From the NCBI GenBank assembly GCA_945902075.1, contig CAMDMA010000009.1:1-64000 (forward strand): a stretch of DNA of 64,000 nt, read 5' to 3'. Positions 1-64,000 of the stretch are shown here, piece by piece. Made by a program: the position numbers and the translations under genes. This DNA comes from Candidatus Kuenenia stuttgartensis (GTDB lineage Bacteria > Planctomycetota > Phycisphaerae > Phycisphaerales > SM1A02). Within the stretch, counting starts at the first letter, position 1, and each line of letters opens with the position of its first letter. The notes below the pieces were generated by a model. It was not told where the DNA came from. It saw only the letters and a list, made by a program, of their open reading frames with translations, and made no database searches.

Positions 1-1319
1 GCATCGCGGCATTGAGTTGCGGTTGCGATCCAATGGTCACGCGCGCCTCGGAGACGATCGTCTTCCTCGTTTGCGAGTGCTGCGATTTCCGCGGCTGCAC
101 GCGCGAGTTCCGCGCGCTCAGTTTCAATCGCCTCGCGTTCGATGTCGAGTTTGCGTTGCACATGGCGCTCGCGAATCGCCTCTTTGGCAGCACGTGCTCG
201 TGCGGTCGTGTCATCACGTTGCGCCGACACGTTTGCCTCAAGGCGCTCCATGCGCCGCTTGAGCGCGCGTGGAACCTCAGCAATCGGTGCGTCAAACTTT
301 GCATGCGCCTCCCGCTCTTCCTTGACTTCTGCCTCGGCGAGGCGCGCCAGGAGTGCTTCGCGCTGCTCAAGGTCTTCCCGCTCCGCACGCGCCTTCGCAT
401 TCGCGATCGCAGCAAGATCTGCTTGAAACGGTTTCCACACGCGACGCATCGCCGCGAGCGCCACGCTCCGCAGCACAACGAGCATGATGATGACAACGAC
501 GAACGCACTTCCCGCGCCGATCGCAGCCATGGTCGCCCATCGTGTCTGATCAAACAGCGTCGAAGCTCCACCGATCACGCCCGCGCCGATGACGATCGCG
601 ACTGAGAGAACAAACGGTGCCGCGCCGCTCAGGAGCCGTGCCGCACGCGTTGCGAGGATCGCTTCGAGATGCCGCTCGCCGCGCGCAAGCAATGCATCAA
701 TCTCAGATTCCGCCCCAACACTTTCTTCAGGACTCGCGTCCACGACGACGTGCGGCACGGGAAGCCGACAACTTCGGAGATACGCTTTTGCCTTACTTTC
801 AAGATTCTCAGCAGCACTCATCTTGACGAGGAGCCGAGCTTTCAATTCGCGACTGCGAGTCTTGCCGCCCTCTTCGCCAGCCTCCCGCATGGCCTCGGCC
901 ATAAGCAGCGACTCCTCGAAGTCGCGCTTCAGCCGGGCGAATTCTGTGTCATGAGTCGTGTTGAGCGCCTCAGCTTTTTCTCGTCGAGCAGCCTCGAGCT
1001 CCGCGAGTCGGCGATCACTCGACTCCGTTGTCTCAGTGATCCCCACATCGTGCTCGCGCTGGGCACTTTCTGCGTCGTCGCTGCGCTTCTGTCGTACCAG
1101 TGCGAGTGAGCGTTCGTGGACGACCCGGGCGCGCTCTCGGCGAGCGCGGATATCGGCAGTCACCTCGTCGATGACGCGCTGGCGCGCGACCATTGCATCA
1201 AGTAGCGTGCCGGTTGCGCGACGGACACCCGCGGTGGCGTCACCTTCACCAAGTCGACGCAGATTGGCCAGTGCGTCACTGTCTTCGTCGGACACGGATA
1301 CCTTCACCTGCTCGCTCAT
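1..1319 (-). CDS. Partial coiled-coil membrane protein (N-terminal part; C-terminus runs off the window)
   Basis: Open minus-strand frame from ATG at 1319 to the window edge (MSEQVKVSVSDEDSDALANLRRLGEGDATAG...), long Glu/Arg/Ala-rich coiled coil and a hydrophobic segment (FVLSVAIVIGAGVIGG...FVVVIIMLVVL). Absent from the ORF track because no stop lies in the window. Confidence 0.75.
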   Translation of the reverse strand, partial: MSEQVKVSVSDEDSDALANLRRLGEGDATAGVRRATGTLLDAMVARQRVIDEVTADIRARRERARVVHERSLALVRQKRSDDAESAQREHDVGITETTESSDRRLAELEAARREKAEALNTTHDTEFARLKRDFEESLLMAEAMREAGEEGGKTRSRELKARLLVKMSAAENLESKAKAYLRSCRLPVPHVVVDASPEESVGAESEIDALLARGERHLEAILATRAARLLSGAAPFVLSVAIVIGAGVIGGASTLFDQTRWATMAAIGAGSAFVVVIIMLVVLRSVALAAMRRVWKPFQADLAAIANAKARAEREDLEQREALLARLAEAEVKEEREAHAKFDAPIAEVPRALKRRMERLEANVSAQRDDTTARARAAKEAIRERHVQRKLDIEREAIETERAELARAAAEIAALANEEDDRLRGARDHWIATATQCRD

Positions 1320-1434
1320 TCGCGGAGCGTACCACGCGAACGCCACGGACTCGCTCTGCGGGTTCGGCGTGATGCACCGGCAAGCCAGCGGGCAGCGACC
1401 GTCGATTCGTCAGACCGAACATTTTGTGCTGCGC

Positions 1435-4380
1435 CTACGCCGTTTCATCATCGGTTCGCGGTACGCGCTTGAGCATGGACTTGCGAAGTTCGCCGACAAA
1501 CGGCTCCGCGATCGCTTCCGCAGCACGGTAAGGCGAGATCGCGCCAACGCCTTCGATTGGTTTGTCCGCATCCGGATGGGTTGGGAGCACAACGACGCTC
1601 TCCGGGAGAATGAGGTCACCAACCGGAACACCCGCCTCGATGAGCCGACCGTCTCGGCGTCGGAGCTCGGCGGGCGCATTCGCTTTGGCGTGCACGGCGA
1701 TTGCGGCGAGAAGTTCCTTCTGCTTTTGTTCACCGAGCGCTTTCCAGTCACCACGACCCCGGCACTTGGGGAAGCCACTGCAACCAAGCCACGGACCGCG
1801 CTTTCCCTCGCGAATATTGCAAGGTTTGCCGCATTTCGTGCAGACAATGGACGGGTCCTGGAGCGGGGGAGCCGACGGCAGAACAACCTTGTCCTTTTTG
1901 TCGAGCCGAACGACAAATTTGACCGCGGGGTAGTTCACGCTCGAGATGTACTTTCCAAACTTTCCGCTGCGAAGAACCATTGCAGATCCGTCGACCGGAC
2001 AAACCATGTCGAGGGCGACATCGGAAACCGGCTCGCCGAGTTCATTGAGGCGCGATGCGAAATCGCAATCGGGGTACCCGGAGCAGGAGAGGAACCACCG
2101 CCCGCCGCCCACGCGCTCTTTCGCGCGCTTTCCACACTTCGGGCAGGCGTACTTCGTCCAACGCCAAAGTGGAACTTCGCGCATGCGCGTGAAACTGTCG
2201 TCGAGCGCCTTGCCTTCGAGCATGGACTTAATCTCTCGGAGAAGTGCGCGCCAGTCTTCTTCGTTTTTCTCAACGCGATCAAGTCGCTCTTCCATGAGCC
2301 GGGTGTACTCATAGTCAAAGAGCAGGGGAAATCCGCCAATGAGCAGTGAGACCACGGCTTCGCCGAGCGCAGTTGCGAAGAATCGACGCGCCTTCTGTTC
2401 GACATATCCACGGGACTCAATGGTGTTCACGATCGATGCGTAGGTACTTGGGCGTCCGATGCCGCGGGCCTCAAGTTCCTTGACGAGTGAGGCCTCGGAG
2501 TATCGAGCAGGCGGTGCGCTAAAGCGCTGCAGTGCGTCGATCGAAACTGCGGCGAGAACCTGTTTTTCAGCGAGCTTGGGAAAGGTCGCCTCAGTGTCGT
2601 CCTCGACGATGTCTTCGACGAGTTTGAGGTAGCCGTCGAACACAACCACGCTTCCAGACGCGCGAACAATCGCGCCGGTCGGACGATCGCTGCGTTCGAA
2701 GCGCACAGTTGTGAGTTCGTACACCTTCGGCGCCATTTGGCACGCGACGAAACGGCGCCAGATGAGTTCGTAGAGCGCGTACTGTTCGGCACTGAGGTCC
2801 TTTCGAACCGACTGGGGAGTGCGCCACGGGTCGGTCGGACGGATCGCTTCGTGGGCCTCTTGTGCATCCTTGCCGGAAGCGTAGAAATGCGGCTTTTCCG
2901 GCAGATATGCGTCGCCATACGCATTCTTGATGTGGTCACGCGCGGCATGCAGCGCTTCGCCAGCGACGTTGGTCGAATCGGTACGCATGTAGGTGATGAG
3001 ACCCACGCGGTCACCGCCGAGATCAATGCCTTCATAGAGTTGTTGCGCGATGCGCATCGTGCGGTCGGTTGAAAAACCGAGTTGGCTCGATGCGGCCATC
3101 TGCATGGTGCTTGTCTTGAATGGTGGCATCGGGCGACGGGTTTTCCGTTCGGTTTCGATGCTGGACACGGTGTAGGCGACCCCCACGCCAGTCGTGCCAG
3201 AAACCGTCCGTTGGAAGCGTGCAGCACCCTTGCCGCGGATGTCCTCCCGCGTGTCGATACGCACGCCCTCAAGCCCAGCGGCCTCCACTGCGGATTTCAC
3301 CAACAGAGAAAGATCTTTCGCGGTTCCATTGACGCCGATCGTCGAGGACTTTGCCCCGACGTCAAACTCCTTGCCGCCAACCGCGACAAGCTTTGCTTCA
3401 ATGACGCCCGACTTCGAGAGAAATGCGACACGATCCTTCTGGGAAGGTGCTTTTTCGCGATCGTTTCGGCGTGCGAGAAATTCATCAATCGCTTTCGCAA
3501 GCGCAGCGCGCTGCGATTGCTCCGGGGTGAGTCGAACGAGCACTTCCCACGACTCGTCGGGGATGAATTCGCGAATCTCTTGCTCGCGCTCGACGACGAG
3601 GCGGGCTGCGACGGTCTGGACGCGACCCGCGCTCAGCCCGCCCTGACGCATGAGCCTCCAGAGGAGTGGCGAGATGCCGTACCCAACGACGCGATCGAGG
3701 ATGCGCCGAGAGTTCTGCGCGTTGACGCGCGACATGTTGATCGGCCGCGGATGCTCAAACGCCTCGCGGATCGCACTCTTTGTGATTGCGTTGAACACGA
3801 CGCGTTTCGCGAGTTCAGGCTTCACATCAAGCACTTCCGCAATATGCCACGAGATCGCCTCGCCCTCACGGTCCAAGTCTGTCGCAAACCAAATCGCCGA
3901 CGCGCCCTTGCGTAGCTTGCGGAGGCGGGTCACTGTTTCACGTCGATCCGGCGTCACGACGTAGGTTGTCGCGAAAGTTTCCATATCGACGCCGGGGATA
4001 TCCATCGGCTTCGGCTCCGTGGACGCAGCCTTCTTTTCACCCTTTTTGGCCGGCTTGCGCACGGCCTTCTCAGCGTCTGACTTCTTCGCAGCCTTCTCGG
4101 GAAGGTCACGAATGTGTCCCTTGCTCGCCTCGACGTGAAAGCGTCCGAGTTCCTTCAGATACTTCTCGATCGTCTTGGCTTTCGCTGGACTTTCGACAAT
4201 GACCAATGCCGCGCCGCTGCCCTCGACCAAGCCGTCGTCACCCTCAGCATGAAGAGCATCTACGAACGCGTCGGCCTCGGAAGCGCTCTCTGCAGTTTTG
4301 GTGCGTCGAGTTCTCGAGGCCGGGCTCTTCTTTGTGGTCGTGCTCGCGACTCGGGTCGTTGTCTTTTTCTTCGCTGCCAT
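1435..4380 (-). CDS. topA: DNA topoisomerase I
   Basis: ALVIVESPAKAKTIEKYL Toprim start, GLITYMRTDSTNVA active-site Tyr motif, C-terminal CPKCGK/CTKCGK zinc motifs; start set to MAAKKK at 4380. Confidence 0.97.
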   Translation of the reverse strand: MAAKKKTTTRVASTTTKKSPASRTRRTKTAESASEADAFVDALHAEGDDGLVEGSGAALVIVESPAKAKTIEKYLKELGRFHVEASKGHIRDLPEKAAKKSDAEKAVRKPAKKGEKKAASTEPKPMDIPGVDMETFATTYVVTPDRRETVTRLRKLRKGASAIWFATDLDREGEAISWHIAEVLDVKPELAKRVVFNAITKSAIREAFEHPRPINMSRVNAQNSRRILDRVVGYGISPLLWRLMRQGGLSAGRVQTVAARLVVEREQEIREFIPDESWEVLVRLTPEQSQRAALAKAIDEFLARRNDREKAPSQKDRVAFLSKSGVIEAKLVAVGGKEFDVGAKSSTIGVNGTAKDLSLLVKSAVEAAGLEGVRIDTREDIRGKGAARFQRTVSGTTGVGVAYTVSSIETERKTRRPMPPFKTSTMQMAASSQLGFSTDRTMRIAQQLYEGIDLGGDRVGLITYMRTDSTNVAGEALHAARDHIKNAYGDAYLPEKPHFYASGKDAQEAHEAIRPTDPWRTPQSVRKDLSAEQYALYELIWRRFVACQMAPKVYELTTVRFERSDRPTGAIVRASGSVVVFDGYLKLVEDIVEDDTEATFPKLAEKQVLAAVSIDALQRFSAPPARYSEASLVKELEARGIGRPSTYASIVNTIESRGYVEQKARRFFATALGEAVVSLLIGGFPLLFDYEYTRLMEERLDRVEKNEEDWRALLREIKSMLEGKALDDSFTRMREVPLWRWTKYACPKCGKRAKERVGGGRWFLSCSGYPDCDFASRLNELGEPVSDVALDMVCPVDGSAMVLRSGKFGKYISSVNYPAVKFVVRLDKKDKVVLPSAPPLQDPSIVCTKCGKPCNIREGKRGPWLGCSGFPKCRGRGDWKALGEQKQKELLAAIAVHAKANAPAELRRRDGRLIEAGVPVGDLILPESVVVLPTHPDADKPIEGVGAISPYRAAEAIAEPFVGELRKSMLKRVPRTDDETA

Positions 4381-4551
4381 CGTGAACCTCGCGGGCTGGC
4401 TCGGCCCGGCTTGACAGGCCACTTGGCGCATCGAGTCGGATTCCGGAAGAGGGGGAATAAAGGACAGCGCCGTGCGAAGTCAAGCGCGGCCACCGAACTT
4501 TGTTGTTTCCGGGCGGACTTGCGCGCGGCGCACTCCCGGGTTACGCGCGCG

Positions 4552-5577
4552 CTACGCGAGCGCGAGCGCGCCCTCGCACGCGTCCGCGAGGTCCGCGACC
4601 GTCGATGCGTCATGGCATTCAAGCGCGATGCCTGGGCGAAGTGAGCGGAATCGGCGTAGCCAAGTGCGCTGCTGCTTGGCGAGTCGGCGCGATCGGATCT
4701 TGGTTTGCTCTGCCGCGTCGAGCAGTTCGTGTGCAGGCGGTACGCGCGAGCCTTCACCGAGCACAGTCGCGAGTTCCTCATACCCAACAGCCGCGCGCGC
4801 CTGCGCGCACATCCCACCACGCGCAAGAAGCGAAGCAACTTCATCGGCAAAGCCAGCCTCAAACATGCGGCGCACACGCGCGTTAATGCGTCTGGAAACC
4901 AGTTCGACCGGCCAGTCGAGAATCACCGTGAAGAGATCATCTCGTTGTGGCGCGACCCCGGCTTCGCCCCATGCGGTGCGTCGATCGGTTGCGGTGTCGC
5001 CGGTGGTATGCGCAATTTCAAGTGCGCGCACGATGCGGCGACGATCGTTCGGATGGAGTCGCGCTGCCGCGACCGGATCGCTTGATGCGAGGCGCGTGTG
5101 CAGTTCGACACTCTCGATCGCTTCGAGCGAGTTCCGAAAATGGTGGTCTGCGGCAGGAGCTTCGTCGAGACCTTCAAGAAAAGCCCGGATGTAGAGGTTG
5201 GTACCGCCAACGACAATGGGAACACGCCCGCGGGCACGAATCTCATTGATGGCGTAGTTGGCAAGTTCAAGCCAACGCGCAACGGTAAAGCCCTCGTCTT
5301 TCGCGTCGACGAGGTCGATGCAGTGATGTTGAATCTCGGCGCGCTCCGTGGCGGTCGGTTTCGCAGTACCGATGTCCATGCCACGATAGACCTGCATGGA
5401 GTCGGCCGAAACAAGTTCGCCATCGAAGCGACGAGCAAGTTCAAGTGCGAGATCACTCTTGCCGCCCGCAGTCGGGCCGAGAATGACGATCACGCGACGC
5501 GCTGCAGCAGCGCGAGCGAGCGCTCGGCGTCGGCCGGGTTCATCGGCAGGGGCGAGGAGGTCATTCATGGTGCTCAT
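4552..5577 (-). CDS. miaA: tRNA dimethylallyltransferase
   Basis: VIVILGPTAGGKSDLALELARRFDGELVSADSMQVYRGMDIGTAKPT. Confidence 0.97.
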   Translation of the reverse strand: MSTMNDLLAPADEPGRRRALARAAAARRVIVILGPTAGGKSDLALELARRFDGELVSADSMQVYRGMDIGTAKPTATERAEIQHHCIDLVDAKDEGFTVARWLELANYAINEIRARGRVPIVVGGTNLYIRAFLEGLDEAPAADHHFRNSLEAIESVELHTRLASSDPVAAARLHPNDRRRIVRALEIAHTTGDTATDRRTAWGEAGVAPQRDDLFTVILDWPVELVSRRINARVRRMFEAGFADEVASLLARGGMCAQARAAVGYEELATVLGEGSRVPPAHELLDAAEQTKIRSRRLAKQQRTWLRRFRSLRPGIALECHDASTVADLADACEGALALA

Positions 5578-5620
5578 TCATGGTGCTCATTCATGGAGCT
5601 CATTCATGGAGCTCATTCAT
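5561..5620. repeat. 13-bp tandem repeat (tcattcatggNgc), about 4.6 copies, over the miaA start
   Basis: Direct reading: tcattcatggtgc x2, tcattcatggagc x2, then tcattcat. Confidence 0.95.
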
Positions 5621-5709
5621 CGCGTTCACGCATGGATTTCCTCACTGAACCATCAGACGTGATTCCCCACAATCGATCCAAAAAACTCGCATGGATCTTG
5701 CAATGAGAA

Positions 5710-6939
5710 TCAATGATTGTTGCAATCGTCGAGCGCGTCGAGACAAACGAGATGCTTCCCTTCGAGCACCTCGAGGCTTGCGCCGCCGCCCGTCGAAACG
5801 TGTGAAATCCGATCAGCGAACCCAAATTGTTCGACGGCGGCCGCAGTGTCGCCGCCGCCCGCGATGGTTGTTGCGCCGAGCGCGGTTGCCGCGACGACAG
5901 CCTCGCCAACCGCGCGTGTTCCCGCATCAAATGGCGGCATTTCAAACACACCCATCGGCCCGTTCCACACGATCGTTCGGCTAGAACGAATCGCCTCGCC
6001 GAAGCGCGCACGTGTGTCAGGCCCGATGTCAAGGCCCATCCAGCCATCGGGAATCGCCCCGACAACAGTTGTGGTTTCGGTTCCTTGCTTAAAGTCACGA
6101 CCGCACACGTGATCGGTCGGGAGGAGGAATTCGCAGCCTTTCGCCGCTGCTTTGGCGAGAATTTCTTTGGCGAGATCGATCCGATCTGATTCGACGAGAC
6201 TCGCGCCGGTCGCAATGCCGCGGGCACGCAGGAACGTGTAGGCCATTGCGCCGCCGACAATGAGTCGATCGACTTTCGACATCAAATTTTCAATCGCGAG
6301 AATTTTGTCCGAAACCTTTGCGCCGCCGAGGATCGCAAGAAACGGGCGTTCGGCGGCTGCGATTCGAGCGATGAGGTACTCGAGTTCTGCAGCCAGTAAA
6401 AAGCCAGCGACCCGTTGCGCGCCCTTCGCGCCCATCGCCATCGGAAGCGCGTGCATCGATGCATCTGCTCGGTGACTAGTCCCAAACGCGTCGTTGACGT
6501 AGATGTCGCAAAGATCCGCGAGTTTGGCAGCAAACGCCGGATCGCCCTTCTTCTCCCCCTTGGCAAACCGGAGGTTCTCGAGAAGCACCACGCCGCGTTC
6601 AGGCATCGCAAGCACTGCGGCGCGTGCGGAATCGTCCACGCAGTCGTTGGAGGGAAATGTCACGCCATGCGGCGCATCTGGCCCAAGGAGCTCGGCAAGC
6701 CGCCTCGCGACGGGCGCGAGGGAGGAGTCCGCTTCGAAACCCTTGCCGTCGGGCCGCCCAAGGTGACTTGCAAGCACCACGCGGCCACCGCGCGCAAGCA
6801 CGGACCGAATCGTCGGCAGGCTTGCTCGGATGCGGCGATCATCGCTGATCACCGAGCCTTCCATCGGAACATTGAAATCCACCCGCACAAAAACGCGTTT
6901 GCCCGCAACGTCCACCGAATCGATTCGCTTCTTGCGCAT
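5710..6939 (-). CDS. pgk: Phosphoglycerate kinase
   Basis: RVFVRVDFNVPMEG, VVLASHLGRPDGK, GGGDTAAAVEQFG motifs. Confidence 0.98.
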   Translation of the reverse strand: MRKKRIDSVDVAGKRVFVRVDFNVPMEGSVISDDRRIRASLPTIRSVLARGGRVVLASHLGRPDGKGFEADSSLAPVARRLAELLGPDAPHGVTFPSNDCVDDSARAAVLAMPERGVVLLENLRFAKGEKKGDPAFAAKLADLCDIYVNDAFGTSHRADASMHALPMAMGAKGAQRVAGFLLAAELEYLIARIAAAERPFLAILGGAKVSDKILAIENLMSKVDRLIVGGAMAYTFLRARGIATGASLVESDRIDLAKEILAKAAAKGCEFLLPTDHVCGRDFKQGTETTTVVGAIPDGWMGLDIGPDTRARFGEAIRSSRTIVWNGPMGVFEMPPFDAGTRAVGEAVVAATALGATTIAGGGDTAAAVEQFGFADRISHVSTGGGASLEVLEGKHLVCLDALDDCNNH

Positions 6940-7062
6940 AGGGCCGCACTATACGGACCGTCGCCCTCAGAAACCGATCAGGATCCACCGCAAAGTTCTC
7001 GACTCCGGGGCCATACGGCGCGCTCGAGACGTGTATCATCGCCTCCTCTCACAGGAGCCTTC

Positions 7063-8106
7063 ATGATCCGCTTTGAATTCCGCGCTCTCATCGCAGCTGC
7101 CCTCGCCTCCATCGCCACGCTGACGTCTTCGGCCGCCCCCCAGGACGATCAACTCAAGATTGGCTCTGCACCGCCGCCAATTACGGTCGACTGGGTGCAA
7201 GGCAATGTCTCCGACGTCACGACCGCGGGGAAGACGTACGTCGTGGAATTTTGGGCCACATGGTGCGGACCGTGCATGCGCTCGATCCCGCACCTGAACG
7301 AACTCCACAGCAAGTACAAGAGCAAGGGCCTCGTGATCATGGGGATCTCCGACGAGGACATGGGCACAGTGAAGCCTTTTGTGACGAAGAAGAGCTCTGC
7401 GATGTCATACCCGGTTGGGGTCGACCGCGACCGGGGTATGAAGCAAGCGTGGATGGAGGCCGCGAAGCAGAACGGCATCCCATGCGCGTTCATCGTCCGC
7501 GATTCAAAGATCGTTTGGATCGGTAACCCGCTCGATCCAAACTTCGACAATGTGCTGCTTGGGACGATGAGCGGTCGTTACAACCCTGCGCTTACAAAGA
7601 AGGCTGAGCCGATTTTGCGCGCCGCAAAGGACGCTGTCCGCATCAAGAATTTCCAGGACGCCTACAAGCACTACGACTCGGTTCTTGCGATCGATCCTGT
7701 TGTCTTCGGAAACGTCGCCGTCATGAAGTACAAGACCATGGTTGTCGACGCGAAGGATCCTGTGGCTGCGCGCAAGTGGATGTACCAATTTATGACGCTC
7801 CAAAGTCGTGACGGAACGACGATGCGCGAAATCGCGGAGACCGTTCTCAACGACAACCAGATTACCGAGCGCGACCTTGAGCTCGCCCGTGATGCGGCGT
7901 TGTACTTAAACAACTTCAACTCATCTCCAGCAGCGAGTGCGTTGCTTGCAGAGGTGTACTACCGACAAGGCCAACTTGAAAAGGCCTCAGAGTTTCAGTT
8001 GCAAGCTTGGATGTCGGCCGATGCAGATGAAAAGGCTGATTTCAAGCGCGCGCTCGATCTCTACAAGAAGGCCGTCGCTTCAAAGGCAGCGGCTGCAAGC
8101 AAGTAG
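7063..8106 (+). CDS. TlpA-like thioredoxin-fold protein with C-terminal TPR-like region, exported
   Basis: Signal peptide MIRFEFRALIAAALASIATLTSSAAPQ; VVEFWATWCGPCMRSIPHLNEL; start after aggag. Confidence 0.85.
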   Translation: MIRFEFRALIAAALASIATLTSSAAPQDDQLKIGSAPPPITVDWVQGNVSDVTTAGKTYVVEFWATWCGPCMRSIPHLNELHSKYKSKGLVIMGISDEDMGTVKPFVTKKSSAMSYPVGVDRDRGMKQAWMEAAKQNGIPCAFIVRDSKIVWIGNPLDPNFDNVLLGTMSGRYNPALTKKAEPILRAAKDAVRIKNFQDAYKHYDSVLAIDPVVFGNVAVMKYKTMVVDAKDPVAARKWMYQFMTLQSRDGTTMREIAETVLNDNQITERDLELARDAALYLNNFNSSPAASALLAEVYYRQGQLEKASEFQLQAWMSADADEKADFKRALDLYKKAVASKAAAASK

Positions 8107-8144
8107 ATTTCGCACAAGTGCGATTGATGCGCTACGCTCGCACT

Positions 8145-8861
8145 ATGTCCGATCGCAGTGCAACAAATTCTTCGACGGCTCCCGCACCCGGGAGCCGTCG
8201 CCTTTTGAAGCTCGCCCATCGCGCAACGCTCGTTGCACCATCGATACTCTCCGCGGATTTCGCGAAATTGGGCGATGAATGCCGTGCAGCACTCGCTGCC
8301 GGCGGTGATCTTCTGCACGTCGATGTGATGGACGGTCACTTCGTTCCCAACCTCTCGATGGGTCCGGCCATTTGCGACTGCGTCCACCGCGCGCTCCCCG
8401 AAGCGGTGCTCGATGTACATCTGATGGTCACGGACCCGGCTGCGTACATCGAGTCGTTCGCGAAGGCAGGGGCGGCGCACATCACCTTCCATATTGAGGC
8501 GGTCAGCGATCCGCTCCCACTGGTAGCGCAGATTCATGCGCTTGGATTGACCGCGGGATTGGCGATCAATCCGGACACGCCAGCTGCCGCGCTCGAGCCC
8601 TACCTCACGGACATCGATCTCGCGCTGGTGATGAGTGTGCATCCCGGGTTTTCCGGCCAAAAGTTTATCCCTTCGGTGCTGCCGAAGTCTCGAACGCTCC
8701 GCGACGCTGCGCCGCGCGGACTTCGAGTCGAGATGGATGGTGGTATCACTCCGGAGACCGCACCCGCTTGCCGTGCCCATGGCTGCGACATCCTTGTCGC
8801 GGCGAGCGCGATCTTTGGGCGTAACGACTATGCGTCCGTGATCGCGGCACTTCGCGCCTGA
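8145..8861 (+). CDS. rpe: Ribulose-phosphate 3-epimerase
   Basis: VAPSILSADFAKLGDE, HVDVMDGHFVPNLSMGP, VHPGFSGQKF, VEMDGGI. Confidence 0.96.
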   Translation: MSDRSATNSSTAPAPGSRRLLKLAHRATLVAPSILSADFAKLGDECRAALAAGGDLLHVDVMDGHFVPNLSMGPAICDCVHRALPEAVLDVHLMVTDPAAYIESFAKAGAAHITFHIEAVSDPLPLVAQIHALGLTAGLAINPDTPAAALEPYLTDIDLALVMSVHPGFSGQKFIPSVLPKSRTLRDAAPRGLRVEMDGGITPETAPACRAHGCDILVAASAIFGRNDYASVIAALRA

Positions 8862-8906
8862 CAAGCTTCACCTGAGCAGATTCGTCTTTCGAGGTACACT
8901 CCTCCC

Positions 8907-9746
8907 GTGGCTGAAACGACCTGGACGCAGACCGACCTCGCGCAAACCCCGAAGAAGGGTGTGCCCGAAGGTCTTTGGATGAAATGCCCCTCGTGCGAGG
9001 AGACGCTTTTTAAGAAAGCCGTCGAGTCGAATCTGTGGGTGTGCCCTAAATGCCAACATCACATGCGCATGAGCGCGCGGGTTCGCGTCGAGCAACTTCT
9101 CGACCCAGGTACGTTCGAGCAGATCGATGAGTTTCTCGTCGCGGTTGACCCTCTCCATTTTGTGGACACGAAGTCTTATCCGGCCCGCATCGCGGATACG
9201 CGCAAAAAGACTGGCGAGCGCGATGCGCTCCTTTCAGGCTTCGGCTTCGTCAAGGGTCGCCGGGTTGTCGTCGCGGTCATGGACTTCACGTTTCTTGGCG
9301 GCTCCATGGGTTCGGTGGTCGGTGAGAAGATCACTCGCGCGATTGAGTGTGGGATCGACCATGATCTCCCGGTCGTGACGGTTGCCTGTTCCGGCGGCGC
9401 GCGCATGCACGAATCAGGCTTTTCGCTCATGCAGATGGCAAAGACCAGCGCCGCACTCGCGCGGCTCGACGAAGCAGGCGGACTTTACATTTCCGTGCTC
9501 GCCGACCCGACGACCGGCGGTGTTACCGCAAGCTTTGCGATGCTCGGCGACGTCATCTTCGGCGAACCAAAGGCGCTTATCGGTTTCGCGGGGCCGCGCG
9601 TGATCAAGCAAACGATCCGTCAAGATCTTCCTGAGGGATTCCAAACCTCTGAGTTTCTTCTTGAGAGTGGGTTCCTCGATCGCATCGTCCACCGCAAGGA
9701 TCTTCGATCGGAGATCGCCCGCGTGATCGACTATGCCGGTCGTTGA
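8907..9746 (+). CDS. accD: Acetyl-CoA carboxylase carboxyltransferase subunit beta
   Basis: CPSCEETLFKKAVESNLWVCPKCQHHMRMSARVR zinc motif; VTVACSGGARMHESGFSLMQMAKTSAAL. Confidence 0.97.
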   Translation: MAETTWTQTDLAQTPKKGVPEGLWMKCPSCEETLFKKAVESNLWVCPKCQHHMRMSARVRVEQLLDPGTFEQIDEFLVAVDPLHFVDTKSYPARIADTRKKTGERDALLSGFGFVKGRRVVVAVMDFTFLGGSMGSVVGEKITRAIECGIDHDLPVVTVACSGGARMHESGFSLMQMAKTSAALARLDEAGGLYISVLADPTTGGVTASFAMLGDVIFGEPKALIGFAGPRVIKQTIRQDLPEGFQTSEFLLESGFLDRIVHRKDLRSEIARVIDYAGR

Positions 9747-11466
9747 GGGGTCCGCGCCGCAAGGCGTGTCTGCAACGGGCGGCCTGTCCAAGCCGAGCAC
9801 CGCGGTTGAACGTGCCTGTCTACGCAGCGCAGCGTTGCAAACGTTGCTTTTTTCCTCACTTGGTGCCCTTGCGTTTGGTCTGAGCTTTCCACTCTCTTCC
9901 GACTTCGTCGCAGGGTGGCCGCTTGCGTTCGTGTGGCCAGCACTTCTCGCGGCGGCGGCGTTGCGGGCGCCGTCGCGCCGTTTTGTAGCGATATCGATTG
10001 CACCAACCTTTGGGCTCGCGCTGCTTGCCCACGAGTGGTGGATGGGTGACGTGACAGGACTCGGAATGCCAGTCTTAGTCGCCTATTTGGCCTTGTGGAT
10101 GGTCGCGCTCGGCATACTTGTCCGCGCGATCGCCGGTCCACTTGCGGCAACACGTTGGCCGTGCATTGTCGCGCTTCCAGTTGCACTTGTCGCAGTTGAG
10201 TTTCTGCGCGGCGACCTTGTCTGTACTGGCTATGCCTGGTTTTTCGTAGCACATCCATTGGTCGAGTGGCCAGCTTTTGCCCAAGTTGCGTCGCTCGGAG
10301 GCGGCTGGTTGGTGAGTGGAGTTGCAGCGTTGTTTGCGGGGTCAATCCTTGATGGAATCTTTCGCGCAGGGCGCACCCGAATCGTCTCGCCCATCGTTGG
10401 CGTAGGTGTGATGTTGATGACCCTTGCATTCGGATCGATGCGGCTCGAAGAACTGGATTCGCACTCCACGAAATCAGGCGCGGACGATTCTGCGACCTTT
10501 CTCCTCGTGCAAACCGACCTGCCTATGTCGAACAAACTCGACTGGGAGCCAGAGGCGCAGATCGAAGATTTTCTTGGATTTGCGCGGCTCTCACTTCAAG
10601 GTGCGGACGCTGCGCGCGCCCGTGGTGAATCGATCGATGTCGTTGTTTGGCCAGAGACCATGCTCCCCGGATTTGGCCTTGAGCCTGAGTCGATCAAGGC
10701 GCTTGTAGATGGCAACTACTACCCAGGAAATCGCTACGACGAAGCGATGCGCGACCTTTCAAGTCGACTCAAATCACCGATGATTGTTGGGTCTCCTGCG
10801 TTCATCGGATTACGCGTCGAGGCCTCGCGGTTTCGTTGGGACAACCAGTTCAACAGTGCCTATCTCATCGATCCATCGGGGAAACTCGCGCGGACAGACA
10901 AGATCTTCTTGACGCCATTCGGCGAGACGATGCCGATCATCTCGAACTGGAATTGGCTTGAGCGACAATTGCTCTCACTTGGCGCGGACGGGATGAGCTT
11001 CGATCTCGACACCGCGGCTAATCCGCAGCGATTCGAGTTGTCGACGGCGGCTGGAAAGATCCATGTTGGCGTACCCATTTGCTTCGAGATCACGGCGCCG
11101 TGGGCATCGAGGCGCATCGCCTTCGACGGCTCGGTGCGCAAGGCACAGGTTCTGGTCAATATCTCGAATGATGGCTGGTTTAGCACCTCGCGCGCGGGTC
11201 GGCGACAGCACCTCCAAGTCGCGCAACTTCGCGCCATTGAACTCGCGACGCCGGTCGTGCGCTGTGCAAACACTGGAAGATCTGCGTGGATCGACGAAGG
11301 GGGCAGGGTGGTTGCGTCGCTCCCACCGCAGGTCGCCGACACGCTGATCGCCCGTCCTCGGCTGGCCGGCGGCACGCCGCTTGCGGCAAGGGTGGGTGAT
11401 GGGGTGGCGTGGTGCGCACTTGTGGCTGCCGTGGTACTGTCCGCGAGGCCCAGACGACTCTTTTAA
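9733..11466 (+). CDS. lnt: Apolipoprotein N-acyltransferase
   Basis: N-terminal multi-TM domain plus nitrilase-like domain (VVWPETMLPGF, VGVPICFEI, VNISNDGWF). Overlaps the accD 3' end by 14 nt. Confidence 0.93.
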   Translation: MPVVEGSAPQGVSATGGLSKPSTAVERACLRSAALQTLLFSSLGALAFGLSFPLSSDFVAGWPLAFVWPALLAAAALRAPSRRFVAISIAPTFGLALLAHEWWMGDVTGLGMPVLVAYLALWMVALGILVRAIAGPLAATRWPCIVALPVALVAVEFLRGDLVCTGYAWFFVAHPLVEWPAFAQVASLGGGWLVSGVAALFAGSILDGIFRAGRTRIVSPIVGVGVMLMTLAFGSMRLEELDSHSTKSGADDSATFLLVQTDLPMSNKLDWEPEAQIEDFLGFARLSLQGADAARARGESIDVVVWPETMLPGFGLEPESIKALVDGNYYPGNRYDEAMRDLSSRLKSPMIVGSPAFIGLRVEASRFRWDNQFNSAYLIDPSGKLARTDKIFLTPFGETMPIISNWNWLERQLLSLGADGMSFDLDTAANPQRFELSTAAGKIHVGVPICFEITAPWASRRIAFDGSVRKAQVLVNISNDGWFSTSRAGRRQHLQVAQLRAIELATPVVRCANTGRSAWIDEGGRVVASLPPQVADTLIARPRLAGGTPLAARVGDGVAWCALVAAVVLSARPRRLF

Positions 11467-11488
11467 GCCGAACGGCCAACAGTTTGCA

Positions 11489-11523
11489 GTTGAGGTTCAC
11501 GTTTGAGGATCACGTTTGAGGCA
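11489..11523. repeat. Approx. 13-bp tandem repeat (tttgaggNtcacg), about 2.6 copies
   Basis: ttgaggttcacg / tttgaggatcacg / tttgaggca between lnt and the HEAT-like gene. Confidence 0.75.
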
Positions 11524-11535
11524 TGGAGGCCAACG

Positions 11536-12723
11536 ATGGTTGTTCAGCATTTATCGTCACGAGTCTCGGTGATCCTCTTCAGTGGTGTCGGCTTGACGCT
11601 CGTGGGAGTGGGATGCATGCGCGATATCGACGCCGAGACCGCTCGTCAGCAATTCAGTTCGAAACAGCAGTCGATCGTGACGGTTGATGGAGCGCAGGCC
11701 TCGCAGCAAGGTTCGACGCGAACCCCTGCGTCGATCCCCGCACTTGCGACGGGCCCTGTTTCACTCGCAGAGCCCAGCCTGGCAAACCCTGCCGCTGAGC
11801 GTGCTCACATCGTTTCGCAACTCGCGTCGACTCAACTCAAGGACGCGCAGTCACTCCTCCGCACCGCCGCGCGTAGTGCGTGGGCTGCGATTCGTGCCCA
11901 CGCGATTGAAGCGTCGGTGGGCAATCCCGAACTCTTGACTGAACTTGCGCCCGCCGCACTTGCCGACGAAAATCGTGGAGTCCGTTTCGTCGCGTGCATG
12001 GCCATCGCGGAAGCACCGTCTGAGGGTCTCAGCGTCTTTGTGCAGCCACTGCTTCAAGACGAAAGCGCATCGGTCCGTGCGTCTGCCACGCTCGCACTCA
12101 CGCGCTGCGGAAAGACACCTGATCCATCGCCGATCGCGGCGATGATTTTCGAGAACGACCCTGAGGTGCGTGCGAATGCGTATCTCGTCCTCGGCGAACT
12201 CGGCAACCGTTCGGCAGTGCCCATGATTCGCGACTCGCTTGGCCAAGGTCTCAGCCTAGTCAATCCGCTGCGAGTTCGGCTCATTGACCTCGCTGCAGCC
12301 GAGGCACTTGTCAAACTCGGCGATCAGCATGAGATCGAGCCGATTCGCGCGGCACTCTTTGCACCTCCCGAGCAAGCCGAACTGACGATCGTCGCATGCG
12401 GTGCGCTTGGTCGACTCAAGGACGAAGTCGCGCGTCCGATGCTAGAGCGACTCTTGAGCGTCGACGGTAACTCAAAGCGTTCGCCGGAGATTCGGCTGTC
12501 CGCGGCACTCTCGCTGATGGAGATCGGCGCGTCCCCCGACATGGCCATTCTCGTCGCGAAGGAGTACATCACGAATAGCGACGCGCGCGTCCGCGCGCTC
12601 GTTGCATCGCTCTTAGGAAAGACTCGTTCACCGGAGGCGGTCGCATCGTTGGCATCCCTGATTCGGGACAGCGATCCGACCGTGCAGGTCGCCGCTGCAG
12701 GTGGTCTTGAACTTGCCGATTAG
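11536..12723 (+). CDS. HEAT-repeat lipoprotein
   Basis: Lipobox LVGVGC after a hydrophobic N-terminus; repeated ALADENRGVRFVACMAIAEA / LQDESASVRASATLALTRCG helical repeats. Confidence 0.8.
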   Translation: MVVQHLSSRVSVILFSGVGLTLVGVGCMRDIDAETARQQFSSKQQSIVTVDGAQASQQGSTRTPASIPALATGPVSLAEPSLANPAAERAHIVSQLASTQLKDAQSLLRTAARSAWAAIRAHAIEASVGNPELLTELAPAALADENRGVRFVACMAIAEAPSEGLSVFVQPLLQDESASVRASATLALTRCGKTPDPSPIAAMIFENDPEVRANAYLVLGELGNRSAVPMIRDSLGQGLSLVNPLRVRLIDLAAAEALVKLGDQHEIEPIRAALFAPPEQAELTIVACGALGRLKDEVARPMLERLLSVDGNSKRSPEIRLSAALSLMEIGASPDMAILVAKEYITNSDARVRALVASLLGKTRSPEAVASLASLIRDSDPTVQVAAAGGLELAD

Positions 12724-12750
12724 GGCTTGCCGATTCCCGCTTGCCAATTC
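12712..12750. repeat. 14-bp tandem repeat spanning the stop codon of the HEAT-like gene
   Basis: cttgccgattaggg cttgccgattcccg cttgccaattc. Confidence 0.9.
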
Positions 12751-12883
12751 GTTTTTGGCGCGGGTCGCTGGCGTGTCGGTCCCTTGTCTTCGCGGCACGA
12801 ACGCAGCACGGTTACCGCACAAAAGATCAGGTATGCCGCCTGTTTGAGCTCAAATTCCACCGGCATGTTGCGAGCAGTCAAAG

Positions 12884-12931
12884 CTCAAATCACGGCGCAA
12901 GTCTCGGCTCAAGTCACGGCGCAAGTCTCGG
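12884..12931. repeat. 24-bp x2 (or degenerate 12-bp x4) tandem repeat
   Basis: ctcaaatcacgg cgcaagtctcgg ctcaagtcacgg cgcaagtctcgg. Confidence 0.92.
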
Positions 12932-12979
12932 TAGGCGTCACATCGTGCGTCATAGTGGGGCGACTCCCGTTCACAGCAG

Positions 12980-13027
12980 CTACTTCGCTCGTTTCATCGC
13001 TTCTTTCGTTGCTCATTTCATCGCTTA
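12980..13027. repeat. Degenerate 12-bp x4 repeat (tttcatcgctNN)
   Basis: ctacttcgctcg tttcatcgcttc tttcgttgctca tttcatcgctta. Confidence 0.75.
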
Positions 13028-13032
13028 GGGGT

Positions 13033-13061
13033 TTGACACCCGACGAGCCTATCGGTACAAA
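13033..13061 (+). promoter_or_regulatory. Predicted sigma70-type promoter (TTGACA-N17-TACAAA) upstream of the mre-associated cluster
   Basis: ttgaca 13033-13038, 17-nt spacer, tacaaa 13056-13061. Confidence 0.6.
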
Positions 13062-13177
13062 ACCACACTCTCCGCGGTCCGTCCCCATCAATGTGATGGA
13101 ACGCACCTCGGGTGACAAACGAGAGCGTGACGCGGAGCGTGCGCTTCTCAGCAAACTCCGTCCGAAGGAATTCATCC

Positions 13178-14077
13178 GTGCATGTTCTGACCAAGATCTT
13201 CGTCGTACTCGTTGCGCTCCTGACCGTGGCTATCGTGCCGCTCGTCGCCGTCAACGCCACCAACGAGACTTCGTTCAAGCAGAAGTTCAAGAACGCCGAG
13301 ATGCTCAAGGCCACCGCTGAAACCGCGCTTGCCTCGGAGCGCACCTCGTGGCTCTCGCAGCAGCAGAAGCTCGAAGGCGAGCTTCAGTCCGCGCGCGCCG
13401 CGGTGACCGATCTGCAGAAGCAGGTTGAGGCAAAGGCTACTGCCGCCCGCAAGGCTGAAGCCGAACTCGCTGGAAGCAAGGCTGCTCAGGCTTCGGTGAC
13501 AACGAGCCTCCAACTTCTCGCACAGAATGGCAAAGCCAATGGCGAGCTCACCGACGCACTCGTCAGTGAACTCCGCGAACTCCGCACCAAGTCGATGGAC
13601 GCGGAGAAGCGCCTTGTTGAAGTGCAGGAAGCGTTTGATTCCACGCAAAGCAGCCTCGAGGTCGCCGATGCGGCGCGTCGCGCGCTTCAAGAAGAGGTCA
13701 AGCGCCTCTCTGATGAGAAGGATCGCGCCGTCGCGACGATCGCAGAGTACGTCGCGAGCGTCGGCGAGATCACCAAGGCCCGCGCCGGTGCCGTTGGTGA
13801 CAGCAACCGCGTCGTCGCCACCCGCAACCTAGCGGCCACCATCATCAATGTGCGTCGTGGCGAAACCGCTCCGCTCGCGGAAATCAATGCCGGAAGCCGC
13901 GATGGCATCAAGGCGGGTTGGGTTCTCACCATCGGCGATGGCAGCAACTTCGTTGGCAATCTCCGGATCACCGAAGTCGACGTCAATCGCGCAGTCGGAG
14001 TCATCGAACTCGAAGACCCGTCGGCCCGTGGTGAAGTCAAAGTCGGTCAACGCGCTATCGCGCGTGCCGGCGAGTAA
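13178..14077 (+). CDS. Membrane-anchored coiled-coil protein with MreC-like C-terminal segment
   Basis: GTG start after gaagga; VLTKIFVVLVALLTVAIVPLVAV TM; long coiled coil; INAGSRDGIKAGWVLTIGDGSNFVG resembles MreC VNAGSRHGVIPGAPVFIEGDLFAG. Confidence 0.85.
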   Translation: MHVLTKIFVVLVALLTVAIVPLVAVNATNETSFKQKFKNAEMLKATAETALASERTSWLSQQQKLEGELQSARAAVTDLQKQVEAKATAARKAEAELAGSKAAQASVTTSLQLLAQNGKANGELTDALVSELRELRTKSMDAEKRLVEVQEAFDSTQSSLEVADAARRALQEEVKRLSDEKDRAVATIAEYVASVGEITKARAGAVGDSNRVVATRNLAATIINVRRGETAPLAEINAGSRDGIKAGWVLTIGDGSNFVGNLRITEVDVNRAVGVIELEDPSARGEVKVGQRAIARAGE

Positions 14078-14153
14078 GACGGCGTTTGAATTGGCTGTGT
14101 TCTGAGGGCTGGCGAACTGTTCACATTGAGCCCGCCCAAGCAAGGAAATCTCC

Positions 14154-14342
14154 ATGGCAAAGTCCTTCACCAAATCCGGCGCTCGTTCCACCCGTGGTGG
14201 CGATATGACCGTCTACACCGTGTTGATGATCGTTTCCTCACTCGTCCTGCTCGGTGGGATCGGCGTCCTCTGGACATCAAACCTCGCCCAGCTTGATGCC
14301 GCGGGGCAGAACGACGGCATGCCGTTTACCGTCGTCCGCTGA
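14154..14342 (+). CDS. Small single-TM protein (62 aa)
   Basis: caaggaa 5' of ATG; MTVYTVLMIVSSLVLLGGIGVLWTSNL hydrophobic segment; sits between two mre-related genes. Confidence 0.65.
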   Translation: MAKSFTKSGARSTRGGDMTVYTVLMIVSSLVLLGGIGVLWTSNLAQLDAAGQNDGMPFTVVR

Positions 14343-14544
14343 GTGCGCGTTGCCTGCGTTCGAGGCAACAACTTCCAGTTCGCGTCGCTGGATGAGTCTT
14401 CTGGGAGAGATACCTAGAAGTGATGAGCCGCGGCTGCGATGGTGCTTGTGCCTGTTTCGACTCTTTCTCAACGCCGCCGCAAGGCGGCGTTGTGCTTGAC
14501 CTGCTACTCTCTCGGTTGCGGCGGAGGGCCGCAAGGGAGATACC

Positions 14545-15597
14545 TTGATCGTTGAGAAGTTGCTTGGCTGGTTCAGTGTCGACATGGGCATCGACCTCGG
14601 TACCTGCAACACGCTCGTATGCGTGCGCGGGGAGGGGATTGTGCTCAATGAGCCGTCGGTCGTGGCCGTTCGCAAAGGCACAAATAAGGTCCTGAAAAAT
14701 GGCACCGCAGTAGGCTCGGCCGCCAAGGAGATGCTTGGCAAGACCCCTGGCACGATCAGCGCCATCCGCCCCATGAAGGATGGCGTGATCTCGGATTTCG
14801 ACGTCACCGAGGCGATGCTCGCCTACTTCATCCGCAAGGTCACCGGCCGAAGCCGATTGTTCGCGCCGCGGGTTGTGATCGCAGTGCCCTCAGGTATCAC
14901 CGCCGTCGAGCGCAAGGCCGTCTTCGAAAGCGCCGCGCGAGCGGGCGCGCGCCGCGTCTACCTGATCGAAGAGCCGATGGCAGCCGCGATGGGTGCGGGT
15001 TTACCCGTTGGCGAACCAACCGCAAGCATGATTGTTGATATCGGTGGTGGCACGACCGACGTCGCCATCATTAGTCTTGCTGGAATGGTGACGTGTGAGT
15101 CAATTCGCGTTGCCGGCGACGAGTTCGATGAGGCGATCATCGCCCATATGAAGAAGCACTACGGTCTCATGATCGGCGAACAAACGGCCGAACGGATCAA
15201 GGTTGAAATCGGTAGCGCAGCGCCACTCGATAAAGAAACCACGATGGACGTCCGTGGCCGAAACATGGTTTCTGGCCTGCCGCAGAAGGTCGTTGTCGGG
15301 AGCGAGGAGATCCGCGAGGCGCTCCTCGAGCCGGTCGGACAGATCGTCGACACGGTCATTCGTACGCTTGAGAACGCTGAGGCAGAACTCAGCGCTGACC
15401 TTGTTGACAATGGCATTGTGCTCGCTGGCGGAGGCGCGCTTCTCCGCGGGCTTCCACGCGTGATTGAGGAACGCACCGGTCTCTCAGTTCGCGTCGCGGA
15501 TGATCCGCTCACGTGCGTTGCGCGCGGAACTGCGATCTACCTCGAGAATCTCGAGGAGTGGAAGGGCACGATGGATAGCGATGTCGACGACGGCTGA
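14545..15597 (+). CDS. mreB: Rod shape-determining protein MreB
   Basis: MGIDLGTCNTLVCVRGEGIVLNEPSVVAV, VIAVPSGITAVERKAV, IGGGTTDVAIISL; TTG start after gggaga. Confidence 0.97.
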   Translation: MIVEKLLGWFSVDMGIDLGTCNTLVCVRGEGIVLNEPSVVAVRKGTNKVLKNGTAVGSAAKEMLGKTPGTISAIRPMKDGVISDFDVTEAMLAYFIRKVTGRSRLFAPRVVIAVPSGITAVERKAVFESAARAGARRVYLIEEPMAAAMGAGLPVGEPTASMIVDIGGGTTDVAIISLAGMVTCESIRVAGDEFDEAIIAHMKKHYGLMIGEQTAERIKVEIGSAAPLDKETTMDVRGRNMVSGLPQKVVVGSEEIREALLEPVGQIVDTVIRTLENAEAELSADLVDNGIVLAGGGALLRGLPRVIEERTGLSVRVADDPLTCVARGTAIYLENLEEWKGTMDSDVDDG

Positions 15598-15648
15598 CCG
15601 TCTCTGTCATCGCGCTATACGACGGTTGAAACCACGTCATGATTGGCC

Positions 15649-16524
15649 ATGAGTGCGACTCGATTCGTCCAGTTCCTTTCTGGTAAGCGGCTTGACTGGT
15701 CGCTCGCATGCGTTGCGATTGTGATCTCGATGCTTCCGGTATCGGCGTTGAAGCCGTGGACCAACGATGTCGCGCGACTCGTGCTTGTTCCGTTCGTGCC
15801 GGTCACGCACCTCGGTATGTTTCTTCGTGAGCGCATTCGGCCGCCCCAGGCGATCTTCGATCCACGCTCGCCGGAGACGATCGCGCTCGACAACGAAGTT
15901 GCGAGGCTTCGGCTGCTGTATGAACAAACGCGGCTCAGCTCGGCGCAACTTGAACAAACAATCCAAGCACTGCGCGCCGTCTCGACACGGATCGGTTCCG
16001 CCAACACGACGTTTGTCGAAGCCGCAGTCGTCGCGCTTGATCCGAGTCGCGTCGGAGGAGTCGTTCAAGTCAACGCAGGTTCGCGTCACGGCGTCATACC
16101 TGGTGCCCCTGTTTTTATCGAAGGGGACTTGTTCGCCGGGCTCATCAGTGACGAGGTCGGCTCATTCGGCGCGGCGGTGATCCCCGCACTGCGATTGCCG
16201 AGCATTGGCTGTCGGCTGTATCCCGCGGAAGGAAGTGACCCGCGCGTTCCAGTACAGAACTATGCGGGCGCGGTACTGAAACCGACCGGGCGGGGAACCT
16301 GGACTGCGGATGTGGCGAGCACAGGCGAATTGAGCGTTGGTCTGGTGGCGCGGGTTGCGGATGACCGACTTCCGCGCAGCGCGCTCGGAACCAGGATTGG
16401 CCGTGTGGTTTCGGTCGAGCCGATTGAACAAGTTCCACTCGCCCGTCGCATCGAGGTCGCACCGATCGCTGGGTTGAGCGATGTTGCGAGCGTGATCATC
16501 GCGATCGATCGGAGCCAGCAGTGA
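15649..16524 (+). CDS. mreC: Rod shape-determining protein MreC
   Basis: N-terminal TM, coiled coil, VNAGSRHGVIPGAPVF, directly after mreB. Confidence 0.9.
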   Translation: MSATRFVQFLSGKRLDWSLACVAIVISMLPVSALKPWTNDVARLVLVPFVPVTHLGMFLRERIRPPQAIFDPRSPETIALDNEVARLRLLYEQTRLSSAQLEQTIQALRAVSTRIGSANTTFVEAAVVALDPSRVGGVVQVNAGSRHGVIPGAPVFIEGDLFAGLISDEVGSFGAAVIPALRLPSIGCRLYPAEGSDPRVPVQNYAGAVLKPTGRGTWTADVASTGELSVGLVARVADDRLPRSALGTRIGRVVSVEPIEQVPLARRIEVAPIAGLSDVASVIIAIDRSQQ

Positions 16525-17102
16525 GATGGAGCGTCTTCATCATCATTGTGCTCTTCACCTGCGCTCTCGATGCAAGTCTTGGTGCTGTTTTCGAAATCGG
16601 CGGCATTCGCGGGCAGTTACTCCCGGCGGTCGTGGTGTTCATGTGCCTTGCAGCACCTAAGCGCATCGCGGTTCGCGCGGCGATGCTTGCTGGCCTTGCG
16701 GCAGATCTCTTCGCCCCCATGGTGCTCGCGGATGGAACACTCCTCGTCGTTCCTGGCCCAAGGGTCCTTGCCTTTGCCCTTGGCGCCCTCGCCGTCGTAC
16801 CACTACGAGGGCTGCTCTACCGACAGAATCCACTCTCCTCGTCTGCGGCGACGTTTCTCTTCTCGCTCCTCGTCGGGATCGTGTGGGTCTTCCTCTGGAT
16901 CATTCGCAGCGTGATCCTCAGCTCATCAGCACCTTGGTGGCCAGCCACAGGCGCGTCGGAAGTTTTCCTCCGGGTCTTTGCCGCAGTGGGAGACGCAGCG
17001 CTGGCATTGCCGGTCTGCTGGCTCCTTGAGAAATCACGACCCTTGTGGGGCTTTCGCGTCACGATGAGGGTTTCTCCTGGCGCAGCCCGGCAGGGTCTCT
17101 AG
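16521..17102 (+). CDS. mreD: MreD-like integral membrane protein
   Basis: Multi-TM protein overlapping the mreC stop; gene order mreB-mreC-mreD. Confidence 0.7.
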   Translation: MRWSVFIIIVLFTCALDASLGAVFEIGGIRGQLLPAVVVFMCLAAPKRIAVRAAMLAGLAADLFAPMVLADGTLLVVPGPRVLAFALGALAVVPLRGLLYRQNPLSSSAATFLFSLLVGIVWVFLWIIRSVILSSSAPWWPATGASEVFLRVFAAVGDAALALPVCWLLEKSRPLWGFRVTMRVSPGAARQGL

Positions 17103-17146
17103 TTCGGTCGCCGCGTTCGGCAGCGGAAGACGGCTACATTGCGCCG

Positions 17147-18433
17147 ATGCCTGGACTCAACCCGCTTGCCGCGCTTCCTCTCGTTGTGTTTGACGATTGT
17201 TCTGGCTCGTTTGGCCCGCTCACCGACCTCCGAGCATCGTTTGAACTTCGTGCCGGCATCGGAACGCTGCGCGAGCGCATCGAGCGCGTGGTCGGCCGCC
17301 GTGCGGATCGCTTGATCTGCCGTCCTGCGCTCGAAGCTGTGGTTGCCGAGTCGACGGGTATTCCTACTTTTGGCGTGTGGCCTCACGGTGAGATCCTTGC
17401 GGTCAATGGCCGACTCCTGACCGTTGAGGCGCTCGCGGGAATCACATCTGGCGAGGTGCGCGTCACAGAGTCTGGCGTGGTCGTTGCTGCGCGGATGGAG
17501 AGTGCGGCGCTGGGTGCAGTCGAGGCGTCTGCGCTGCCGGCCGTCCTGTGTCGTGAAAGTCGCGCACGCGTGACAGTCGACGCGGTACTTGCGACGGCAC
17601 CCTGGGATCTCACCACGCGTATCCCTGGAACGCTTGCGGAGGATCTCAGCCTGTTCAGAGATACTTCGGTTCTCGCTGCGAGCGAGGCGCGTGCGCTGCG
17701 GCCTGACGAAGGTTCGTCGTTTGGCTCTCACGCGATATGGATCGATCGAACGGCGACCATCGGGCCGCTTTGTGTGCTCGATGCATCAAAGGGTCCGATT
17801 TTTCTCGGTGCGAATGTGGTCGTGCGGCCGCTTTCCGTGCTCGTCGGCCCGTGTGCCGTACTTGAGGGTTCCACCGTCGCCGAGCGATCGCTTCTCAAAG
17901 CGTCGACTGTCATCGGTCCGCATTGCCGAGCTGGTGGCGAGATCGGTGGGACGATCTTTCAGGGCTACTCCAACAAGTCGCACGATGGGCATCTCGGCGA
18001 CTCGTTCGTCGGGGAGTGGGTCAATATTGGCGCGGGCACGGACAACTCGAACTTACTCAATACCTATGGCGAAGTCATCGTGCGGCTCGACTCGGATAGC
18101 GGTCTCACGCGAACCGATCGAAAGTTTTGGGGCTCCATCCTTGGCGACCATGTGAAACTCGCGATTGGCACGAGACTCATGACCGGCGCAACGATCGGGA
18201 CCGGAGCGATGATCGCGCAGTCGCGGCCAGTGGCTTCCTTTGTCCCGCGCTATTCCTGGATCGTTGACGGAGGCGAATCCCCTAAGTTTTTCCGCTTCGA
18301 CAAGTTCATGGTGACTGCGCGAGCGATGATGGCTCGTCGAGGAAAGACGCCATCTGCTGCTGTCGAGGCTGTGCTCCGCGAGTTGCACTCGAAGTCCGTC
18401 GCAACGGTTACCCAAGGAACCGGGCATGGATGA
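17147..18433 (+). CDS. Putative sugar-nucleotide transferase with left-handed beta-helix (GlmU-like)
   Basis: VVFDDCSGSFGPLTDLRASFELRAGIGTLRERIE and hexapeptide-repeat region ending IGATIGTGAMIAQSRPVASFVP. Confidence 0.8.
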   Translation: MPGLNPLAALPLVVFDDCSGSFGPLTDLRASFELRAGIGTLRERIERVVGRRADRLICRPALEAVVAESTGIPTFGVWPHGEILAVNGRLLTVEALAGITSGEVRVTESGVVVAARMESAALGAVEASALPAVLCRESRARVTVDAVLATAPWDLTTRIPGTLAEDLSLFRDTSVLAASEARALRPDEGSSFGSHAIWIDRTATIGPLCVLDASKGPIFLGANVVVRPLSVLVGPCAVLEGSTVAERSLLKASTVIGPHCRAGGEIGGTIFQGYSNKSHDGHLGDSFVGEWVNIGAGTDNSNLLNTYGEVIVRLDSDSGLTRTDRKFWGSILGDHVKLAIGTRLMTGATIGTGAMIAQSRPVASFVPRYSWIVDGGESPKFFRFDKFMVTARAMMARRGKTPSAAVEAVLRELHSKSVATVTQGTGHG

Positions 18434-21400
18434 GTTCGCATCACGGTCGAGGGCTGACGGGTCGGGAACCCCACCCTCGGCGGTCGGCGGCCCCATCGGT
18501 CACCACACAGCAATCATTGATGGTCATGCTCAATTCTTTCGAGCCTATTACGCCATTCGTGGCGGGCTTTCGAGCCCGGTCACCGGCGAACCTACGAATC
18601 TCGTTTTCGGCTTTCTCTCGACGCTATTTTCCTACATTCGCGCCCAAAAACCATCGGAAATCGTGGTCGTCATCGACGCCGCCGGTGATCAAGAGACCTT
18701 TCGCTCGCAGCTTTACCCCGCTTACAAAGCCCACCGCGACCCCGCGCCAGAAGACTTTCATCCGCAGGTCGAGCGCTGCCTTGAGGCGTTGCAGTTGATG
18801 GGGTTTCCCGTGCTCGGTATCGCGGGGGTCGAGGCGGACGATGTGATCGCGACCCTTGTTCACCGGATACGCCGGGAAAATCCCGACGAGCGCATTCGGA
18901 TGATCAGTCGCGACAAAGACCTTGGCCAACTCGTCGATGCAAAGACAACATTGTTTGATCCGCAGAAGAACCTCGACATCGGTCTTGAGCAACTCTTTGA
19001 CTCCAAGGGTGTGCGACCGGATCAAGTCATCGATCTGCTCGCGCTTATGGGTGATACCGCCGACAACGTCCCTGGTGTGCCCGGCGTTGGGCCAAAGACG
19101 GCCGCGGCACTTCTCGCAGAGTATGGCTCGATCGAAGGCGTGTACGCGCACATCGACCGCATCAAGGGCAAGCGAGGCGAGGCACTCGCCGCGAGTAAAG
19201 AACTGGTCGAACTTTCGCGCCTGTTGGTGACGTTGAAGACGGACTGCGATTTCGAGTTCGATCCTTCGCGCGCACGATTCGATCCGTCGCGATGCGATCT
19301 CCCGAAGTTCCTCGATTTTCTTCGTGTGCTAGGTTTCCACAGGTTGCAGAGCGAGGCAAAGGAAATCTTTGGAGCCGCGAGCGATTCCTCAACCAGCGTG
19401 TCTGCAAGCGGGGCATCGTCGCCGACAGACCGCACCGCGCCCAAAGCGAAGCGGAGCAGAGGAGGCCGGCGTGGCTCGGAGGTCGACGAGGAACCATCGC
19501 TCTTCGGTTTGGCGCGCGAGGCGGCACCGGTCGCGAGCGGACCAATCTCGCTCCCCACGCACGAGGCCGCCAGTTTCGGCACGCTCTTCGATGCGGTCTC
19601 ACAGAATAGTGAGCCTCCCTGTTCGCAGCGTGCGATGACTGTCGTAATCATCCGCACACATGCAGAACTCGTTGACCTCGTCGAGCGCCTCCGCGCAGAG
19701 GGTCGTTTCGCGATCGATACGGAAACCGACTCGCTAGAGATGACATCCGCGCGACTCGTGGGAGTTTGTCTCGCGATGCGCGAGGGCGAGGCGTTTTACA
19801 TCCCCGTGCGTTCCCCAGAGCAGCACCAGCACCTCAATACCGATGAGGCCCTCGTACTTTTACGGCCGCTTCTCGAAGATGCGTTGATCGCGAAGGTTGG
19901 CCACAACCTGAAGTACGACTTCGGCGTCCTCTTGAATCATGCGGTCGAGATGCGCGGAATTGCTGGCGACTCGATGGTGGCGAGTTGGATCGTCGATCCA
20001 ACCCGACCGTCGCATAGTCTCGACGCAACCAGCGAGCACGTACTCGCGGTTCGGCCGATCCCAATTGAATCGGTCATCGGGCCACGCGGCCCGGGGCAAC
20101 GGCGCTTCGACGAAGCACCGCTCTCGCTCGCCGCGCCGTATGCCGCCGAGGACGCCGAACTTGCGCTTGCGCTGTGTGCTCGACTCGAGACCATCATCCA
20201 AGATCGCGGGCAGTGGAACAGTTACACGGAAATCGAAATGCCATTGGTCCCAGTACTCTCGCGCATGGAACGCGCGGGCATTCGCGTCGATCGAGATGAG
20301 TTGGCAACCCAGCGCCGCGCGCTCGAGATTCGCTTGTCGAAACTGCGCGAAGAAATCGCGACGGCTGCCCCTTGGCCGTTCAATCCAGATAGCCCTCGAC
20401 AACTCTCGCAGATTTTGTTTAACGCGACGGATGCCGAGCCGCGTGGCCTCGGACTCCGCGTAATCAAGCGGACCACGACAGGCGCGAGCACGGACAGCGA
20501 AGTCCTCGAGAAACTTGCCGAAGATCCCAATTGCACATCGACGCTTCCTGAGCAGATCTTGGAGTATCGACAATTCGCCAAGCTCGTCGGCACCTACCTC
20601 AAGGCGCTTGACGAAGCTGTACTTCCGTCGACAGGAAGAATTCATTGTTCGTTTCACCAAACCGGCACCGCCACGGGACGACTTTCGTCAAGCGATCCAA
20701 ACCTCCAGAACATCCCGATTCGAACTGAGGTTGGGGCAGCTATTCGGCGCGCGTTTGTGGCCGGCGATGGAATGACCTTTGTCAGTGCCGACTATTCGCA
20801 GATCGAACTTCGCTTCCTCGCGCATTTCTCTGAGGATCCTGGACTTTGCGACGCCTTCGCGCGCGGAGAAGACATTCACCGCGCAGTCGCCGCGCAGGTC
20901 TTTGCAGTCGCGGCCGGTGATGTCACGGAAAGCCAACGATCGGCGGCGAAGATGGTCAACTTTGGCATTGTGTACGGCATCACGGCATCGGGGTTGGCTC
21001 GACGACTTGGCTCTGGGTACACCATTGCCCGCGCGAAGGAGATCATGGAGAGCTATCGGGAGCGCTTTCGGGGGATCGATGCTTTTCTCAAAGCGTCGGT
21101 TCTTGCTGCCAAACGCACCGGGCACGCAACCACCATCGCCGGACGTTGGCGAGCGATCCCGCAGATCGACTCTCGAAATCCGGCGGAGCGGGCGTTCGGC
21201 GAGCGGGTGGCGGTGAACACTGTTGTCCAAGGCTCCGCGGCCGACCTGATCAAGATGGCGATGGTCCAACTTGACGCGAACCTCCGCGCACAGTTTCCAA
21301 AGGCTCGTTTGTTGCTTCAGATCCACGATGAACTGTTGGTTGAGACCCCCGAGGCGGACGCGTCGGCCGTGTCGAACCTTCTCGCGGAAACCATGCGTGG

Positions 21401-21467
21401 TGCGATGCAATTGAGGGTCCCACTCGAAGTCTCCTCAGGCATCGGGAAGCGTTGGGCTGATGTCTGA
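18426..21467 (+). CDS. polA: DNA polymerase I
   Basis: 5'-nuclease domain (VPGVPGVGPKTAAALLAEYGS), 3'-5' exo motifs (FAIDTETD, NLKYDF, YAAEDAEL), Pol motif A FVSADYSQIELR. Confidence 0.98.
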   Translation: MDEFASRSRADGSGTPPSAVGGPIGHHTAIIDGHAQFFRAYYAIRGGLSSPVTGEPTNLVFGFLSTLFSYIRAQKPSEIVVVIDAAGDQETFRSQLYPAYKAHRDPAPEDFHPQVERCLEALQLMGFPVLGIAGVEADDVIATLVHRIRRENPDERIRMISRDKDLGQLVDAKTTLFDPQKNLDIGLEQLFDSKGVRPDQVIDLLALMGDTADNVPGVPGVGPKTAAALLAEYGSIEGVYAHIDRIKGKRGEALAASKELVELSRLLVTLKTDCDFEFDPSRARFDPSRCDLPKFLDFLRVLGFHRLQSEAKEIFGAASDSSTSVSASGASSPTDRTAPKAKRSRGGRRGSEVDEEPSLFGLAREAAPVASGPISLPTHEAASFGTLFDAVSQNSEPPCSQRAMTVVIIRTHAELVDLVERLRAEGRFAIDTETDSLEMTSARLVGVCLAMREGEAFYIPVRSPEQHQHLNTDEALVLLRPLLEDALIAKVGHNLKYDFGVLLNHAVEMRGIAGDSMVASWIVDPTRPSHSLDATSEHVLAVRPIPIESVIGPRGPGQRRFDEAPLSLAAPYAAEDAELALALCARLETIIQDRGQWNSYTEIEMPLVPVLSRMERAGIRVDRDELATQRRALEIRLSKLREEIATAAPWPFNPDSPRQLSQILFNATDAEPRGLGLRVIKRTTTGASTDSEVLEKLAEDPNCTSTLPEQILEYRQFAKLVGTYLKALDEAVLPSTGRIHCSFHQTGTATGRLSSSDPNLQNIPIRTEVGAAIRRAFVAGDGMTFVSADYSQIELRFLAHFSEDPGLCDAFARGEDIHRAVAAQVFAVAAGDVTESQRSAAKMVNFGIVYGITASGLARRLGSGYTIARAKEIMESYRERFRGIDAFLKASVLAAKRTGHATTIAGRWRAIPQIDSRNPAERAFGERVAVNTVVQGSAADLIKMAMVQLDANLRAQFPKARLLLQIHDELLVETPEADASAVSNLLAETMRGAMQLRVPLEVSSGIGKRWADV

Positions 21468-21556
21468 GAACGCGTCGGTACGGCGGCTTGTGGGCCTTGA
21501 CGCACGCGTGGGATTTGCTACTCTTTCCGTCCCTCGTCGGTCACGACGAAGGTGTT

Positions 21557-21630
21557 GGGGCGGTAGCTCAATTGGTTAGAGTACCGGCTTGTCACGCCGG
21601 TGGTTGCGGGTTCGATTCCCGTCCGCCTCG
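21557..21630 (+). tRNA. tRNA-Asp (GTC)
   Basis: Cloverleaf: acceptor GGGGCGG/CCGCCTC, anticodon loop TTGTCAC, TTCGATTC T-loop; CCA not encoded. Confidence 0.95.
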
Positions 21631-21642
21631 CTCGAAACATCG

Positions 21643-21670
21643 ACCCTCGCGGAAGCGAGGGTTGTTGTTT
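21643..21670 (+). terminator. Rho-independent terminator after tRNA-Asp
   Basis: accctcgc-ggaa-gcgagggt followed by tgttgttttt. Confidence 0.85.
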
Positions 21671-21739
21671 TTCGGAGCGGGGGCAGGGCGTCTCCGTGCA
21701 ACGTAAGAACTCAACCGATCCTCGCGAACGTCCGGCCGG

Positions 21740-22291
21740 TTAGGACCGCCACTTGATCGAACAGCCAACGCTTGGGATGGGCGACTCCGTAGCCGCTCGC
21801 CCCGTGAGCACCGCGTCCATTGCCATCCGGAGATCGCGGCCCGTGACCGGAATCGTCGACTTTGGACGACTGTCGTCGAGTTGACCTCGATAAGCCAAGC
21901 GATGGTCCGCATCGAACAGGAAGATGTCTGGAGTGCATTGTGCGTCGAACGCCCTCGCACACTGCTGCGTCTCATCGAAGAGATACGGAAAGCAGTAGCC
22001 AACATCACAGGCCTCCGCGATCATCCGTTCCGGGGCATCATCGGGATAGGCGACCGGATCGTTCGAATTGATTCCAGCGATGGCGAGCCCCCGAGGTAGA
22101 TAAGCTCGCCCGATCGCCGCGACTTCATGTCGAATGTGCTTGACGAACGGGCAGTGGTTGCAGAGAAACAGCACCAGCAACGGTCTTCCCGCCGCGTCAC
22201 GGTTTGACATTCGAAATCCGCGGGGATCCACAAGATCAAATGACGGGCATGGCGTTCCAATTGGGGTCGTTGAACTTTGGAGTGGCGGCAT
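21740..22291 (-). CDS. Thioredoxin-family / AhpC-TSA-like protein
   Basis: LLVLFLCNHCPFVKHIRHEVAAIGR and CTPDIFLFDADHRLAYRGQLDDSRP. Confidence 0.9.
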   Translation of the reverse strand: MPPLQSSTTPIGTPCPSFDLVDPRGFRMSNRDAAGRPLLVLFLCNHCPFVKHIRHEVAAIGRAYLPRGLAIAGINSNDPVAYPDDAPERMIAEACDVGYCFPYLFDETQQCARAFDAQCTPDIFLFDADHRLAYRGQLDDSRPKSTIPVTGRDLRMAMDAVLTGRAATESPIPSVGCSIKWRS

Positions 22292-22316
22292 GGTCGGCTA
22301 TCGTAGGGGCTCTACC

Positions 22317-22643
22317 GTGCCGAACCATCCGCAACAATACGATGCTGGCGACTCGCGGGACGATGACGCTCCGTGGAGTGAGGCGGAAGATGGTGACGAC
22401 CATGAGGTCGCGGACCAGCAGCGGTTTTCATCGAATCTGGCGTTCTGCCCGGAGTGCGGCGCTGAGATCTACGATGCCGCTGATATCTGTCCCAAGTGTT
22501 TCAGTTGGATCAATGGCGAGACTGCGCGGCGTCGACCGGGGCGTGGGCTCCGGCGAAGCCTTCGGCACGCGATTCTCTGGGCGGTCATCGTCGCCATGAT
22601 CTTGGGAGCCGGCGTGTTTGGTGTGCTGCGCGCGGTGATCTAA
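22317..22643 (+). CDS. Zinc-ribbon single-TM protein
   Basis: FCPECGAEIYDAADICPKCFSWI zinc ribbon; C-terminal TM. Start uncertain (GTG 22317 or ATG 22290). Confidence 0.65.
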   Translation: MPNHPQQYDAGDSRDDDAPWSEAEDGDDHEVADQQRFSSNLAFCPECGAEIYDAADICPKCFSWINGETARRRPGRGLRRSLRHAILWAVIVAMILGAGVFGVLRAVI

Positions 22644-22693
22644 ATAGAAGAGTTCGATTCGTCGCCGCAGCTCCGCCAATCCCGGATCGATCG

Positions 22694-22726
22694 CAAAAAA
22701 ACTGGGCCGTCATGTGACGAGCCCAG
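22694..22726 (-). terminator. Rho-independent terminator of the minus-strand sigma-factor gene
   Basis: Stem ctgggc-cgtca/tgacg-gcccag, with T7 tract on the minus strand. Confidence 0.75.
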
Positions 22727-22769
22727 CGATTGAGGTCATGAGAGTTTGACTCGATTTATCTTGATGCGC

Positions 22770-23456
22770 TCAGGCAACATCATCCGCGCATGCCCGCCAA
22801 CGCAGGGACTTGCGGAAGCCCTCAGACACGCTGCGATCGTCTGACACGAAATCGGTGGCTGTCTCAATTCTGTGCATTCGCGTGGTAACGGGGCGAGCTG
22901 TCCGCGTCGATTGCTGCGGAGCCGTGGCAGTCTCGCCCGTCGGATTCTCGTCGATGAACTTCCGGAGCTTGACGATGCCGCGGTGCTTCCAGTTATTGAT
23001 CGTTGTCACCGACACCCCGAGTGCCTCGGCTGCATGCTGGTAACTCTTGCCTTCGCAGACGATCATTCGGATGGCATCCTGTTCGTCGCGACCAAGAAGG
23101 CCAAGCGCAGTCTCCAGGATGCTATTGCTGACGGTGTCGTCTGGAGTGGAACGTCGGACTGGGCCGACTTCGGCGTCACCGCCCTCGCGCCGGACTCGCT
23201 CCTCAAGGAGCTCCCGCAGTCGGCTCGCGCGGGCGAATCTGCGACGGAGCAGATTGTGGGCGATCTTCAGAAGGTAACTGATCGAAATCTCAAGCCGTTC
23301 AAGTTCGGGATGCTGCAGCAGCCGGAGAAAAACCTCCTGCGCGAGGTCTTCGGAGACGTCCGGCGTGGTCGACTTCCGAAGGAAGGCGTAGACGCGGTTG
23401 TAGTAGCTATCGAAGAGGCCAAGCACCAGAGTTGTTCGTTGTTGCGTCACAGGCAT
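22770..23456 (-). CDS. Sigma-70 family (ECF-like) RNA polymerase sigma factor
   Basis: DVSEDLAQEVFLRLL region 2 and HAAEALGVSVTTINNWKHRGIVKLRKF region 4. Confidence 0.85.
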   Translation of the reverse strand: MPVTQQRTTLVLGLFDSYYNRVYAFLRKSTTPDVSEDLAQEVFLRLLQHPELERLEISISYLLKIAHNLLRRRFARASRLRELLEERVRREGGDAEVGPVRRSTPDDTVSNSILETALGLLGRDEQDAIRMIVCEGKSYQHAAEALGVSVTTINNWKHRGIVKLRKFIDENPTGETATAPQQSTRTARPVTTRMHRIETATDFVSDDRSVSEGFRKSLRWRACADDVA

Positions 23457-23742
23457 TCGCGTACTCCTCAATCACGAGCCCGCAGGCTGATGTCTCGACG
23501 ATGCCGAGCGATCCGCTCTTCGCGGTGCAGGCTGGGTAAAAATACACAACTCGCGAATTCATTCCATCAGGAGAACTCCCTAAAGGATGGTGAAGGCAGA
23601 TCTGCGCCACGCAGAACCCGTTGCAAAATGGCTTGCATATGTCGGGTTCATGGGTCGTTTGCATTCGATCAATCGCAATCCATGAGGAGTTCGGTCAAGG
23701 CCTTCACATCACGAAACCCCTTTCGTTATGCTGCTTTACTTC

Positions 23743-24405
23743 ATGGCAGCAATGACAACCATCTCAGTTCTCGTCGTCGACGATCATGCGTTAATTCGTG
23801 CAGCGCTTGTTTCTGTACTGAACGACACCGATGACCTCCGCGTCATTGCTGAAGCAGCGAATGGGGCAGATGCTGTAGAGCTTGCCCACAAGCATTCTCC
23901 GGCGGTTGTCATTCTCGATGTCGACATGCCTGGCGTGGATGCGTTTCACGCGGCGAGTCATATCCTCCAGCTCCGACCAAACACGGCCATCGTGTTCCTC
24001 ACAGCGACGGACTCTGATCGTGCGATTGAGCAGGCACTCAAGGCGGGAGCGCGCGGGTTTATCGTGAAGAGCGACGATCCAAGCGGTATTCCCGGTGGTG
24101 TACGCGCGGTGGCCCGTGGTGACCAGTACTTTTCTCCACGCGCGGCTGAGCGCGTGCGAGGCAACGCGAGCGATATTCGGAAGCGAAAGATCACCGGCAC
24201 GCGCGGGAATGCCATCTCTGAGCGAGAGCTTGAGGTGCTGCGCTATGTCGGACGGGGCTACGCGAAGAAGCAGATCGCTGAGATGCTTGGCATCTCTGTG
24301 AAGACTGTTGACAAGCATGTCACGAGCGTGATGGAAAAGCTTGATATCCACGACCGAGTCGAGCTGGCCCTGTATGCGGTGCGCGAAGGCTATATCAACG
24401 CCTGA
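23743..24405 (+). CDS. NarL/LuxR-family response regulator
   Basis: SVLVVDDHALIRAAL receiver, ILDVDMPG, C-terminal ISERELEVLRYVGRGYAKKQIAEMLGISVKTVDKHVTSVMEKL HTH. Confidence 0.95.
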   Translation: MAAMTTISVLVVDDHALIRAALVSVLNDTDDLRVIAEAANGADAVELAHKHSPAVVILDVDMPGVDAFHAASHILQLRPNTAIVFLTATDSDRAIEQALKAGARGFIVKSDDPSGIPGGVRAVARGDQYFSPRAAERVRGNASDIRKRKITGTRGNAISERELEVLRYVGRGYAKKQIAEMLGISVKTVDKHVTSVMEKLDIHDRVELALYAVREGYINA

Positions 24406-24411
24406 TACAGA

Positions 24412-24517
24412 ACGCGTTGATGACGCGTTGATGACGCGATACATGACGCGATACATGACGCGATACATGACGCGATACATGACGTAATCCATGACGTAAT
24501 CCATGACGTAATCCATG
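24412..24517. repeat. Composite tandem array: acgcgttgatg x2 (11 bp), acgcgatacatg x4 (12 bp), acgtaatccatg x3 (12 bp)
   Basis: Direct reading; the last unit ends exactly on the ATG (24515-24517) of the next gene. Confidence 0.98.
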
Positions 24518-25363
24518 CAGCGGCGCACCGATCAACACACTCGTAGCGCCGATTCCGCTTCAGGTCGCGATTTACTCGTCGTTGCACACGATGGATCAGA
24601 GGCGGTGGTCCACAAGCCTGCGGGCCTCTCGTCAGAGCGGGGTCATGGTGATGCCGGCGAATCGCTGATCACTCTCGCGCGGTCACAATTCAAGTGGCCC
24701 GATGCTCAACTTCCACATAGGCTCGATCGCCCGACGCGCGGGCTTGTTGTGATTTCACGAGATAGCGCGGCGGCCGCGCGTCACGCACTCGAGATGCGCG
24801 AGCATCGTTGGACGAAGTGGTATGTCGCCCGAATTCCTGCGCGCTCGGGCGGTCGCGAAGCCGCGGTCCTTCATGGCGAACACAAGGCCTTTCTCAAGCG
24901 CGAAGGACGCCTGGCGAGGGTTGTGCGCGCAGGCGGCGACCCTTCGCGGATGACGGTACTCGCGATTGCGCCCGCGACCAACGGGATGCGCGGTGAAGGC
25001 GGTGAGCCGTCGGAGGCACATGCACTCATTCGGCTCGACACCGGGCGGTTCCATCAGATCCGCGTGATGTTTGCGGCTCTCGGCTTTCCATTAATCGGCG
25101 ACATGGACTACGGGGGAACTGCTGTGCGGAGCGAATCAGGCTTGCAGTCTTATCGCGAGTCACTGGCTCCGCGAATTGACCTCGAGGCGATTGCGCTTCG
25201 AATTGATCGTCAAAGTGGCTGCGTGTTGCACCACATGCGCGTGCATGCAGAGCGTCAGGGCGTTGGCGATGCCATCACCGCCGCGCTCGACGAAGCGTTC
25301 GCTCTGACAGGCCTCCAGCTGCCCAACGCGCCACTGCCCGTTTCGGAAGAAGGCTCAGCGTGA
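24515..25363 (+). CDS. RluA-family pseudouridine synthase
   Basis: VVHKPAGLSSERG, LPHRLDRPTRGLVVISR, RLDTGRFHQIRVMFAALGFPLIGD. Confidence 0.92.
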   Translation: MQRRTDQHTRSADSASGRDLLVVAHDGSEAVVHKPAGLSSERGHGDAGESLITLARSQFKWPDAQLPHRLDRPTRGLVVISRDSAAAARHALEMREHRWTKWYVARIPARSGGREAAVLHGEHKAFLKREGRLARVVRAGGDPSRMTVLAIAPATNGMRGEGGEPSEAHALIRLDTGRFHQIRVMFAALGFPLIGDMDYGGTAVRSESGLQSYRESLAPRIDLEAIALRIDRQSGCVLHHMRVHAERQGVGDAITAALDEAFALTGLQLPNAPLPVSEEGSA

Positions 25364-26041
25364 GACGAGCGTCATCCGAGGACTCGCCTTGGTTTCGAAT
25401 ACCCACATCGACTCACCGAGTGCATTCGTCACGAACTGCGAAAGGCTCCGTCGCCAACGGTTCGCGTTTTCTGGGGCGTACGGGGCGCTGAGGGTTCCGC
25501 TCAGTCCAGCGGGGCTGATGAGATCATTGAACCCCTTCGTCTTGGCCAGCATGGTCAGCGTGCCGCCCGCAATCTCGAGTTCCATGCTCTCGGTACCGGG
25601 CTCTCCGGATGGGCGGGCAAATGCTGCTCCGCCGTAGAGCGCCACTTCGCCATCGGAAACCACGATGAGTCGGGTGACGAGATTCGTGGCCGTTGAATCG
25701 AGCGGGGTCAGCCCCGGTTTCGGCGTCCAGACCAATTGGGCGTGCAGAAACACAGCGTTCTTGAGCGGAGTCCCCTGTTCGTGGGCGAGGAGTGCGTCGA
25801 ACGGAACAGTCGAGAACCAAAAACTGTCCTCGGAGTCTTTGACGACGTAGGCGCTCGTCAGAAAATCGGTTTCGAAGAGCAGCGGTTTGGCACCGAGCGC
25901 GATGACATCGACGCTTCCCACCGACTCTGTAGACGAGCAGCCGCCCATTCCGAGGCCCATCGCAAACAGACTTGCGACTGCAGTCCGGACGGCGAAGGAA
26001 CAGGTGGTGAGTGTGTAGGAAACAGTTCGTCGATTGTTCAT
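25355..26041 (-). CDS. Putative lipoprotein of unknown function
   Basis: N-terminal hydrophobic segment and lipobox LGMGGC; start overlaps the upstream amidohydrolase stop. Confidence 0.7.
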   Translation of the reverse strand: MNNRRTVSYTLTTCSFAVRTAVASLFAMGLGMGGCSSTESVGSVDVIALGAKPLLFETDFLTSAYVVKDSEDSFWFSTVPFDALLAHEQGTPLKNAVFLHAQLVWTPKPGLTPLDSTATNLVTRLIVVSDGEVALYGGAAFARPSGEPGTESMELEIAGGTLTMLAKTKGFNDLISPAGLSGTLSAPYAPENANRWRRSLSQFVTNALGESMWVFETKASPRMTLVSR

Positions 26042-26961
26042 CCGGTTTCTCCAGTCAGTCGGAGCGGCGCCTCGGTGGCGAGCGCTCGGTTCGTATCGCG
26101 ATTACGCGGCGCAGGGGCAGCGCCAAGGCCAAGAAGGTTGATCGAGTCTCGTTCGACGATTTCGCGCAGCACGCTGCGCGCGATGTGCGGGAGCGAAGTG
26201 GCGTGCACCATGCCATTGACGCCATAGATCGCCTCGATCGCCCGAGTCGGGGTATCGAATGGGAAGCCGGAGGCAAACAAGATTTTTCGATCGACGCCGT
26301 GATCGCGACTCGACTGAAGCATGTTGAGAAGATCCCATGGCCGCGTTGCAAGCGCAGCCGTGGTTGTGAAGACGCGGTCGTGTTTTGCGAGGAGCGCGAG
26401 TGTCTCGTGGAAGAACGGAAATCCAAATCCACCGATCACGAGGGAAAGCCGCGGAAACGCCCGAGCAATTTCATCAAGGAGCATTGGACGCGCGTACTCA
26501 AGCTTGGCCGATGCGGGTTGAGGTCCACTCCAACCAAGAAAGATCGGCAATTGACTTGCCTCCGCTCGGTCGAAGACACGCATCGCGCGCGTGTCCGCCG
26601 GATGAAATCCTTGCAGTGCCGGGTCCATCCAGAGCGCAACTGCACCATCGCTGCGCGCAGCCTCGACGAGTGCGACTGCGTCCGGTGATGTCGGATCAAT
26701 CGCGCGTGCGAAAAAGAGGCGCCCCTCTCCGGCCGCGATCGCAGGACGAATGGTGCGCTCAGGAATTGCGCCCCGGACAAGATCACTGCGAAAGCCGACA
26801 ACGACCGCCGCATCCACTGCGCGCATCGCCGAAACAAACGATTCCGGTGACGCATCAGGCTGCAGCCAACGAGTTGCAGCGGCGCGGCGTACGGCCGCGG
26901 CGACTTCGTCCCCAAGGTCATCGCTTCGCGACCAGAGTCTCGTTTCAAGGTCCACAATCAT
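26038..26961 (-). CDS. Amidohydrolase-family (TIM-barrel) protein
   Basis: MIVDLETRLWSR, LSLVIGGFGFPFFHETLALLAKHDRVFTTTAALATRPWDLLNMLQSSRDHGVDRKILFASGFPFDTP. Confidence 0.75.
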   Translation of the reverse strand: MIVDLETRLWSRSDDLGDEVAAAVRRAAATRWLQPDASPESFVSAMRAVDAAVVVGFRSDLVRGAIPERTIRPAIAAGEGRLFFARAIDPTSPDAVALVEAARSDGAVALWMDPALQGFHPADTRAMRVFDRAEASQLPIFLGWSGPQPASAKLEYARPMLLDEIARAFPRLSLVIGGFGFPFFHETLALLAKHDRVFTTTAALATRPWDLLNMLQSSRDHGVDRKILFASGFPFDTPTRAIEAIYGVNGMVHATSLPHIARSVLREIVERDSINLLGLGAAPAPRNRDTNRALATEAPLRLTGETG

Positions 26962-27021
26962 CGGGCTGAAATGTATCCGAGCAGGCGAGGCGGTGCGCGC
27001 GTCGGTTCTATACTCCGCGCC

Positions 27022-27825
27022 ATGCCGAAGGCTGTCTGGCAACCAAACGAGCTCGCGACCGATCCGCATCGCAATGGCGAGAAGGCCGACAAGGTGCGCG
27101 ACATGTTCGCGTCGATTGCCGGGGCGTACGACATGAACAATCGAGTTCACTCGTTTGGGCTCGACCAACATTGGCGGCGCGCCGCCGTTCGACTCGCTGG
27201 TGTTCGGCCGATGGACGATGTGGTTGATGTCGCATGCGGTACGGGCGATCTGACCGAACTTTTCGCTCGATCGGGCGTGAGATCGGTGGTGGGGATCGAC
27301 TTCACGCCGCCGATGCTCGACATCGCGCGGCTAAAGAGTGCAAAGGAAAGCGGCCGAGAGGGAGGTGCGACCGCCCGCGGGGGTGTGGCGCGCGTCCAAC
27401 CAACCTATGTGGCGGGTGATGCGATGGCCCTCGCGCTCCCCGATGCGAGCGTCGACGTCCTCTCAATCGCATTTGGACTCCGAAACGTCAGTGACCCAGC
27501 GAAGGCTCTCAGCGAGTTTCGTCGGGTGCTGCGGCCGGGTGGGCGGTTGATCGTGCTGGAGTTCGATGAGCCGCGCAATGGGCTGGTCCGCGCTGCCAAC
27601 CGTCTCTACACGCACCACATCATGCCCTGGACGGCTTCGCTACTCGCGCGCGATCGGTCGGGTGCCTACCGATACCTTCCGCGCTCAGTTGAGACATTTC
27701 TAGACCGAACACGGTTGCGCCGAGCGATTCTCGCCGCGGGATTCGCGACGGTTGAGCAGCAGGACCTCACCTTTGGCACGTGCGTCCTCAGTCGGGGTAC
27801 GGTTGCGTCTGGTCGAATCGGCTAG
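27022..27825 (+). CDS. ubiE: Demethylmenaquinone/ubiquinone methyltransferase
   Basis: VRDMFASIAGAYDMNNRVHSFGLDQHWRR, DVACGTGDLTELFA, FGLRNVSDPAKALSEFRRVLRPGGRLIVLEF. Confidence 0.95.
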   Translation: MPKAVWQPNELATDPHRNGEKADKVRDMFASIAGAYDMNNRVHSFGLDQHWRRAAVRLAGVRPMDDVVDVACGTGDLTELFARSGVRSVVGIDFTPPMLDIARLKSAKESGREGGATARGGVARVQPTYVAGDAMALALPDASVDVLSIAFGLRNVSDPAKALSEFRRVLRPGGRLIVLEFDEPRNGLVRAANRLYTHHIMPWTASLLARDRSGAYRYLPRSVETFLDRTRLRRAILAAGFATVEQQDLTFGTCVLSRGTVASGRIG

Positions 27826-28044
27826 AGCCGAAACACGTGTTCCGGCGAATGCTGCGCGTTTCTCGACCGATTTCCCCAACATCTCCAGACCAAGCGCGCA
27901 GTCTGAAATGTGCAAGGCACTCTTCGGCTTGTCGACGTTGGTTCGATGGATCGAACCGCACCCACGGCCGGAGGATCCGGCTCTACGGCAACTGAACGGG
28001 ATGATGGGGACCATCGAAACCGTTCCATTCGTAGGAGCTCGGCC

Positions 28045-28770
28045 ATGCCTCAGGCCACGGACTTCCACGGTCACGAATTCGGACCACAACGGACCTCTCG
28101 ACATCTTGAACGACTTTTGCAACTGCTCATGAACGGAGATCGCGTTGGTTGCAGGGACCTCCTGCGAGAATATCTCGACGACGGGCGCGACGCATCAGAA
28201 GCGCTCCGCCAACTGCTCTGGCCCGCATGCGCCATGATCGACACGCTCGCGCGGCGCGATCAGATCGGGGCGGTCGCCGAGCACTGCGCAACCGTGCTCC
28301 TCACCCAGCTCACCCAGCGCATGGAGTGTGGCCTTGCAAAGCACCCCGCGCGCTGTCGAACCATCCTGGTGACCACAGGTCCGAAGGCAACGGAAGAACT
28401 TGCTGGCGAGATCTTCGCTGGTCTCGCGGAAGCCGACGGTTTCGATGTGACTTTCCTCGGCGGTGGTGTGGAGAGCGACGACCTCTTCGCGGAAATTGGG
28501 AATCGCCAACCGACATTCGTGGTGAGTTTTGCAGCCTCCGGTCCAGATGCGCCCCGACTCCGCCGATTGTTGGCCGCCTTGCGCGCTCAGGAACCCGTCC
28601 CAGGCCTTCGTGTCGGCGTGGGGGGCGGAGTCTTCACGCGCGCCCCTGGGCTTTCTGAAGAGATCGGTGCTGACTTTGAAGCAGACTCGCCGTTTGAGAT
28701 GCTTGAGGCGGTGCGGAACCTCGTAAATACCCCGTCAGCGCACCATCAACGCCGCTCGCGGGCAGCCTGA
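28045..28770 (+). CDS. Cobalamin-binding-domain-like (B12-binding fold) protein
   Basis: Helical N-terminus then Rossmann-like TILVTTGPKATEELAGEIFAGLAEADGFDVTFLGGGVESDDLFAEI; shared architecture with MerR/methionine-synthase-type B12 domains (inference). Confidence 0.6.
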   Translation: MPQATDFHGHEFGPQRTSRHLERLLQLLMNGDRVGCRDLLREYLDDGRDASEALRQLLWPACAMIDTLARRDQIGAVAEHCATVLLTQLTQRMECGLAKHPARCRTILVTTGPKATEELAGEIFAGLAEADGFDVTFLGGGVESDDLFAEIGNRQPTFVVSFAASGPDAPRLRRLLAALRAQEPVPGLRVGVGGGVFTRAPGLSEEIGADFEADSPFEMLEAVRNLVNTPSAHHQRRSRAA

Positions 28771-28835
28771 TCCGATGCTGTGACTGCTTGCCGATCCTTC
28801 GGGAGCGACTCAGTACTGCATTGAGGAATCAATTG

Positions 28836-28879
28836 AGGTCCGACTCGGCCGACAGGCCGGGTCGGACCTTGCAATTTTG
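28836..28879 (+). terminator. Predicted rho-independent terminator
   Basis: aggtccgactcggcc-gaca-ggccgggtcggacct (one wobble) followed by tgcaatttt. Confidence 0.65.
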
Positions 28880-28993
28880 GGACGACTCGGTCGTTTAAAA
28901 ATCGGCTCGACTTTGCCTTTCCTCGTGAATCGGAGGAACGGCACTTCGGTCGACACGTACACTCCGAGCCGCGCTTCTCGAAGGGAAAAATCC

Positions 28994-29575
28994 ATGATGG
29001 ACCCGAAGACCGAACGCCAGACGATCCAACGCGCCCGCAAGGGCGATCGGGATGCTGTCGCGGAGCTCATCAAGTCGTACCAAAGGCCCCTCGAGGCCTT
29101 TCTTTTTCGGCTTTGTGGGAAGCCTGAACTTGCGGAGGACATCGCGCAAGAAGCGTTTGTACGCGTCATAAAGTCGCTCGATCGCTTCGATGAGCGCTTT
29201 CGATTTTCCACCTGGCTCTTCACCATCGGCAAACGGTTGCTGCTCAACCATCACCAGAAGATGAAGCCGGTGACTGACAGTGAGGTTGTCGAGTTCCGCG
29301 CTCATGATCACCGCACTCCGTACGCGGCTGCCGAGGGAGTGGAGCGCAGCACGCGGATCACGGCGATGATCGCGATCGGGCTCGACGCGCTTGTCTCACC
29401 GCAACGTGAGATCGTCCTTCTCTTCCACCAGCAGGGTTGGCCGGTCGAGCGCATCAGTGCCGAACTCAAGATGCCTGAGGGCACCGTCAAGAGTCATCTG
29501 TTCCGTGCGCGGCGCCGTATGCTGACCGCCATCGAATTGAGCGGCACACCAAATCCTGAGGAGGTCTTTCTGTGA
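28994..29575 (+). CDS. ECF RNA polymerase sigma factor
   Basis: PELAEDIAQEAFVRVIKSLDRFDERFRFSTWLFTIGKRLLLNHHQK; LPQREIVLL-like region 4 with MPEGTVKSHLFRARRRM. Confidence 0.94.
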   Translation: MMDPKTERQTIQRARKGDRDAVAELIKSYQRPLEAFLFRLCGKPELAEDIAQEAFVRVIKSLDRFDERFRFSTWLFTIGKRLLLNHHQKMKPVTDSEVVEFRAHDHRTPYAAAEGVERSTRITAMIAIGLDALVSPQREIVLLFHQQGWPVERISAELKMPEGTVKSHLFRARRRMLTAIELSGTPNPEEVFL

Positions 29576-30021
29576 CCGAAGATCAGGATGATTTCAAGGT
29601 TCGTGCTCAGCGGATTCTCGTCCGCGTGTTGCTCGCACTGCGGAGCGAGTCGAAGCGTCCACCCGTTGGAAGCACCGACGCATTCCGCGATGACCTTCGA
29701 GCAGAGACGCTTGCTGATCGAATCATGCTGGATTTCCCTCATCGGGTGCTTCCGATTGGGCTCGCGGCGGTGGTCCTTCTCGTTGTCTTTTGTTCACTTC
29801 CCCTCGTACACGATCTGCTGCCCGCATCTGGCATGGTCGCGCAGTCAACGCCCGTTGCAGCGGTGGTCGAGAGCGGTCTCAAGGAGCGCGGTGCAGATAT
29901 GAGCGAAGGCATGAACGCGATCCGAGAAATCGTGCTTCCCTTTGCCTCTGGGGATGCGCCGATCGAACCGACTCGCATGGCGCCGCCGTCCGAGGCAGTG
30001 GCTCCCTTCAAGAAGTCCTGA
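29572..30021 (+). CDS. Single-TM protein, candidate anti-sigma factor
   Basis: GTGA overlap with sigma gene; one TM (VLPIGLAAVVLLVVFCSLPLV); genetic context only. Confidence 0.6.
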   Translation: MTEDQDDFKVRAQRILVRVLLALRSESKRPPVGSTDAFRDDLRAETLADRIMLDFPHRVLPIGLAAVVLLVVFCSLPLVHDLLPASGMVAQSTPVAAVVESGLKERGADMSEGMNAIREIVLPFASGDAPIEPTRMAPPSEAVAPFKKS

Positions 30022-30027
30022 GCGCAT

Positions 30028-31650
30028 ATGCGGCGACCCACGACAATTTGTTTCCTCGCGTGCGTCGTCTCAGTGCTCGTGGGACAAGTAGTGCGTGCGG
30101 ATAACGCGGGTTTCGCTCTCGCGCCGAAGTCCTCCACGATCGCGATTGATGCGCGCGGACTCACGGACATCCTTGATCGAGAAAACGCCGCGAGCGTGCG
30201 TCCGCTGCTCGAGGCTGTTGCCGGTCGCGAGGCGATCGCGACCTTCGATGCGCTCGCTCGTCGTTGCAACACTGGAACCGATACTGTTGCCCGCGAAGTG
30301 TTCTCAGGTCGCGTCGCATTCGCGCTTACGGAAACAGACGTCGGTATCGGTTGGATCTTCGGAATCGAAGCTGATGATGCCCGGTGCGAGCGCATGCTCA
30401 AACTACTTGGCGCAAAGATGCGTGCCCCAGGTCGGTTCGATGCGATTGCCGAGCGCCTCACGATTCGCCGCGTCGGCGGCTGGCTTCTCATCGCGCCGCT
30501 TCCCATGGGTGAAGCGATGCTCGAGGAGGCCTCAGCCCGCATCGCGGTTGAAGACCCGACAGTGAGTCTTCTCGGCGAGCCGCTCGTGCAGCAACTTCTT
30601 GGCTCGGATGCGTCGGTGCGGATTTTTGTGCGTCATGATCATCCGATTGGTGGCGCGACAAGCATCGGCCTTCGAACGTGTGCAAGAAGTGGTGGCCGGG
30701 GGCTCCGCGCTGAAATTAGCGGGGTATACGAATCTGCCCCCATCGGTCGTCCTGGCGAAGCGACTGCGCTCGACCCTCGCGTCGTCGGCGCGTTTGAGGA
30801 TCGAGCCGTCATGGTGGTCGCGAATCCGTGCAGCGGAGTTCCGACAACAAGCGATGCGTTTTGGCTCGCGCTACTCCCGGAGCTCGCGCCCTCACCGGCG
30901 ATGCGAGCGAATCTTTCGGGCGAGCGCGTGATGGCATTTGGTTCGTGCCGCGCGCATCCGATGCCGTCGCTTGCGGTCGCGTGGCGCGTTGAAGATGCGG
31001 AACAGGCGCGCAACGATCAAGATCTCCTAATGCGATCGGTCTGCTGCGGGCTCACGCGGGCAAACGAGACCTCAAATGTCTCCGCACCTTCTCGCGCCGA
31101 AGGCAGGCCTGAATCCAACGCGGTCCCCGTGCTGGCATCCGACCTCAACGCAGCGAGTGAAACGGATGTCATAGCCACGCGGCGAAGTCGTGCGCTCGGG
31201 CCGTTTCTCGATCGATACCTCGGTAAACCATTCAAACTCGGCGCGAGTGAAGTGTGTTGGGATACTGTCCCGACACCATGCGGCGGCTGGCAGGTCTACG
31301 CAAGTGATCCAGAGTGGCTCAGCGATGTCGTGGCACGTCTCAAAGTAGCATCGTGTTTGGACGGACCTCGGCCGCGCATGGGTGGTATCGGATTTTGCGA
31401 TGGCCCGCGCGCTGCAGCGCTGCTCCGTCGGTGGAAGCCACTCGTCGCAGAACCCCAAAACGCCATGAAGGAAGATCGCGTCGCACGCGGCATCGGCGCG
31501 CTGGCGGAGACAATTGAGCGGCTTGGCCGATTGCGGTTTGAGTACGAATCCCCGGGTATCGGTCGCCTCAATGCCACGGTTGACATTGAGCCACTTGGTT
31601 CGCTTCCGGCGCAGCCAGACTCCGGACGCCCTCGCCCTGAGGCGCGCTGA
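30028..31650 (+). CDS. Secreted protein of unknown function
   Basis: Signal peptide MRRPTTICFLACVVSVLVGQVVRA; operonic after sigma/candidate anti-sigma. Confidence 0.75.
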   Translation: MRRPTTICFLACVVSVLVGQVVRADNAGFALAPKSSTIAIDARGLTDILDRENAASVRPLLEAVAGREAIATFDALARRCNTGTDTVAREVFSGRVAFALTETDVGIGWIFGIEADDARCERMLKLLGAKMRAPGRFDAIAERLTIRRVGGWLLIAPLPMGEAMLEEASARIAVEDPTVSLLGEPLVQQLLGSDASVRIFVRHDHPIGGATSIGLRTCARSGGRGLRAEISGVYESAPIGRPGEATALDPRVVGAFEDRAVMVVANPCSGVPTTSDAFWLALLPELAPSPAMRANLSGERVMAFGSCRAHPMPSLAVAWRVEDAEQARNDQDLLMRSVCCGLTRANETSNVSAPSRAEGRPESNAVPVLASDLNAASETDVIATRRSRALGPFLDRYLGKPFKLGASEVCWDTVPTPCGGWQVYASDPEWLSDVVARLKVASCLDGPRPRMGGIGFCDGPRAAALLRRWKPLVAEPQNAMKEDRVARGIGALAETIERLGRLRFEYESPGIGRLNATVDIEPLGSLPAQPDSGRPRPEAR

Positions 31651-31653
31651 TCG

Positions 31654-32727
31654 ATGATCCCGACTGAGCTCGCGTCGTACACGTGGACCTCGCGCAACGA
31701 ATTGTTGCTCCGAGCCTCAAGGCATGCGCTTGCGGGCCTTCTCGGCGACGGTTTGCGTGACGCAAATATCAGCGAGACGGAGCGGCTTGTCCTCCTCGTG
31801 AGTGGCGGTGGTGATTCGGTGGCGTTACTTCTCTTGATGGCGGCACTACGCGAGCGCGTAGATCCATCGCTCTCGACGCTCGCGGTTCTTGCCATCGACC
31901 ATGGACTGCGAGCGGAGTCGGCACATGAGGCCGCCTATGCGGTCGAGTTTGCGCGTCATCTTGGAGTCACACACGCGGAGGCGGTATCCGTCCAAGTTTC
32001 GTCCGATGGAAATGTGCTCGATCGGGCGCGAGCGGCGCGACTACGCGCCGCGATTTCGTCTTGCACTCGGTTTGGGAGCACGAAAGTTTTGCTCGCACAC
32101 CAAGCCGAAGATCGAGCGGAAGGAGCACTTCTCGCCCTCGCGCGCGGGACGACCATCGACGCGCTCGCGAACTTGCTTCCAACGCGTGCGTTCGTTGCCG
32201 AATCGGGAAACACGATCGAACTGGTTCGCCCGTTACTCAGCGCGCGACGGATGGAACTGCGGGATTTCCTGCGCGATCTCCACGTGTTTTGGTTTGACGA
32301 TCCATCGAATACGCGCCGAGCACGCGGTGCACTCCGTGGTGATCCTGCGACGGCGGCACTCATCGGACGCATGACTGACGGGCTTGGGGGATTGTGCGCG
32401 GAGGCAGCCGAGCTTCTTGCGATGCGCGATGCGCTGATCGAGCCGCTCTTGGCGAACGACACTCGGTCACTTCCGCGGAGCGTGATCCGTGATCTTCATC
32501 CCGCAGCGCGGGGAGCATTGCTCGTTCGGATGGTTCGATCGGCTAGAGGCGAGATCGCGCGCGCGACAGTCACGGAAGCACTTCGGCATCTCGCGGCGAG
32601 TTCTCACGAGCCAAAGTGCTACGCCTGTCGTCATGACGTCGAACTCAGAATCGATGCTAGAACGGTTTCCGTCGTTCGGGCGGCTGACGGCGAGGGAAGT
32701 GTTCACCGCTCTGTCGCGGAGAGTTGA
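31654..32727 (+). CDS. tilS: tRNA(Ile)-lysidine synthase
   Basis: LVLLVSGGGDSVALLLLMAAL P-loop, AIDHGLRAES, LAHQAEDRAEGALLALARGT. Confidence 0.88.
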   Translation: MIPTELASYTWTSRNELLLRASRHALAGLLGDGLRDANISETERLVLLVSGGGDSVALLLLMAALRERVDPSLSTLAVLAIDHGLRAESAHEAAYAVEFARHLGVTHAEAVSVQVSSDGNVLDRARAARLRAAISSCTRFGSTKVLLAHQAEDRAEGALLALARGTTIDALANLLPTRAFVAESGNTIELVRPLLSARRMELRDFLRDLHVFWFDDPSNTRRARGALRGDPATAALIGRMTDGLGGLCAEAAELLAMRDALIEPLLANDTRSLPRSVIRDLHPAARGALLVRMVRSARGEIARATVTEALRHLAASSHEPKCYACRHDVELRIDARTVSVVRAADGEGSVHRSVAES

Positions 32728-32735
32728 GCAAAGCG

Positions 32736-33680
32736 TCACTCACTGGGTTCGAGACAGTTTCCCTTGAACCGATCGGCAACGCAGGTTACGAATCCGTTCT
32801 CAAGTTTCAGCACCATGGGTGATGCGATCAGCCAATTCGGACCCTTCGGTAGAGGCAGTCGCTCACAACCTGCGCACTCGATCGGTTCTGGCTCTGACTC
32901 GCCGGTATCCGCGAGGACTGCGCCATCAGCGTCGGGGATCTCAACCGCGATCACCATCTCCGGGCGAAGCGAGGCGAAGTGCTCGCGAAACAGCGAGTGA
33001 CAGCTACCGCAGTGCGGGTTGTAGAACACAACAAACGCGGTCGAATCCTTGACGAGCGCTTCAAGCGTCGGCAGATAGATCGGGAGCGGCGTATCGGCGA
33101 TGCGTCGCCCCTCGTAGGGGTGCATATCAAGATCGATGGCGATCGGCGCATTCGCCTGTCGTTCGGCACTCGCGGCCGCATCCGCGGTGCGCTCGACGAT
33201 GTGCACGAGGTGCGAGGTGGCAGTGGCAACAGTGATTGCGAAGAGCGCGGTCCACGCCGGAGAAAATCCGCGGCGCGACGATTTGTTGGTGCGCGCGCCC
33301 GCCTTGGTGCGGGGCGCGCTTTGCAAGGTCAACCAAAGGAGGGCGGCGGACAAGGCGAGCACGATCGCTGGCCAAAGCATCCCGCCGTCGCGCAGCGACC
33401 GCGAAACGCATGCGAGCGCGACAAACGCGATGGTTGCAGATCCTGCGAGCGCGAGCGTTCTATTGCCCACGCACGCGATCGCAGCAGCGCCAGCGAACTC
33501 AGCGCTCACAATCAGACGGGCTGCAACGGTTGCGTCGTAGCCAAACAACCAGTTGAGAATCTCAGCGAGCGGTGCAGGGACGGACGCGGCACCCCAGCGC
33601 GATTGCAATGTTGCGGCCACGACGAGAAGTAGCGCAATCGCGAAGGAGAGAACTCTCGGATGCGTGAGGATTTTTTTCAT
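32736..33680 (-). CDS. Membrane protein (MauE/DoxX-like) with C-terminal double-CxxC thioredoxin-like domain
   Basis: N-terminal TM bundle; FVVFYNPHCGSCHSLF and IECAGCERLPLPKGPNWLIASPMVLKLENG. Confidence 0.75.
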   Translation of the reverse strand: MKKILTHPRVLSFAIALLLVVAATLQSRWGAASVPAPLAEILNWLFGYDATVAARLIVSAEFAGAAAIACVGNRTLALAGSATIAFVALACVSRSLRDGGMLWPAIVLALSAALLWLTLQSAPRTKAGARTNKSSRRGFSPAWTALFAITVATATSHLVHIVERTADAAASAERQANAPIAIDLDMHPYEGRRIADTPLPIYLPTLEALVKDSTAFVVFYNPHCGSCHSLFREHFASLRPEMVIAVEIPDADGAVLADTGESEPEPIECAGCERLPLPKGPNWLIASPMVLKLENGFVTCVADRFKGNCLEPSE

Positions 33681-33709
33681 CGCGATTTGAAGTTCTTCGA
33701 GTGACCGCT

Positions 33710-35353
33710 TTACGGGGTGGTGAAATCAAGGCACTTTTCAAGTGCGGCCATATCGTCCACATTTTCAACCACGCACTCAATCACACCGTCTTTGATCGCG
33801 AGAACCACAGGGGTTCCGATCACATAGTTCGGGCCCTTGATCATCGAAACCTTGGTGCACGCGTCGCATGGGTTTCCGAGGATCGCGTTTGGATCCGCAT
33901 CTGGGATTGCGATCGTGAGCGTCGGGTACTTGAGTGTTCCGCCGAAGTGCGTCGAGAGCATCTCAAAGCAATGGTCACAATCTTCGCGGTAGTACACCAC
34001 GATCCATCGTCCACGCAAGAAATTGGCGGGAAGCTTGTTCTCGACGAGGCGAGCGAACGGGAGATCGGCAAGTTTCTTTCCCACGACATCGCCGAACTCG
34101 GCGACATAAAACGGTTCAAGTTTCGTCGGCGGTCCTGGCCAAGTCGGTACAGGAGGCGCGACCGAAACAGGTTGCGTCGGCGGCGCGACTGCGGCCGCAG
34201 ACTTACCAAACACGGCGTCGTACTCCGCGGCAATAGTGCGATCCTCGCACACCGCCGTCACGATGCCGTCTTTCATGCGTACGACGACCGGAGTGCGGAA
34301 GACGTACTCTGGACTCTTTCCAGTTTCGCCAGCTTTCACGCGGAACACCATGCGCTCCTCGCAACCCACGCACGGCATGCCAAGCGGGGTGCCCCGACTG
34401 TCAGGCACGGTGACCTTCAGGATGCGCTCCGGCCGCGGCACCGCAAAGTTGGCGCGGTAGAGTGACTGACAGTCCTCGCAATCGCTCCGGGAGAAGACGA
34501 CAAGCCAATCGCCGCGTTCGAAATCGTTTGGTAGGGGACGCTCGATTGCGAGCGCGAGTTTCTGTTCACGAAGCGGCTTTCCAACCCAGGTTTTCCAGCG
34601 CGGAAAATAGTTGCGCTCGTACTTGGTCGGAGCGGCGGGCCACGGACCGACGATCGCGCTAGCAGACGGCTGCGGGGGTTCGGTTGGAGCAGACTGCCCA
34701 CCAGACGGCGTTGCAGATGGATCAGGCACCTGAGCTGCCGTTGTGTCCGTGCTGACTGCAGACTCGTTCGCAGTCGGCTCGGGGGCGGCCATCGTCGGTT
34801 CAGGAATTGCAAACACCGCAATGACGCCAGCTGCAAACGCTCCCATCAATGGCATCGTCGAACCAGCGCGCTTTGCAGGAACAAGAAGTAGCGCGGTCAA
34901 CAGGAGCGCTCCATCGATCAGAAACATCACGCTCGCGGGCAGGCCTTGTTCGCCGAAGCAGCCGCAGCCACCGGTCAAGGCTTTCACCAAACCATCTTTC
35001 ACCGCTGTTTGGCCCATCGCAACCAACAGGATGAGGCAGAACAATCCGAGCGTTCCAATCGCGATGGTTCGCGCAAACCGCGTCGACAGAAGGATGGTGA
35101 GGACGATGAAGATCTCCGCGCCGATGATTGCCCGAAGTGACCACGTGAGAAACACGCCTGGATCGACCGAGAGCACTCCGGTGAGCCATCGCAGCAGTTC
35201 AAGAATCGGAGGCGGAAGCAGGTTCGGGTTGAATTCGAGAGCTTTTACGACGGCGCCGTAACCGATCCACGCGGCAGTCCCTCCATGAAGGAGCGTGAGG
35301 CCAACGAGTTGCGGGGCGGTCCGGGCGGCGGATGCGGGGGCGGATGCGGTCAT
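33710..35353 (-). CDS. MauE/DoxX-like membrane protein with two tandem double-CxxC domains
   Basis: TM region ending GGCGCFGEQGLPASVMFLIDGALLL; WLVVFSRSDCEDCQSLY..MPCVGCEE and WIVVYYREDCDHCFEML..NPCDACTK. Confidence 0.78.
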   Translation of the reverse strand: MTASAPASAARTAPQLVGLTLLHGGTAAWIGYGAVVKALEFNPNLLPPPILELLRWLTGVLSVDPGVFLTWSLRAIIGAEIFIVLTILLSTRFARTIAIGTLGLFCLILLVAMGQTAVKDGLVKALTGGCGCFGEQGLPASVMFLIDGALLLTALLLVPAKRAGSTMPLMGAFAAGVIAVFAIPEPTMAAPEPTANESAVSTDTTAAQVPDPSATPSGGQSAPTEPPQPSASAIVGPWPAAPTKYERNYFPRWKTWVGKPLREQKLALAIERPLPNDFERGDWLVVFSRSDCEDCQSLYRANFAVPRPERILKVTVPDSRGTPLGMPCVGCEERMVFRVKAGETGKSPEYVFRTPVVVRMKDGIVTAVCEDRTIAAEYDAVFGKSAAAVAPPTQPVSVAPPVPTWPGPPTKLEPFYVAEFGDVVGKKLADLPFARLVENKLPANFLRGRWIVVYYREDCDHCFEMLSTHFGGTLKYPTLTIAIPDADPNAILGNPCDACTKVSMIKGPNYVIGTPVVLAIKDGVIECVVENVDDMAALEKCLDFTTP

Positions 35354-35501
35354 GGGTAGGTCTCAAGCATCGGCGAAGGAGGGGCCGATTCTACGGAAGT
35401 GCCCACAAACGGTTGTGACTTCTGCGTGATCGTTTGTGAAGTTGCTGTGATCGAGCGGGGGGTGCATCCGCGAAATCATTCGGTCCGAAACGGCCAACCT
35501 C

Positions 35502-37265
35502 ATGCCGGAACACCCTCGTGACCATGTACTTCAAGCGTTTCGATCCGAGCTTTCCTTGCGTTCGGTCGCTCGAAAATCAGGGTCGACGCGCGTCGTGCTT
35601 GTGCTTGCGGACCAATTGAACCTCAGTCTCGGGCCGATTGCTCGCGCGGATCCGTCAGCGACCACCCTTTTGCTCCTTGAGAGCGGCGAATGGCTGTCGC
35701 GGAGGCCGTACCACAGACAGCGGCTCGCTTGGATTCTCTTGTCTCAACGGATGTTTGCCCTCGAGGCAGCGGAGCGGGGCTTTCAGGTCGAGCTGCTTCG
35801 CGGAGACGCGCCGATGGTTGATTTGTTGCGGGGGTGGCGCAACCGCGCCGGGGCTTCAACGGTCGCACAACTTTGTCCAATCGACGCGATGGAACCCGCT
35901 GAGCGCGAGACACGCGCGGAGTTTGCGCCACTTATCGCCGACGGCTTGCTCCGCCTGACTCCCCACGAAGGGTTCCTCACAACGTCGGCGGATCTTGATC
36001 ACGCGCGCACGGCTGAGGGTTGGAGGATGGACCGTTTCTATCAACAGGTGCGGCGTCGCACGGGCGTGTTGATGGAGGGCGGAAAACCGGTTGGCGGAAA
36101 GTTCAGCTTTGACGCTGAGAATCGCAAGCGCTGGGACGGAAGCCCGGCAGCACCGACGCCGCCTGAGTTTGCGCCGAGCCTGATCCGCGAGGAAATCGTT
36201 ACAGAAATTGAGACGCGCTTTCGCCACCATCCTGGCGCACTCGACATCAATGCGATTCCAGGGAGCCACGCAGAGGTCGAGCGGATGTGGAGTTGGGCGA
36301 AGCGCATGTGCCTCCCACTCTTTGGGCCGTACGAAGACGCTATGAGCCGCAAGAGTAGAGGCGTGTTTCACACGCGTCTTTCGCCGCTTTTGAACCTGCA
36401 CCGACTTCTCCCGAAGACAGTGGTCGCAGATGTGGCCGCGCTCGAACTTCCGCTTCCGAGCAAAGAGGGATTTCTCAGGCAGGTGCTCGGATGGCGTGAG
36501 TTCGTGTGGCAAGTCCATCGCGCGACCGATGGATTTCGCCTCGATGCGGGTATCGACGAGCAGCCACTCCAGCACCCAGGTTCCGCTGGGTTTCCAGCGT
36601 GGGCAGGGACCCCCTGGACGCCCATCGCCCCGCCTCCCATCGGCGTCGATGGCGGCGCGCGACCGAACGCACTGGCCGCAAACGCAACCTTGCCACCTGC
36701 ATGGTGGGGTGCAGCAAGCGGCCTCGCGTGCCTCGACCATGTCGTCGAGGATGTCTGGGCGGAAGGCTGGAGCCACCACATCTCGCGCCTTATGGTGCTG
36801 GCGAACATTGCGACGTTGGTTGGAGTCTCACCAAGGGAACTATGCGACTGGTTCTGGAGCGCCTACATCGATGCCTGGGACTGGGTGGTCGAACCGAATG
36901 TGCTCGCGATGGGCTCCTTCGGCTACACCCGCATGACGACGAAGCCCTATGTCAGCGGCTCAGCGTACCTTGAGAAGATGGGCGACTCGTGCAAGTCGTG
37001 TCGATGGACGCCCGGGAGAGACTGCCCGATTGGTCCGATGTACTGGGCGTTTCTCCACCGCAACGACACGGTTTTACGCGACAATCTCCGCATGAAGCTA
37101 TCGCTCGCGAGTGCGCGAAATCGCACTGAATCCCAGAAGTCGTCGGATCACAGCACCTTCATCTCGATCCGAGATTTGCTTGTGTGCGGCAAGCCTTACG
37201 GAGGTGGGAGCGCGCATCGTCCAAATGGCGTTGGTATCACGCCGTCGAGCGGAGATGCGAAGTGA
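35502..37265 (+). CDS. Cryptochrome/photolyase family protein, FeS-type (PhrB/CryB-like)
   Basis: VVLVLADQLNL start, YQQVRRRTGVLMEGGKPVGGKFSFDAENRK, C-terminal YVSGSAYLEKMGDSCKSCRWTPGRDCPIGPMYWAF. Confidence 0.92.
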   Translation: MPEHPRDHVLQAFRSELSLRSVARKSGSTRVVLVLADQLNLSLGPIARADPSATTLLLLESGEWLSRRPYHRQRLAWILLSQRMFALEAAERGFQVELLRGDAPMVDLLRGWRNRAGASTVAQLCPIDAMEPAERETRAEFAPLIADGLLRLTPHEGFLTTSADLDHARTAEGWRMDRFYQQVRRRTGVLMEGGKPVGGKFSFDAENRKRWDGSPAAPTPPEFAPSLIREEIVTEIETRFRHHPGALDINAIPGSHAEVERMWSWAKRMCLPLFGPYEDAMSRKSRGVFHTRLSPLLNLHRLLPKTVVADVAALELPLPSKEGFLRQVLGWREFVWQVHRATDGFRLDAGIDEQPLQHPGSAGFPAWAGTPWTPIAPPPIGVDGGARPNALAANATLPPAWWGAASGLACLDHVVEDVWAEGWSHHISRLMVLANIATLVGVSPRELCDWFWSAYIDAWDWVVEPNVLAMGSFGYTRMTTKPYVSGSAYLEKMGDSCKSCRWTPGRDCPIGPMYWAFLHRNDTVLRDNLRMKLSLASARNRTESQKSSDHSTFISIRDLLVCGKPYGGGSAHRPNGVGITPSSGDAK

Positions 37266-38677
37266 CCGGCCGCTGTTCTTTTCATCGCGCCTCGCGAGTG
37301 GATGTTTCGGCGGAGGAACTCGGGCGTTGGCACTTCCGTGCCGGTGCGATCCACCGACTCATCCCACCTTGGGAAACGATCCAAGTCGTGCAGGAGGCTG
37401 CTCCCCTCGTCGACGGCGCGCGCGCCGAGATTCATATTCACAAGGGACCGCTGAAGACCGTACTTGTTGCGGTGCATTCTGAGGTTGATCCTCCGCGGCA
37501 ATTCGTGGATACGCAGGAACGGGGGCCGTTTGGATCCTGGCGGCATGTGCATCGGTTCCTTCCCGAGGGCACTGATCGTGCGATGCTTGAGGACTCCATT
37601 CGCTTTGATCCGCCGCTTGGCGCGATTGGCCGACTGGTGGTGAATCCACTTTTACAGCGCGAACTCGCGCGGCAGTTTGCGTTTCGGCATGCTCGTACGC
37701 GCGAAGACTTGCGCCGCCATGCGGAAGTCGCCGCCCGCTTCGGCGCGCGGACGCTGCGGTTTGGTGTGACTGGTGCAGGCGGACTCGTTGGTCGACAACT
37801 CTGTGCATTTCTCGCGACTGGTGGTCACGAGGTCGTGCGGTTTGTGCGCGGCGAACCTCGCGGCCCTCAGGAGCGTCATTGGAATCCAAGCGATCCGGAG
37901 CACGGTGTCGAAACACGCATGATTGAGGATCTCGATGTGATTGTTCACCTCGCCGGTGAACCAATTGCGGAGGGACGTTGGACCGCTGCGCGCAAACGCA
38001 TCATTCTCGAAAGTCGCACCAAGGGAACCGCTGCTTTGGCGCGTGCGATCTCGCGTGCTGAGCGAAAGCCTGAGGCATTTCTTTCCGCAAGTGCGATTGG
38101 CTACTACGGCAGCCGCGGTGAGGAGTGGATGGATGAACGCAGCGCACCAGGTACAGGGTTTCTTCCGGATGTTGTTTGCGCTTGGGAGGATGCCACGGTC
38201 GCCGCGCGAGATGCCGGCGTTCGCACTGCACATCTGCGCTTCGGCGTGATCGTTTCAGCCGCGGGGGGTGCGCTTCGCAAAATGCTCCCCGCGTTTCGGC
38301 TCGGTGCTGGCGGCCCCATTGGTCGTGGTACGCAGGGCATGAGTTGGATCTCGCTCGACGACGCGATTGGCGCGATGTATTTCATTTCTCGCGACGACAC
38401 GATTCGCGGAGCAGTCAACTGTGTTGCGCCGAATGCGCTTGCGCAGCGGGGGTTTGCTGCAGTACTCGGCCGCGTCATCTCGCGACCATCATTCGCACCG
38501 TTGCCTGCGCCCATTGTCCGCCTGCTCTTTGGTGAACTTGGACAGCGTCTCCTACTCGAGGGCGCGTTCGTCCGTCCGACGGTCCTTACGCAGGCCGGTT
38601 TTCGCTTCGCGCATCCTTCGCTTGAACAGGCCCTGCGGCTCGAGCTCGGACGCCTGCACGCAGATGGGATCGATTGA
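37262..38677 (+). CDS. SRPBCC domain fused to TIGR01777-type NAD(P)-binding sugar-epimerase-like protein
   Basis: LRFGVTGAGGLVGRQLCAFLATGGHEVVRFVRG, VHLAGEPIAEGRWTAARKRIILESRTKGTAALA, SASAIGYYGSRG; N-terminal PPWETIQVV SRPBCC-like region. Confidence 0.9.
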   Translation: MTGRCSFHRASRVDVSAEELGRWHFRAGAIHRLIPPWETIQVVQEAAPLVDGARAEIHIHKGPLKTVLVAVHSEVDPPRQFVDTQERGPFGSWRHVHRFLPEGTDRAMLEDSIRFDPPLGAIGRLVVNPLLQRELARQFAFRHARTREDLRRHAEVAARFGARTLRFGVTGAGGLVGRQLCAFLATGGHEVVRFVRGEPRGPQERHWNPSDPEHGVETRMIEDLDVIVHLAGEPIAEGRWTAARKRIILESRTKGTAALARAISRAERKPEAFLSASAIGYYGSRGEEWMDERSAPGTGFLPDVVCAWEDATVAARDAGVRTAHLRFGVIVSAAGGALRKMLPAFRLGAGGPIGRGTQGMSWISLDDAIGAMYFISRDDTIRGAVNCVAPNALAQRGFAAVLGRVISRPSFAPLPAPIVRLLFGELGQRLLLEGAFVRPTVLTQAGFRFAHPSLEQALRLELGRLHADGID

Positions 38678-38678
38678 T

Positions 38679-40118
38679 ATGACGACACGAAGTATTTGGT
38701 GGATTCGCCGTGATCTGCGCTTGGATGACAATCCAGCGCTGCTTCGTGCGGCTCGGTCTGAGGAAGTGCTCCCGGTCTACATCCACACCGCGAGCGAGGG
38801 TGGCGCGTGGCCGATGGGTGCGGCGCAGCGCTGGTGGTTCGCGCGCAGTCTCGCCGCTCATGCAGCGCAACTCGAGGCGCTTGGATCACGCCTTGTCATC
38901 CTGGAGGGTGAAGCGGAGAAGGTTCTCGTCGAGCTCTGTCGAAAATTTGAAGTCAGCGAGGTTGTATGGACGCGGCGCTTCGAGCCCTCGGCACTTGCCG
39001 AGGAGCGGCGTGTGGAAGGCGCGCTCGATGCGGTCGGAACCGCTTGGTCGGCGTTTCACGGGAACCATCTCTTTGACCCTGAGGAAGTGGCGACGAAGGA
39101 AGGCAAGCCCTATCAGGTGTACACGCCGTTTGCGCGGAACTGCCGCGGTCGTGGAATCCCGTCCCAACCAAAGGCTGCTCCGCGCGCGCTTCCCTCGGTT
39201 TCTGGGGCACCGGCGGGTCATACCATTGCAACTCTTGGGCTCGAGCCGTCGATCGACTGGGCTGAGGGGTTTCGGGCGTCATGGATGCCGGGCGAGCGCA
39301 CGGCGCGCACGCGGCTCGATCGCTTCGCCGCAGATGCACTCTCGGCATATCCGACAGGGCGGGATGATCCTTCCGAGGATGGATCGTCATTGATGTCACC
39401 GCACCTTGCCTTTGGCGAAATCGGTATTCGTCGACTTTGGCATGTTGCTGCCGCGGCGACCAGCTCGCCGCTTGAGAGTACGGAGAAGTTTCACGCGGAA
39501 CTTCTGTGGCGTGAGTTTGCGACGCATGTCCTCTACCACTTTCCCAAAACAGATCTTGCGCCATTACGTCCCGATTATGCGCGCTTCCCGTGGCGCGACG
39601 ATGCTCCGGGGCTGCGCGCGTGGCAGCGCGGGCAAACAGGCTATCCACTCGTCGATGCTGGTATGCGTCAGTTGTGGCGGACGGGATGGATGCACAACCG
39701 CGTGCGCATGGTTGTCGCGAGTTTTCTCGTGAAGCATCTCCTGCTGCCATGGCAGGAAGGTGCCAAGTGGTTTTGGGACACGCTTGTTGACGCAGATCTT
39801 GCCAGTAATTCGCTTGGATGGCAGTGGGCAGCCGGAAGTGGCGCTGATGCCGCGCCATATTTCCGTATTTTCAACCCGACGTCGCAAGCGGAGAAGTTCG
39901 ATAGTGACGCGGCCTACATCAAGCGTTGGGTTCCTGAGCTCGCTGGTCTACCGGCTTCAGCAGCGATTGCACCGTGGGACGCGCCGCCACTGGTGCTTCA
40001 TGCAGGCGGCGTGCGACTGGGCGACAACTACCCGAACCGCATCGTCGATCATGTTCTTGCGCGCGAGCGTGCGCTCAAGGCGCTGACGGCGGTCAGCCGC
40101 AAGGCGTCGCCGACTTGA
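38679..40118 (+). CDS. phrB: Class I deoxyribodipyrimidine photolyase
   Basis: IWWIRRDLRLDDNPALLRAA, LLWREFATHVLYHFP, DAGMRQLWRTGWMHNRVRMVVASFLVKHLL, YIKRWVPEL. Confidence 0.95.
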   Translation: MTTRSIWWIRRDLRLDDNPALLRAARSEEVLPVYIHTASEGGAWPMGAAQRWWFARSLAAHAAQLEALGSRLVILEGEAEKVLVELCRKFEVSEVVWTRRFEPSALAEERRVEGALDAVGTAWSAFHGNHLFDPEEVATKEGKPYQVYTPFARNCRGRGIPSQPKAAPRALPSVSGAPAGHTIATLGLEPSIDWAEGFRASWMPGERTARTRLDRFAADALSAYPTGRDDPSEDGSSLMSPHLAFGEIGIRRLWHVAAAATSSPLESTEKFHAELLWREFATHVLYHFPKTDLAPLRPDYARFPWRDDAPGLRAWQRGQTGYPLVDAGMRQLWRTGWMHNRVRMVVASFLVKHLLLPWQEGAKWFWDTLVDADLASNSLGWQWAAGSGADAAPYFRIFNPTSQAEKFDSDAAYIKRWVPELAGLPASAAIAPWDAPPLVLHAGGVRLGDNYPNRIVDHVLARERALKALTAVSRKASPT

Positions 40119-40139
40119 ACGATGCTCAGAGGCGGAACC

Positions 40140-41414
40140 TCAGATTTTTGAGAGGTTTCTCGTATGTCGCGCGCGAATCCAAGCGACCGCGCCGCCAACG
40201 GCGAGTGCGCCGAGTACAGCTCCAATGAAGTCTGATGTCTCACCACCGAGGGCGTAGGTTGTGAGTCCAATCGCGGGACCGATGAAGTAACCAGCACCCA
40301 CCAGCGCCTCGTGGGTTCCGCCCGCTTCGACTTCCGCTCGACCAACTGCAAGCCCGTAGTAAATCGCACTGTAATAGATAGCACCTTGACCAAGACCAAG
40401 GGCAGTGAGTCCGGTGATGAGCACGGCTTCATTCGGCGCAGAAACAGCAAGGACGAAGCCGAGCGCAAGTAGTACGCCAGCAACCATCAACGAAGCGCCG
40501 CGACCATGCCAAAACGCACTTCGCCAAAGGACAAGTACCGCAACAAGTCGCGCGATGTGCCACGTTGATGAAATGGGTGCCTGCATTCCTTCGCTTGTTC
40601 CGAGTTCGCCGAACAAGTACGGCAAAATCGGGGCGAGTGCGCCAATGACGAGGTATCCCATTGGATGAAGCACGCGCGACGCGCTGAGGAGAGGTCGATA
40701 CGACGAGGGGACGTGTCGCGATTGCTCGTCGTGGTGGTGCGTTGCGGGGTGCGAGGGAAATTGAGCGAGAAACGCCATCGCGAGCAGATTGATGGGAAGG
40801 AGCGAAGGAATCGCCCATTGGGTCAGCCCGTACTTTTGGAGCGGACCTGCGAGCGCGAGTCCGATCGCTGTTGCGGCCATCCATGATGCGTTCCACCATC
40901 CAATCGTGCTCCGCATATCGCGGCCGTGGCGACCGGACGCGAGGAAGTGCTGCACGATCGGCCATTGCAGCGCACCCAGAGAAGTCATGACGACCGCGGT
41001 CATCCACAAAACGGCAACGTGCGGAAAAATCATGACCAGTGGCGCGAGCGCAGCCTGCACGCCGAGGATGACACCAAGCGCGCTGCGAGGCGACATGTGC
41101 CGTTCTAGTCCACGCACGATTGGCCCGGCTAGGACGGCGACTGCTGTGTAAAGCACGCCGTTGACGAACGCAAGAATGAGACTGTCGCGCGCAGTAAAGC
41201 CGTACTCAAGCTTCGCGATGAAGTAGATGGCGTTCCACAGTACTCCCGTTCCAAGCGAGCAGAGAAAGGTCAGTCCGGCGATTGGAATCGCGCGAACAAG
41301 CATCGTGTGGCCCGCATCACCATGGAGTCCATTGACGCCCGCGACCGCTGCGCCATGTTCAGTTCGGATATCCAATTGGTGCTCGCGGGGGCGTTCGCGT
41401 GGGGCTTCGGGCAT
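40140..41414 (-). CDS. Major facilitator superfamily transporter
   Basis: About 12 hydrophobic segments; LVRAIPIAGLTFLCSLGTGVLWNAIYF... start position uncertain. Confidence 0.75.
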   Translation of the reverse strand: MPEAPRERPREHQLDIRTEHGAAVAGVNGLHGDAGHTMLVRAIPIAGLTFLCSLGTGVLWNAIYFIAKLEYGFTARDSLILAFVNGVLYTAVAVLAGPIVRGLERHMSPRSALGVILGVQAALAPLVMIFPHVAVLWMTAVVMTSLGALQWPIVQHFLASGRHGRDMRSTIGWWNASWMAATAIGLALAGPLQKYGLTQWAIPSLLPINLLAMAFLAQFPSHPATHHHDEQSRHVPSSYRPLLSASRVLHPMGYLVIGALAPILPYLFGELGTSEGMQAPISSTWHIARLVAVLVLWRSAFWHGRGASLMVAGVLLALGFVLAVSAPNEAVLITGLTALGLGQGAIYYSAIYYGLAVGRAEVEAGGTHEALVGAGYFIGPAIGLTTYALGGETSDFIGAVLGALAVGGAVAWIRARHTRNLSKI

Positions 41415-41475
41415 TGGCGGAAAGTGTACGGGCCGCCATCGTGCTACACTCCGCGCCGGCGGATTGTCGCCGATT

Positions 41476-41549
41476 GTCCGCGTAGCTCAATTGGATAGAG
41501 CGTTGCCCTCCGAAGGCAAAGGTTGCAGGTTCGAGCCCCGCCGTGGACG
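41476..41549 (+). tRNA. tRNA-Arg (CCG)
   Basis: Acceptor GTCCGCG/CGTGGAC, anticodon loop CTCCGAA, GGTTCGAGCCC T-arm; CCA not encoded. Confidence 0.95.
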
Positions 41550-41563
41550 TTGAGACAGCGCAT

Positions 41564-41588
41564 AGACCCCGTGGAAACGGGGTCTTTT
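41564..41588 (+). terminator. Rho-independent terminator after tRNA-Arg
   Basis: agaccccgt-ggaa-acggggtct tttt. Confidence 0.85.
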
Positions 41589-41642
41589 CATGGCCGCACG
41601 CCGCGCCAGAGACACAGCAACAAACTCGAACCGGAGCATGAC

Positions 41643-41930
41643 ATGACAATCGCAGAACTCCAACAGTTGATTCGCGACAAGTACTTTGCAACCGACAACG
41701 CGCGCGGTGCACCTGGCACCTATCTGTGGTTTGTGGAGGAGGTCGGCGAACTGGCCCACGCGATTGCCAATCGGGAGCGCGGCAAGCTTGATCGAGAGAA
41801 CCTCGAAGAAGAGTTTGCCGATGTCATTGCGTGGCTCGCGACGCTTGCGAACATTTGCGAGGTCGATCTAACGAGGGCGATCGCGAACAAATATGTCAAG
41901 GACGGCGGGCCAGAGGGTTTCAAGATTTGA
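41643..41930 (+). CDS. MazG-like nucleotide pyrophosphohydrolase
   Basis: TYLWFVEEVGELAHAIAN and LEEEFADVIAWLATLAN (EExxE / ExxD motifs). Confidence 0.9.
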   Translation: MTIAELQQLIRDKYFATDNARGAPGTYLWFVEEVGELAHAIANRERGKLDRENLEEEFADVIAWLATLANICEVDLTRAIANKYVKDGGPEGFKI

Positions 41931-41980
41931 CGGAAGCGGAGGTTCGCCGTTGCGGTCGAACCGCATCTAGAGAAAAACCC

Positions 41981-42469
41981 ATGACAAGCGATTCAAAATG
42001 TGTGTTCTGTAGCCCATCGAGTGAGCACGCTCCGCGTGCGTATCTTGAGAGTCCGAGGTGGCGTCTGCTGCGGCATGCGGATCCCGTTCCGATCGCCGGT
42101 TGGATGATGATCGCGACGCGCGCACATCGCGCGGGGCTCGATGAGATGGACGCAGAGGAGCAACGCGAACTTGGCCAGATCCTCGCACGAGTCGCAGGAG
42201 CGGTTCGTGCGGTTACTGGCTGCGAGCGGACATACGCAATCACTTTTAATGAGGCCGTCAAACACCTACACATGCATGTGATTCCGCGCCACGCTTCCGA
42301 TGCGTCCACCACGAGCTGGGCACTCGCGGATCGATATCGGTCGACCATGCGCGGCGAGATGGACGCGGCAACGCCACAAGTTGCAGAGCAGGTCGCGCAA
42401 CAGATCGCAGCGCTTGCCGCAGTGTCGCTTGGAGAGTTTGGTTTTGCGCCTCCCGAGGCCAATCGATAG
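41981..42469 (+). CDS. HIT-family protein
   Basis: CVFC start and HLHMHVIPR histidine triad. Confidence 0.88.
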   Translation: MTSDSKCVFCSPSSEHAPRAYLESPRWRLLRHADPVPIAGWMMIATRAHRAGLDEMDAEEQRELGQILARVAGAVRAVTGCERTYAITFNEAVKHLHMHVIPRHASDASTTSWALADRYRSTMRGEMDAATPQVAEQVAQQIAALAAVSLGEFGFAPPEANR

Positions 42470-42525
42470 GGCCACCGAGCTCTGCGCAATGATTCGTAGT
42501 GTGTTCCATCGTCTATCCTGCGACG

Positions 42526-43353
42526 ATGTCGACTACCGCGTTTACAGGCCAGTCAAGAATTCGCTCCGCCTTTCAAACAGCGAAGGAACAGGGGCGGTGT
42601 GCGCTCCTTCCGTTTATCACTGGTGGTTATCCAAGCCTCGAGGCAACGGAGCAGCTCCTGCGCGACTTGCCTCAAGCGGGTGCAGATCTGATCGAGATCG
42701 GATTTCCGTTCTCTGACCCGATCGCCGATGGCCCGATCATTGCAGAATCCATGCACCAAGCGCTGCTCTCTGGCACCACGCCTGATGCTCTCTTCGCTCT
42801 TGTTCAGAAGGTCCGACCCACCGTTCCGATGCTTGCGATGGTGTCCTTCTCGATTGTTGGCCGCATGGGTATCGATCGGTTTCTGCAACGAGCTGTTGAA
42901 GCGGGGTTTTGTGGATTCATCGTTCCCGATGCCGATCCGACGGCGGCTGAGGAAATCGCGCGCAAGGCGGCAACCCTTGGGGCGGGCTTCTGTCCCCTCG
43001 TCTCTCCAACGACGACACATGAGCGGCTCTCGCGCCTCGCAGGTCTTGCAACGGGGTTTGTCTACCTACTTGCGCGCGCGGGCGTGACCGGTGAGCGCAA
43101 TGATGCGCCTGAAATCGCAGACCGTGCGCGGATGGTGCGCGCAGCGACCGACGCACCGATCGCCGCTGGTTTTGGCATATCAACGGCTGCGCACATCAAA
43201 GCCGTAGGCGAGCATGCAGACGGAGCTATCGTGGGCTCTGCAATCGTGCGTGTCATGACCGAAGCACATCAGCGCACGCAGTCAGCGTCAGACGCGACGA
43301 ATGCCGCGATCGACTTCGTCTGCCATCTTTCTCGCAAGCCAACAGCAACGTAG
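42526..43353 (+). CDS. trpA: Tryptophan synthase alpha chain
   Basis: LLPFITGGYPSLEAT, GADLIEIGFPFSDPIADGPIIAES, FIVPDADPTAAEE, VYLLARAGVTGER. Confidence 0.96.
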   Translation: MSTTAFTGQSRIRSAFQTAKEQGRCALLPFITGGYPSLEATEQLLRDLPQAGADLIEIGFPFSDPIADGPIIAESMHQALLSGTTPDALFALVQKVRPTVPMLAMVSFSIVGRMGIDRFLQRAVEAGFCGFIVPDADPTAAEEIARKAATLGAGFCPLVSPTTTHERLSRLAGLATGFVYLLARAGVTGERNDAPEIADRARMVRAATDAPIAAGFGISTAAHIKAVGEHADGAIVGSAIVRVMTEAHQRTQSASDATNAAIDFVCHLSRKPTAT

Positions 43354-43431
43354 CCGTGACATCGATTCGCATTCGATCGGACCGAGGCCAGCTTAAGCCG
43401 CCGTTTCGCTTTGCGACTTCGAAGGGACTGT

Positions 43432-44100
43432 TCAGTCATACCGACGCAACACCCCGATCACAACGCCTTGGATCGTGCAATCGTCGACCATGATCGGTGC
43501 AAAATCCGGATTTGCCGGCTGCAGCCGAATGCGGCCGTCTCCCTCTCGAAAAAACGTCTTCAGCGTTGTCTCTCCATTCGGGAGGAGGGCGACCACGCGT
43601 TCCCCGTTTCGCGCGGTGTTGCGCTTGTCGACGAGGACGAAGTCACCGTCGAGAATCCCCTCATCGCGCATCGACATGCCATCGACTTGCAATGCAAAGG
43701 TGTTTCCGCGGCGCCCCTTGCGTGGGCCAAACATCTCCTCAAGCGCAATCGACTCGCTCTGTTCAAACTTCTCGATCGGGTAGCCCGCAGCAACCTTGCC
43801 GACCAGTGGAAAGGTCAGCGTTCCAGCAACCTCCGCGTGCACTTGACGCGCGGGAAGCTCGTCTGTCTCGCCGATGTCCACCGGGAAAGCGAAGTCAGTT
43901 GCTATCGATAAAGAGCGTGCCTTGTTCTTGTCCCGAATCAGCGCGCCCTTGTTGATGAGCGACTCGACGTGCTCGAAGACCGTGACCTTGCTGACGCCGA
44001 GTTGATCGGCGATTTCCTGCATGGTCGGCGAGTAACCCTGGGTTCGCCGAGAATCGTGGATCATCTTGAGTACGCGGAGTTGCTTCGGAGTGAGGTTCAT
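43432..44100 (-). CDS. lexA: LexA repressor
   Basis: MNLTPKQLRVLKMIHDSRRTQGYSPTMQEIADQLGVSKVTVFEHV; VAAG cleavage site, GMSM Ser, TTLK Lys catalytic motifs. Confidence 0.96.
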   Translation of the reverse strand: MNLTPKQLRVLKMIHDSRRTQGYSPTMQEIADQLGVSKVTVFEHVESLINKGALIRDKNKARSLSIATDFAFPVDIGETDELPARQVHAEVAGTLTFPLVGKVAAGYPIEKFEQSESIALEEMFGPRKGRRGNTFALQVDGMSMRDEGILDGDFVLVDKRNTARNGERVVALLPNGETTLKTFFREGDGRIRLQPANPDFAPIMVDDCTIQGVVIGVLRRYD

Positions 44101-44560
44101 CGTTTGTCTCGTCGGAGTGGCTGAGCGGAACACCATGGGCGACATGCGGCTGTTCAACATGATGTTGACCATCGTGTTCACAATGAGCACTGTCGCGAGT
44201 GGTAAAGATTTCGAGGGCGAGTTCGGCGAATCGTTGTGTGCAACGGTCGAAGAACGATCGCAAGCTTTGGCTGCTTCTCGTGCGAATGGCGGTTTTGCTT
44301 GGTGAACCGGAGATCGGTGCGCGTTCGATCGTCGCGCCGACTGCGATGTACTGGCGGGAGTAGTCGCCTCCGGGTCCAAGCACAATGAGCGGCCATCGTG
44401 CGGCTTGTTCGCGTGCGGAAACAAAGGACTGGCGAGAGGGCGAGGTTGTGTTGCTCAATGCAGCGGCAAGCGCGTAGGTTGATGCGCGGGTGGAATGGTT
44501 GCGAAGTTCTGAAGCGCGTGCCGGCGCGGGTACTTGTTGGCGGGTGATGATGCTGTCCAT
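43895..44560 (-). CDS. Hypothetical protein upstream of and overlapping lexA (uncertain)
   Basis: ATG at 44560 preceded by ggggagaag; open for 221 codons; overlaps lexA by 206 nt in another frame. Confidence 0.35.
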   Translation of the reverse strand: MDSIITRQQVPAPARASELRNHSTRASTYALAAALSNTTSPSRQSFVSAREQAARWPLIVLGPGGDYSRQYIAVGATIERAPISGSPSKTAIRTRSSQSLRSFFDRCTQRFAELALEIFTTRDSAHCEHDGQHHVEQPHVAHGVPLSHSDETNDEPHSEATPRTQDDPRFSANPGLLADHAGNRRSTRRQQGHGLRARRVAHQQGRADSGQEQGTLFIDSN

Positions 44561-44767
44561 AGTCGCTTCTCCCCTTTTGAATGGGTGCGAGATCGAAGAA
44601 CATGGTTGCCTTCGATCTTGCTGTGCTGGCCCAAAGCACGCGTTTCCCCCGCGAACTTGGACGCTTTCCAGGATGTGAACTTGTGCCGGGAACTCCGCCC
44701 GGCACCCAAATTTCGTCAAACAGTTGATGTGCGCCAGATTCTGAAGTGCGGCTCCAACCGGACTCGA

Positions 44768-44805
44768 CCACGCACGGTGATCCGACGCACGGTGATCCGA
44801 CGCAC
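44768..44805. repeat. 15-bp tandem repeat (cgcacggtgatccga), about 2.5 copies
   Basis: cgcacggtgatccga cgcacggtgatccga cgcactcg. Confidence 0.85.
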
Positions 44806-45022
44806 TCGCTGAGTGTTCCTCACTTTGAGAGTCGGGCAGATGGTGCATCTTGCGGTTCATCACATGAGGGCCAGAGTGGCGCGCGACCTTCTTCGGCATT
44901 TGTTTGGGTGCTTCGACAAACTTTGTTCGGTCAATGTTCGCCCAAACAGGCGCCTTTCGCAAGTGGGTAGGTCGTGATTCGCGTCGAATCAGGCCTGCTG
45001 CGGGTTTCGGTACCTTTCGGAG

Positions 45023-46195
45023 ATGGACCTTCGACCGCCCGAACCCTTGATCCCTGGCGACCTTGGGGCGCTTTTCCCGCTCGACCGCTCGTACACCTTT
45101 TTGAATCACGGCAGTTTCGGATCGGTGCCCCACGAGGTCTCGGCGCGACAGCAGCAGATCCGGCTCGAGATCGAGGCCCGGCCCATTGAGATGCTCGCTC
45201 GTCGAATGGATGGCTTACTTGGGGACGCGCGGACATCCGTCGCCCGTTTTGTTGGGGTTGATCCGGCGCGCCTTGGCTTCGTCACAAACGCAACAGAAGG
45301 TGTGAACGCGATTCTTCGGTCGATGCGTTGGGAGCGTGGCGACGAGGTGATCGTTCTAGACCATGTGTACAACGCGATGCGGCAATCTCTGCGGCGCCTT
45401 GAGGGCGAGTTTGGAATCCGATTCAGAGAAGTTCGGGTGCCCTTACCGGTTGCAAGTGGTGCCGATTTCACCAGGGAGATCATCAATGCGCTGACAGCGC
45501 GCACGCGGCTTGTTCTCCTCGATCACATTACTAGTCCGACGGCAATCGTCGTTCCAGTTGCCGAAATCGCTGCGTTGCTGCGGTCACGCGACATTTTCCT
45601 ACTTGTCGACGGCGCTCACGCGCCGGGTTCAATTGAGCTTGCGATCGACGCGATCGGCTGCGACGCGTACACCGCGAATTTGCACAAATGGTGTTGTGCT
45701 CCGAAGGGCTGCGCGATCGCGACCGCGAGTCCGGCCTTCGCGCAACGGCTGCATCCACTTGCAACGAGCCATCGTTTTGGCGAGGGGCTCGTCCGGGAGT
45801 TTGATTGGCAGGGGACGCGCGACATGACGCCTTGGCTTACCGCGCCCGCCGCAATTCAATTTTTCGAACGCTTCGGTTGGGATCGCGTCCGTCGGCACAA
45901 TCACGGGATGGCGGTTTGGACGCAGCGACATCTTTGCACGCGTTGGGATGTCGCGCCGTTGACCCCGCTTGATGGCAGTTTGCTTGCAGCGATGGCGGTG
46001 GCATCGGTTCCTGGTGCGGTGCAGCGCCGGTTCAGCTCAGAGGCTGCGCTTCAAGCGCACCTTTATGACGCACACCGCATTGAACTTCCGGTTATCGATT
46101 GGCACGGAAAGTGGCATGTGCGGGTTTCTTGCCATCTTCACACCACTCCGGAGTTGGTCGAGCGGCTTGCGGAAGTCGTGTTGGGATTGGTCTAA
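45023..46195 (+). CDS. Class V aminotransferase (isopenicillin-N-epimerase-like)
   Basis: TFLNHGSFGSVPHEV, FVTNATEGVNAILRS, LVDGAHAPG, YTANLHKW PLP-lysine motif. Confidence 0.92.
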   Translation: MDLRPPEPLIPGDLGALFPLDRSYTFLNHGSFGSVPHEVSARQQQIRLEIEARPIEMLARRMDGLLGDARTSVARFVGVDPARLGFVTNATEGVNAILRSMRWERGDEVIVLDHVYNAMRQSLRRLEGEFGIRFREVRVPLPVASGADFTREIINALTARTRLVLLDHITSPTAIVVPVAEIAALLRSRDIFLLVDGAHAPGSIELAIDAIGCDAYTANLHKWCCAPKGCAIATASPAFAQRLHPLATSHRFGEGLVREFDWQGTRDMTPWLTAPAAIQFFERFGWDRVRRHNHGMAVWTQRHLCTRWDVAPLTPLDGSLLAAMAVASVPGAVQRRFSSEAALQAHLYDAHRIELPVIDWHGKWHVRVSCHLHTTPELVERLAEVVLGLV

Positions 46196-46354
46196 ATCTC
46201 ACAGACTGACAGTTGTGCAAGCCCAAGGTGAGGAGTCTTTGCGGTTTGGCCGCTTCGAACTGAAGCATCGACTGCTGGCATCCGATTTTTCGATGTGCGC
46301 CCTTCCAACTGCATTGCCCACTTCACTGCCCATTGCGGTCTGTTCGTTGGGCGC

Positions 46355-46828
46355 ATGCGCTCCCGTTCGCTCATTGGCTGTTTCGCAACTGGCGCGTTCG
46401 TTTTGTCAGGTTGCGGCGACTCGCCGTGGGAGCAGGGGCCGAGTCAATCTGCGACAGCAATGACTGCAGATCGCACGGTGGAACGCTCGTTTCTTGCCGC
46501 CTCGGCGAGTTTGGGAACTTGGCTTGACGAGCGAAAGTCGGTCGATACTTCGGTCGTCTTTTCTCACGGCATGCTGGTCGTTGAGGCTCCTCGGCTTCGC
46601 GCGCGACATGAGCGTACCGGCTCATCGATTCTCATCACCTCACTCGGACCAGAGCTTCAGCGAAAGGTCGAGGACATCTTGGCAGACCGTATTCCGGTGA
46701 GTGCTGGACTCACGACAAACTTCGCGCTCGGTCGGGCTATTCCTGTGCGTATCGAAAAGCTCGACGTCGACGGAAACCGCACACTCCTTGAAGAAGGCAC
46801 CGTCGCCTTTCTCGAACTCACGCGATAG
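46355..46828 (+). CDS. Putative lipoprotein
   Basis: RSRSLIGCFATGAFVLSGC lipobox; otherwise unrecognised. Confidence 0.6.
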   Translation: MRSRSLIGCFATGAFVLSGCGDSPWEQGPSQSATAMTADRTVERSFLAASASLGTWLDERKSVDTSVVFSHGMLVVEAPRLRARHERTGSSILITSLGPELQRKVEDILADRIPVSAGLTTNFALGRAIPVRIEKLDVDGNRTLLEEGTVAFLELTR

Positions 46829-46834
46829 CGGCAT

Positions 46835-47830
46835 TCAGCCGTCTTGCAACGCTTTCGTCGTCTTTGTCTTTGCGACCTGTGCGTCATGCTCCATTGCAGC
46901 GGCGTGTGCAGCCGCGAGTCGCGGGAAATCGTTGGAAAACCAGGCCTGCCATCGTGCAGCGTCATAGCCAAATGGTGGAGCGGGTTGGCCTATCGAACGC
47001 TCCACGACGGTATTGAGTGCGAAGTGCACTTCGGTACGGTAAATCTCAACCATCGACTCCATAATGCGCAGCACGCTTCCTTCAAAGATCGTGCCGGGTA
47101 TTGGTTGAAATGCACCAGATTCATCACCGACCACCGGAACTGCGCCCGCGATGTAGTTGATGGTCTTCCCGATGGCGATCCATGCTTCGTCGCCGCGCTT
47201 TGCCTTTGGTGGCGCATACTGCGCGGCGATCAGTGGTGGAATCAACGCCGCAGACGCGTGCGCCGAGCCGACCATCGCGGCGCGATTGATGAAGAGTTCA
47301 CGGTCGCCTTCTAAATATCGCGCGAGCACCGATTCGGCTCGTGGTGCAAGCGGTGTTGGAAGTGCGTCTATTGCGCTCTGGCGGATGAGATCGTCGCCGA
47401 TCACCGCATAGTGAATGAGCTGAACTTGTCCGAACGAGGGTTCGTTCGCGAGCGCTGCGAAAAGCGCACGACGGATCCGCGCGTCGCTCGCGATGAGATT
47501 CGGGCGATCTGCTTCTCCGCTGAGAACATTGACCGCAGCTTCAAGCTCGATTGTTGTTCGGAGATTCGCGATCGGAGCGATCACTGCTTCGGTTTCGGCG
47601 GGAGTGTTCGCGTCGGAAATGCCTCGCCCCACAAGTGACCGGATTTTCTTCTGTGCCGCCGCAAGGTCTACTTCAAGGTCTACTTCAAGGTCTACTTCCT
47701 GAGAGCCGCCAGGCTTTCTGGCGGTTGGCGCTGCCGACGAGTCAACGACGGGGTTCGCTGGCGACAGCTGCGGCGATGTCTGGCGCAAGAGGGCGAGCGT
47801 TGTCACGGCGAAGAGAAGGGCGAAATTCAT
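46835..47830 (-). CDS. Exported helical-repeat protein of unknown function
   Basis: Signal-like MNFALLFAVTTLALLRQTSP; ARIRRALFAALANEPSF..IRQSAIDALPTPLAPRAES. Confidence 0.65.
   Translation of the reverse strand: MNFALLFAVTTLALLRQTSPQLSPANPVVDSSAAPTARKPGGSQEVDLEVDLEVDLAAAQKKIRSLVGRGISDANTPAETEAVIAPIANLRTTIELEAAVNVLSGEADRPNLIASDARIRRALFAALANEPSFGQVQLIHYAVIGDDLIRQSAIDALPTPLAPRAESVLARYLEGDRELFINRAAMVGSAHASAALIPPLIAAQYAPPKAKRGDEAWIAIGKTINYIAGAVPVVGDESGAFQPIPGTIFEGSVLRIMESMVEIYRTEVHFALNTVVERSIGQPAPPFGYDAARWQAWFSNDFPRLAAAHAAAMEHDAQVAKTKTTKALQDG
47664..47699. repeat. In-frame 12-bp x3 repeat encoding EVDL x3
   Basis: aggtctacttca x2 plus aggtctacttcc inside the 46835-47830 CDS. Confidence 0.92.
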
Positions 47831-47987
47831 CGATCTGTTCAGTCGTTTGAAGCAGGGTTCGCACGGCAACGGCTACACGCGTTCCACTTCGAATATACGC
47901 AGTAATCGCGCCGTGTCACATCACGCCCCGTCGGTTTTTCGAGATCACGTGTGACAAGCAAAGATTCGTGGATCGTCGTACGCTCGG

Positions 47988-48440
47988 GTGGTGAGCAATA
48001 CCCAGACCGAAGATTCGTCTGATCCATCGCCTTCAAACGCGGCGCCGATGCACAGTACCGCGTCGCTCTTCGCGCGCATCGGACCAGAACCTTTCGCGGA
48101 TATCGCTGCAGGTCTCTACGCGAGGATCGACCGCGACCCGCGGATTCGCGCCATGTTCCCGGAGGATCTCTCACGGGCCAGTGAGTCGGTCCGCGACATG
48201 CGTGAGTTTCTCACCCAGTTTTTTGGCGGCCCCGGCGACTATTCCGCTCGAAAGGGGCACCCGCGATTGCGTGCGCGACACATGAGGTTTGCCATCGACG
48301 TCGCGGCGCGCGACGCCTGGCTCGAACAGGCACTTGCGGCGCTTCGGGAAGCCGCAACCAAACACGGGCTCGATGCATCGCAAGAAGCAGAAATCGCAGA
48401 CTACTTGGTGAGGACTTCGCAGTTCATGATGAACGCATGA
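47988..48440 (+). CDS. Truncated haemoglobin (group II-like)
   Basis: LFARIGPEPFADIAAGLYARIDRDPRIRAMFP..FLTQFFGGPGDYSARKGHPRLRARHMRFAI. GTG at 47988 or 47991. Confidence 0.9.
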   Translation: MVSNTQTEDSSDPSPSNAAPMHSTASLFARIGPEPFADIAAGLYARIDRDPRIRAMFPEDLSRASESVRDMREFLTQFFGGPGDYSARKGHPRLRARHMRFAIDVAARDAWLEQALAALREAATKHGLDASQEAEIADYLVRTSQFMMNA

Positions 48441-48490
48441 TGAATGCATGATGAATGCATGATGAATGCATGATCAGAGCATGATCAAAG
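48425..48490. repeat. 11-bp tandem repeat (catgatgaatg), about 6 copies, spanning the globin stop codon
   Basis: catgatgaacg, catgatgaatg x3, catgatcagag, catgatcaaag. Confidence 0.93.
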
Positions 48491-48531
48491 TACGATCGAC
48501 GAACAAACGGACTTCCGTCGCCAAACGGGGT

Positions 48532-49401
48532 TCATTCTGCAAATGGTTCGACCGTAAATGCGAGCTTTGCAAATGGCGCCATTGCTTTCCCCGCAACTCC
48601 GCGATTCGGAAAGGCGCCGATCTGCACGACGTAGACTTTTCCGTTGGCGCGCTGCTTGACAACGATTCTTGGTTCGCCCAACGAGGTTCCCCGTGCGCGC
48701 TCACGCACAATGGACGCGGTCGCCTCAGCGCGGGCGCGATCAGAAAACGCACCAGCTTGAATGGCATAGTTCGACTCGGGCTTGTTGGCAATCTCCTTCT
48801 TCGCGGTCGATGAACTGAGTGACTCCGCGCGACGGACATCTCTATCTGCGCTTGCGGCCTGCGCGGAGGGCTTTGCAATCATGTTTTCCTCAGGTGGCGG
48901 CAATCCTGCTTTTGAACGCAACGCATTTGCTGCACTTGCCATCTCAGCCTGCTCGTAACCGCGAACGGCGATGGCGAAGGCGCGTCGTCGTTCCGCCCCG
49001 TCGAGATTTTCAGCCGCTCTTGCATACGCGTCCGCCCCTTGTCGCGCGCGATCACGCTGAAACTCGAGCGAGCCGAGACCGATCTGCGCGTCGGTTGCGA
49101 CGGATCGATCGGCTGATTCGCCCGCGAGCGCGAGCAGTCGAGCAGCCTCATCCTCGCGGCCGAGTTTCCATTGAGCCATCCCCTCGATGTAGCGCGCTTG
49201 ATCGAGTTGCACCCCTTGGGCACTCTTCGCCGAGACGCGCGCGGACAAGACCGCTTGACCATAATCGGCAGCGCTGTACGCATCCCCGGCCTGCACCAGC
49301 GTCGATCCGCCATCCGGTCCGCAGGATGCGAGCGACGCAGCGGCCGCGAGTAAAGTCGTAATCGGCAGGGCAACTGGGCAGCGGGGGACGAATCTTCGCA
49401 T
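48532..49401 (-). CDS. SPOR-domain lipoprotein with TPR-like region
   Basis: LAAAASLASC lipobox; C-terminal NYAIQAGAFSDRARAEATASIV..VYVVQIGAFPNRGVAGKAM. Confidence 0.85.
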   Translation of the reverse strand: MRRFVPRCPVALPITTLLAAAASLASCGPDGGSTLVQAGDAYSAADYGQAVLSARVSAKSAQGVQLDQARYIEGMAQWKLGREDEAARLLALAGESADRSVATDAQIGLGSLEFQRDRARQGADAYARAAENLDGAERRRAFAIAVRGYEQAEMASAANALRSKAGLPPPEENMIAKPSAQAASADRDVRRAESLSSSTAKKEIANKPESNYAIQAGAFSDRARAEATASIVRERARGTSLGEPRIVVKQRANGKVYVVQIGAFPNRGVAGKAMAPFAKLAFTVEPFAE

Positions 49402-49480
49402 TGGGGTACTCTAAGGACCCACGGTGCTTCGTGTTCCGTGACGCGAGCCGCTCCCCGCCAAGCATCAAAGGATTGTCCCG

Positions 49481-50953
49481 ATGGAACTCCTCTCTTCGAT
49501 TCGCCGCAATCTTCTGCTTCGCCCGTTCCGAGGAGTGGTTGTCGATGACAGCCGCACCTGGCGCGGAATTGATCTGATGGTTGTTGCGTGGCATATCGCG
49601 CGCGCCGTTGAGCGCCAGAGTCGTACGCAGCGGATTGGAATTTTGCTTCCGACATCCGGCGCGTTTCCTGCGGCAGCGATTGCGGCGTGGACGATCGGTC
49701 GCACGATCGTTCCGCTGAATTACCTGCTTTCACGCAGTGATCTTGAGTATGTCGTTCGCGACGCCGCGCTCGACGCAGTGATCACGATCGGTCCGATGGT
49801 GGATCTCGTCGGCGGATCGATCCCGGGACTCGCCGAGATCCGGCTCGATCAGATGAAGTTCACCGGCATCCCGCCAATCCGAATGACAAACCCGCTTCGT
49901 CGTGATGATGTCGCGGTCGTACTTTACACCTCGGGTACCAGCGGTCGGCCGAAAGGTGTCATGCTGACGTCAGGCAACATCGGCGCAAACGTGCGGCAGG
50001 CAGCGGAGTGGGTGGATTTCGGTGCGCAGGACTCCATTCTCGGCGTGTTGCCGCAGTTTCATTCTTTCGGCCTCACGGTGCTCACCATGCTCCCACTCGC
50101 AACGGGTGCGCGTGCCTTCTACACGGCGCGGTTCATTCCCCGAAAACTGGTGGAACTCGCGCGCAAACACAAGCCGACGGCGATTGTTGCGATTCCTTCG
50201 ATGTACAACGCATTGCGACTCCTGAAGGATGTTTCACCTGCCGATTTTGCCAGTCTGCGATTCGCAGTGTCAGGGGGCGAACCGCTTCCCGAGGTTGTTT
50301 CAGATGGCTTTCTTGAGAAGTTTGGAATCGAAATCAATGAGGGCTACGGGCTCACCGAAACCGCTCCCGTGACCAATTGGTGTCGACCCGCCGAGCAGCG
50401 ACGCAAGTGCGTGGGCAAGGCGCTGCCAGGAATCGAGCAGCGCATTGTCGCGCCCGACGGCCGCGTGCTTGGGCCAAATGAAGACGGCGAGGTTCGCATG
50501 CGCGGACCAAACGTGATGAAGGGATATCTCAACCTGCCTGAGGAAACTGCGGCTGTCTTTGACGAGCACGGATTTTTCAAGACTGGCGATATGGGGCGGC
50601 TTGATGAAAACGGCATGCTCTCGATCACGGGACGCATCAAGGAGATGCTGATCATCGGCGGAGAAAATGTGTTCCCTCGTGAGATCGAAGAGGTTCTCAA
50701 TCGCCACGAGTCTGTGAAGGACTCTGCCGTGATTGGGATGCAGGACGGCATGCGCGGCGAGGTTGCACTTGCGTTCGTCGAGTTAAAGGAAGGTGCGATC
50801 TTCGATGAAGCCGCACTCAAAAGTTTTTGTCGCGAGCACATCGCTGGGTTTAAGGTTCCGCGCGACATCCGACTTCAGAAGGAACTTCCGCGCAATCCGA
50901 CAGGCAAAATCATGCGTCGAAAGTTGTCCGCCGAGATTCCATCGGACAAGTAA
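49481..50953 (+). CDS. AMP-dependent acyl-CoA synthetase/ligase
   Basis: VVLYTSGTSGRPKGVMLTSGN, NEGYGLTETAPV, KTGDMGRLDENGMLSITGRIKEMLIIGGENVFPREIEEVL. Confidence 0.95.
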   Translation: MELLSSIRRNLLLRPFRGVVVDDSRTWRGIDLMVVAWHIARAVERQSRTQRIGILLPTSGAFPAAAIAAWTIGRTIVPLNYLLSRSDLEYVVRDAALDAVITIGPMVDLVGGSIPGLAEIRLDQMKFTGIPPIRMTNPLRRDDVAVVLYTSGTSGRPKGVMLTSGNIGANVRQAAEWVDFGAQDSILGVLPQFHSFGLTVLTMLPLATGARAFYTARFIPRKLVELARKHKPTAIVAIPSMYNALRLLKDVSPADFASLRFAVSGGEPLPEVVSDGFLEKFGIEINEGYGLTETAPVTNWCRPAEQRRKCVGKALPGIEQRIVAPDGRVLGPNEDGEVRMRGPNVMKGYLNLPEETAAVFDEHGFFKTGDMGRLDENGMLSITGRIKEMLIIGGENVFPREIEEVLNRHESVKDSAVIGMQDGMRGEVALAFVELKEGAIFDEAALKSFCREHIAGFKVPRDIRLQKELPRNPTGKIMRRKLSAEIPSDK

Positions 50954-50971
50954 ACCTCGGTGGCGTCGGGG

Positions 50972-51040
50972 ACGGTCACGCACGGCGAGTACGGTCACGC
51001 ACGGCGAGTACGGTCACGCACGGCGAATACGATCACGCAC
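50972..51040. repeat. 19-bp tandem repeat (ggtcacgcacggcgagtac), about 3.6 copies, spanning a stop codon
   Basis: Unit starts at 50974, 50993, 51012, 51031; contains the tca complement of the stop of the minus-strand gene at 51033. Confidence 0.95.
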
Positions 51041-52838
51041 ATCCGCCCCAGGCGGCGAGGAGCAGTGAGAGATCGGCTGCGCCAGTTGTGCCGTCGCCGT
51101 CGAGGTCTCGCGCAGGCGTGCCCCAACCAGCGAGCAGGAGCGACAAGTCGCTTGCGGCCACCATGCCGTCACCATCGAGGTCAAGTGGACAATTGGGGCA
51201 GACGGTGCCGCCCAATGTGAGTGTGAGGACGGCCTCGCCGCTGGCAGCACCCGTCGAAGGGCCGCGCGGGCCCACGCGGAAGAGGTATTCGACGCCGCAC
51301 AGAGCCTCAAAGAGCACCTTGCTTCCGCCAACGCCGACACAGAGTGCAGCATCATCGTTGCAGCCCACAAGCGTCATCGATTTGCAGGAACCGGAGTAGA
51401 TCGCGACGACGGTATCGAACCACGTTCCGCAGGTTTCGACAGACACCGGCCCGCTGCGATCGGAGGTCCAGCGAAACCAGACGTCACTCACGAAGGTTGC
51501 CCCGGCACACGCCTTGGGCAGCTGACCGGCTTCAACGTCAGCACGGAGCGTGTTCAACACCTGTGTGCCCGCCACCGCAGCCTGCGCCGAAGCGCACGTG
51601 TCGTTTGCTGGAGGACCAGTGAGGCAGCTGATGCCCGCCCGTGCCACGCACGATGAGTCCCAAATGTTTTCGCAGCAAAAGGGGTCGGCGGCGCAAACCA
51701 CACCACAGCACGTTGGTTCAGCGCAGCCTGGTGCCTCGTGGGTTGCGAAGCAGGAGCCGGTCGCAGCGTTACAGGTTGAACCGCACTGCTCGACAAGATT
51801 GATCGTGAACGCGTATTTATTCGGCGAGTTACAGGTGATGTCCGCGCCACCGATTGTGGGATACGTTCCCGCTGCGACGATCACGCGATAGTCACCGGCA
51901 GCAAGGCAGACTTTGGCACTCGTCACGTCCACGCAAAGTTGACTCCCGATGTGAATCAGTGCGCTTGCGATCGGTGCACAGGCGGTATCAGGAACAATCG
52001 CAGCCCATGCGACTGGGCTTGAGGAAAAGGTGAGTGAGACGTTGGCCGAGCCATCGCCGTTTGCATCCGCCACCGTGAATCGGAAGACATCCACATCGAT
52101 TGGATCCGTGGTGTCGGCAACCCTACCGAGGGCACCGCGGGTTTGTCGCCCAACGGTCACAGGTTCGGGCAGGCCCCCCGGCTGCGCGTAGCACGGATCG
52201 TTTCCATTCGCGCCACACAACTCTTCTTCCGGCAGCACGTTTGGTTCAAAGATGGGAGCGCATCCCTCGACGCAGATGCTTTGCGCGGCGGTGACACAGA
52301 AAAAGTCCCAGGAGCTACTGCAGCATGTGGGGTCGACTGTGCATACCGCGGTGCAACAGGCGAGATTATCGCAAGCTCCGTTCTGGTGTGCGGTAAAGCA
52401 GCTGCCGGTGCTTGGGACTCCGCACGTTCCCGGTGTTCCCGCGCAGACCGCACCCGCGTAGAGCGCACAACTTGCGTCCCAAGTAGCGGAGCAGCAGAAG
52501 GCGTCGATGGCGCAAACTGCAGCGCAACACGTGGCGTTGTTGCAAGCAGGGTTCGAGTGTGCCGCGAAGCAAGTGCCGTTGACGGACGCGCCGCAGTACC
52601 CGATGCAATTCTGGTTCGCGAGGGACACACATTCGCTGTCCCACGATCCGCTGCAGCAGGTTGGATCAAGCACACAAACGGATGTACAGCAGGTAGCGCT
52701 GTTGCAGCCGCCCGTTCCGTGGGTGGTCAGGCACGACTGGGTGGAGGTACAAACCTGCGCCTCAGCACGACCCGTTGTCAGGAGGACAACGCAGGCTGCG
52801 AGTGCCGCGGTATTCGAGAGGATGCGCATGTCAAGCAT
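51033..52838 (-). CDS. Secreted Cys-rich-repeat protein with dockerin-like C-terminus
   Basis: Four Cx8Cx4CCx3Cx5CCx3WDx2C repeats; C-terminal DLDGDGMVAASDLSLLLAGWG..DLDGDGTTGAADLSLLLAAWG. Confidence 0.85.
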   Translation of the reverse strand: MLDMRILSNTAALAACVVLLTTGRAEAQVCTSTQSCLTTHGTGGCNSATCCTSVCVLDPTCCSGSWDSECVSLANQNCIGYCGASVNGTCFAAHSNPACNNATCCAAVCAIDAFCCSATWDASCALYAGAVCAGTPGTCGVPSTGSCFTAHQNGACDNLACCTAVCTVDPTCCSSSWDFFCVTAAQSICVEGCAPIFEPNVLPEEELCGANGNDPCYAQPGGLPEPVTVGRQTRGALGRVADTTDPIDVDVFRFTVADANGDGSANVSLTFSSSPVAWAAIVPDTACAPIASALIHIGSQLCVDVTSAKVCLAAGDYRVIVAAGTYPTIGGADITCNSPNKYAFTINLVEQCGSTCNAATGSCFATHEAPGCAEPTCCGVVCAADPFCCENIWDSSCVARAGISCLTGPPANDTCASAQAAVAGTQVLNTLRADVEAGQLPKACAGATFVSDVWFRWTSDRSGPVSVETCGTWFDTVVAIYSGSCKSMTLVGCNDDAALCVGVGGSKVLFEALCGVEYLFRVGPRGPSTGAASGEAVLTLTLGGTVCPNCPLDLDGDGMVAASDLSLLLAGWGTPARDLDGDGTTGAADLSLLLAAWGGCA

Positions 52839-52936
52839 GGAGGTTGGAAGGTACGCAGGATTCAGGGGTCGAGCCAACGCGACACGCTCGAATCACTGAA
52901 ATCGCGAGGATGCCGCCGTGTGGTCCCAAACGCAAG

Positions 52937-52974
52937 CGAAAAGACAGCCCCCCGGCCGTTTCCGGCCGGGGGGC
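52937..52974 (-). terminator. Rho-independent terminator of the 53039-55969 gene
   Basis: Perfect 12-bp stem gccccccggccg-tttc-cggccggggggc, minus-strand tail TGTCTTTTC. Confidence 0.85.
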
Positions 52975-53038
52975 AAAGGTTGACCATCACTTGCGATGTA
53001 CCGCGCAGCGCGCTTTCACGCGTCACGATGCACTCGAG

Positions 53039-55969
53039 TTACGGGCAGGCACCCCAGTTGTAGAGGAGCGCCGAGAGGTCAGCGGCGTTGGTCGTGCCGT
53101 CGCCATCGATATCGCCGCCCGGTCCACCCCACGCCAAGAGGAGCGCCGAGAGGTCAGCAGCTGAGACGAAGCCGTCGCCATCGAAATCGCCTGGGCAAGC
53201 CGTACCGCACTTGCCCTGTTGCGTGATGTCGATGGTTCCAGCGCCGAAGCTTGCTGCGCCGAAGCCACCCACGGAGATGTAGTAGGTCGTGCCGCAGACG
53301 GGGGTGAAGAACACCTTCGACTGGAGCAGGCCAGGACCGCAAACGTCGGTGTCGTCGTTGCAAGCAACGAGCGCGCCGTCGCAACCACCCGCAAACACAG
53401 CGATCTTCGTGTCATACGCCGAGCCGCAGAGCGAGATGATGCACTCACCGTCGCCAGCTGCCGAGTAGGAGTACCAGAGGTCGTTGAAGATGTTTGGATT
53501 GCCGAACTTGGTGCAAGCTGCGGTGATGCCGGTAGCCCCAGTCGTATCGAATGGAGTCGAGCCGATCAGCACCGGAAGCGCTGCAGAGCATTCGTCGTTC
53601 TTCGGTCCGGGTACGCCGGCTCCAATGACGAGATCCGTCGCGCCGGTCGCGCCCGCCCAACCGCCTACGCGGATGGTGTAGGTGACGCCTGCATCCATGT
53701 TGATGTTGAGGCTCGAGGCAAACGCCGCGCAACCCGTACCGTCATCGTTGCAACCGAGGATCGTGCCACCTGCAGCCGGGCAAGCGCTCCAAACTTCGAT
53801 ACCCGTGTCGAACGGAGTTGCACCCGAGCAAGTCTCGAGCACCACAGCGCCGGTCGTATCCGGAGTGAAGACGAACCACACGTCCTTCGTGAAGGCCGTG
53901 CCGCCGAAACCACAGCTCGGATCGGCAATTTCGGTGCTCGCAAAGGTGTTGTCGAAGGGATTGGCACCAACGACGGCAACCGCAGCATCCACGCAGTTGT
54001 CGTTTGCCGGGGCCGATGCGTCACAAGCGATGCCAGTCACCGCGAGCGAGTAATCATTGCCGAACTCGAAACCGCATGGGAAGCCAGCGAACACGCCGGG
54101 AAGCGCGACGACCAGATACTGTCCCGGAGGGAAGCAGAAGGTGGTCGTTCCGCCACAGTTCCCCGTGGTCGGTGTGCCGACGATTCCACCGCAAGCGGTG
54201 TCAACGAAGGCTGCGAAGCAAGGCATGTTGGAGTAAATCGTGAGGGTGACTTCGGTCGCCTCAGCGAGGTTGAGCGTGTACCAGTCGGTGTCGCGGGTGT
54301 CAGCGTCGGCCCAGAAGGTGCCGCCCATGATGTCGCCGACCGCAATGGCCTCGGTCTCACCAGCGGAGTTGCAGCCGCCGTTGAGATCCTCGCCACACAG
54401 TTCGGCCTCAGTCGCGGTCGGAGCCGGGAGCTTGCATGAACCAGCGCCGCACGCTCCGCAGAGCAATGCCGCCTGATCCGCGCAGATCTGATCCCACTGG
54501 CTCTCACAGCAGAACGCATCGGCAGCGCAGACGGCCGTGCAGCACGCCTCATCGTTGCAGGACGCGGTGGTGTTCGCCACACAGCAATCGCCTGCGGCCG
54601 GATCGCCGCAAGCAATGACGGTGCTTCCGTAGATCATGGTGAGCGTACCGATGCCGGAGTTGCCAGCCGCGTAGCCACCGACTGCGACCACAACTTCAAC
54701 CCCGGTCGTGCCAGTGAACTCCACCGTCGAGGTGAAGTTGGTGCACGCTGCTGGGCCGTCGTCGTTGCAAGCGACTGCGGAGAATGGATCGCAGCTTCCG
54801 AGGATCGCGAGACGGGTGTCCCATGTCGCGGTCGCGCAGGTGGTCGCCGTCCAGATGCCGTCCTGGGTCGGGGTGAAGCGGTAGTACGTCACGTTGTAGA
54901 GAAGGTCGTCACCGAACGTGCCCGGATCGCAGATTCCAGTGAGGTCGAGGTTGCCCGAGCCGATGGTGGTTGCGAAATCGTTCGGGCCTTCAATGACTGC
55001 GGTCGCAGTCGCGAGGTCGCAACCGCCGCCACCGCCGCCACCGCCGCCCGCGGAAATCGCGAGAGCGCCAGCGCCACCACCGGTGGTGCCGTAGCCGCCA
55101 ACGACCACGATGCAGGTCTGACCCGCGGTCAGATTCGCGGAGGTCTGGCTCTGCAGAGCGCAGAGGTCATCGTTGCAGCCGAGGACGCCGTTGGCCGGAA
55201 CGCAGTCGTTCATCACCGCGATGCGCGTGTCGAAAGTCGCGCCGCCGCAGAGGGAGAACGTGTAAGTGTCGTCCGCCGGAGCAACGAAGCTGAAGTAGAT
55301 CGACTTGTAGATGTTGTGGTTGGTTCCACAGCCAACGATCGCCGTGGGCGTACCCGAATCGGTGCTGTCGAAGGGGTTTGAACCTTCGACAGCAACAAGC
55401 GGCGCAGCACAATCGCTGCCAGCGGCCGGAGGGGGAGCGAAGGAGATATTAAGGTTCGCTGTGCCGACATCGACCGCGGCGTAACCGCCGATACCCACGT
55501 AGTAGGTCGTGCCCGCGACGAGGTCAGACGTCAGCGGAATACCGCCGGTCGATGGGCTAAGCTTGCTCGCCCACGCGGCGTTTCCTGCCGCGCCACAGCC
55601 TGACGAGCAGGCGCAGGTATCGTCGTTGTACGCCACGACAGGCCAGGAGGTGGTTGCGCTGGTCGGGCAGGCCGTCGCGATCGCCATCTTCGTATCAAAG
55701 GCGGATCCGCAGAGGCTGAGGACATACGGGCCAGTTGACGCCGGGGTGAAGGCGTACCAGGCGACGTTGTAAATAGTTGTCGTTCCGCCCGCGACGGTGG
55801 ATTGGGTGAGTTGGTTGGGTGTACCGGCCGCGTTGCCGACGGCGTTGTCGCCGAGCGCAACCTGAACGGCAGTCTCGCACGTCTGGGCCATTGACGCCGA
55901 CGTCACGAACGAAGACACGAGGGCCGCAGCCGTTGTGCTACAGATAAATGTCCATTTCTTCGCACGCAT
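53039..55969 (-). CDS. Large secreted multi-domain protein with dockerin-like C-terminus
   Basis: Signal peptide MRAKKWTFICSTTAAALVSSFVTSASMAQ; repeated SLCGSAFDTKMAI..CNDD..YYVGIGGY modules; one Cys-rich repeat; C-terminal DFDGDGFVSAADLSALLLAWG..DIDGDGTTNAADLSALLYNWG. Confidence 0.88.
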   Translation of the reverse strand: MRAKKWTFICSTTAAALVSSFVTSASMAQTCETAVQVALGDNAVGNAAGTPNQLTQSTVAGGTTTIYNVAWYAFTPASTGPYVLSLCGSAFDTKMAIATACPTSATTSWPVVAYNDDTCACSSGCGAAGNAAWASKLSPSTGGIPLTSDLVAGTTYYVGIGGYAAVDVGTANLNISFAPPPAAGSDCAAPLVAVEGSNPFDSTDSGTPTAIVGCGTNHNIYKSIYFSFVAPADDTYTFSLCGGATFDTRIAVMNDCVPANGVLGCNDDLCALQSQTSANLTAGQTCIVVVGGYGTTGGGAGALAISAGGGGGGGGGCDLATATAVIEGPNDFATTIGSGNLDLTGICDPGTFGDDLLYNVTYYRFTPTQDGIWTATTCATATWDTRLAILGSCDPFSAVACNDDGPAACTNFTSTVEFTGTTGVEVVVAVGGYAAGNSGIGTLTMIYGSTVIACGDPAAGDCCVANTTASCNDEACCTAVCAADAFCCESQWDQICADQAALLCGACGAGSCKLPAPTATEAELCGEDLNGGCNSAGETEAIAVGDIMGGTFWADADTRDTDWYTLNLAEATEVTLTIYSNMPCFAAFVDTACGGIVGTPTTGNCGGTTTFCFPPGQYLVVALPGVFAGFPCGFEFGNDYSLAVTGIACDASAPANDNCVDAAVAVVGANPFDNTFASTEIADPSCGFGGTAFTKDVWFVFTPDTTGAVVLETCSGATPFDTGIEVWSACPAAGGTILGCNDDGTGCAAFASSLNINMDAGVTYTIRVGGWAGATGATDLVIGAGVPGPKNDECSAALPVLIGSTPFDTTGATGITAACTKFGNPNIFNDLWYSYSAAGDGECIISLCGSAYDTKIAVFAGGCDGALVACNDDTDVCGPGLLQSKVFFTPVCGTTYYISVGGFGAASFGAGTIDITQQGKCGTACPGDFDGDGFVSAADLSALLLAWGGPGGDIDGDGTTNAADLSALLYNWGACP

Positions 55970-56309
55970 CTTGTGATCTCCTGAAGGTTGACCTGAACAC
56001 TCTTCTGACGATCCGTTCGGCAACCTCAACGGGCCCCCGAACGTCCAACCTGCTGCGCTGCACCTGCCGCCGGGCGCCGTCTCTCGCGGGGACCCGTTGG
56101 TAAAGTCACGACCACAGCCATAACCCAGCCACGAAGGGCCGGATTGATGCAGACCATAACTCCTTTCTATCACCGTCCAAATCCGAAACTCAATCTTCGA
56201 ATATTTGTGTAACTCCGTCCGGGAGGAGACCCCATCGCTGGAACGAGAGCGGAGAGGAAGTCGTTATATTCTTGGGTCCCGTTCGTCCTGCAAACCTTTG
56301 GAGCATCCC

Positions 56310-56780
56310 ATGACCCTTCCAGTCGGCACCTTCGCCCCCAAGTTCGAACTTCCCTCGAAGCCAGGAGAGGTCGTCGATGTGGGCGCTCTGCTCGGCCGCG
56401 AAAAGGTTGTCCTTTTGTTCTTCCCCTTGGCATTCAGTTCAGTTTGCACCGAGGAATTGTGCCATTTCCGCGACCATTGGGCTGAATGGAACTCTCTTGG
56501 CTGCAAGGTTTTCGGCATCTCTATCGACAGCCCGTTTGTAACCGACAAGTTTCGATCGGAACTCTCGATCCCGTTTCCAGTCCTGTCAGACTTCAACAAG
56601 ATTGTTGCTGCAAGTTACGACGCGCTTCATGCGGATCTCATGGGCCTCAAGGGTGTGACGAAGCGTGCTGCGTATGTCGTCGCCAGTGATGGCACGATCG
56701 CCTACGCGTGGGAAGCGGAGATTCCGAAGACCCAGGTCGACTTCGCTGCGATTCGCGCTGCGGTTGTTTCAGCGAAGTAA
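56310..56780 (+). CDS. Peroxiredoxin (AhpC/TSA, AhpE/PrxQ-like)
   Basis: KVVLLFFPLAFSSVCTEELCHFRDHWAEW; AYVVASDGTIAYAW. Confidence 0.92.
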   Translation: MTLPVGTFAPKFELPSKPGEVVDVGALLGREKVVLLFFPLAFSSVCTEELCHFRDHWAEWNSLGCKVFGISIDSPFVTDKFRSELSIPFPVLSDFNKIVAASYDALHADLMGLKGVTKRAAYVVASDGTIAYAWEAEIPKTQVDFAAIRAAVVSAK

Positions 56781-56805
56781 CAGACCGCCTTGCGGGATAT
56801 CCGGC

Positions 56806-57912
56806 TTAGGACTTCCCGCTCGGCATCGGACGCGCGTCCTCTTGGCGGTACCGGCGTAGTGTCGACTCGTACAGTTTGCGAGTCTTCGGATCGGTCTGGA
56901 GCCGGATCGCGCGTTCGATTGTCTCAATGGCTTTCGGCTTGTTGCCTTGAGAGAAGTAAGCAAGTGCGAGTACCTCCGCCGACTTGGAGTCTTGTTCCTT
57001 ACCAAGGGCATCGGCCGCGGAGGCGACGGCAAAGGCGAACGCGAGATCGCGTCGTTCTACCTGTGGCGCGGCAAGTGTCGCTCGAGCGATCGAACGCAAA
57101 CTCACAATGTCCTTTGCATACTTGACTGCGAGTGCTCGGCCGTAGCGATATCCCTCGTCCGGCTGCTTCGCGGGCCCAATCAGCGTCGTAAACTTCTTCA
57201 ATTCAAAGTTCGAACCCCGCTGCGGGATCGCAATCGCGACAGCATCGAGCAATTCGATCGTGGGCGCCCAGTTTCCCGACTTCTCGCTTTCCGCAATTCG
57301 GCTGTTGATCTGCTCAAGAGCCCGCGCGACAAGCGAGTTCGTCACGCAGTCCGCACGAACCGACTCGGGATTCCACGACCCCGCAGCGATTTCCGCGAGT
57401 GGTTTCTCTGCGAAATCTGGATGGCCAAACCAAAGTACCGTTCCGTCCCGCACCACAAAGAGGCGCGGCGCGAGGTTCTGAAACGTGGGGTGCTGCAGCG
57501 CATTTGCAGCAGCCTGCTCGGGGTCAGAGACAATTGACTCGAGCGCGTGCTCGCCCACACCCGGCTTTGCGAGCCAAGCCGAGACGACGGTTGCGGGTTC
57601 GTAACTCACACCGATGAATCGGAAGCCTCGCGCGGCATAGGTGCGCTCAAACTCTTTGATCATCGGTGCGGCTTGCGCACACTGGCCGCAGGTACTTGTG
57701 AAAAAGTCGAACACATATGTTGTGCCCGGCTCAAACGCCGTCGCCGGCGTCCCCTTCACGAAGTTGGTGAGCTTCGGAAACTCGATGCGTGCGCCTGGAA
57801 AGACGGTTGGCTGTTCGGCGCGATAGACCGATTGGCCCGAAGCGGCTGGCGAAGGAGGAGTCGAGGTGCTCTGCAAGGAGAGCATCGCGGCGAGCATGGC
57901 GGTTTGGAGCAT
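56806..57912 (-). CDS. TlpA-like thioredoxin-fold protein with C-terminal TPR-like region
   Basis: YVFDFFTSTCGQCAQAAPMIKEFERTYAARGFRFIGVSYE; RLFVVRDGTVLWFGHP. Confidence 0.8.
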   Translation of the reverse strand: MLQTAMLAAMLSLQSTSTPPSPAASGQSVYRAEQPTVFPGARIEFPKLTNFVKGTPATAFEPGTTYVFDFFTSTCGQCAQAAPMIKEFERTYAARGFRFIGVSYEPATVVSAWLAKPGVGEHALESIVSDPEQAAANALQHPTFQNLAPRLFVVRDGTVLWFGHPDFAEKPLAEIAAGSWNPESVRADCVTNSLVARALEQINSRIAESEKSGNWAPTIELLDAVAIAIPQRGSNFELKKFTTLIGPAKQPDEGYRYGRALAVKYAKDIVSLRSIARATLAAPQVERRDLAFAFAVASAADALGKEQDSKSAEVLALAYFSQGNKPKAIETIERAIRLQTDPKTRKLYESTLRRYRQEDARPMPSGKS

Positions 57913-57950
57913 GGCGAACTCGTGGTCAAAACTAGCCGTGAGGGCTCGAA

Positions 57951-58697
57951 CTATTCGTTCACATCCTTCGCGATAGGTCGGCGAATAAGCACCGATAGCG
58001 TTGGTGCCTTGCTGTGATCGGTGGAAATCTCAAGGCGCATCGGTTTTCCTGCTTCAAGCCAACGAGACCAATCTAGGGCGACGGTCTGCGTGAGCGATCG
58101 CTCTGCGGATCCGGCGGTCGCGATGTCAGGTGAAAGCGAAGCGATCGAAAACTGTTCGCCATCCGCAGACTCAATCTGAATCACAGCGGGCGCGGCCCAT
58201 CCCTCACGGTCGTCGTTGCTCGGTGCTGTGAAGCTCGACGGCGAGAATCGGAGGAACATTCCAACTTTTCCAGTGACAGTGAGAAACGTTGGTGACCCGT
58301 TTTCAAGCATGTAGGTAACACGCTTCGTCAAGGTCACGCCTTGCTCAGTGCCAGCTTCAATCTCGACGGTCGTGTCGACGCTTTCGCCAGGAGCGATAGG
58401 CGAATCAGGCCAACTCGGCGTCGTACAGCCACAATCTGCAATCGCTTTGGTCACTCGAAGTGGCGTCAAGCTCCGGTTCGTCAGCCGCACCGATTTGACG
58501 ACGGGGACTCCTGGCAGCAAATCACCCATATCGAGCGTTGTTGGTTCGACCAACAGCGGGGCGTCGGCCACGGTCGACTCCAGAGTGGGCGGCCTTTCGC
58601 ATCCGACAAACGCGTACGGCGTGACAGCAAAAAAAACGAGCGTCCTCAATGTGTGACGAATGACCGGATAAATGAGTCGAATACGACAATCGAGCAT
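57951..58697 (-). CDS. DUF1573-type lipoprotein-like protein
   Basis: LDMGDLLPGVPVVKSVRLTNRSLTPLRVTKAIADCGCTTPSWPDSPIAPGESVDTTVEIEAGTEQG. Confidence 0.8.
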   Translation of the reverse strand: MLDCRIRLIYPVIRHTLRTLVFFAVTPYAFVGCERPPTLESTVADAPLLVEPTTLDMGDLLPGVPVVKSVRLTNRSLTPLRVTKAIADCGCTTPSWPDSPIAPGESVDTTVEIEAGTEQGVTLTKRVTYMLENGSPTFLTVTGKVGMFLRFSPSSFTAPSNDDREGWAAPAVIQIESADGEQFSIASLSPDIATAGSAERSLTQTVALDWSRWLEAGKPMRLEISTDHSKAPTLSVLIRRPIAKDVNE

Positions 58698-58820
58698 GGG
58701 GGCGATTCCGTCTCTCGGTCCGTTTGCAAGCGTGACGTCGGTGAACTTCAAATGTACGCGGCTTCGATCAGCCGCGCGAGTCGCGACGATCGAGGCTTTC
58801 CTCTTCGTTAGGCTGCGCAC

Positions 58821-59528
58821 ATGCCGCCGCTCCCCGATCCATTGACTTCAGACGCTCCACGCGGATCCGGCGATGGGGCGGGTATTCCGATCAAAGTGCC
58901 CGGTTTCGACGCGACGCGATGCGCCCAGTACCTCGTCGGTACCGATGGCGCACCGCCGCGCGCGCAACTCATGCAGGCTCTCGCAGTCACGCTTGCACCG
59001 AGTGTTCCGCGTCGCGCGCTTGACCTTGGCTGCGGTCCCGGTCGGGAAACCCTCGCGCTTCTCCACGCAGGCTTTGAGGTCGTTGCGATTGATCCGTATG
59101 CCGAGATGATTTTGCGCACGCGCCGACTGTTGCAGTCAGATGCCGCCGAGCTTGTGCACCGCGCGCAACTCTTCGAAACGACACTCGAGCTTTACGCGCC
59201 TTCAATTCGCCATGGCGCATTCGGCTTGGTTCATGCTGGCTTCGTGCTGCCCTTTGTACTTCCAACGGACTTTGCTCTCGCGTTCGACAGTTTGCGTGCC
59301 GGGATCGCCAAGGGTGGGTTGTTCGTCGGTCAATTCTTCGGACCAAACGACGAGTTCATCCGCGAATCTGGCCGCGACGTCATGACCTGTCAGACCGCGG
59401 AGGAGGTTGATCGCCTGTTTGATGGATTCGAAATACTCTCTCGCGAGGAAGTCGATCGCGAGGGCCACATCGGAAGAGGTCGGGCCAAATGGTGGCATGT
59501 TCACCACATCGTCGCGAGGCGCGAGTAG
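58821..59528 (+). CDS. Class I SAM-dependent methyltransferase
   Basis: RRALDLGCGPGRETLALLHAGFEVVAIDPYAEM. Confidence 0.88.
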   Translation: MPPLPDPLTSDAPRGSGDGAGIPIKVPGFDATRCAQYLVGTDGAPPRAQLMQALAVTLAPSVPRRALDLGCGPGRETLALLHAGFEVVAIDPYAEMILRTRRLLQSDAAELVHRAQLFETTLELYAPSIRHGAFGLVHAGFVLPFVLPTDFALAFDSLRAGIAKGGLFVGQFFGPNDEFIRESGRDVMTCQTAEEVDRLFDGFEILSREEVDREGHIGRGRAKWWHVHHIVARRE

Positions 59529-59660
59529 CAACGGCCGCTCGCCTATTGGCGCGAGTCGAAAATCCAGTTCTCCGCCGAAGTGCACCTGCTCGCGAGGAAC
59601 TTCTCAAAGTTGCAGACCTGAGGTAAGAAGCCTCGTTTGATTGAAGCGGCGGACATGGCC

Positions 59661-59700
59661 CATGACCTAAGCATGACCTAAGCATGACCTAAGCATGACT
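59661..59700. repeat. 11-bp tandem repeat (catgacctaag), about 3.6 copies
   Basis: catgacctaag x3 then catgact. Confidence 0.93.
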
Positions 59701-59893
59701 GACGCTTCACCCGAGGCACGGCGAATCGCAGCACCACACGCAGGGCGTATCAGAGTGCCACCTTTCAAACCATTCCATCGGGATCGGGTCCATCAGCGCA
59801 GGGCGCCAACTCCGGGGCGCGGCACACGCTCGCAGCGAGTGTCCGACGACAGGAAGTCGTCCAAAACAGCCTACAAGCTGATCGGCCAACGAA

Positions 59894-59965
59894 AGCGGGC
59901 GAAGGGGATCGAACCCTCGACATGCAGCTTGGAAGGCTGCCGCTCTACCGCTGAGCTACGCCCGC
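59894..59965 (-). tRNA. tRNA-Gly (TCC)
   Basis: Reverse complement GCGGGCGTAGCTCAGCGGTAGAGCGGCAGCCTTCCAAGCTGCATGTCGAGGGTTCGATCCCCTTCGCCCGC; anticodon TCC. Confidence 0.95.
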
Positions 59966-60231
59966 AGCGGGAAGCCGAGAATATAGCCGATCACGTCACG
60001 CAAAGGTGCCTCGATGGCCGCAGTCGCGAGGAAAGCGGTTTCGCAAAAACTCGTTATCCTGCCGCCCCCTTGCCGACAACGGTCGCGCAAGGCTGCGCGG
60101 TCGGACGACCAGGGCGGAGGATCCCGCATCGCTGTTCGCGCATCTTTGCAGAGTCGAGAGATACGTATCTTTTGTCCTAGTCATTTTCCTAGTGGAGTTT
60201 GAAGACTCCACGCAGTTGGAAGACAGCCAAT

Positions 60232-62727
60232 ATGCAGACTGCCTTCACGCGCACGGGCCGGGCGATGGTTGCCCTGATCCCCGTCTTCGTAGCTTCCGCG
60301 GCATTCGCCGGCGAAGCAGATCTCAAACTCCCCGCCATCAAAGACGTCACCTTCGGAGGTGCCCTCACGGGGTGGAACCTCATGATGGGTGGGCTCGCGA
60401 TCGCCGTGCTCGGGGCGCTCTTCGGTTTTGTGCAGTACAAGCAGACGGTCAGTCTGCCAGCGCATAAGTCGATGCTTGCTGTTTCCAACATCATTTGGGA
60501 GACATGCAAGAGTTACATGTGGCAGCAAGGCAAGTACCTCGCGGTGCTCTGGATCTTGATTGCTGGCGCGATCCTCTTTTACTTCGGCTATCTCGAGCAC
60601 AAGAGCGCGCGCGACCTCGCAGTGATTCTCGCAAGCTCCGTCCTCGGCATTCTCGGTAGCTACGGAGTGTCTTGGTTCGGCATTCGCATCAATACGCAAG
60701 CCAACTCGCGCACAGCATTCGCGTCGCTGCGCGGTTACCCACTGCCCGTACTCAGCATTCCGCTGAAGTCGGGAATGTCGATCGGCATGCTGCTGGTGTC
60801 TGTCGAACTCTTCTTCATGATCTGCATTCTGATGTTCCTCCCGAAGGAGCTCGTCGGACCGTCGTTCATTGGCTTCGCGATCGGTGAGTCGCTCGGTGCA
60901 GCGGCACTCCGTATCTGCGGTGGCATCTTCACCAAGATCGCGGACATTGGTGCCGATCTCATGAAGATCGTCTTCAAGCTTCCAGAGGACGATCCAAAGA
61001 ACCCCGGCGTGATTGCGGACTGCACCGGCGACAACGCAGGTGACTCTGTCGGCCCAACTGCGGACGGATTTGAAACGTACGGCGTCACTGGCGTTGCGCT
61101 CATCGCCTTCCTCGCGCTCTCGCTTGGCGACGTCGGTGAGGCTGGCATCATGTGCGGCAAGCTGATCGTGTGGCTCTTTGCCATGCGCGCGCTCATGATT
61201 GTGACTTCTCTCGTTTCTTACTTCGTGAACGAAGCGATCTCAAAGGCGCGTTTCGGAAACCTCAAGGACTTCCACGAAGAAGCGCCACTCACCTGGCTTG
61301 TCTGGATCACTTCGGTGCTGTCGATCGCTGTGACCTTCGTCGCAAGTAAGGTGCTTCTTGGTGACATCACTTACAACGGTGTGGCTCTTCCGTCACTCTG
61401 GTGGGCACTCAGCGTGATCATCAGCTGCGGCACCATCGCGGGCGCACTTATTCCGGAGTTCACGAAGGTCTTCACTTCGACAAACTCTGGGCACGTGAAG
61501 GAAGTCGTCAACGCGTCCAAGCAAGGTGGCGCGTCGCTCAACATTCTCTCCGGTTTCGTCGCAGGTAACTACTCCGCGTTCTGGAAGGGCCTCGTCATCG
61601 CCGGACTGATGGCGCTCGGCTGGCGCTTCTCGATGGACGAAGGCGTCAAGGCGATCATGCCGACGATGTACTCCTTCGCGGGTCCGATCTTCGCGTTCGG
61701 TCTCATTGCCTTCGGCTTCCTCGGAATGGGTCCAGTGACCATCGCCGTCGACAGCTTCGGTCCGGTGACGGACAATGCGCAGTCGGTGTACGAACTTTCC
61801 CGCATCGAGAGCCTCCCGAACATCCGCGAGGAACTCAAGCGTGACTTCAACATCGACCCTGACTTCGAGAGTGCGAAGTACACGCTTGAGAAGGGCGATG
61901 GCGCAGGCAACACCTTTAAGGCAACTGCCAAGCCAGTGCTCATCGGAACTGCCGTCGTCGGTGCAACCACCATGGTGTTTGGCATCATTCTTGCGCTCAT
62001 CAAGAGTCGCGCGGAAGGTGGCGCGGACGCTACCGATGAGCAACTTGCAGCGGCTGCGACGGACGTTGTCGGTCGCCTCTCCATCGTGCAGCCTGAGGTC
62101 CTCCTTGGACTCCTTGTCGGTGGTGCAGTGATCTACTGGTTCACGGGCGCAGCGACGCAAGCTGTCGTCACCGGCGCGTACAGCGCAGTCGTCTTCATCA
62201 AGAAGAACATCAATCTCGACAAGGCTGAAGCGAGCATTGAAGACGCGAAGGAAGTCGTGAAGATCTGCACGATTTACGCGCAGAAGGGCATGACGAACAT
62301 CTTTATGGTCGTCTTCTTCTTCGCGCTTGGTCTGCCGTTCTTTGATCCGTTCTTCTTCATCGGTTACCTCATTGCGATGGCCTTCTTCGGCCTTTATCAA
62401 GCGTTCTTCATGGCGAACGCCGGTGGCGCGTGGGACAACGCAAAGAAGATCGTTGAAGTCGAAATGCGCGCGAAGGGGACTGAGCTTCACGCGGCGACCG
62501 TTGTGGGCGACACCGTCGGTGATCCTTTCAAGGACACCAGCTCGGTTGCGCTCAACCCCGTCATCAAGTTCACGACACTCTTCGGCCTCCTCGCCGTCGA
62601 GATCGCGATTGCGATGGGCGACAGCCCAGCCAAGATTTGGATCGCCATTGGTTGCTCGGCAATCGCGTGCTTCTTCGTGTGGCGCAGCTTCTACGGCATG
62701 CGCATTCCAGCAGACGCCAAAGACTAA
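60232..62727 (+). CDS. hppA: Membrane-bound proton-translocating pyrophosphatase
   Basis: ADCTGDNAGDSVGPTADGFETYGVTGVALIAF, DSFGPVTDNAQ, GGAWDNAKK, VVGDTVGDPFKDTSSVALNP; GNTFKAT points to the K+-independent class. Confidence 0.97.
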   Translation: MQTAFTRTGRAMVALIPVFVASAAFAGEADLKLPAIKDVTFGGALTGWNLMMGGLAIAVLGALFGFVQYKQTVSLPAHKSMLAVSNIIWETCKSYMWQQGKYLAVLWILIAGAILFYFGYLEHKSARDLAVILASSVLGILGSYGVSWFGIRINTQANSRTAFASLRGYPLPVLSIPLKSGMSIGMLLVSVELFFMICILMFLPKELVGPSFIGFAIGESLGAAALRICGGIFTKIADIGADLMKIVFKLPEDDPKNPGVIADCTGDNAGDSVGPTADGFETYGVTGVALIAFLALSLGDVGEAGIMCGKLIVWLFAMRALMIVTSLVSYFVNEAISKARFGNLKDFHEEAPLTWLVWITSVLSIAVTFVASKVLLGDITYNGVALPSLWWALSVIISCGTIAGALIPEFTKVFTSTNSGHVKEVVNASKQGGASLNILSGFVAGNYSAFWKGLVIAGLMALGWRFSMDEGVKAIMPTMYSFAGPIFAFGLIAFGFLGMGPVTIAVDSFGPVTDNAQSVYELSRIESLPNIREELKRDFNIDPDFESAKYTLEKGDGAGNTFKATAKPVLIGTAVVGATTMVFGIILALIKSRAEGGADATDEQLAAAATDVVGRLSIVQPEVLLGLLVGGAVIYWFTGAATQAVVTGAYSAVVFIKKNINLDKAEASIEDAKEVVKICTIYAQKGMTNIFMVVFFFALGLPFFDPFFFIGYLIAMAFFGLYQAFFMANAGGAWDNAKKIVEVEMRAKGTELHAATVVGDTVGDPFKDTSSVALNPVIKFTTLFGLLAVEIAIAMGDSPAKIWIAIGCSAIACFFVWRSFYGMRIPADAKD

Positions 62728-62750
62728 GTTTCTGCAACATGCAAACATCG

Positions 62751-62777
62751 CAGGCCGCCTGGAAGGGCGGCCTGTTT
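62751..62777 (+). terminator. Rho-independent terminator after hppA
   Basis: aggccgcc-tggaa-gggcggcct gttt. Confidence 0.75.
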
Positions 62778-62843
62778 CATTGTCTGAAGAGAGATGTGAT
62801 GAACCGTACGAGTGCGCGAATTGCGCGGGCCGTCACAACTCGC

Positions 62844-63587
62844 TCACGGAAGTCGAAGATCAACACGCGCAGCGAGCTCAGCAAACTTCCGGCTTGGACA
62901 CGAAGTCGCATCAACGCGTCCGCCTGAAGGATGCAGAAATCCAAGCTTCCACGCGTGGAGTCCAAGCGTCCGCTCATCGACTTTCGTGGACGGAAGAAGG
63001 CGCGCACCCACGCCGTAGAGCGGGTCGCCGTCAACGGGAAACCCAAGATGCGCCATGTGAACGCGGATTTGGTGCAGACGACCGCTGCGGGGTACGCAGG
63101 CGACAAGGGTATGAGAAGTGCTTGTCGCCAGGACTTCGACATCGGTGACGGCAGGCTTGGCGCCGCGCGTGATGATGCTCACGAGGCGTGTGCCCTCTGC
63201 TGACGACACGCGACGCTCTTCGAGGTCAAGTTTGACAGTCTGTGTGCCAGCTTGCATGCGTCCTTTGACGATGGCGAGATATATCTTCTCGACGGTTCGC
63301 GCTTCAAACTGCGCCCGAACAGCGTCATAGGCCTCTGGATCAAGCGCAAACGCAACGCATCCGCTGGTCTGTCGGTCGAGGCGGTGAAGCAACCCGTAGT
63401 CGCGTCGTTCGCCGAGTTGGAGCAACTTTCCGCCGAAGCGCGCCACAAGCGCGTTCAGCAAACTGTCATCACGGTGTGACCGCCCAGGCTCCGTCACGAC
63501 TCCCGGCGCTTTGTTGGCAACGACGATTCGCGTGTCCTCATGCGCGATTTCGAGGCGGATGCGATTGTTTGGAGTGGGCTGGGACAC
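62844..63587 (-). CDS. RluA-family pseudouridine synthase
   Basis: VVANKAPGVVTEPGR, YGLLHRLDRQTSGCVAFA, SGRLHQIRVHMAHLGFPVDGDPLYG. Confidence 0.93.
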   Translation of the reverse strand: MSQPTPNNRIRLEIAHEDTRIVVANKAPGVVTEPGRSHRDDSLLNALVARFGGKLLQLGERRDYGLLHRLDRQTSGCVAFALDPEAYDAVRAQFEARTVEKIYLAIVKGRMQAGTQTVKLDLEERRVSSAEGTRLVSIITRGAKPAVTDVEVLATSTSHTLVACVPRSGRLHQIRVHMAHLGFPVDGDPLYGVGARLLPSTKVDERTLGLHAWKLGFLHPSGGRVDATSCPSRKFAELAARVDLRLP

Positions 63588-63632
63588 GCCTCCACTCTAC
63601 CCATCCGTGCGGCGGCGGGTACGATTGACTGT

Positions 63633-64000
63633 ATGCGTACCCTTGGAGTCAACTCACGTCTCAAGCCGTTTGGAGCGACCATCTTTGCCGAGATGACCGC
63701 GCTCGCCGTCAAGCACGGCGCTGTCAATCTTGGGCAGGGCGCGCCCGACTTCGATGGCCCAGATTTCGTCAAAGAAGCTGCGATCAAGGCCATTCGCGAT
63801 GGGCGCGGTCAATACGCACGCATGACGGGACTACCCGAACTCACCGCGGCGATTGCCGCGCGATTCGAGAAGACGAGTGGACTTTCATACGAAGCGGAAC
63901 GCGACGTGGTGGTGACCTGCGGCGCGACCGAGGCGATTCTCGACTGCATGCTTGCGTTGCTTGAACCGGGCGACGAGGTCATTCTCTTTGAGCCTTTCTA
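63633..64000 (+). CDS. Class I/II aminotransferase, partial (runs off the window)
   Basis: MRTLGVNSRLKPFGATIFAEMTALAVKHGAVNLGQGAPDFDGPDFVKEAA..GQYARMTGLPELTAAIA. Confidence 0.9.
   Translation, partial: MRTLGVNSRLKPFGATIFAEMTALAVKHGAVNLGQGAPDFDGPDFVKEAAIKAIRDGRGQYARMTGLPELTAAIAARFEKTSGLSYEAERDVVVTCGATEAILDCMLALLEPGDEVILFEPF

Follow-up and report, generated by a model that had tools for sequence, protein, structure and literature searches.

Short tandem arrays between and within the genes of a lake planctomycete genus

A cluster of tandem arrays in 64 kb

The first 64,000 positions of contig CAMDMA010000009.1 of Candidatus Kuenenia stuttgartensis (GTDB SM1A02; genome G000), here called the window, contain numerous short tandem arrays with mostly different units, raising the question of how such arrays arise and why they lie where genes meet. 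The host group is a genus of freshwater (lake) Phycisphaerales-like Planctomycetota. Arrays were called with TRF using a score of at least 50 as the main cut-off, Markov-3 shuffles or resamples served as the null, and gene boundaries are those of a simple purpose-made gene caller. The window has 12 arrays at scores of at least 50 and eight at 60 or above, compared with 0-2 and none, respectively, in its shuffles. All ten arrays of the original prediction are recovered by TRF at nearly the same positions and nine are solid; the one placed at 12980 was found at 12992-13027, but its score (44, 70% matches) is within the yield of the shuffles. All ten are wholly or mostly intergenic, as had been claimed, with four extending 8-16 bp into a neighbouring gene: the 5' side of miaA, and the 3' ends of the HEAT-protein gene, the globin gene and the 51033 gene.

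At the left of the window the miaA-pgk spacer contains a 13-bp array (GGAGCTCATTCAT, five copies with a 39-bp higher-order unit; 5556-5636) overlapping the 5' end of the minus-strand miaA; this junction measures 141 bp in G000. Its counterparts in two congeners measure -8 bp (G013) and 54 bp (G003), the latter bearing its own 45-bp array. A second 13-bp array (TTGAGGATCACGT, 2.5 copies; 11490-11521) lies between lnt and the HEAT-repeat gene, and the TAG stop codon of the latter is inside the first copy of a 14-bp array (CTTGCCGATTCCCG, 2.8 copies; 12712-12750). Two further arrays follow, a TRF-called 12/24-bp array (GCTCAAATCACGGCGCAAGTCTCG, two copies; 12883-12931) and the weak 12-bp array noted above (TTTCATCGCTTA, three copies; 12992-13027), which alone is near chance level. 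The TRF-called 12-bp array at 24420-24508 (ATGACGCGATAC/ATGACGTAATCC, 7.5 copies) has its variant copies in blocks and is flanked by a response-regulator stop codon (24405) and a pseudouridine-synthase ATG (24515); in congeners L024 and L025 these coding regions are 3-6 bp apart and there is no array.

In the right half of the window, a perfect 15-bp array (ACGCACGGTGATCCG, 2.4 copies; 44770-44805) has a 6-bp direct-repeat leftover. The 11-bp array overlapping the globin 3' end (CATGATGAATG / CATGATCAGAG / CATGATCAAAG; 48425-48497) is regular over 48425-48485 and then degenerates, and its spacer is 91 bp in G000 and -31 bp in G013. The same 11-bp unit occurs in congener G015, and we considered the CATGATGAATG arrays of the two genomes as orthologues; this was rejected since the loci are not orthologous. 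A 19-bp array (ACGGTCACGCACGGCGAGT, 3.6 copies; 50972-51040) fills a convergent spacer of 79 bp in G000, 6 bp in G013 and 14 bp in G003, and a perfect 11-bp array (CATGACCTAAG, 3.5 copies; 59661-59699) lies in the spacer ahead of tRNA-Gly / H+-PPase. An ORF beginning within this array, at 59695, has no Pfam match.

Three arrays of comparable quality, absent from the earlier list, are within genes on the minus strand: a 12-bp (four-codon) unit present in 3.1 copies that are 100% identical (47662-47698), a 12-bp unit in 3.1 copies close to a gene start (35313-35349), and a 9-bp unit in 3.4 copies (55018-55048). The statement that each array has its own unit holds for whole units, and there is no dispersed family, but a CATGA/CRTGA core recurs in the arrays at 5556, 24420, 48425 and 59661, and related words of the CGTGA type or TGATC are present in those at 11490, 12883, 44770 and 50972.

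Arrays are in excess across the genome and the genus

Statistics for G000 cover 1.58 of its 3.31 Mb (about half of the genome), in which there are about 138 intergenic (137-138) and 103 coding arrays at scores of at least 50. Markov-3 resamples of the 202 kb of intergenic DNA yield 0-3, against 137 in the real sequence. The arrays consist of head-to-tail units within the 7-100 bp range of minisatellites and are above chance, and no microsatellite excess is seen in G000. We compared 16 congeners (including G003, G007, G013 and G015; one genome per species) and the family- or order-level relatives G021, G024 and G034, using 0.2-0.4 Mb from each. Perfect tandem duplications with periods of at least 10 bp number 0.52 per intergenic kb in G000, 0.64 in G003 and 0.24 in G013, and 0 in G021, 0 in G024 and 0.03 in G034 (about 0.01 for these three relatives together). 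The excess is thus common to the congeners, and the more distant relatives are almost without it. An assembly artefact is unlikely, because similar arrays are present in congener metagenome-assembled genomes from several lakes and projects, and the arrays fit within single reads.

Unit lengths span a broad range of 9-24 bp with a sharp mode at 12 bp, and the 11-12 bp peak is alike inside and outside genes. Intergenic periods have no frame preference, whereas in coding arrays the period is divisible by three in 96 of 103 cases. Among isolated intergenic two-copy arrays, 15 of 21 keep a partial third copy of at least 3 bp, where blunt duplication would predict about 2%; the flanking microhomology at these young arrays is 3-7 bp. 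The original prediction of a lineage-specific, slippage-like process is therefore borne out across G000 and its congeners by the array excess, the microhomology and the duplication rates. Hairpin-driven expansion was rejected, as tandemised units fold no better than random windows.

At the orthologous junctions, congeners have shorter spacers without the array. In the polA region, which is syntenic across 12 congener loci, one and the same spacer may be free of arrays in one species and hold an array in another, and such arrays are unrelated between species. G000 junctions with an array are a median of 98 bp longer than their G013 counterparts, compared with 0 bp for junctions without one. Subtracting array length leaves a surplus of 62 bp, and array length correlates weakly with the spacer difference (rho 0.26, n=22), so that array length alone does not wholly explain the longer spacers, a point against the explanation that follows.

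A probable slippage origin

Taken together, we regard these arrays as probably being young minisatellites born by slippage, under a duplication rate raised across the genus and filtered by selection, and we infer replication slippage as the actual event. Duplication would begin between short direct repeats of about 3-7 bp lying roughly 9-20 bp apart, and later slippage would add copies, with the block-clustered variants as a trace of this growth. The process would act across the entire genome, genes included. Selection within genes would purge frame-breaking events, leaving periods that are multiples of three, and would also remove the majority of those that hit promoters or start regions; short gene junctions would become arrays, and the arrays would therefore pile up in spacers, chiefly convergent ones.

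Also against this explanation, no genetic cause of the expected kind emerged from MutS, MutL, RecJ and the Pol I flap-nuclease residues of G000. Both MutS and MutL are present above cut-off, which rejects a mutator phenotype through mismatch-repair loss, and RecJ is also present. In the 5' nuclease of Pol I the catalytic acidic residues match the Taq acidic cluster, and this conservation argues against a flap-endonuclease deficiency of the type giving rad27 or polA-exo duplications. Loss of these functions does not account for the excess.

A recurrent core word

The slippage model gives no prediction of a favoured core word, and the recurrence of CATGA counts against this best explanation. In G000 the word is 3-6-fold over expectation: among 137 intergenic units 22 carry it where 3.9 would be expected, a surplus that both halves of the genome reproduce, and array loci with the word number 35 (11.5 expected). 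It is nominally raised in coding arrays (9 versus 2.6). CATGA triplets occur in all 16 congeners with 5-148 matches, whereas AGTAC, the same word reversed and hence equal in base composition, gives 0-12, and CATGATC pairs or arrays are found at about 30 sites in G007. Base composition and palindrome avoidance were discarded as causes, as the background shows no avoidance of CATG and AGTAC triplets are almost absent.

These observations, and the 11-bp unit shared by G000 and G015 at non-orthologous loci, raise the possibility that arrays are started or kept up at a core such as CATGATC by a sequence-specific trans-acting factor (a DNA-binding protein, or an enzyme that nicks or modifies DNA), the arrays being its product or its binding sites and not the outcome of random slippage. 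We consider this unlikely. Over three quarters of the arrays lack CATGA, and the conserved core with variable linker of binding-site arrays is absent as a general signal (4 of 57 arrays at p≤0.05). Orientation relative to genes differs too: 9 of 11 CATGA arrays in codirectional G000 spacers are in the sense direction and those of G007 are mixed, so a consistent strand was rejected. The more specific proposal is a programmed or enzyme-assisted repeat generator in place of passive slippage: a genus-specific factor would act on CATGA(TC), and perhaps on other words in sister species, and through it 11-12 bp arrays would arise or persist across the genome. This is likewise unlikely. AGCTC appeared specific to G013 (228 matches versus 0-18), but it is kept as a mere lead because a few long arrays dominate the counts when distinct loci are considered; CCACG likewise varies among congeners, but coding repeats contribute.

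Arrays at gene borders

Convergent spacers of G000 are enriched 1.9-fold in arrays (37 versus 19.6±4.1 expected) and divergent spacers are depleted (21 versus 32.8±4.9). Arrays are also biased towards 3' ends; within spacers the bias towards borders is marginal (p about 0.06). The 3'-end and convergent bias with divergent depletion is what would be expected if promoters and start regions were avoided, and we interpret the gene-border pattern as mostly tolerance of length change. Convergent enrichment, and the arrays at L190 and L198 that fill their spacers exactly, could also be read as selected regulatory or termination elements at gene ends. This reading is disfavoured and highly improbable: congener junctions work without arrays and with 6-bp or overlapping spacers, the units at one junction are unrelated between species, and comparable arrays occur inside genes.

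It is also very unlikely that the arrays are footprints of a transposase or of staggered-break repair duplicating 10-14 bp at the target, later expanded by slippage; the sharp 12-bp mode and a target-like word in CATGA are in keeping with this, but the spectrum is broad and two-copy arrays retain several bp of leftover microhomology, unlike a blunt target duplication. Finally, the original prediction that gene termini themselves are duplicated is scarcely credible: four or five window arrays touch a gene end and the unit begins with TGA in some congener arrays, but neighbouring stop codons (23 versus 20.3±3.2) and start codons (4 versus 8.4±2.6) are included no more often in G000 than if arrays were placed at random within their own spacers, and arrays are also in coding DNA.

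Relationship to known repeats

VNTR loci used for MLVA typing are short arrays in spacers, or in frame within genes, and typically number tens per genome. G000 shares the in-frame coding arrays but would contain several hundred arrays by extrapolation. A REP/BIME/MITE-like dispersed family was rejected, since units differ at each locus beyond the 5-7 bp core and there is no excess hairpin folding, as was a CRISPR array (a constant repeat of about 24-40 bp with unique spacers), since the units are 9-24 bp and abut directly with no spacers.

The arrays resemble the prokaryotic satellites of Subirana and Messeguer (2019, PMC6749651), which are head-to-tail units of at least 10 bp scattered in the genome, some forming species-specific families. 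The densest bacterial replicon in that survey has 23 satellites per Mb with at least four copies, and Rhodopirellula baltica has four; G000 has about 44 under a criterion close to theirs though not quite the same, and only some Methanosarcina are above it. Short-unit satellites there often derive from 3-8 bp microsatellites, of which G000 has no excess. The view that no described system explains such arrays was too strong, as Okazaki et al. (2022, PMC9426551) used long reads from a lake and found that non-coding length variants of Planctomycetota often fall at tandem repeats between genes. They invoked slippage, and variation within populations is reported for the phylum. Phylum, habitat, intergenic repeats and proposed slippage are all as in G000; their main text is without the unit lengths, motifs, density, phylogenetic limits, coding arrays and core words given here. 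Repeat-linked variation in lake planctomycetes was thus already known, but it does not account for the array density, the 11-12 bp unit and the recurrent CATGA core.

The genus provides a natural case of strongly raised 11-12 bp tandem duplication with MutS, MutL, RecJ and the Pol I flap-nuclease residues intact, in which the unit spectrum, the frame filter and the empty orthologous junctions make minisatellite birth, growth and loss measurable. The core word is a specific and testable anomaly, and the gene-border repeats are a caution against reading such sequences as regulatory elements. Structural microdiversity in lake Planctomycetota is explained in part by such arrays.

Genome-wide excess of short tandem arrays

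All ten short tandem arrays of the original prediction are recovered by TRF, and their sequences can be read directly. At a TRF score of ≥50 there are 12 arrays in the window (bases 1-64000 of the 98.6 kb contig 9), compared with 0-2 in Markov-3 shuffles of it; the weakest (12992-13027) is on its own indistinguishable from chance. An ORF at 59695-60180, which starts within the array at 59661, overlaps a tRNA-Gly on the opposite strand and has no match in a Pfam search; it is probably not a gene.

Statistics for the genome containing the window (G000; 3.31 Mb in 70 contigs) derive from 1.58 Mb of stitched sequence, about half of the total, with genes called by a simple codon-model finder that places gene starts approximately. 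TRF identifies 138 arrays between genes, or 0.68 per intergenic kb, and 103 within coding sequences, or 0.075 per kb. Spacer arrays most often have a period of 11-12 bp and coding arrays one of 12 bp; 96 of the 103 coding periods are divisible by three, and a TRF-independent spectrum of 6-mer repeat distances likewise peaks at 12. For comparison we used samples of 0.2-0.4 Mb each from two congeners (G003, G013), two relatives at family level (G021, G024) and one at order level (G034); most of the genomes compared are metagenome assemblies. Per intergenic kb, G000 has 0.52 perfect tandem duplications with periods of at least 10 bp, G003 has 0.64 and G013 has 0.24; for the outgroups G021, G024 and G034 the figures are 0, 0 and 0.03. 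Because the congeners are high, the outgroups near zero, and coding sequences also carry arrays, the excess is genus-level, as expected of the lineage-specific process first proposed, and is not limited to gene borders.

Placement relative to genes

The proposed enrichment at gene borders holds against random intergenic placement (median distance to a gene end 31.5 bp in G000, compared with 53 bp), but is mostly lost when each array is shuffled inside its own spacer (p about 0.06). Nor do the counts support the suggestion that gene termini are the duplicated object: arrays include a neighbour's stop codon in 23 cases (20.3±3.2 expected) and a start codon in four (8.4±2.6 expected), and some units contain termini because the spacers are short. 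Convergent spacers are enriched (37 arrays; 19.6±4.1 expected) and divergent spacers depleted (21; 32.8±4.9 expected), a bias that selection against alterations to promoters and start regions would suffice to explain.

A recurring core word

The units are not wholly unrelated, since CATGA is present in 22 of 137 intergenic units in G000 (3.9 expected). This excess holds in two independent genome halves (12 and 10, with 1.7 and 1.9 expected) and when distinct loci are scored against genome-wide word frequency (35 compared with 11.5; corrected p 9e-6). Pattern searches of 15 congeners reveal 5-148 triplets of CATGA spaced 9-16 bp apart in each, with 83 in G000; the reversed word gives 0-12 at the same spacing. 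Hairpin folding, conserved cores within arrays and consistent orientation were each tested as sources of the bias, and none explains it.

Pairs of CATGATC spaced 11-12 bp apart are found mainly in this genus, with 61 in G007 (spread over about 30 sites), 24 in G000, 15 in G003 and four in G012, and mostly 0-3 in other genera. Of the 151 genomes sampled, G166, from another genus in the same family, is alone outside the genus in having a count as high as 11. Other congeners may favour other words, such as AGCTC in G013, although this is no more than a lead, as the counts come largely from a handful of long arrays. Two long 12-bp arrays in G013 (C2:206144-206367 and C16:35268-35513; about 19-20 copies) have a nearly invariant GAGCTC and six variable positions.

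Birth of the arrays

The polA neighbourhood is collinear across 12 congener loci. The spacer past the HEAT-repeat gene contains three arrays in G000, other, unrelated arrays in L023, L026 and L034, and none in the remaining collinear loci. The response-regulator/pseudouridine-synthase junction has a 7.5-copy array in G000 and a different one in L023; in L024 and L025 the two coding regions are only a few bp apart. At 153 syntenic junctions shared with G013, array-containing G000 spacers are longer by a median of 98 bp, compared with a median difference of 0 for array-free spacers. Junctions lacking an array or having an unrelated one, together with this spacer growth, argue that the arrays are young and were born independently in each species. 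Congener arrays also lie in or adjoining coding regions of conserved genes (L026:16458-16515, L030:9798-9864 and L024:11019-11061); one is a CATGATC array inside the pseudouridine-synthase gene and the others are in the polA gene region.

Isolated two-copy arrays retain several bp of an incomplete third copy (at least 3 bp in 15 of 21), as expected if duplication began between short direct repeats, the step with which we propose that arrays would start.

Candidate genetic causes

Mismatch-repair loss is excluded as a cause in G000, where MutS and MutL are both found. RecJ is also present in G000; a search of G007 (97% complete) gives no match, compared with matches in 30 of 30 other genomes searched, and this may reflect an assembly gap or a real loss. 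No other genus member sampled has as many CATGATC arrays as G007. The named relatives of the G000 DNA polymerase I are from metagenome-assembled lake and pond Planctomycetota, one of them a Phycisphaera sp., and alignment to Taq shows that the catalytic acidic residues of its 5'-nuclease are kept. ACGT and CCGG are strongly avoided in the sampled sequence of G003 and G013 (0.05-0.11 and 0.2-0.4 of expectation) and far less so in G000 (0.6 and 0.8), which suggests different restriction-modification histories.

Relation to known repeats

A long-read metagenomic study of one lake reported that structural variants are disproportionate in Planctomycetota, where non-coding deletions are often at intergenic tandem repeats and slippage was proposed (PMC9426551). 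Prokaryotic minisatellites and species-specific satellite families have also been described, in a survey reporting at most 23 per Mb in bacteria (PMC6749651); arrays of at least four copies reach about 44 per Mb in G000, by similar but not identical criteria. The G000 arrays are a strong, genus-wide form of a known repeat type, of which the recurring core is the odd feature.
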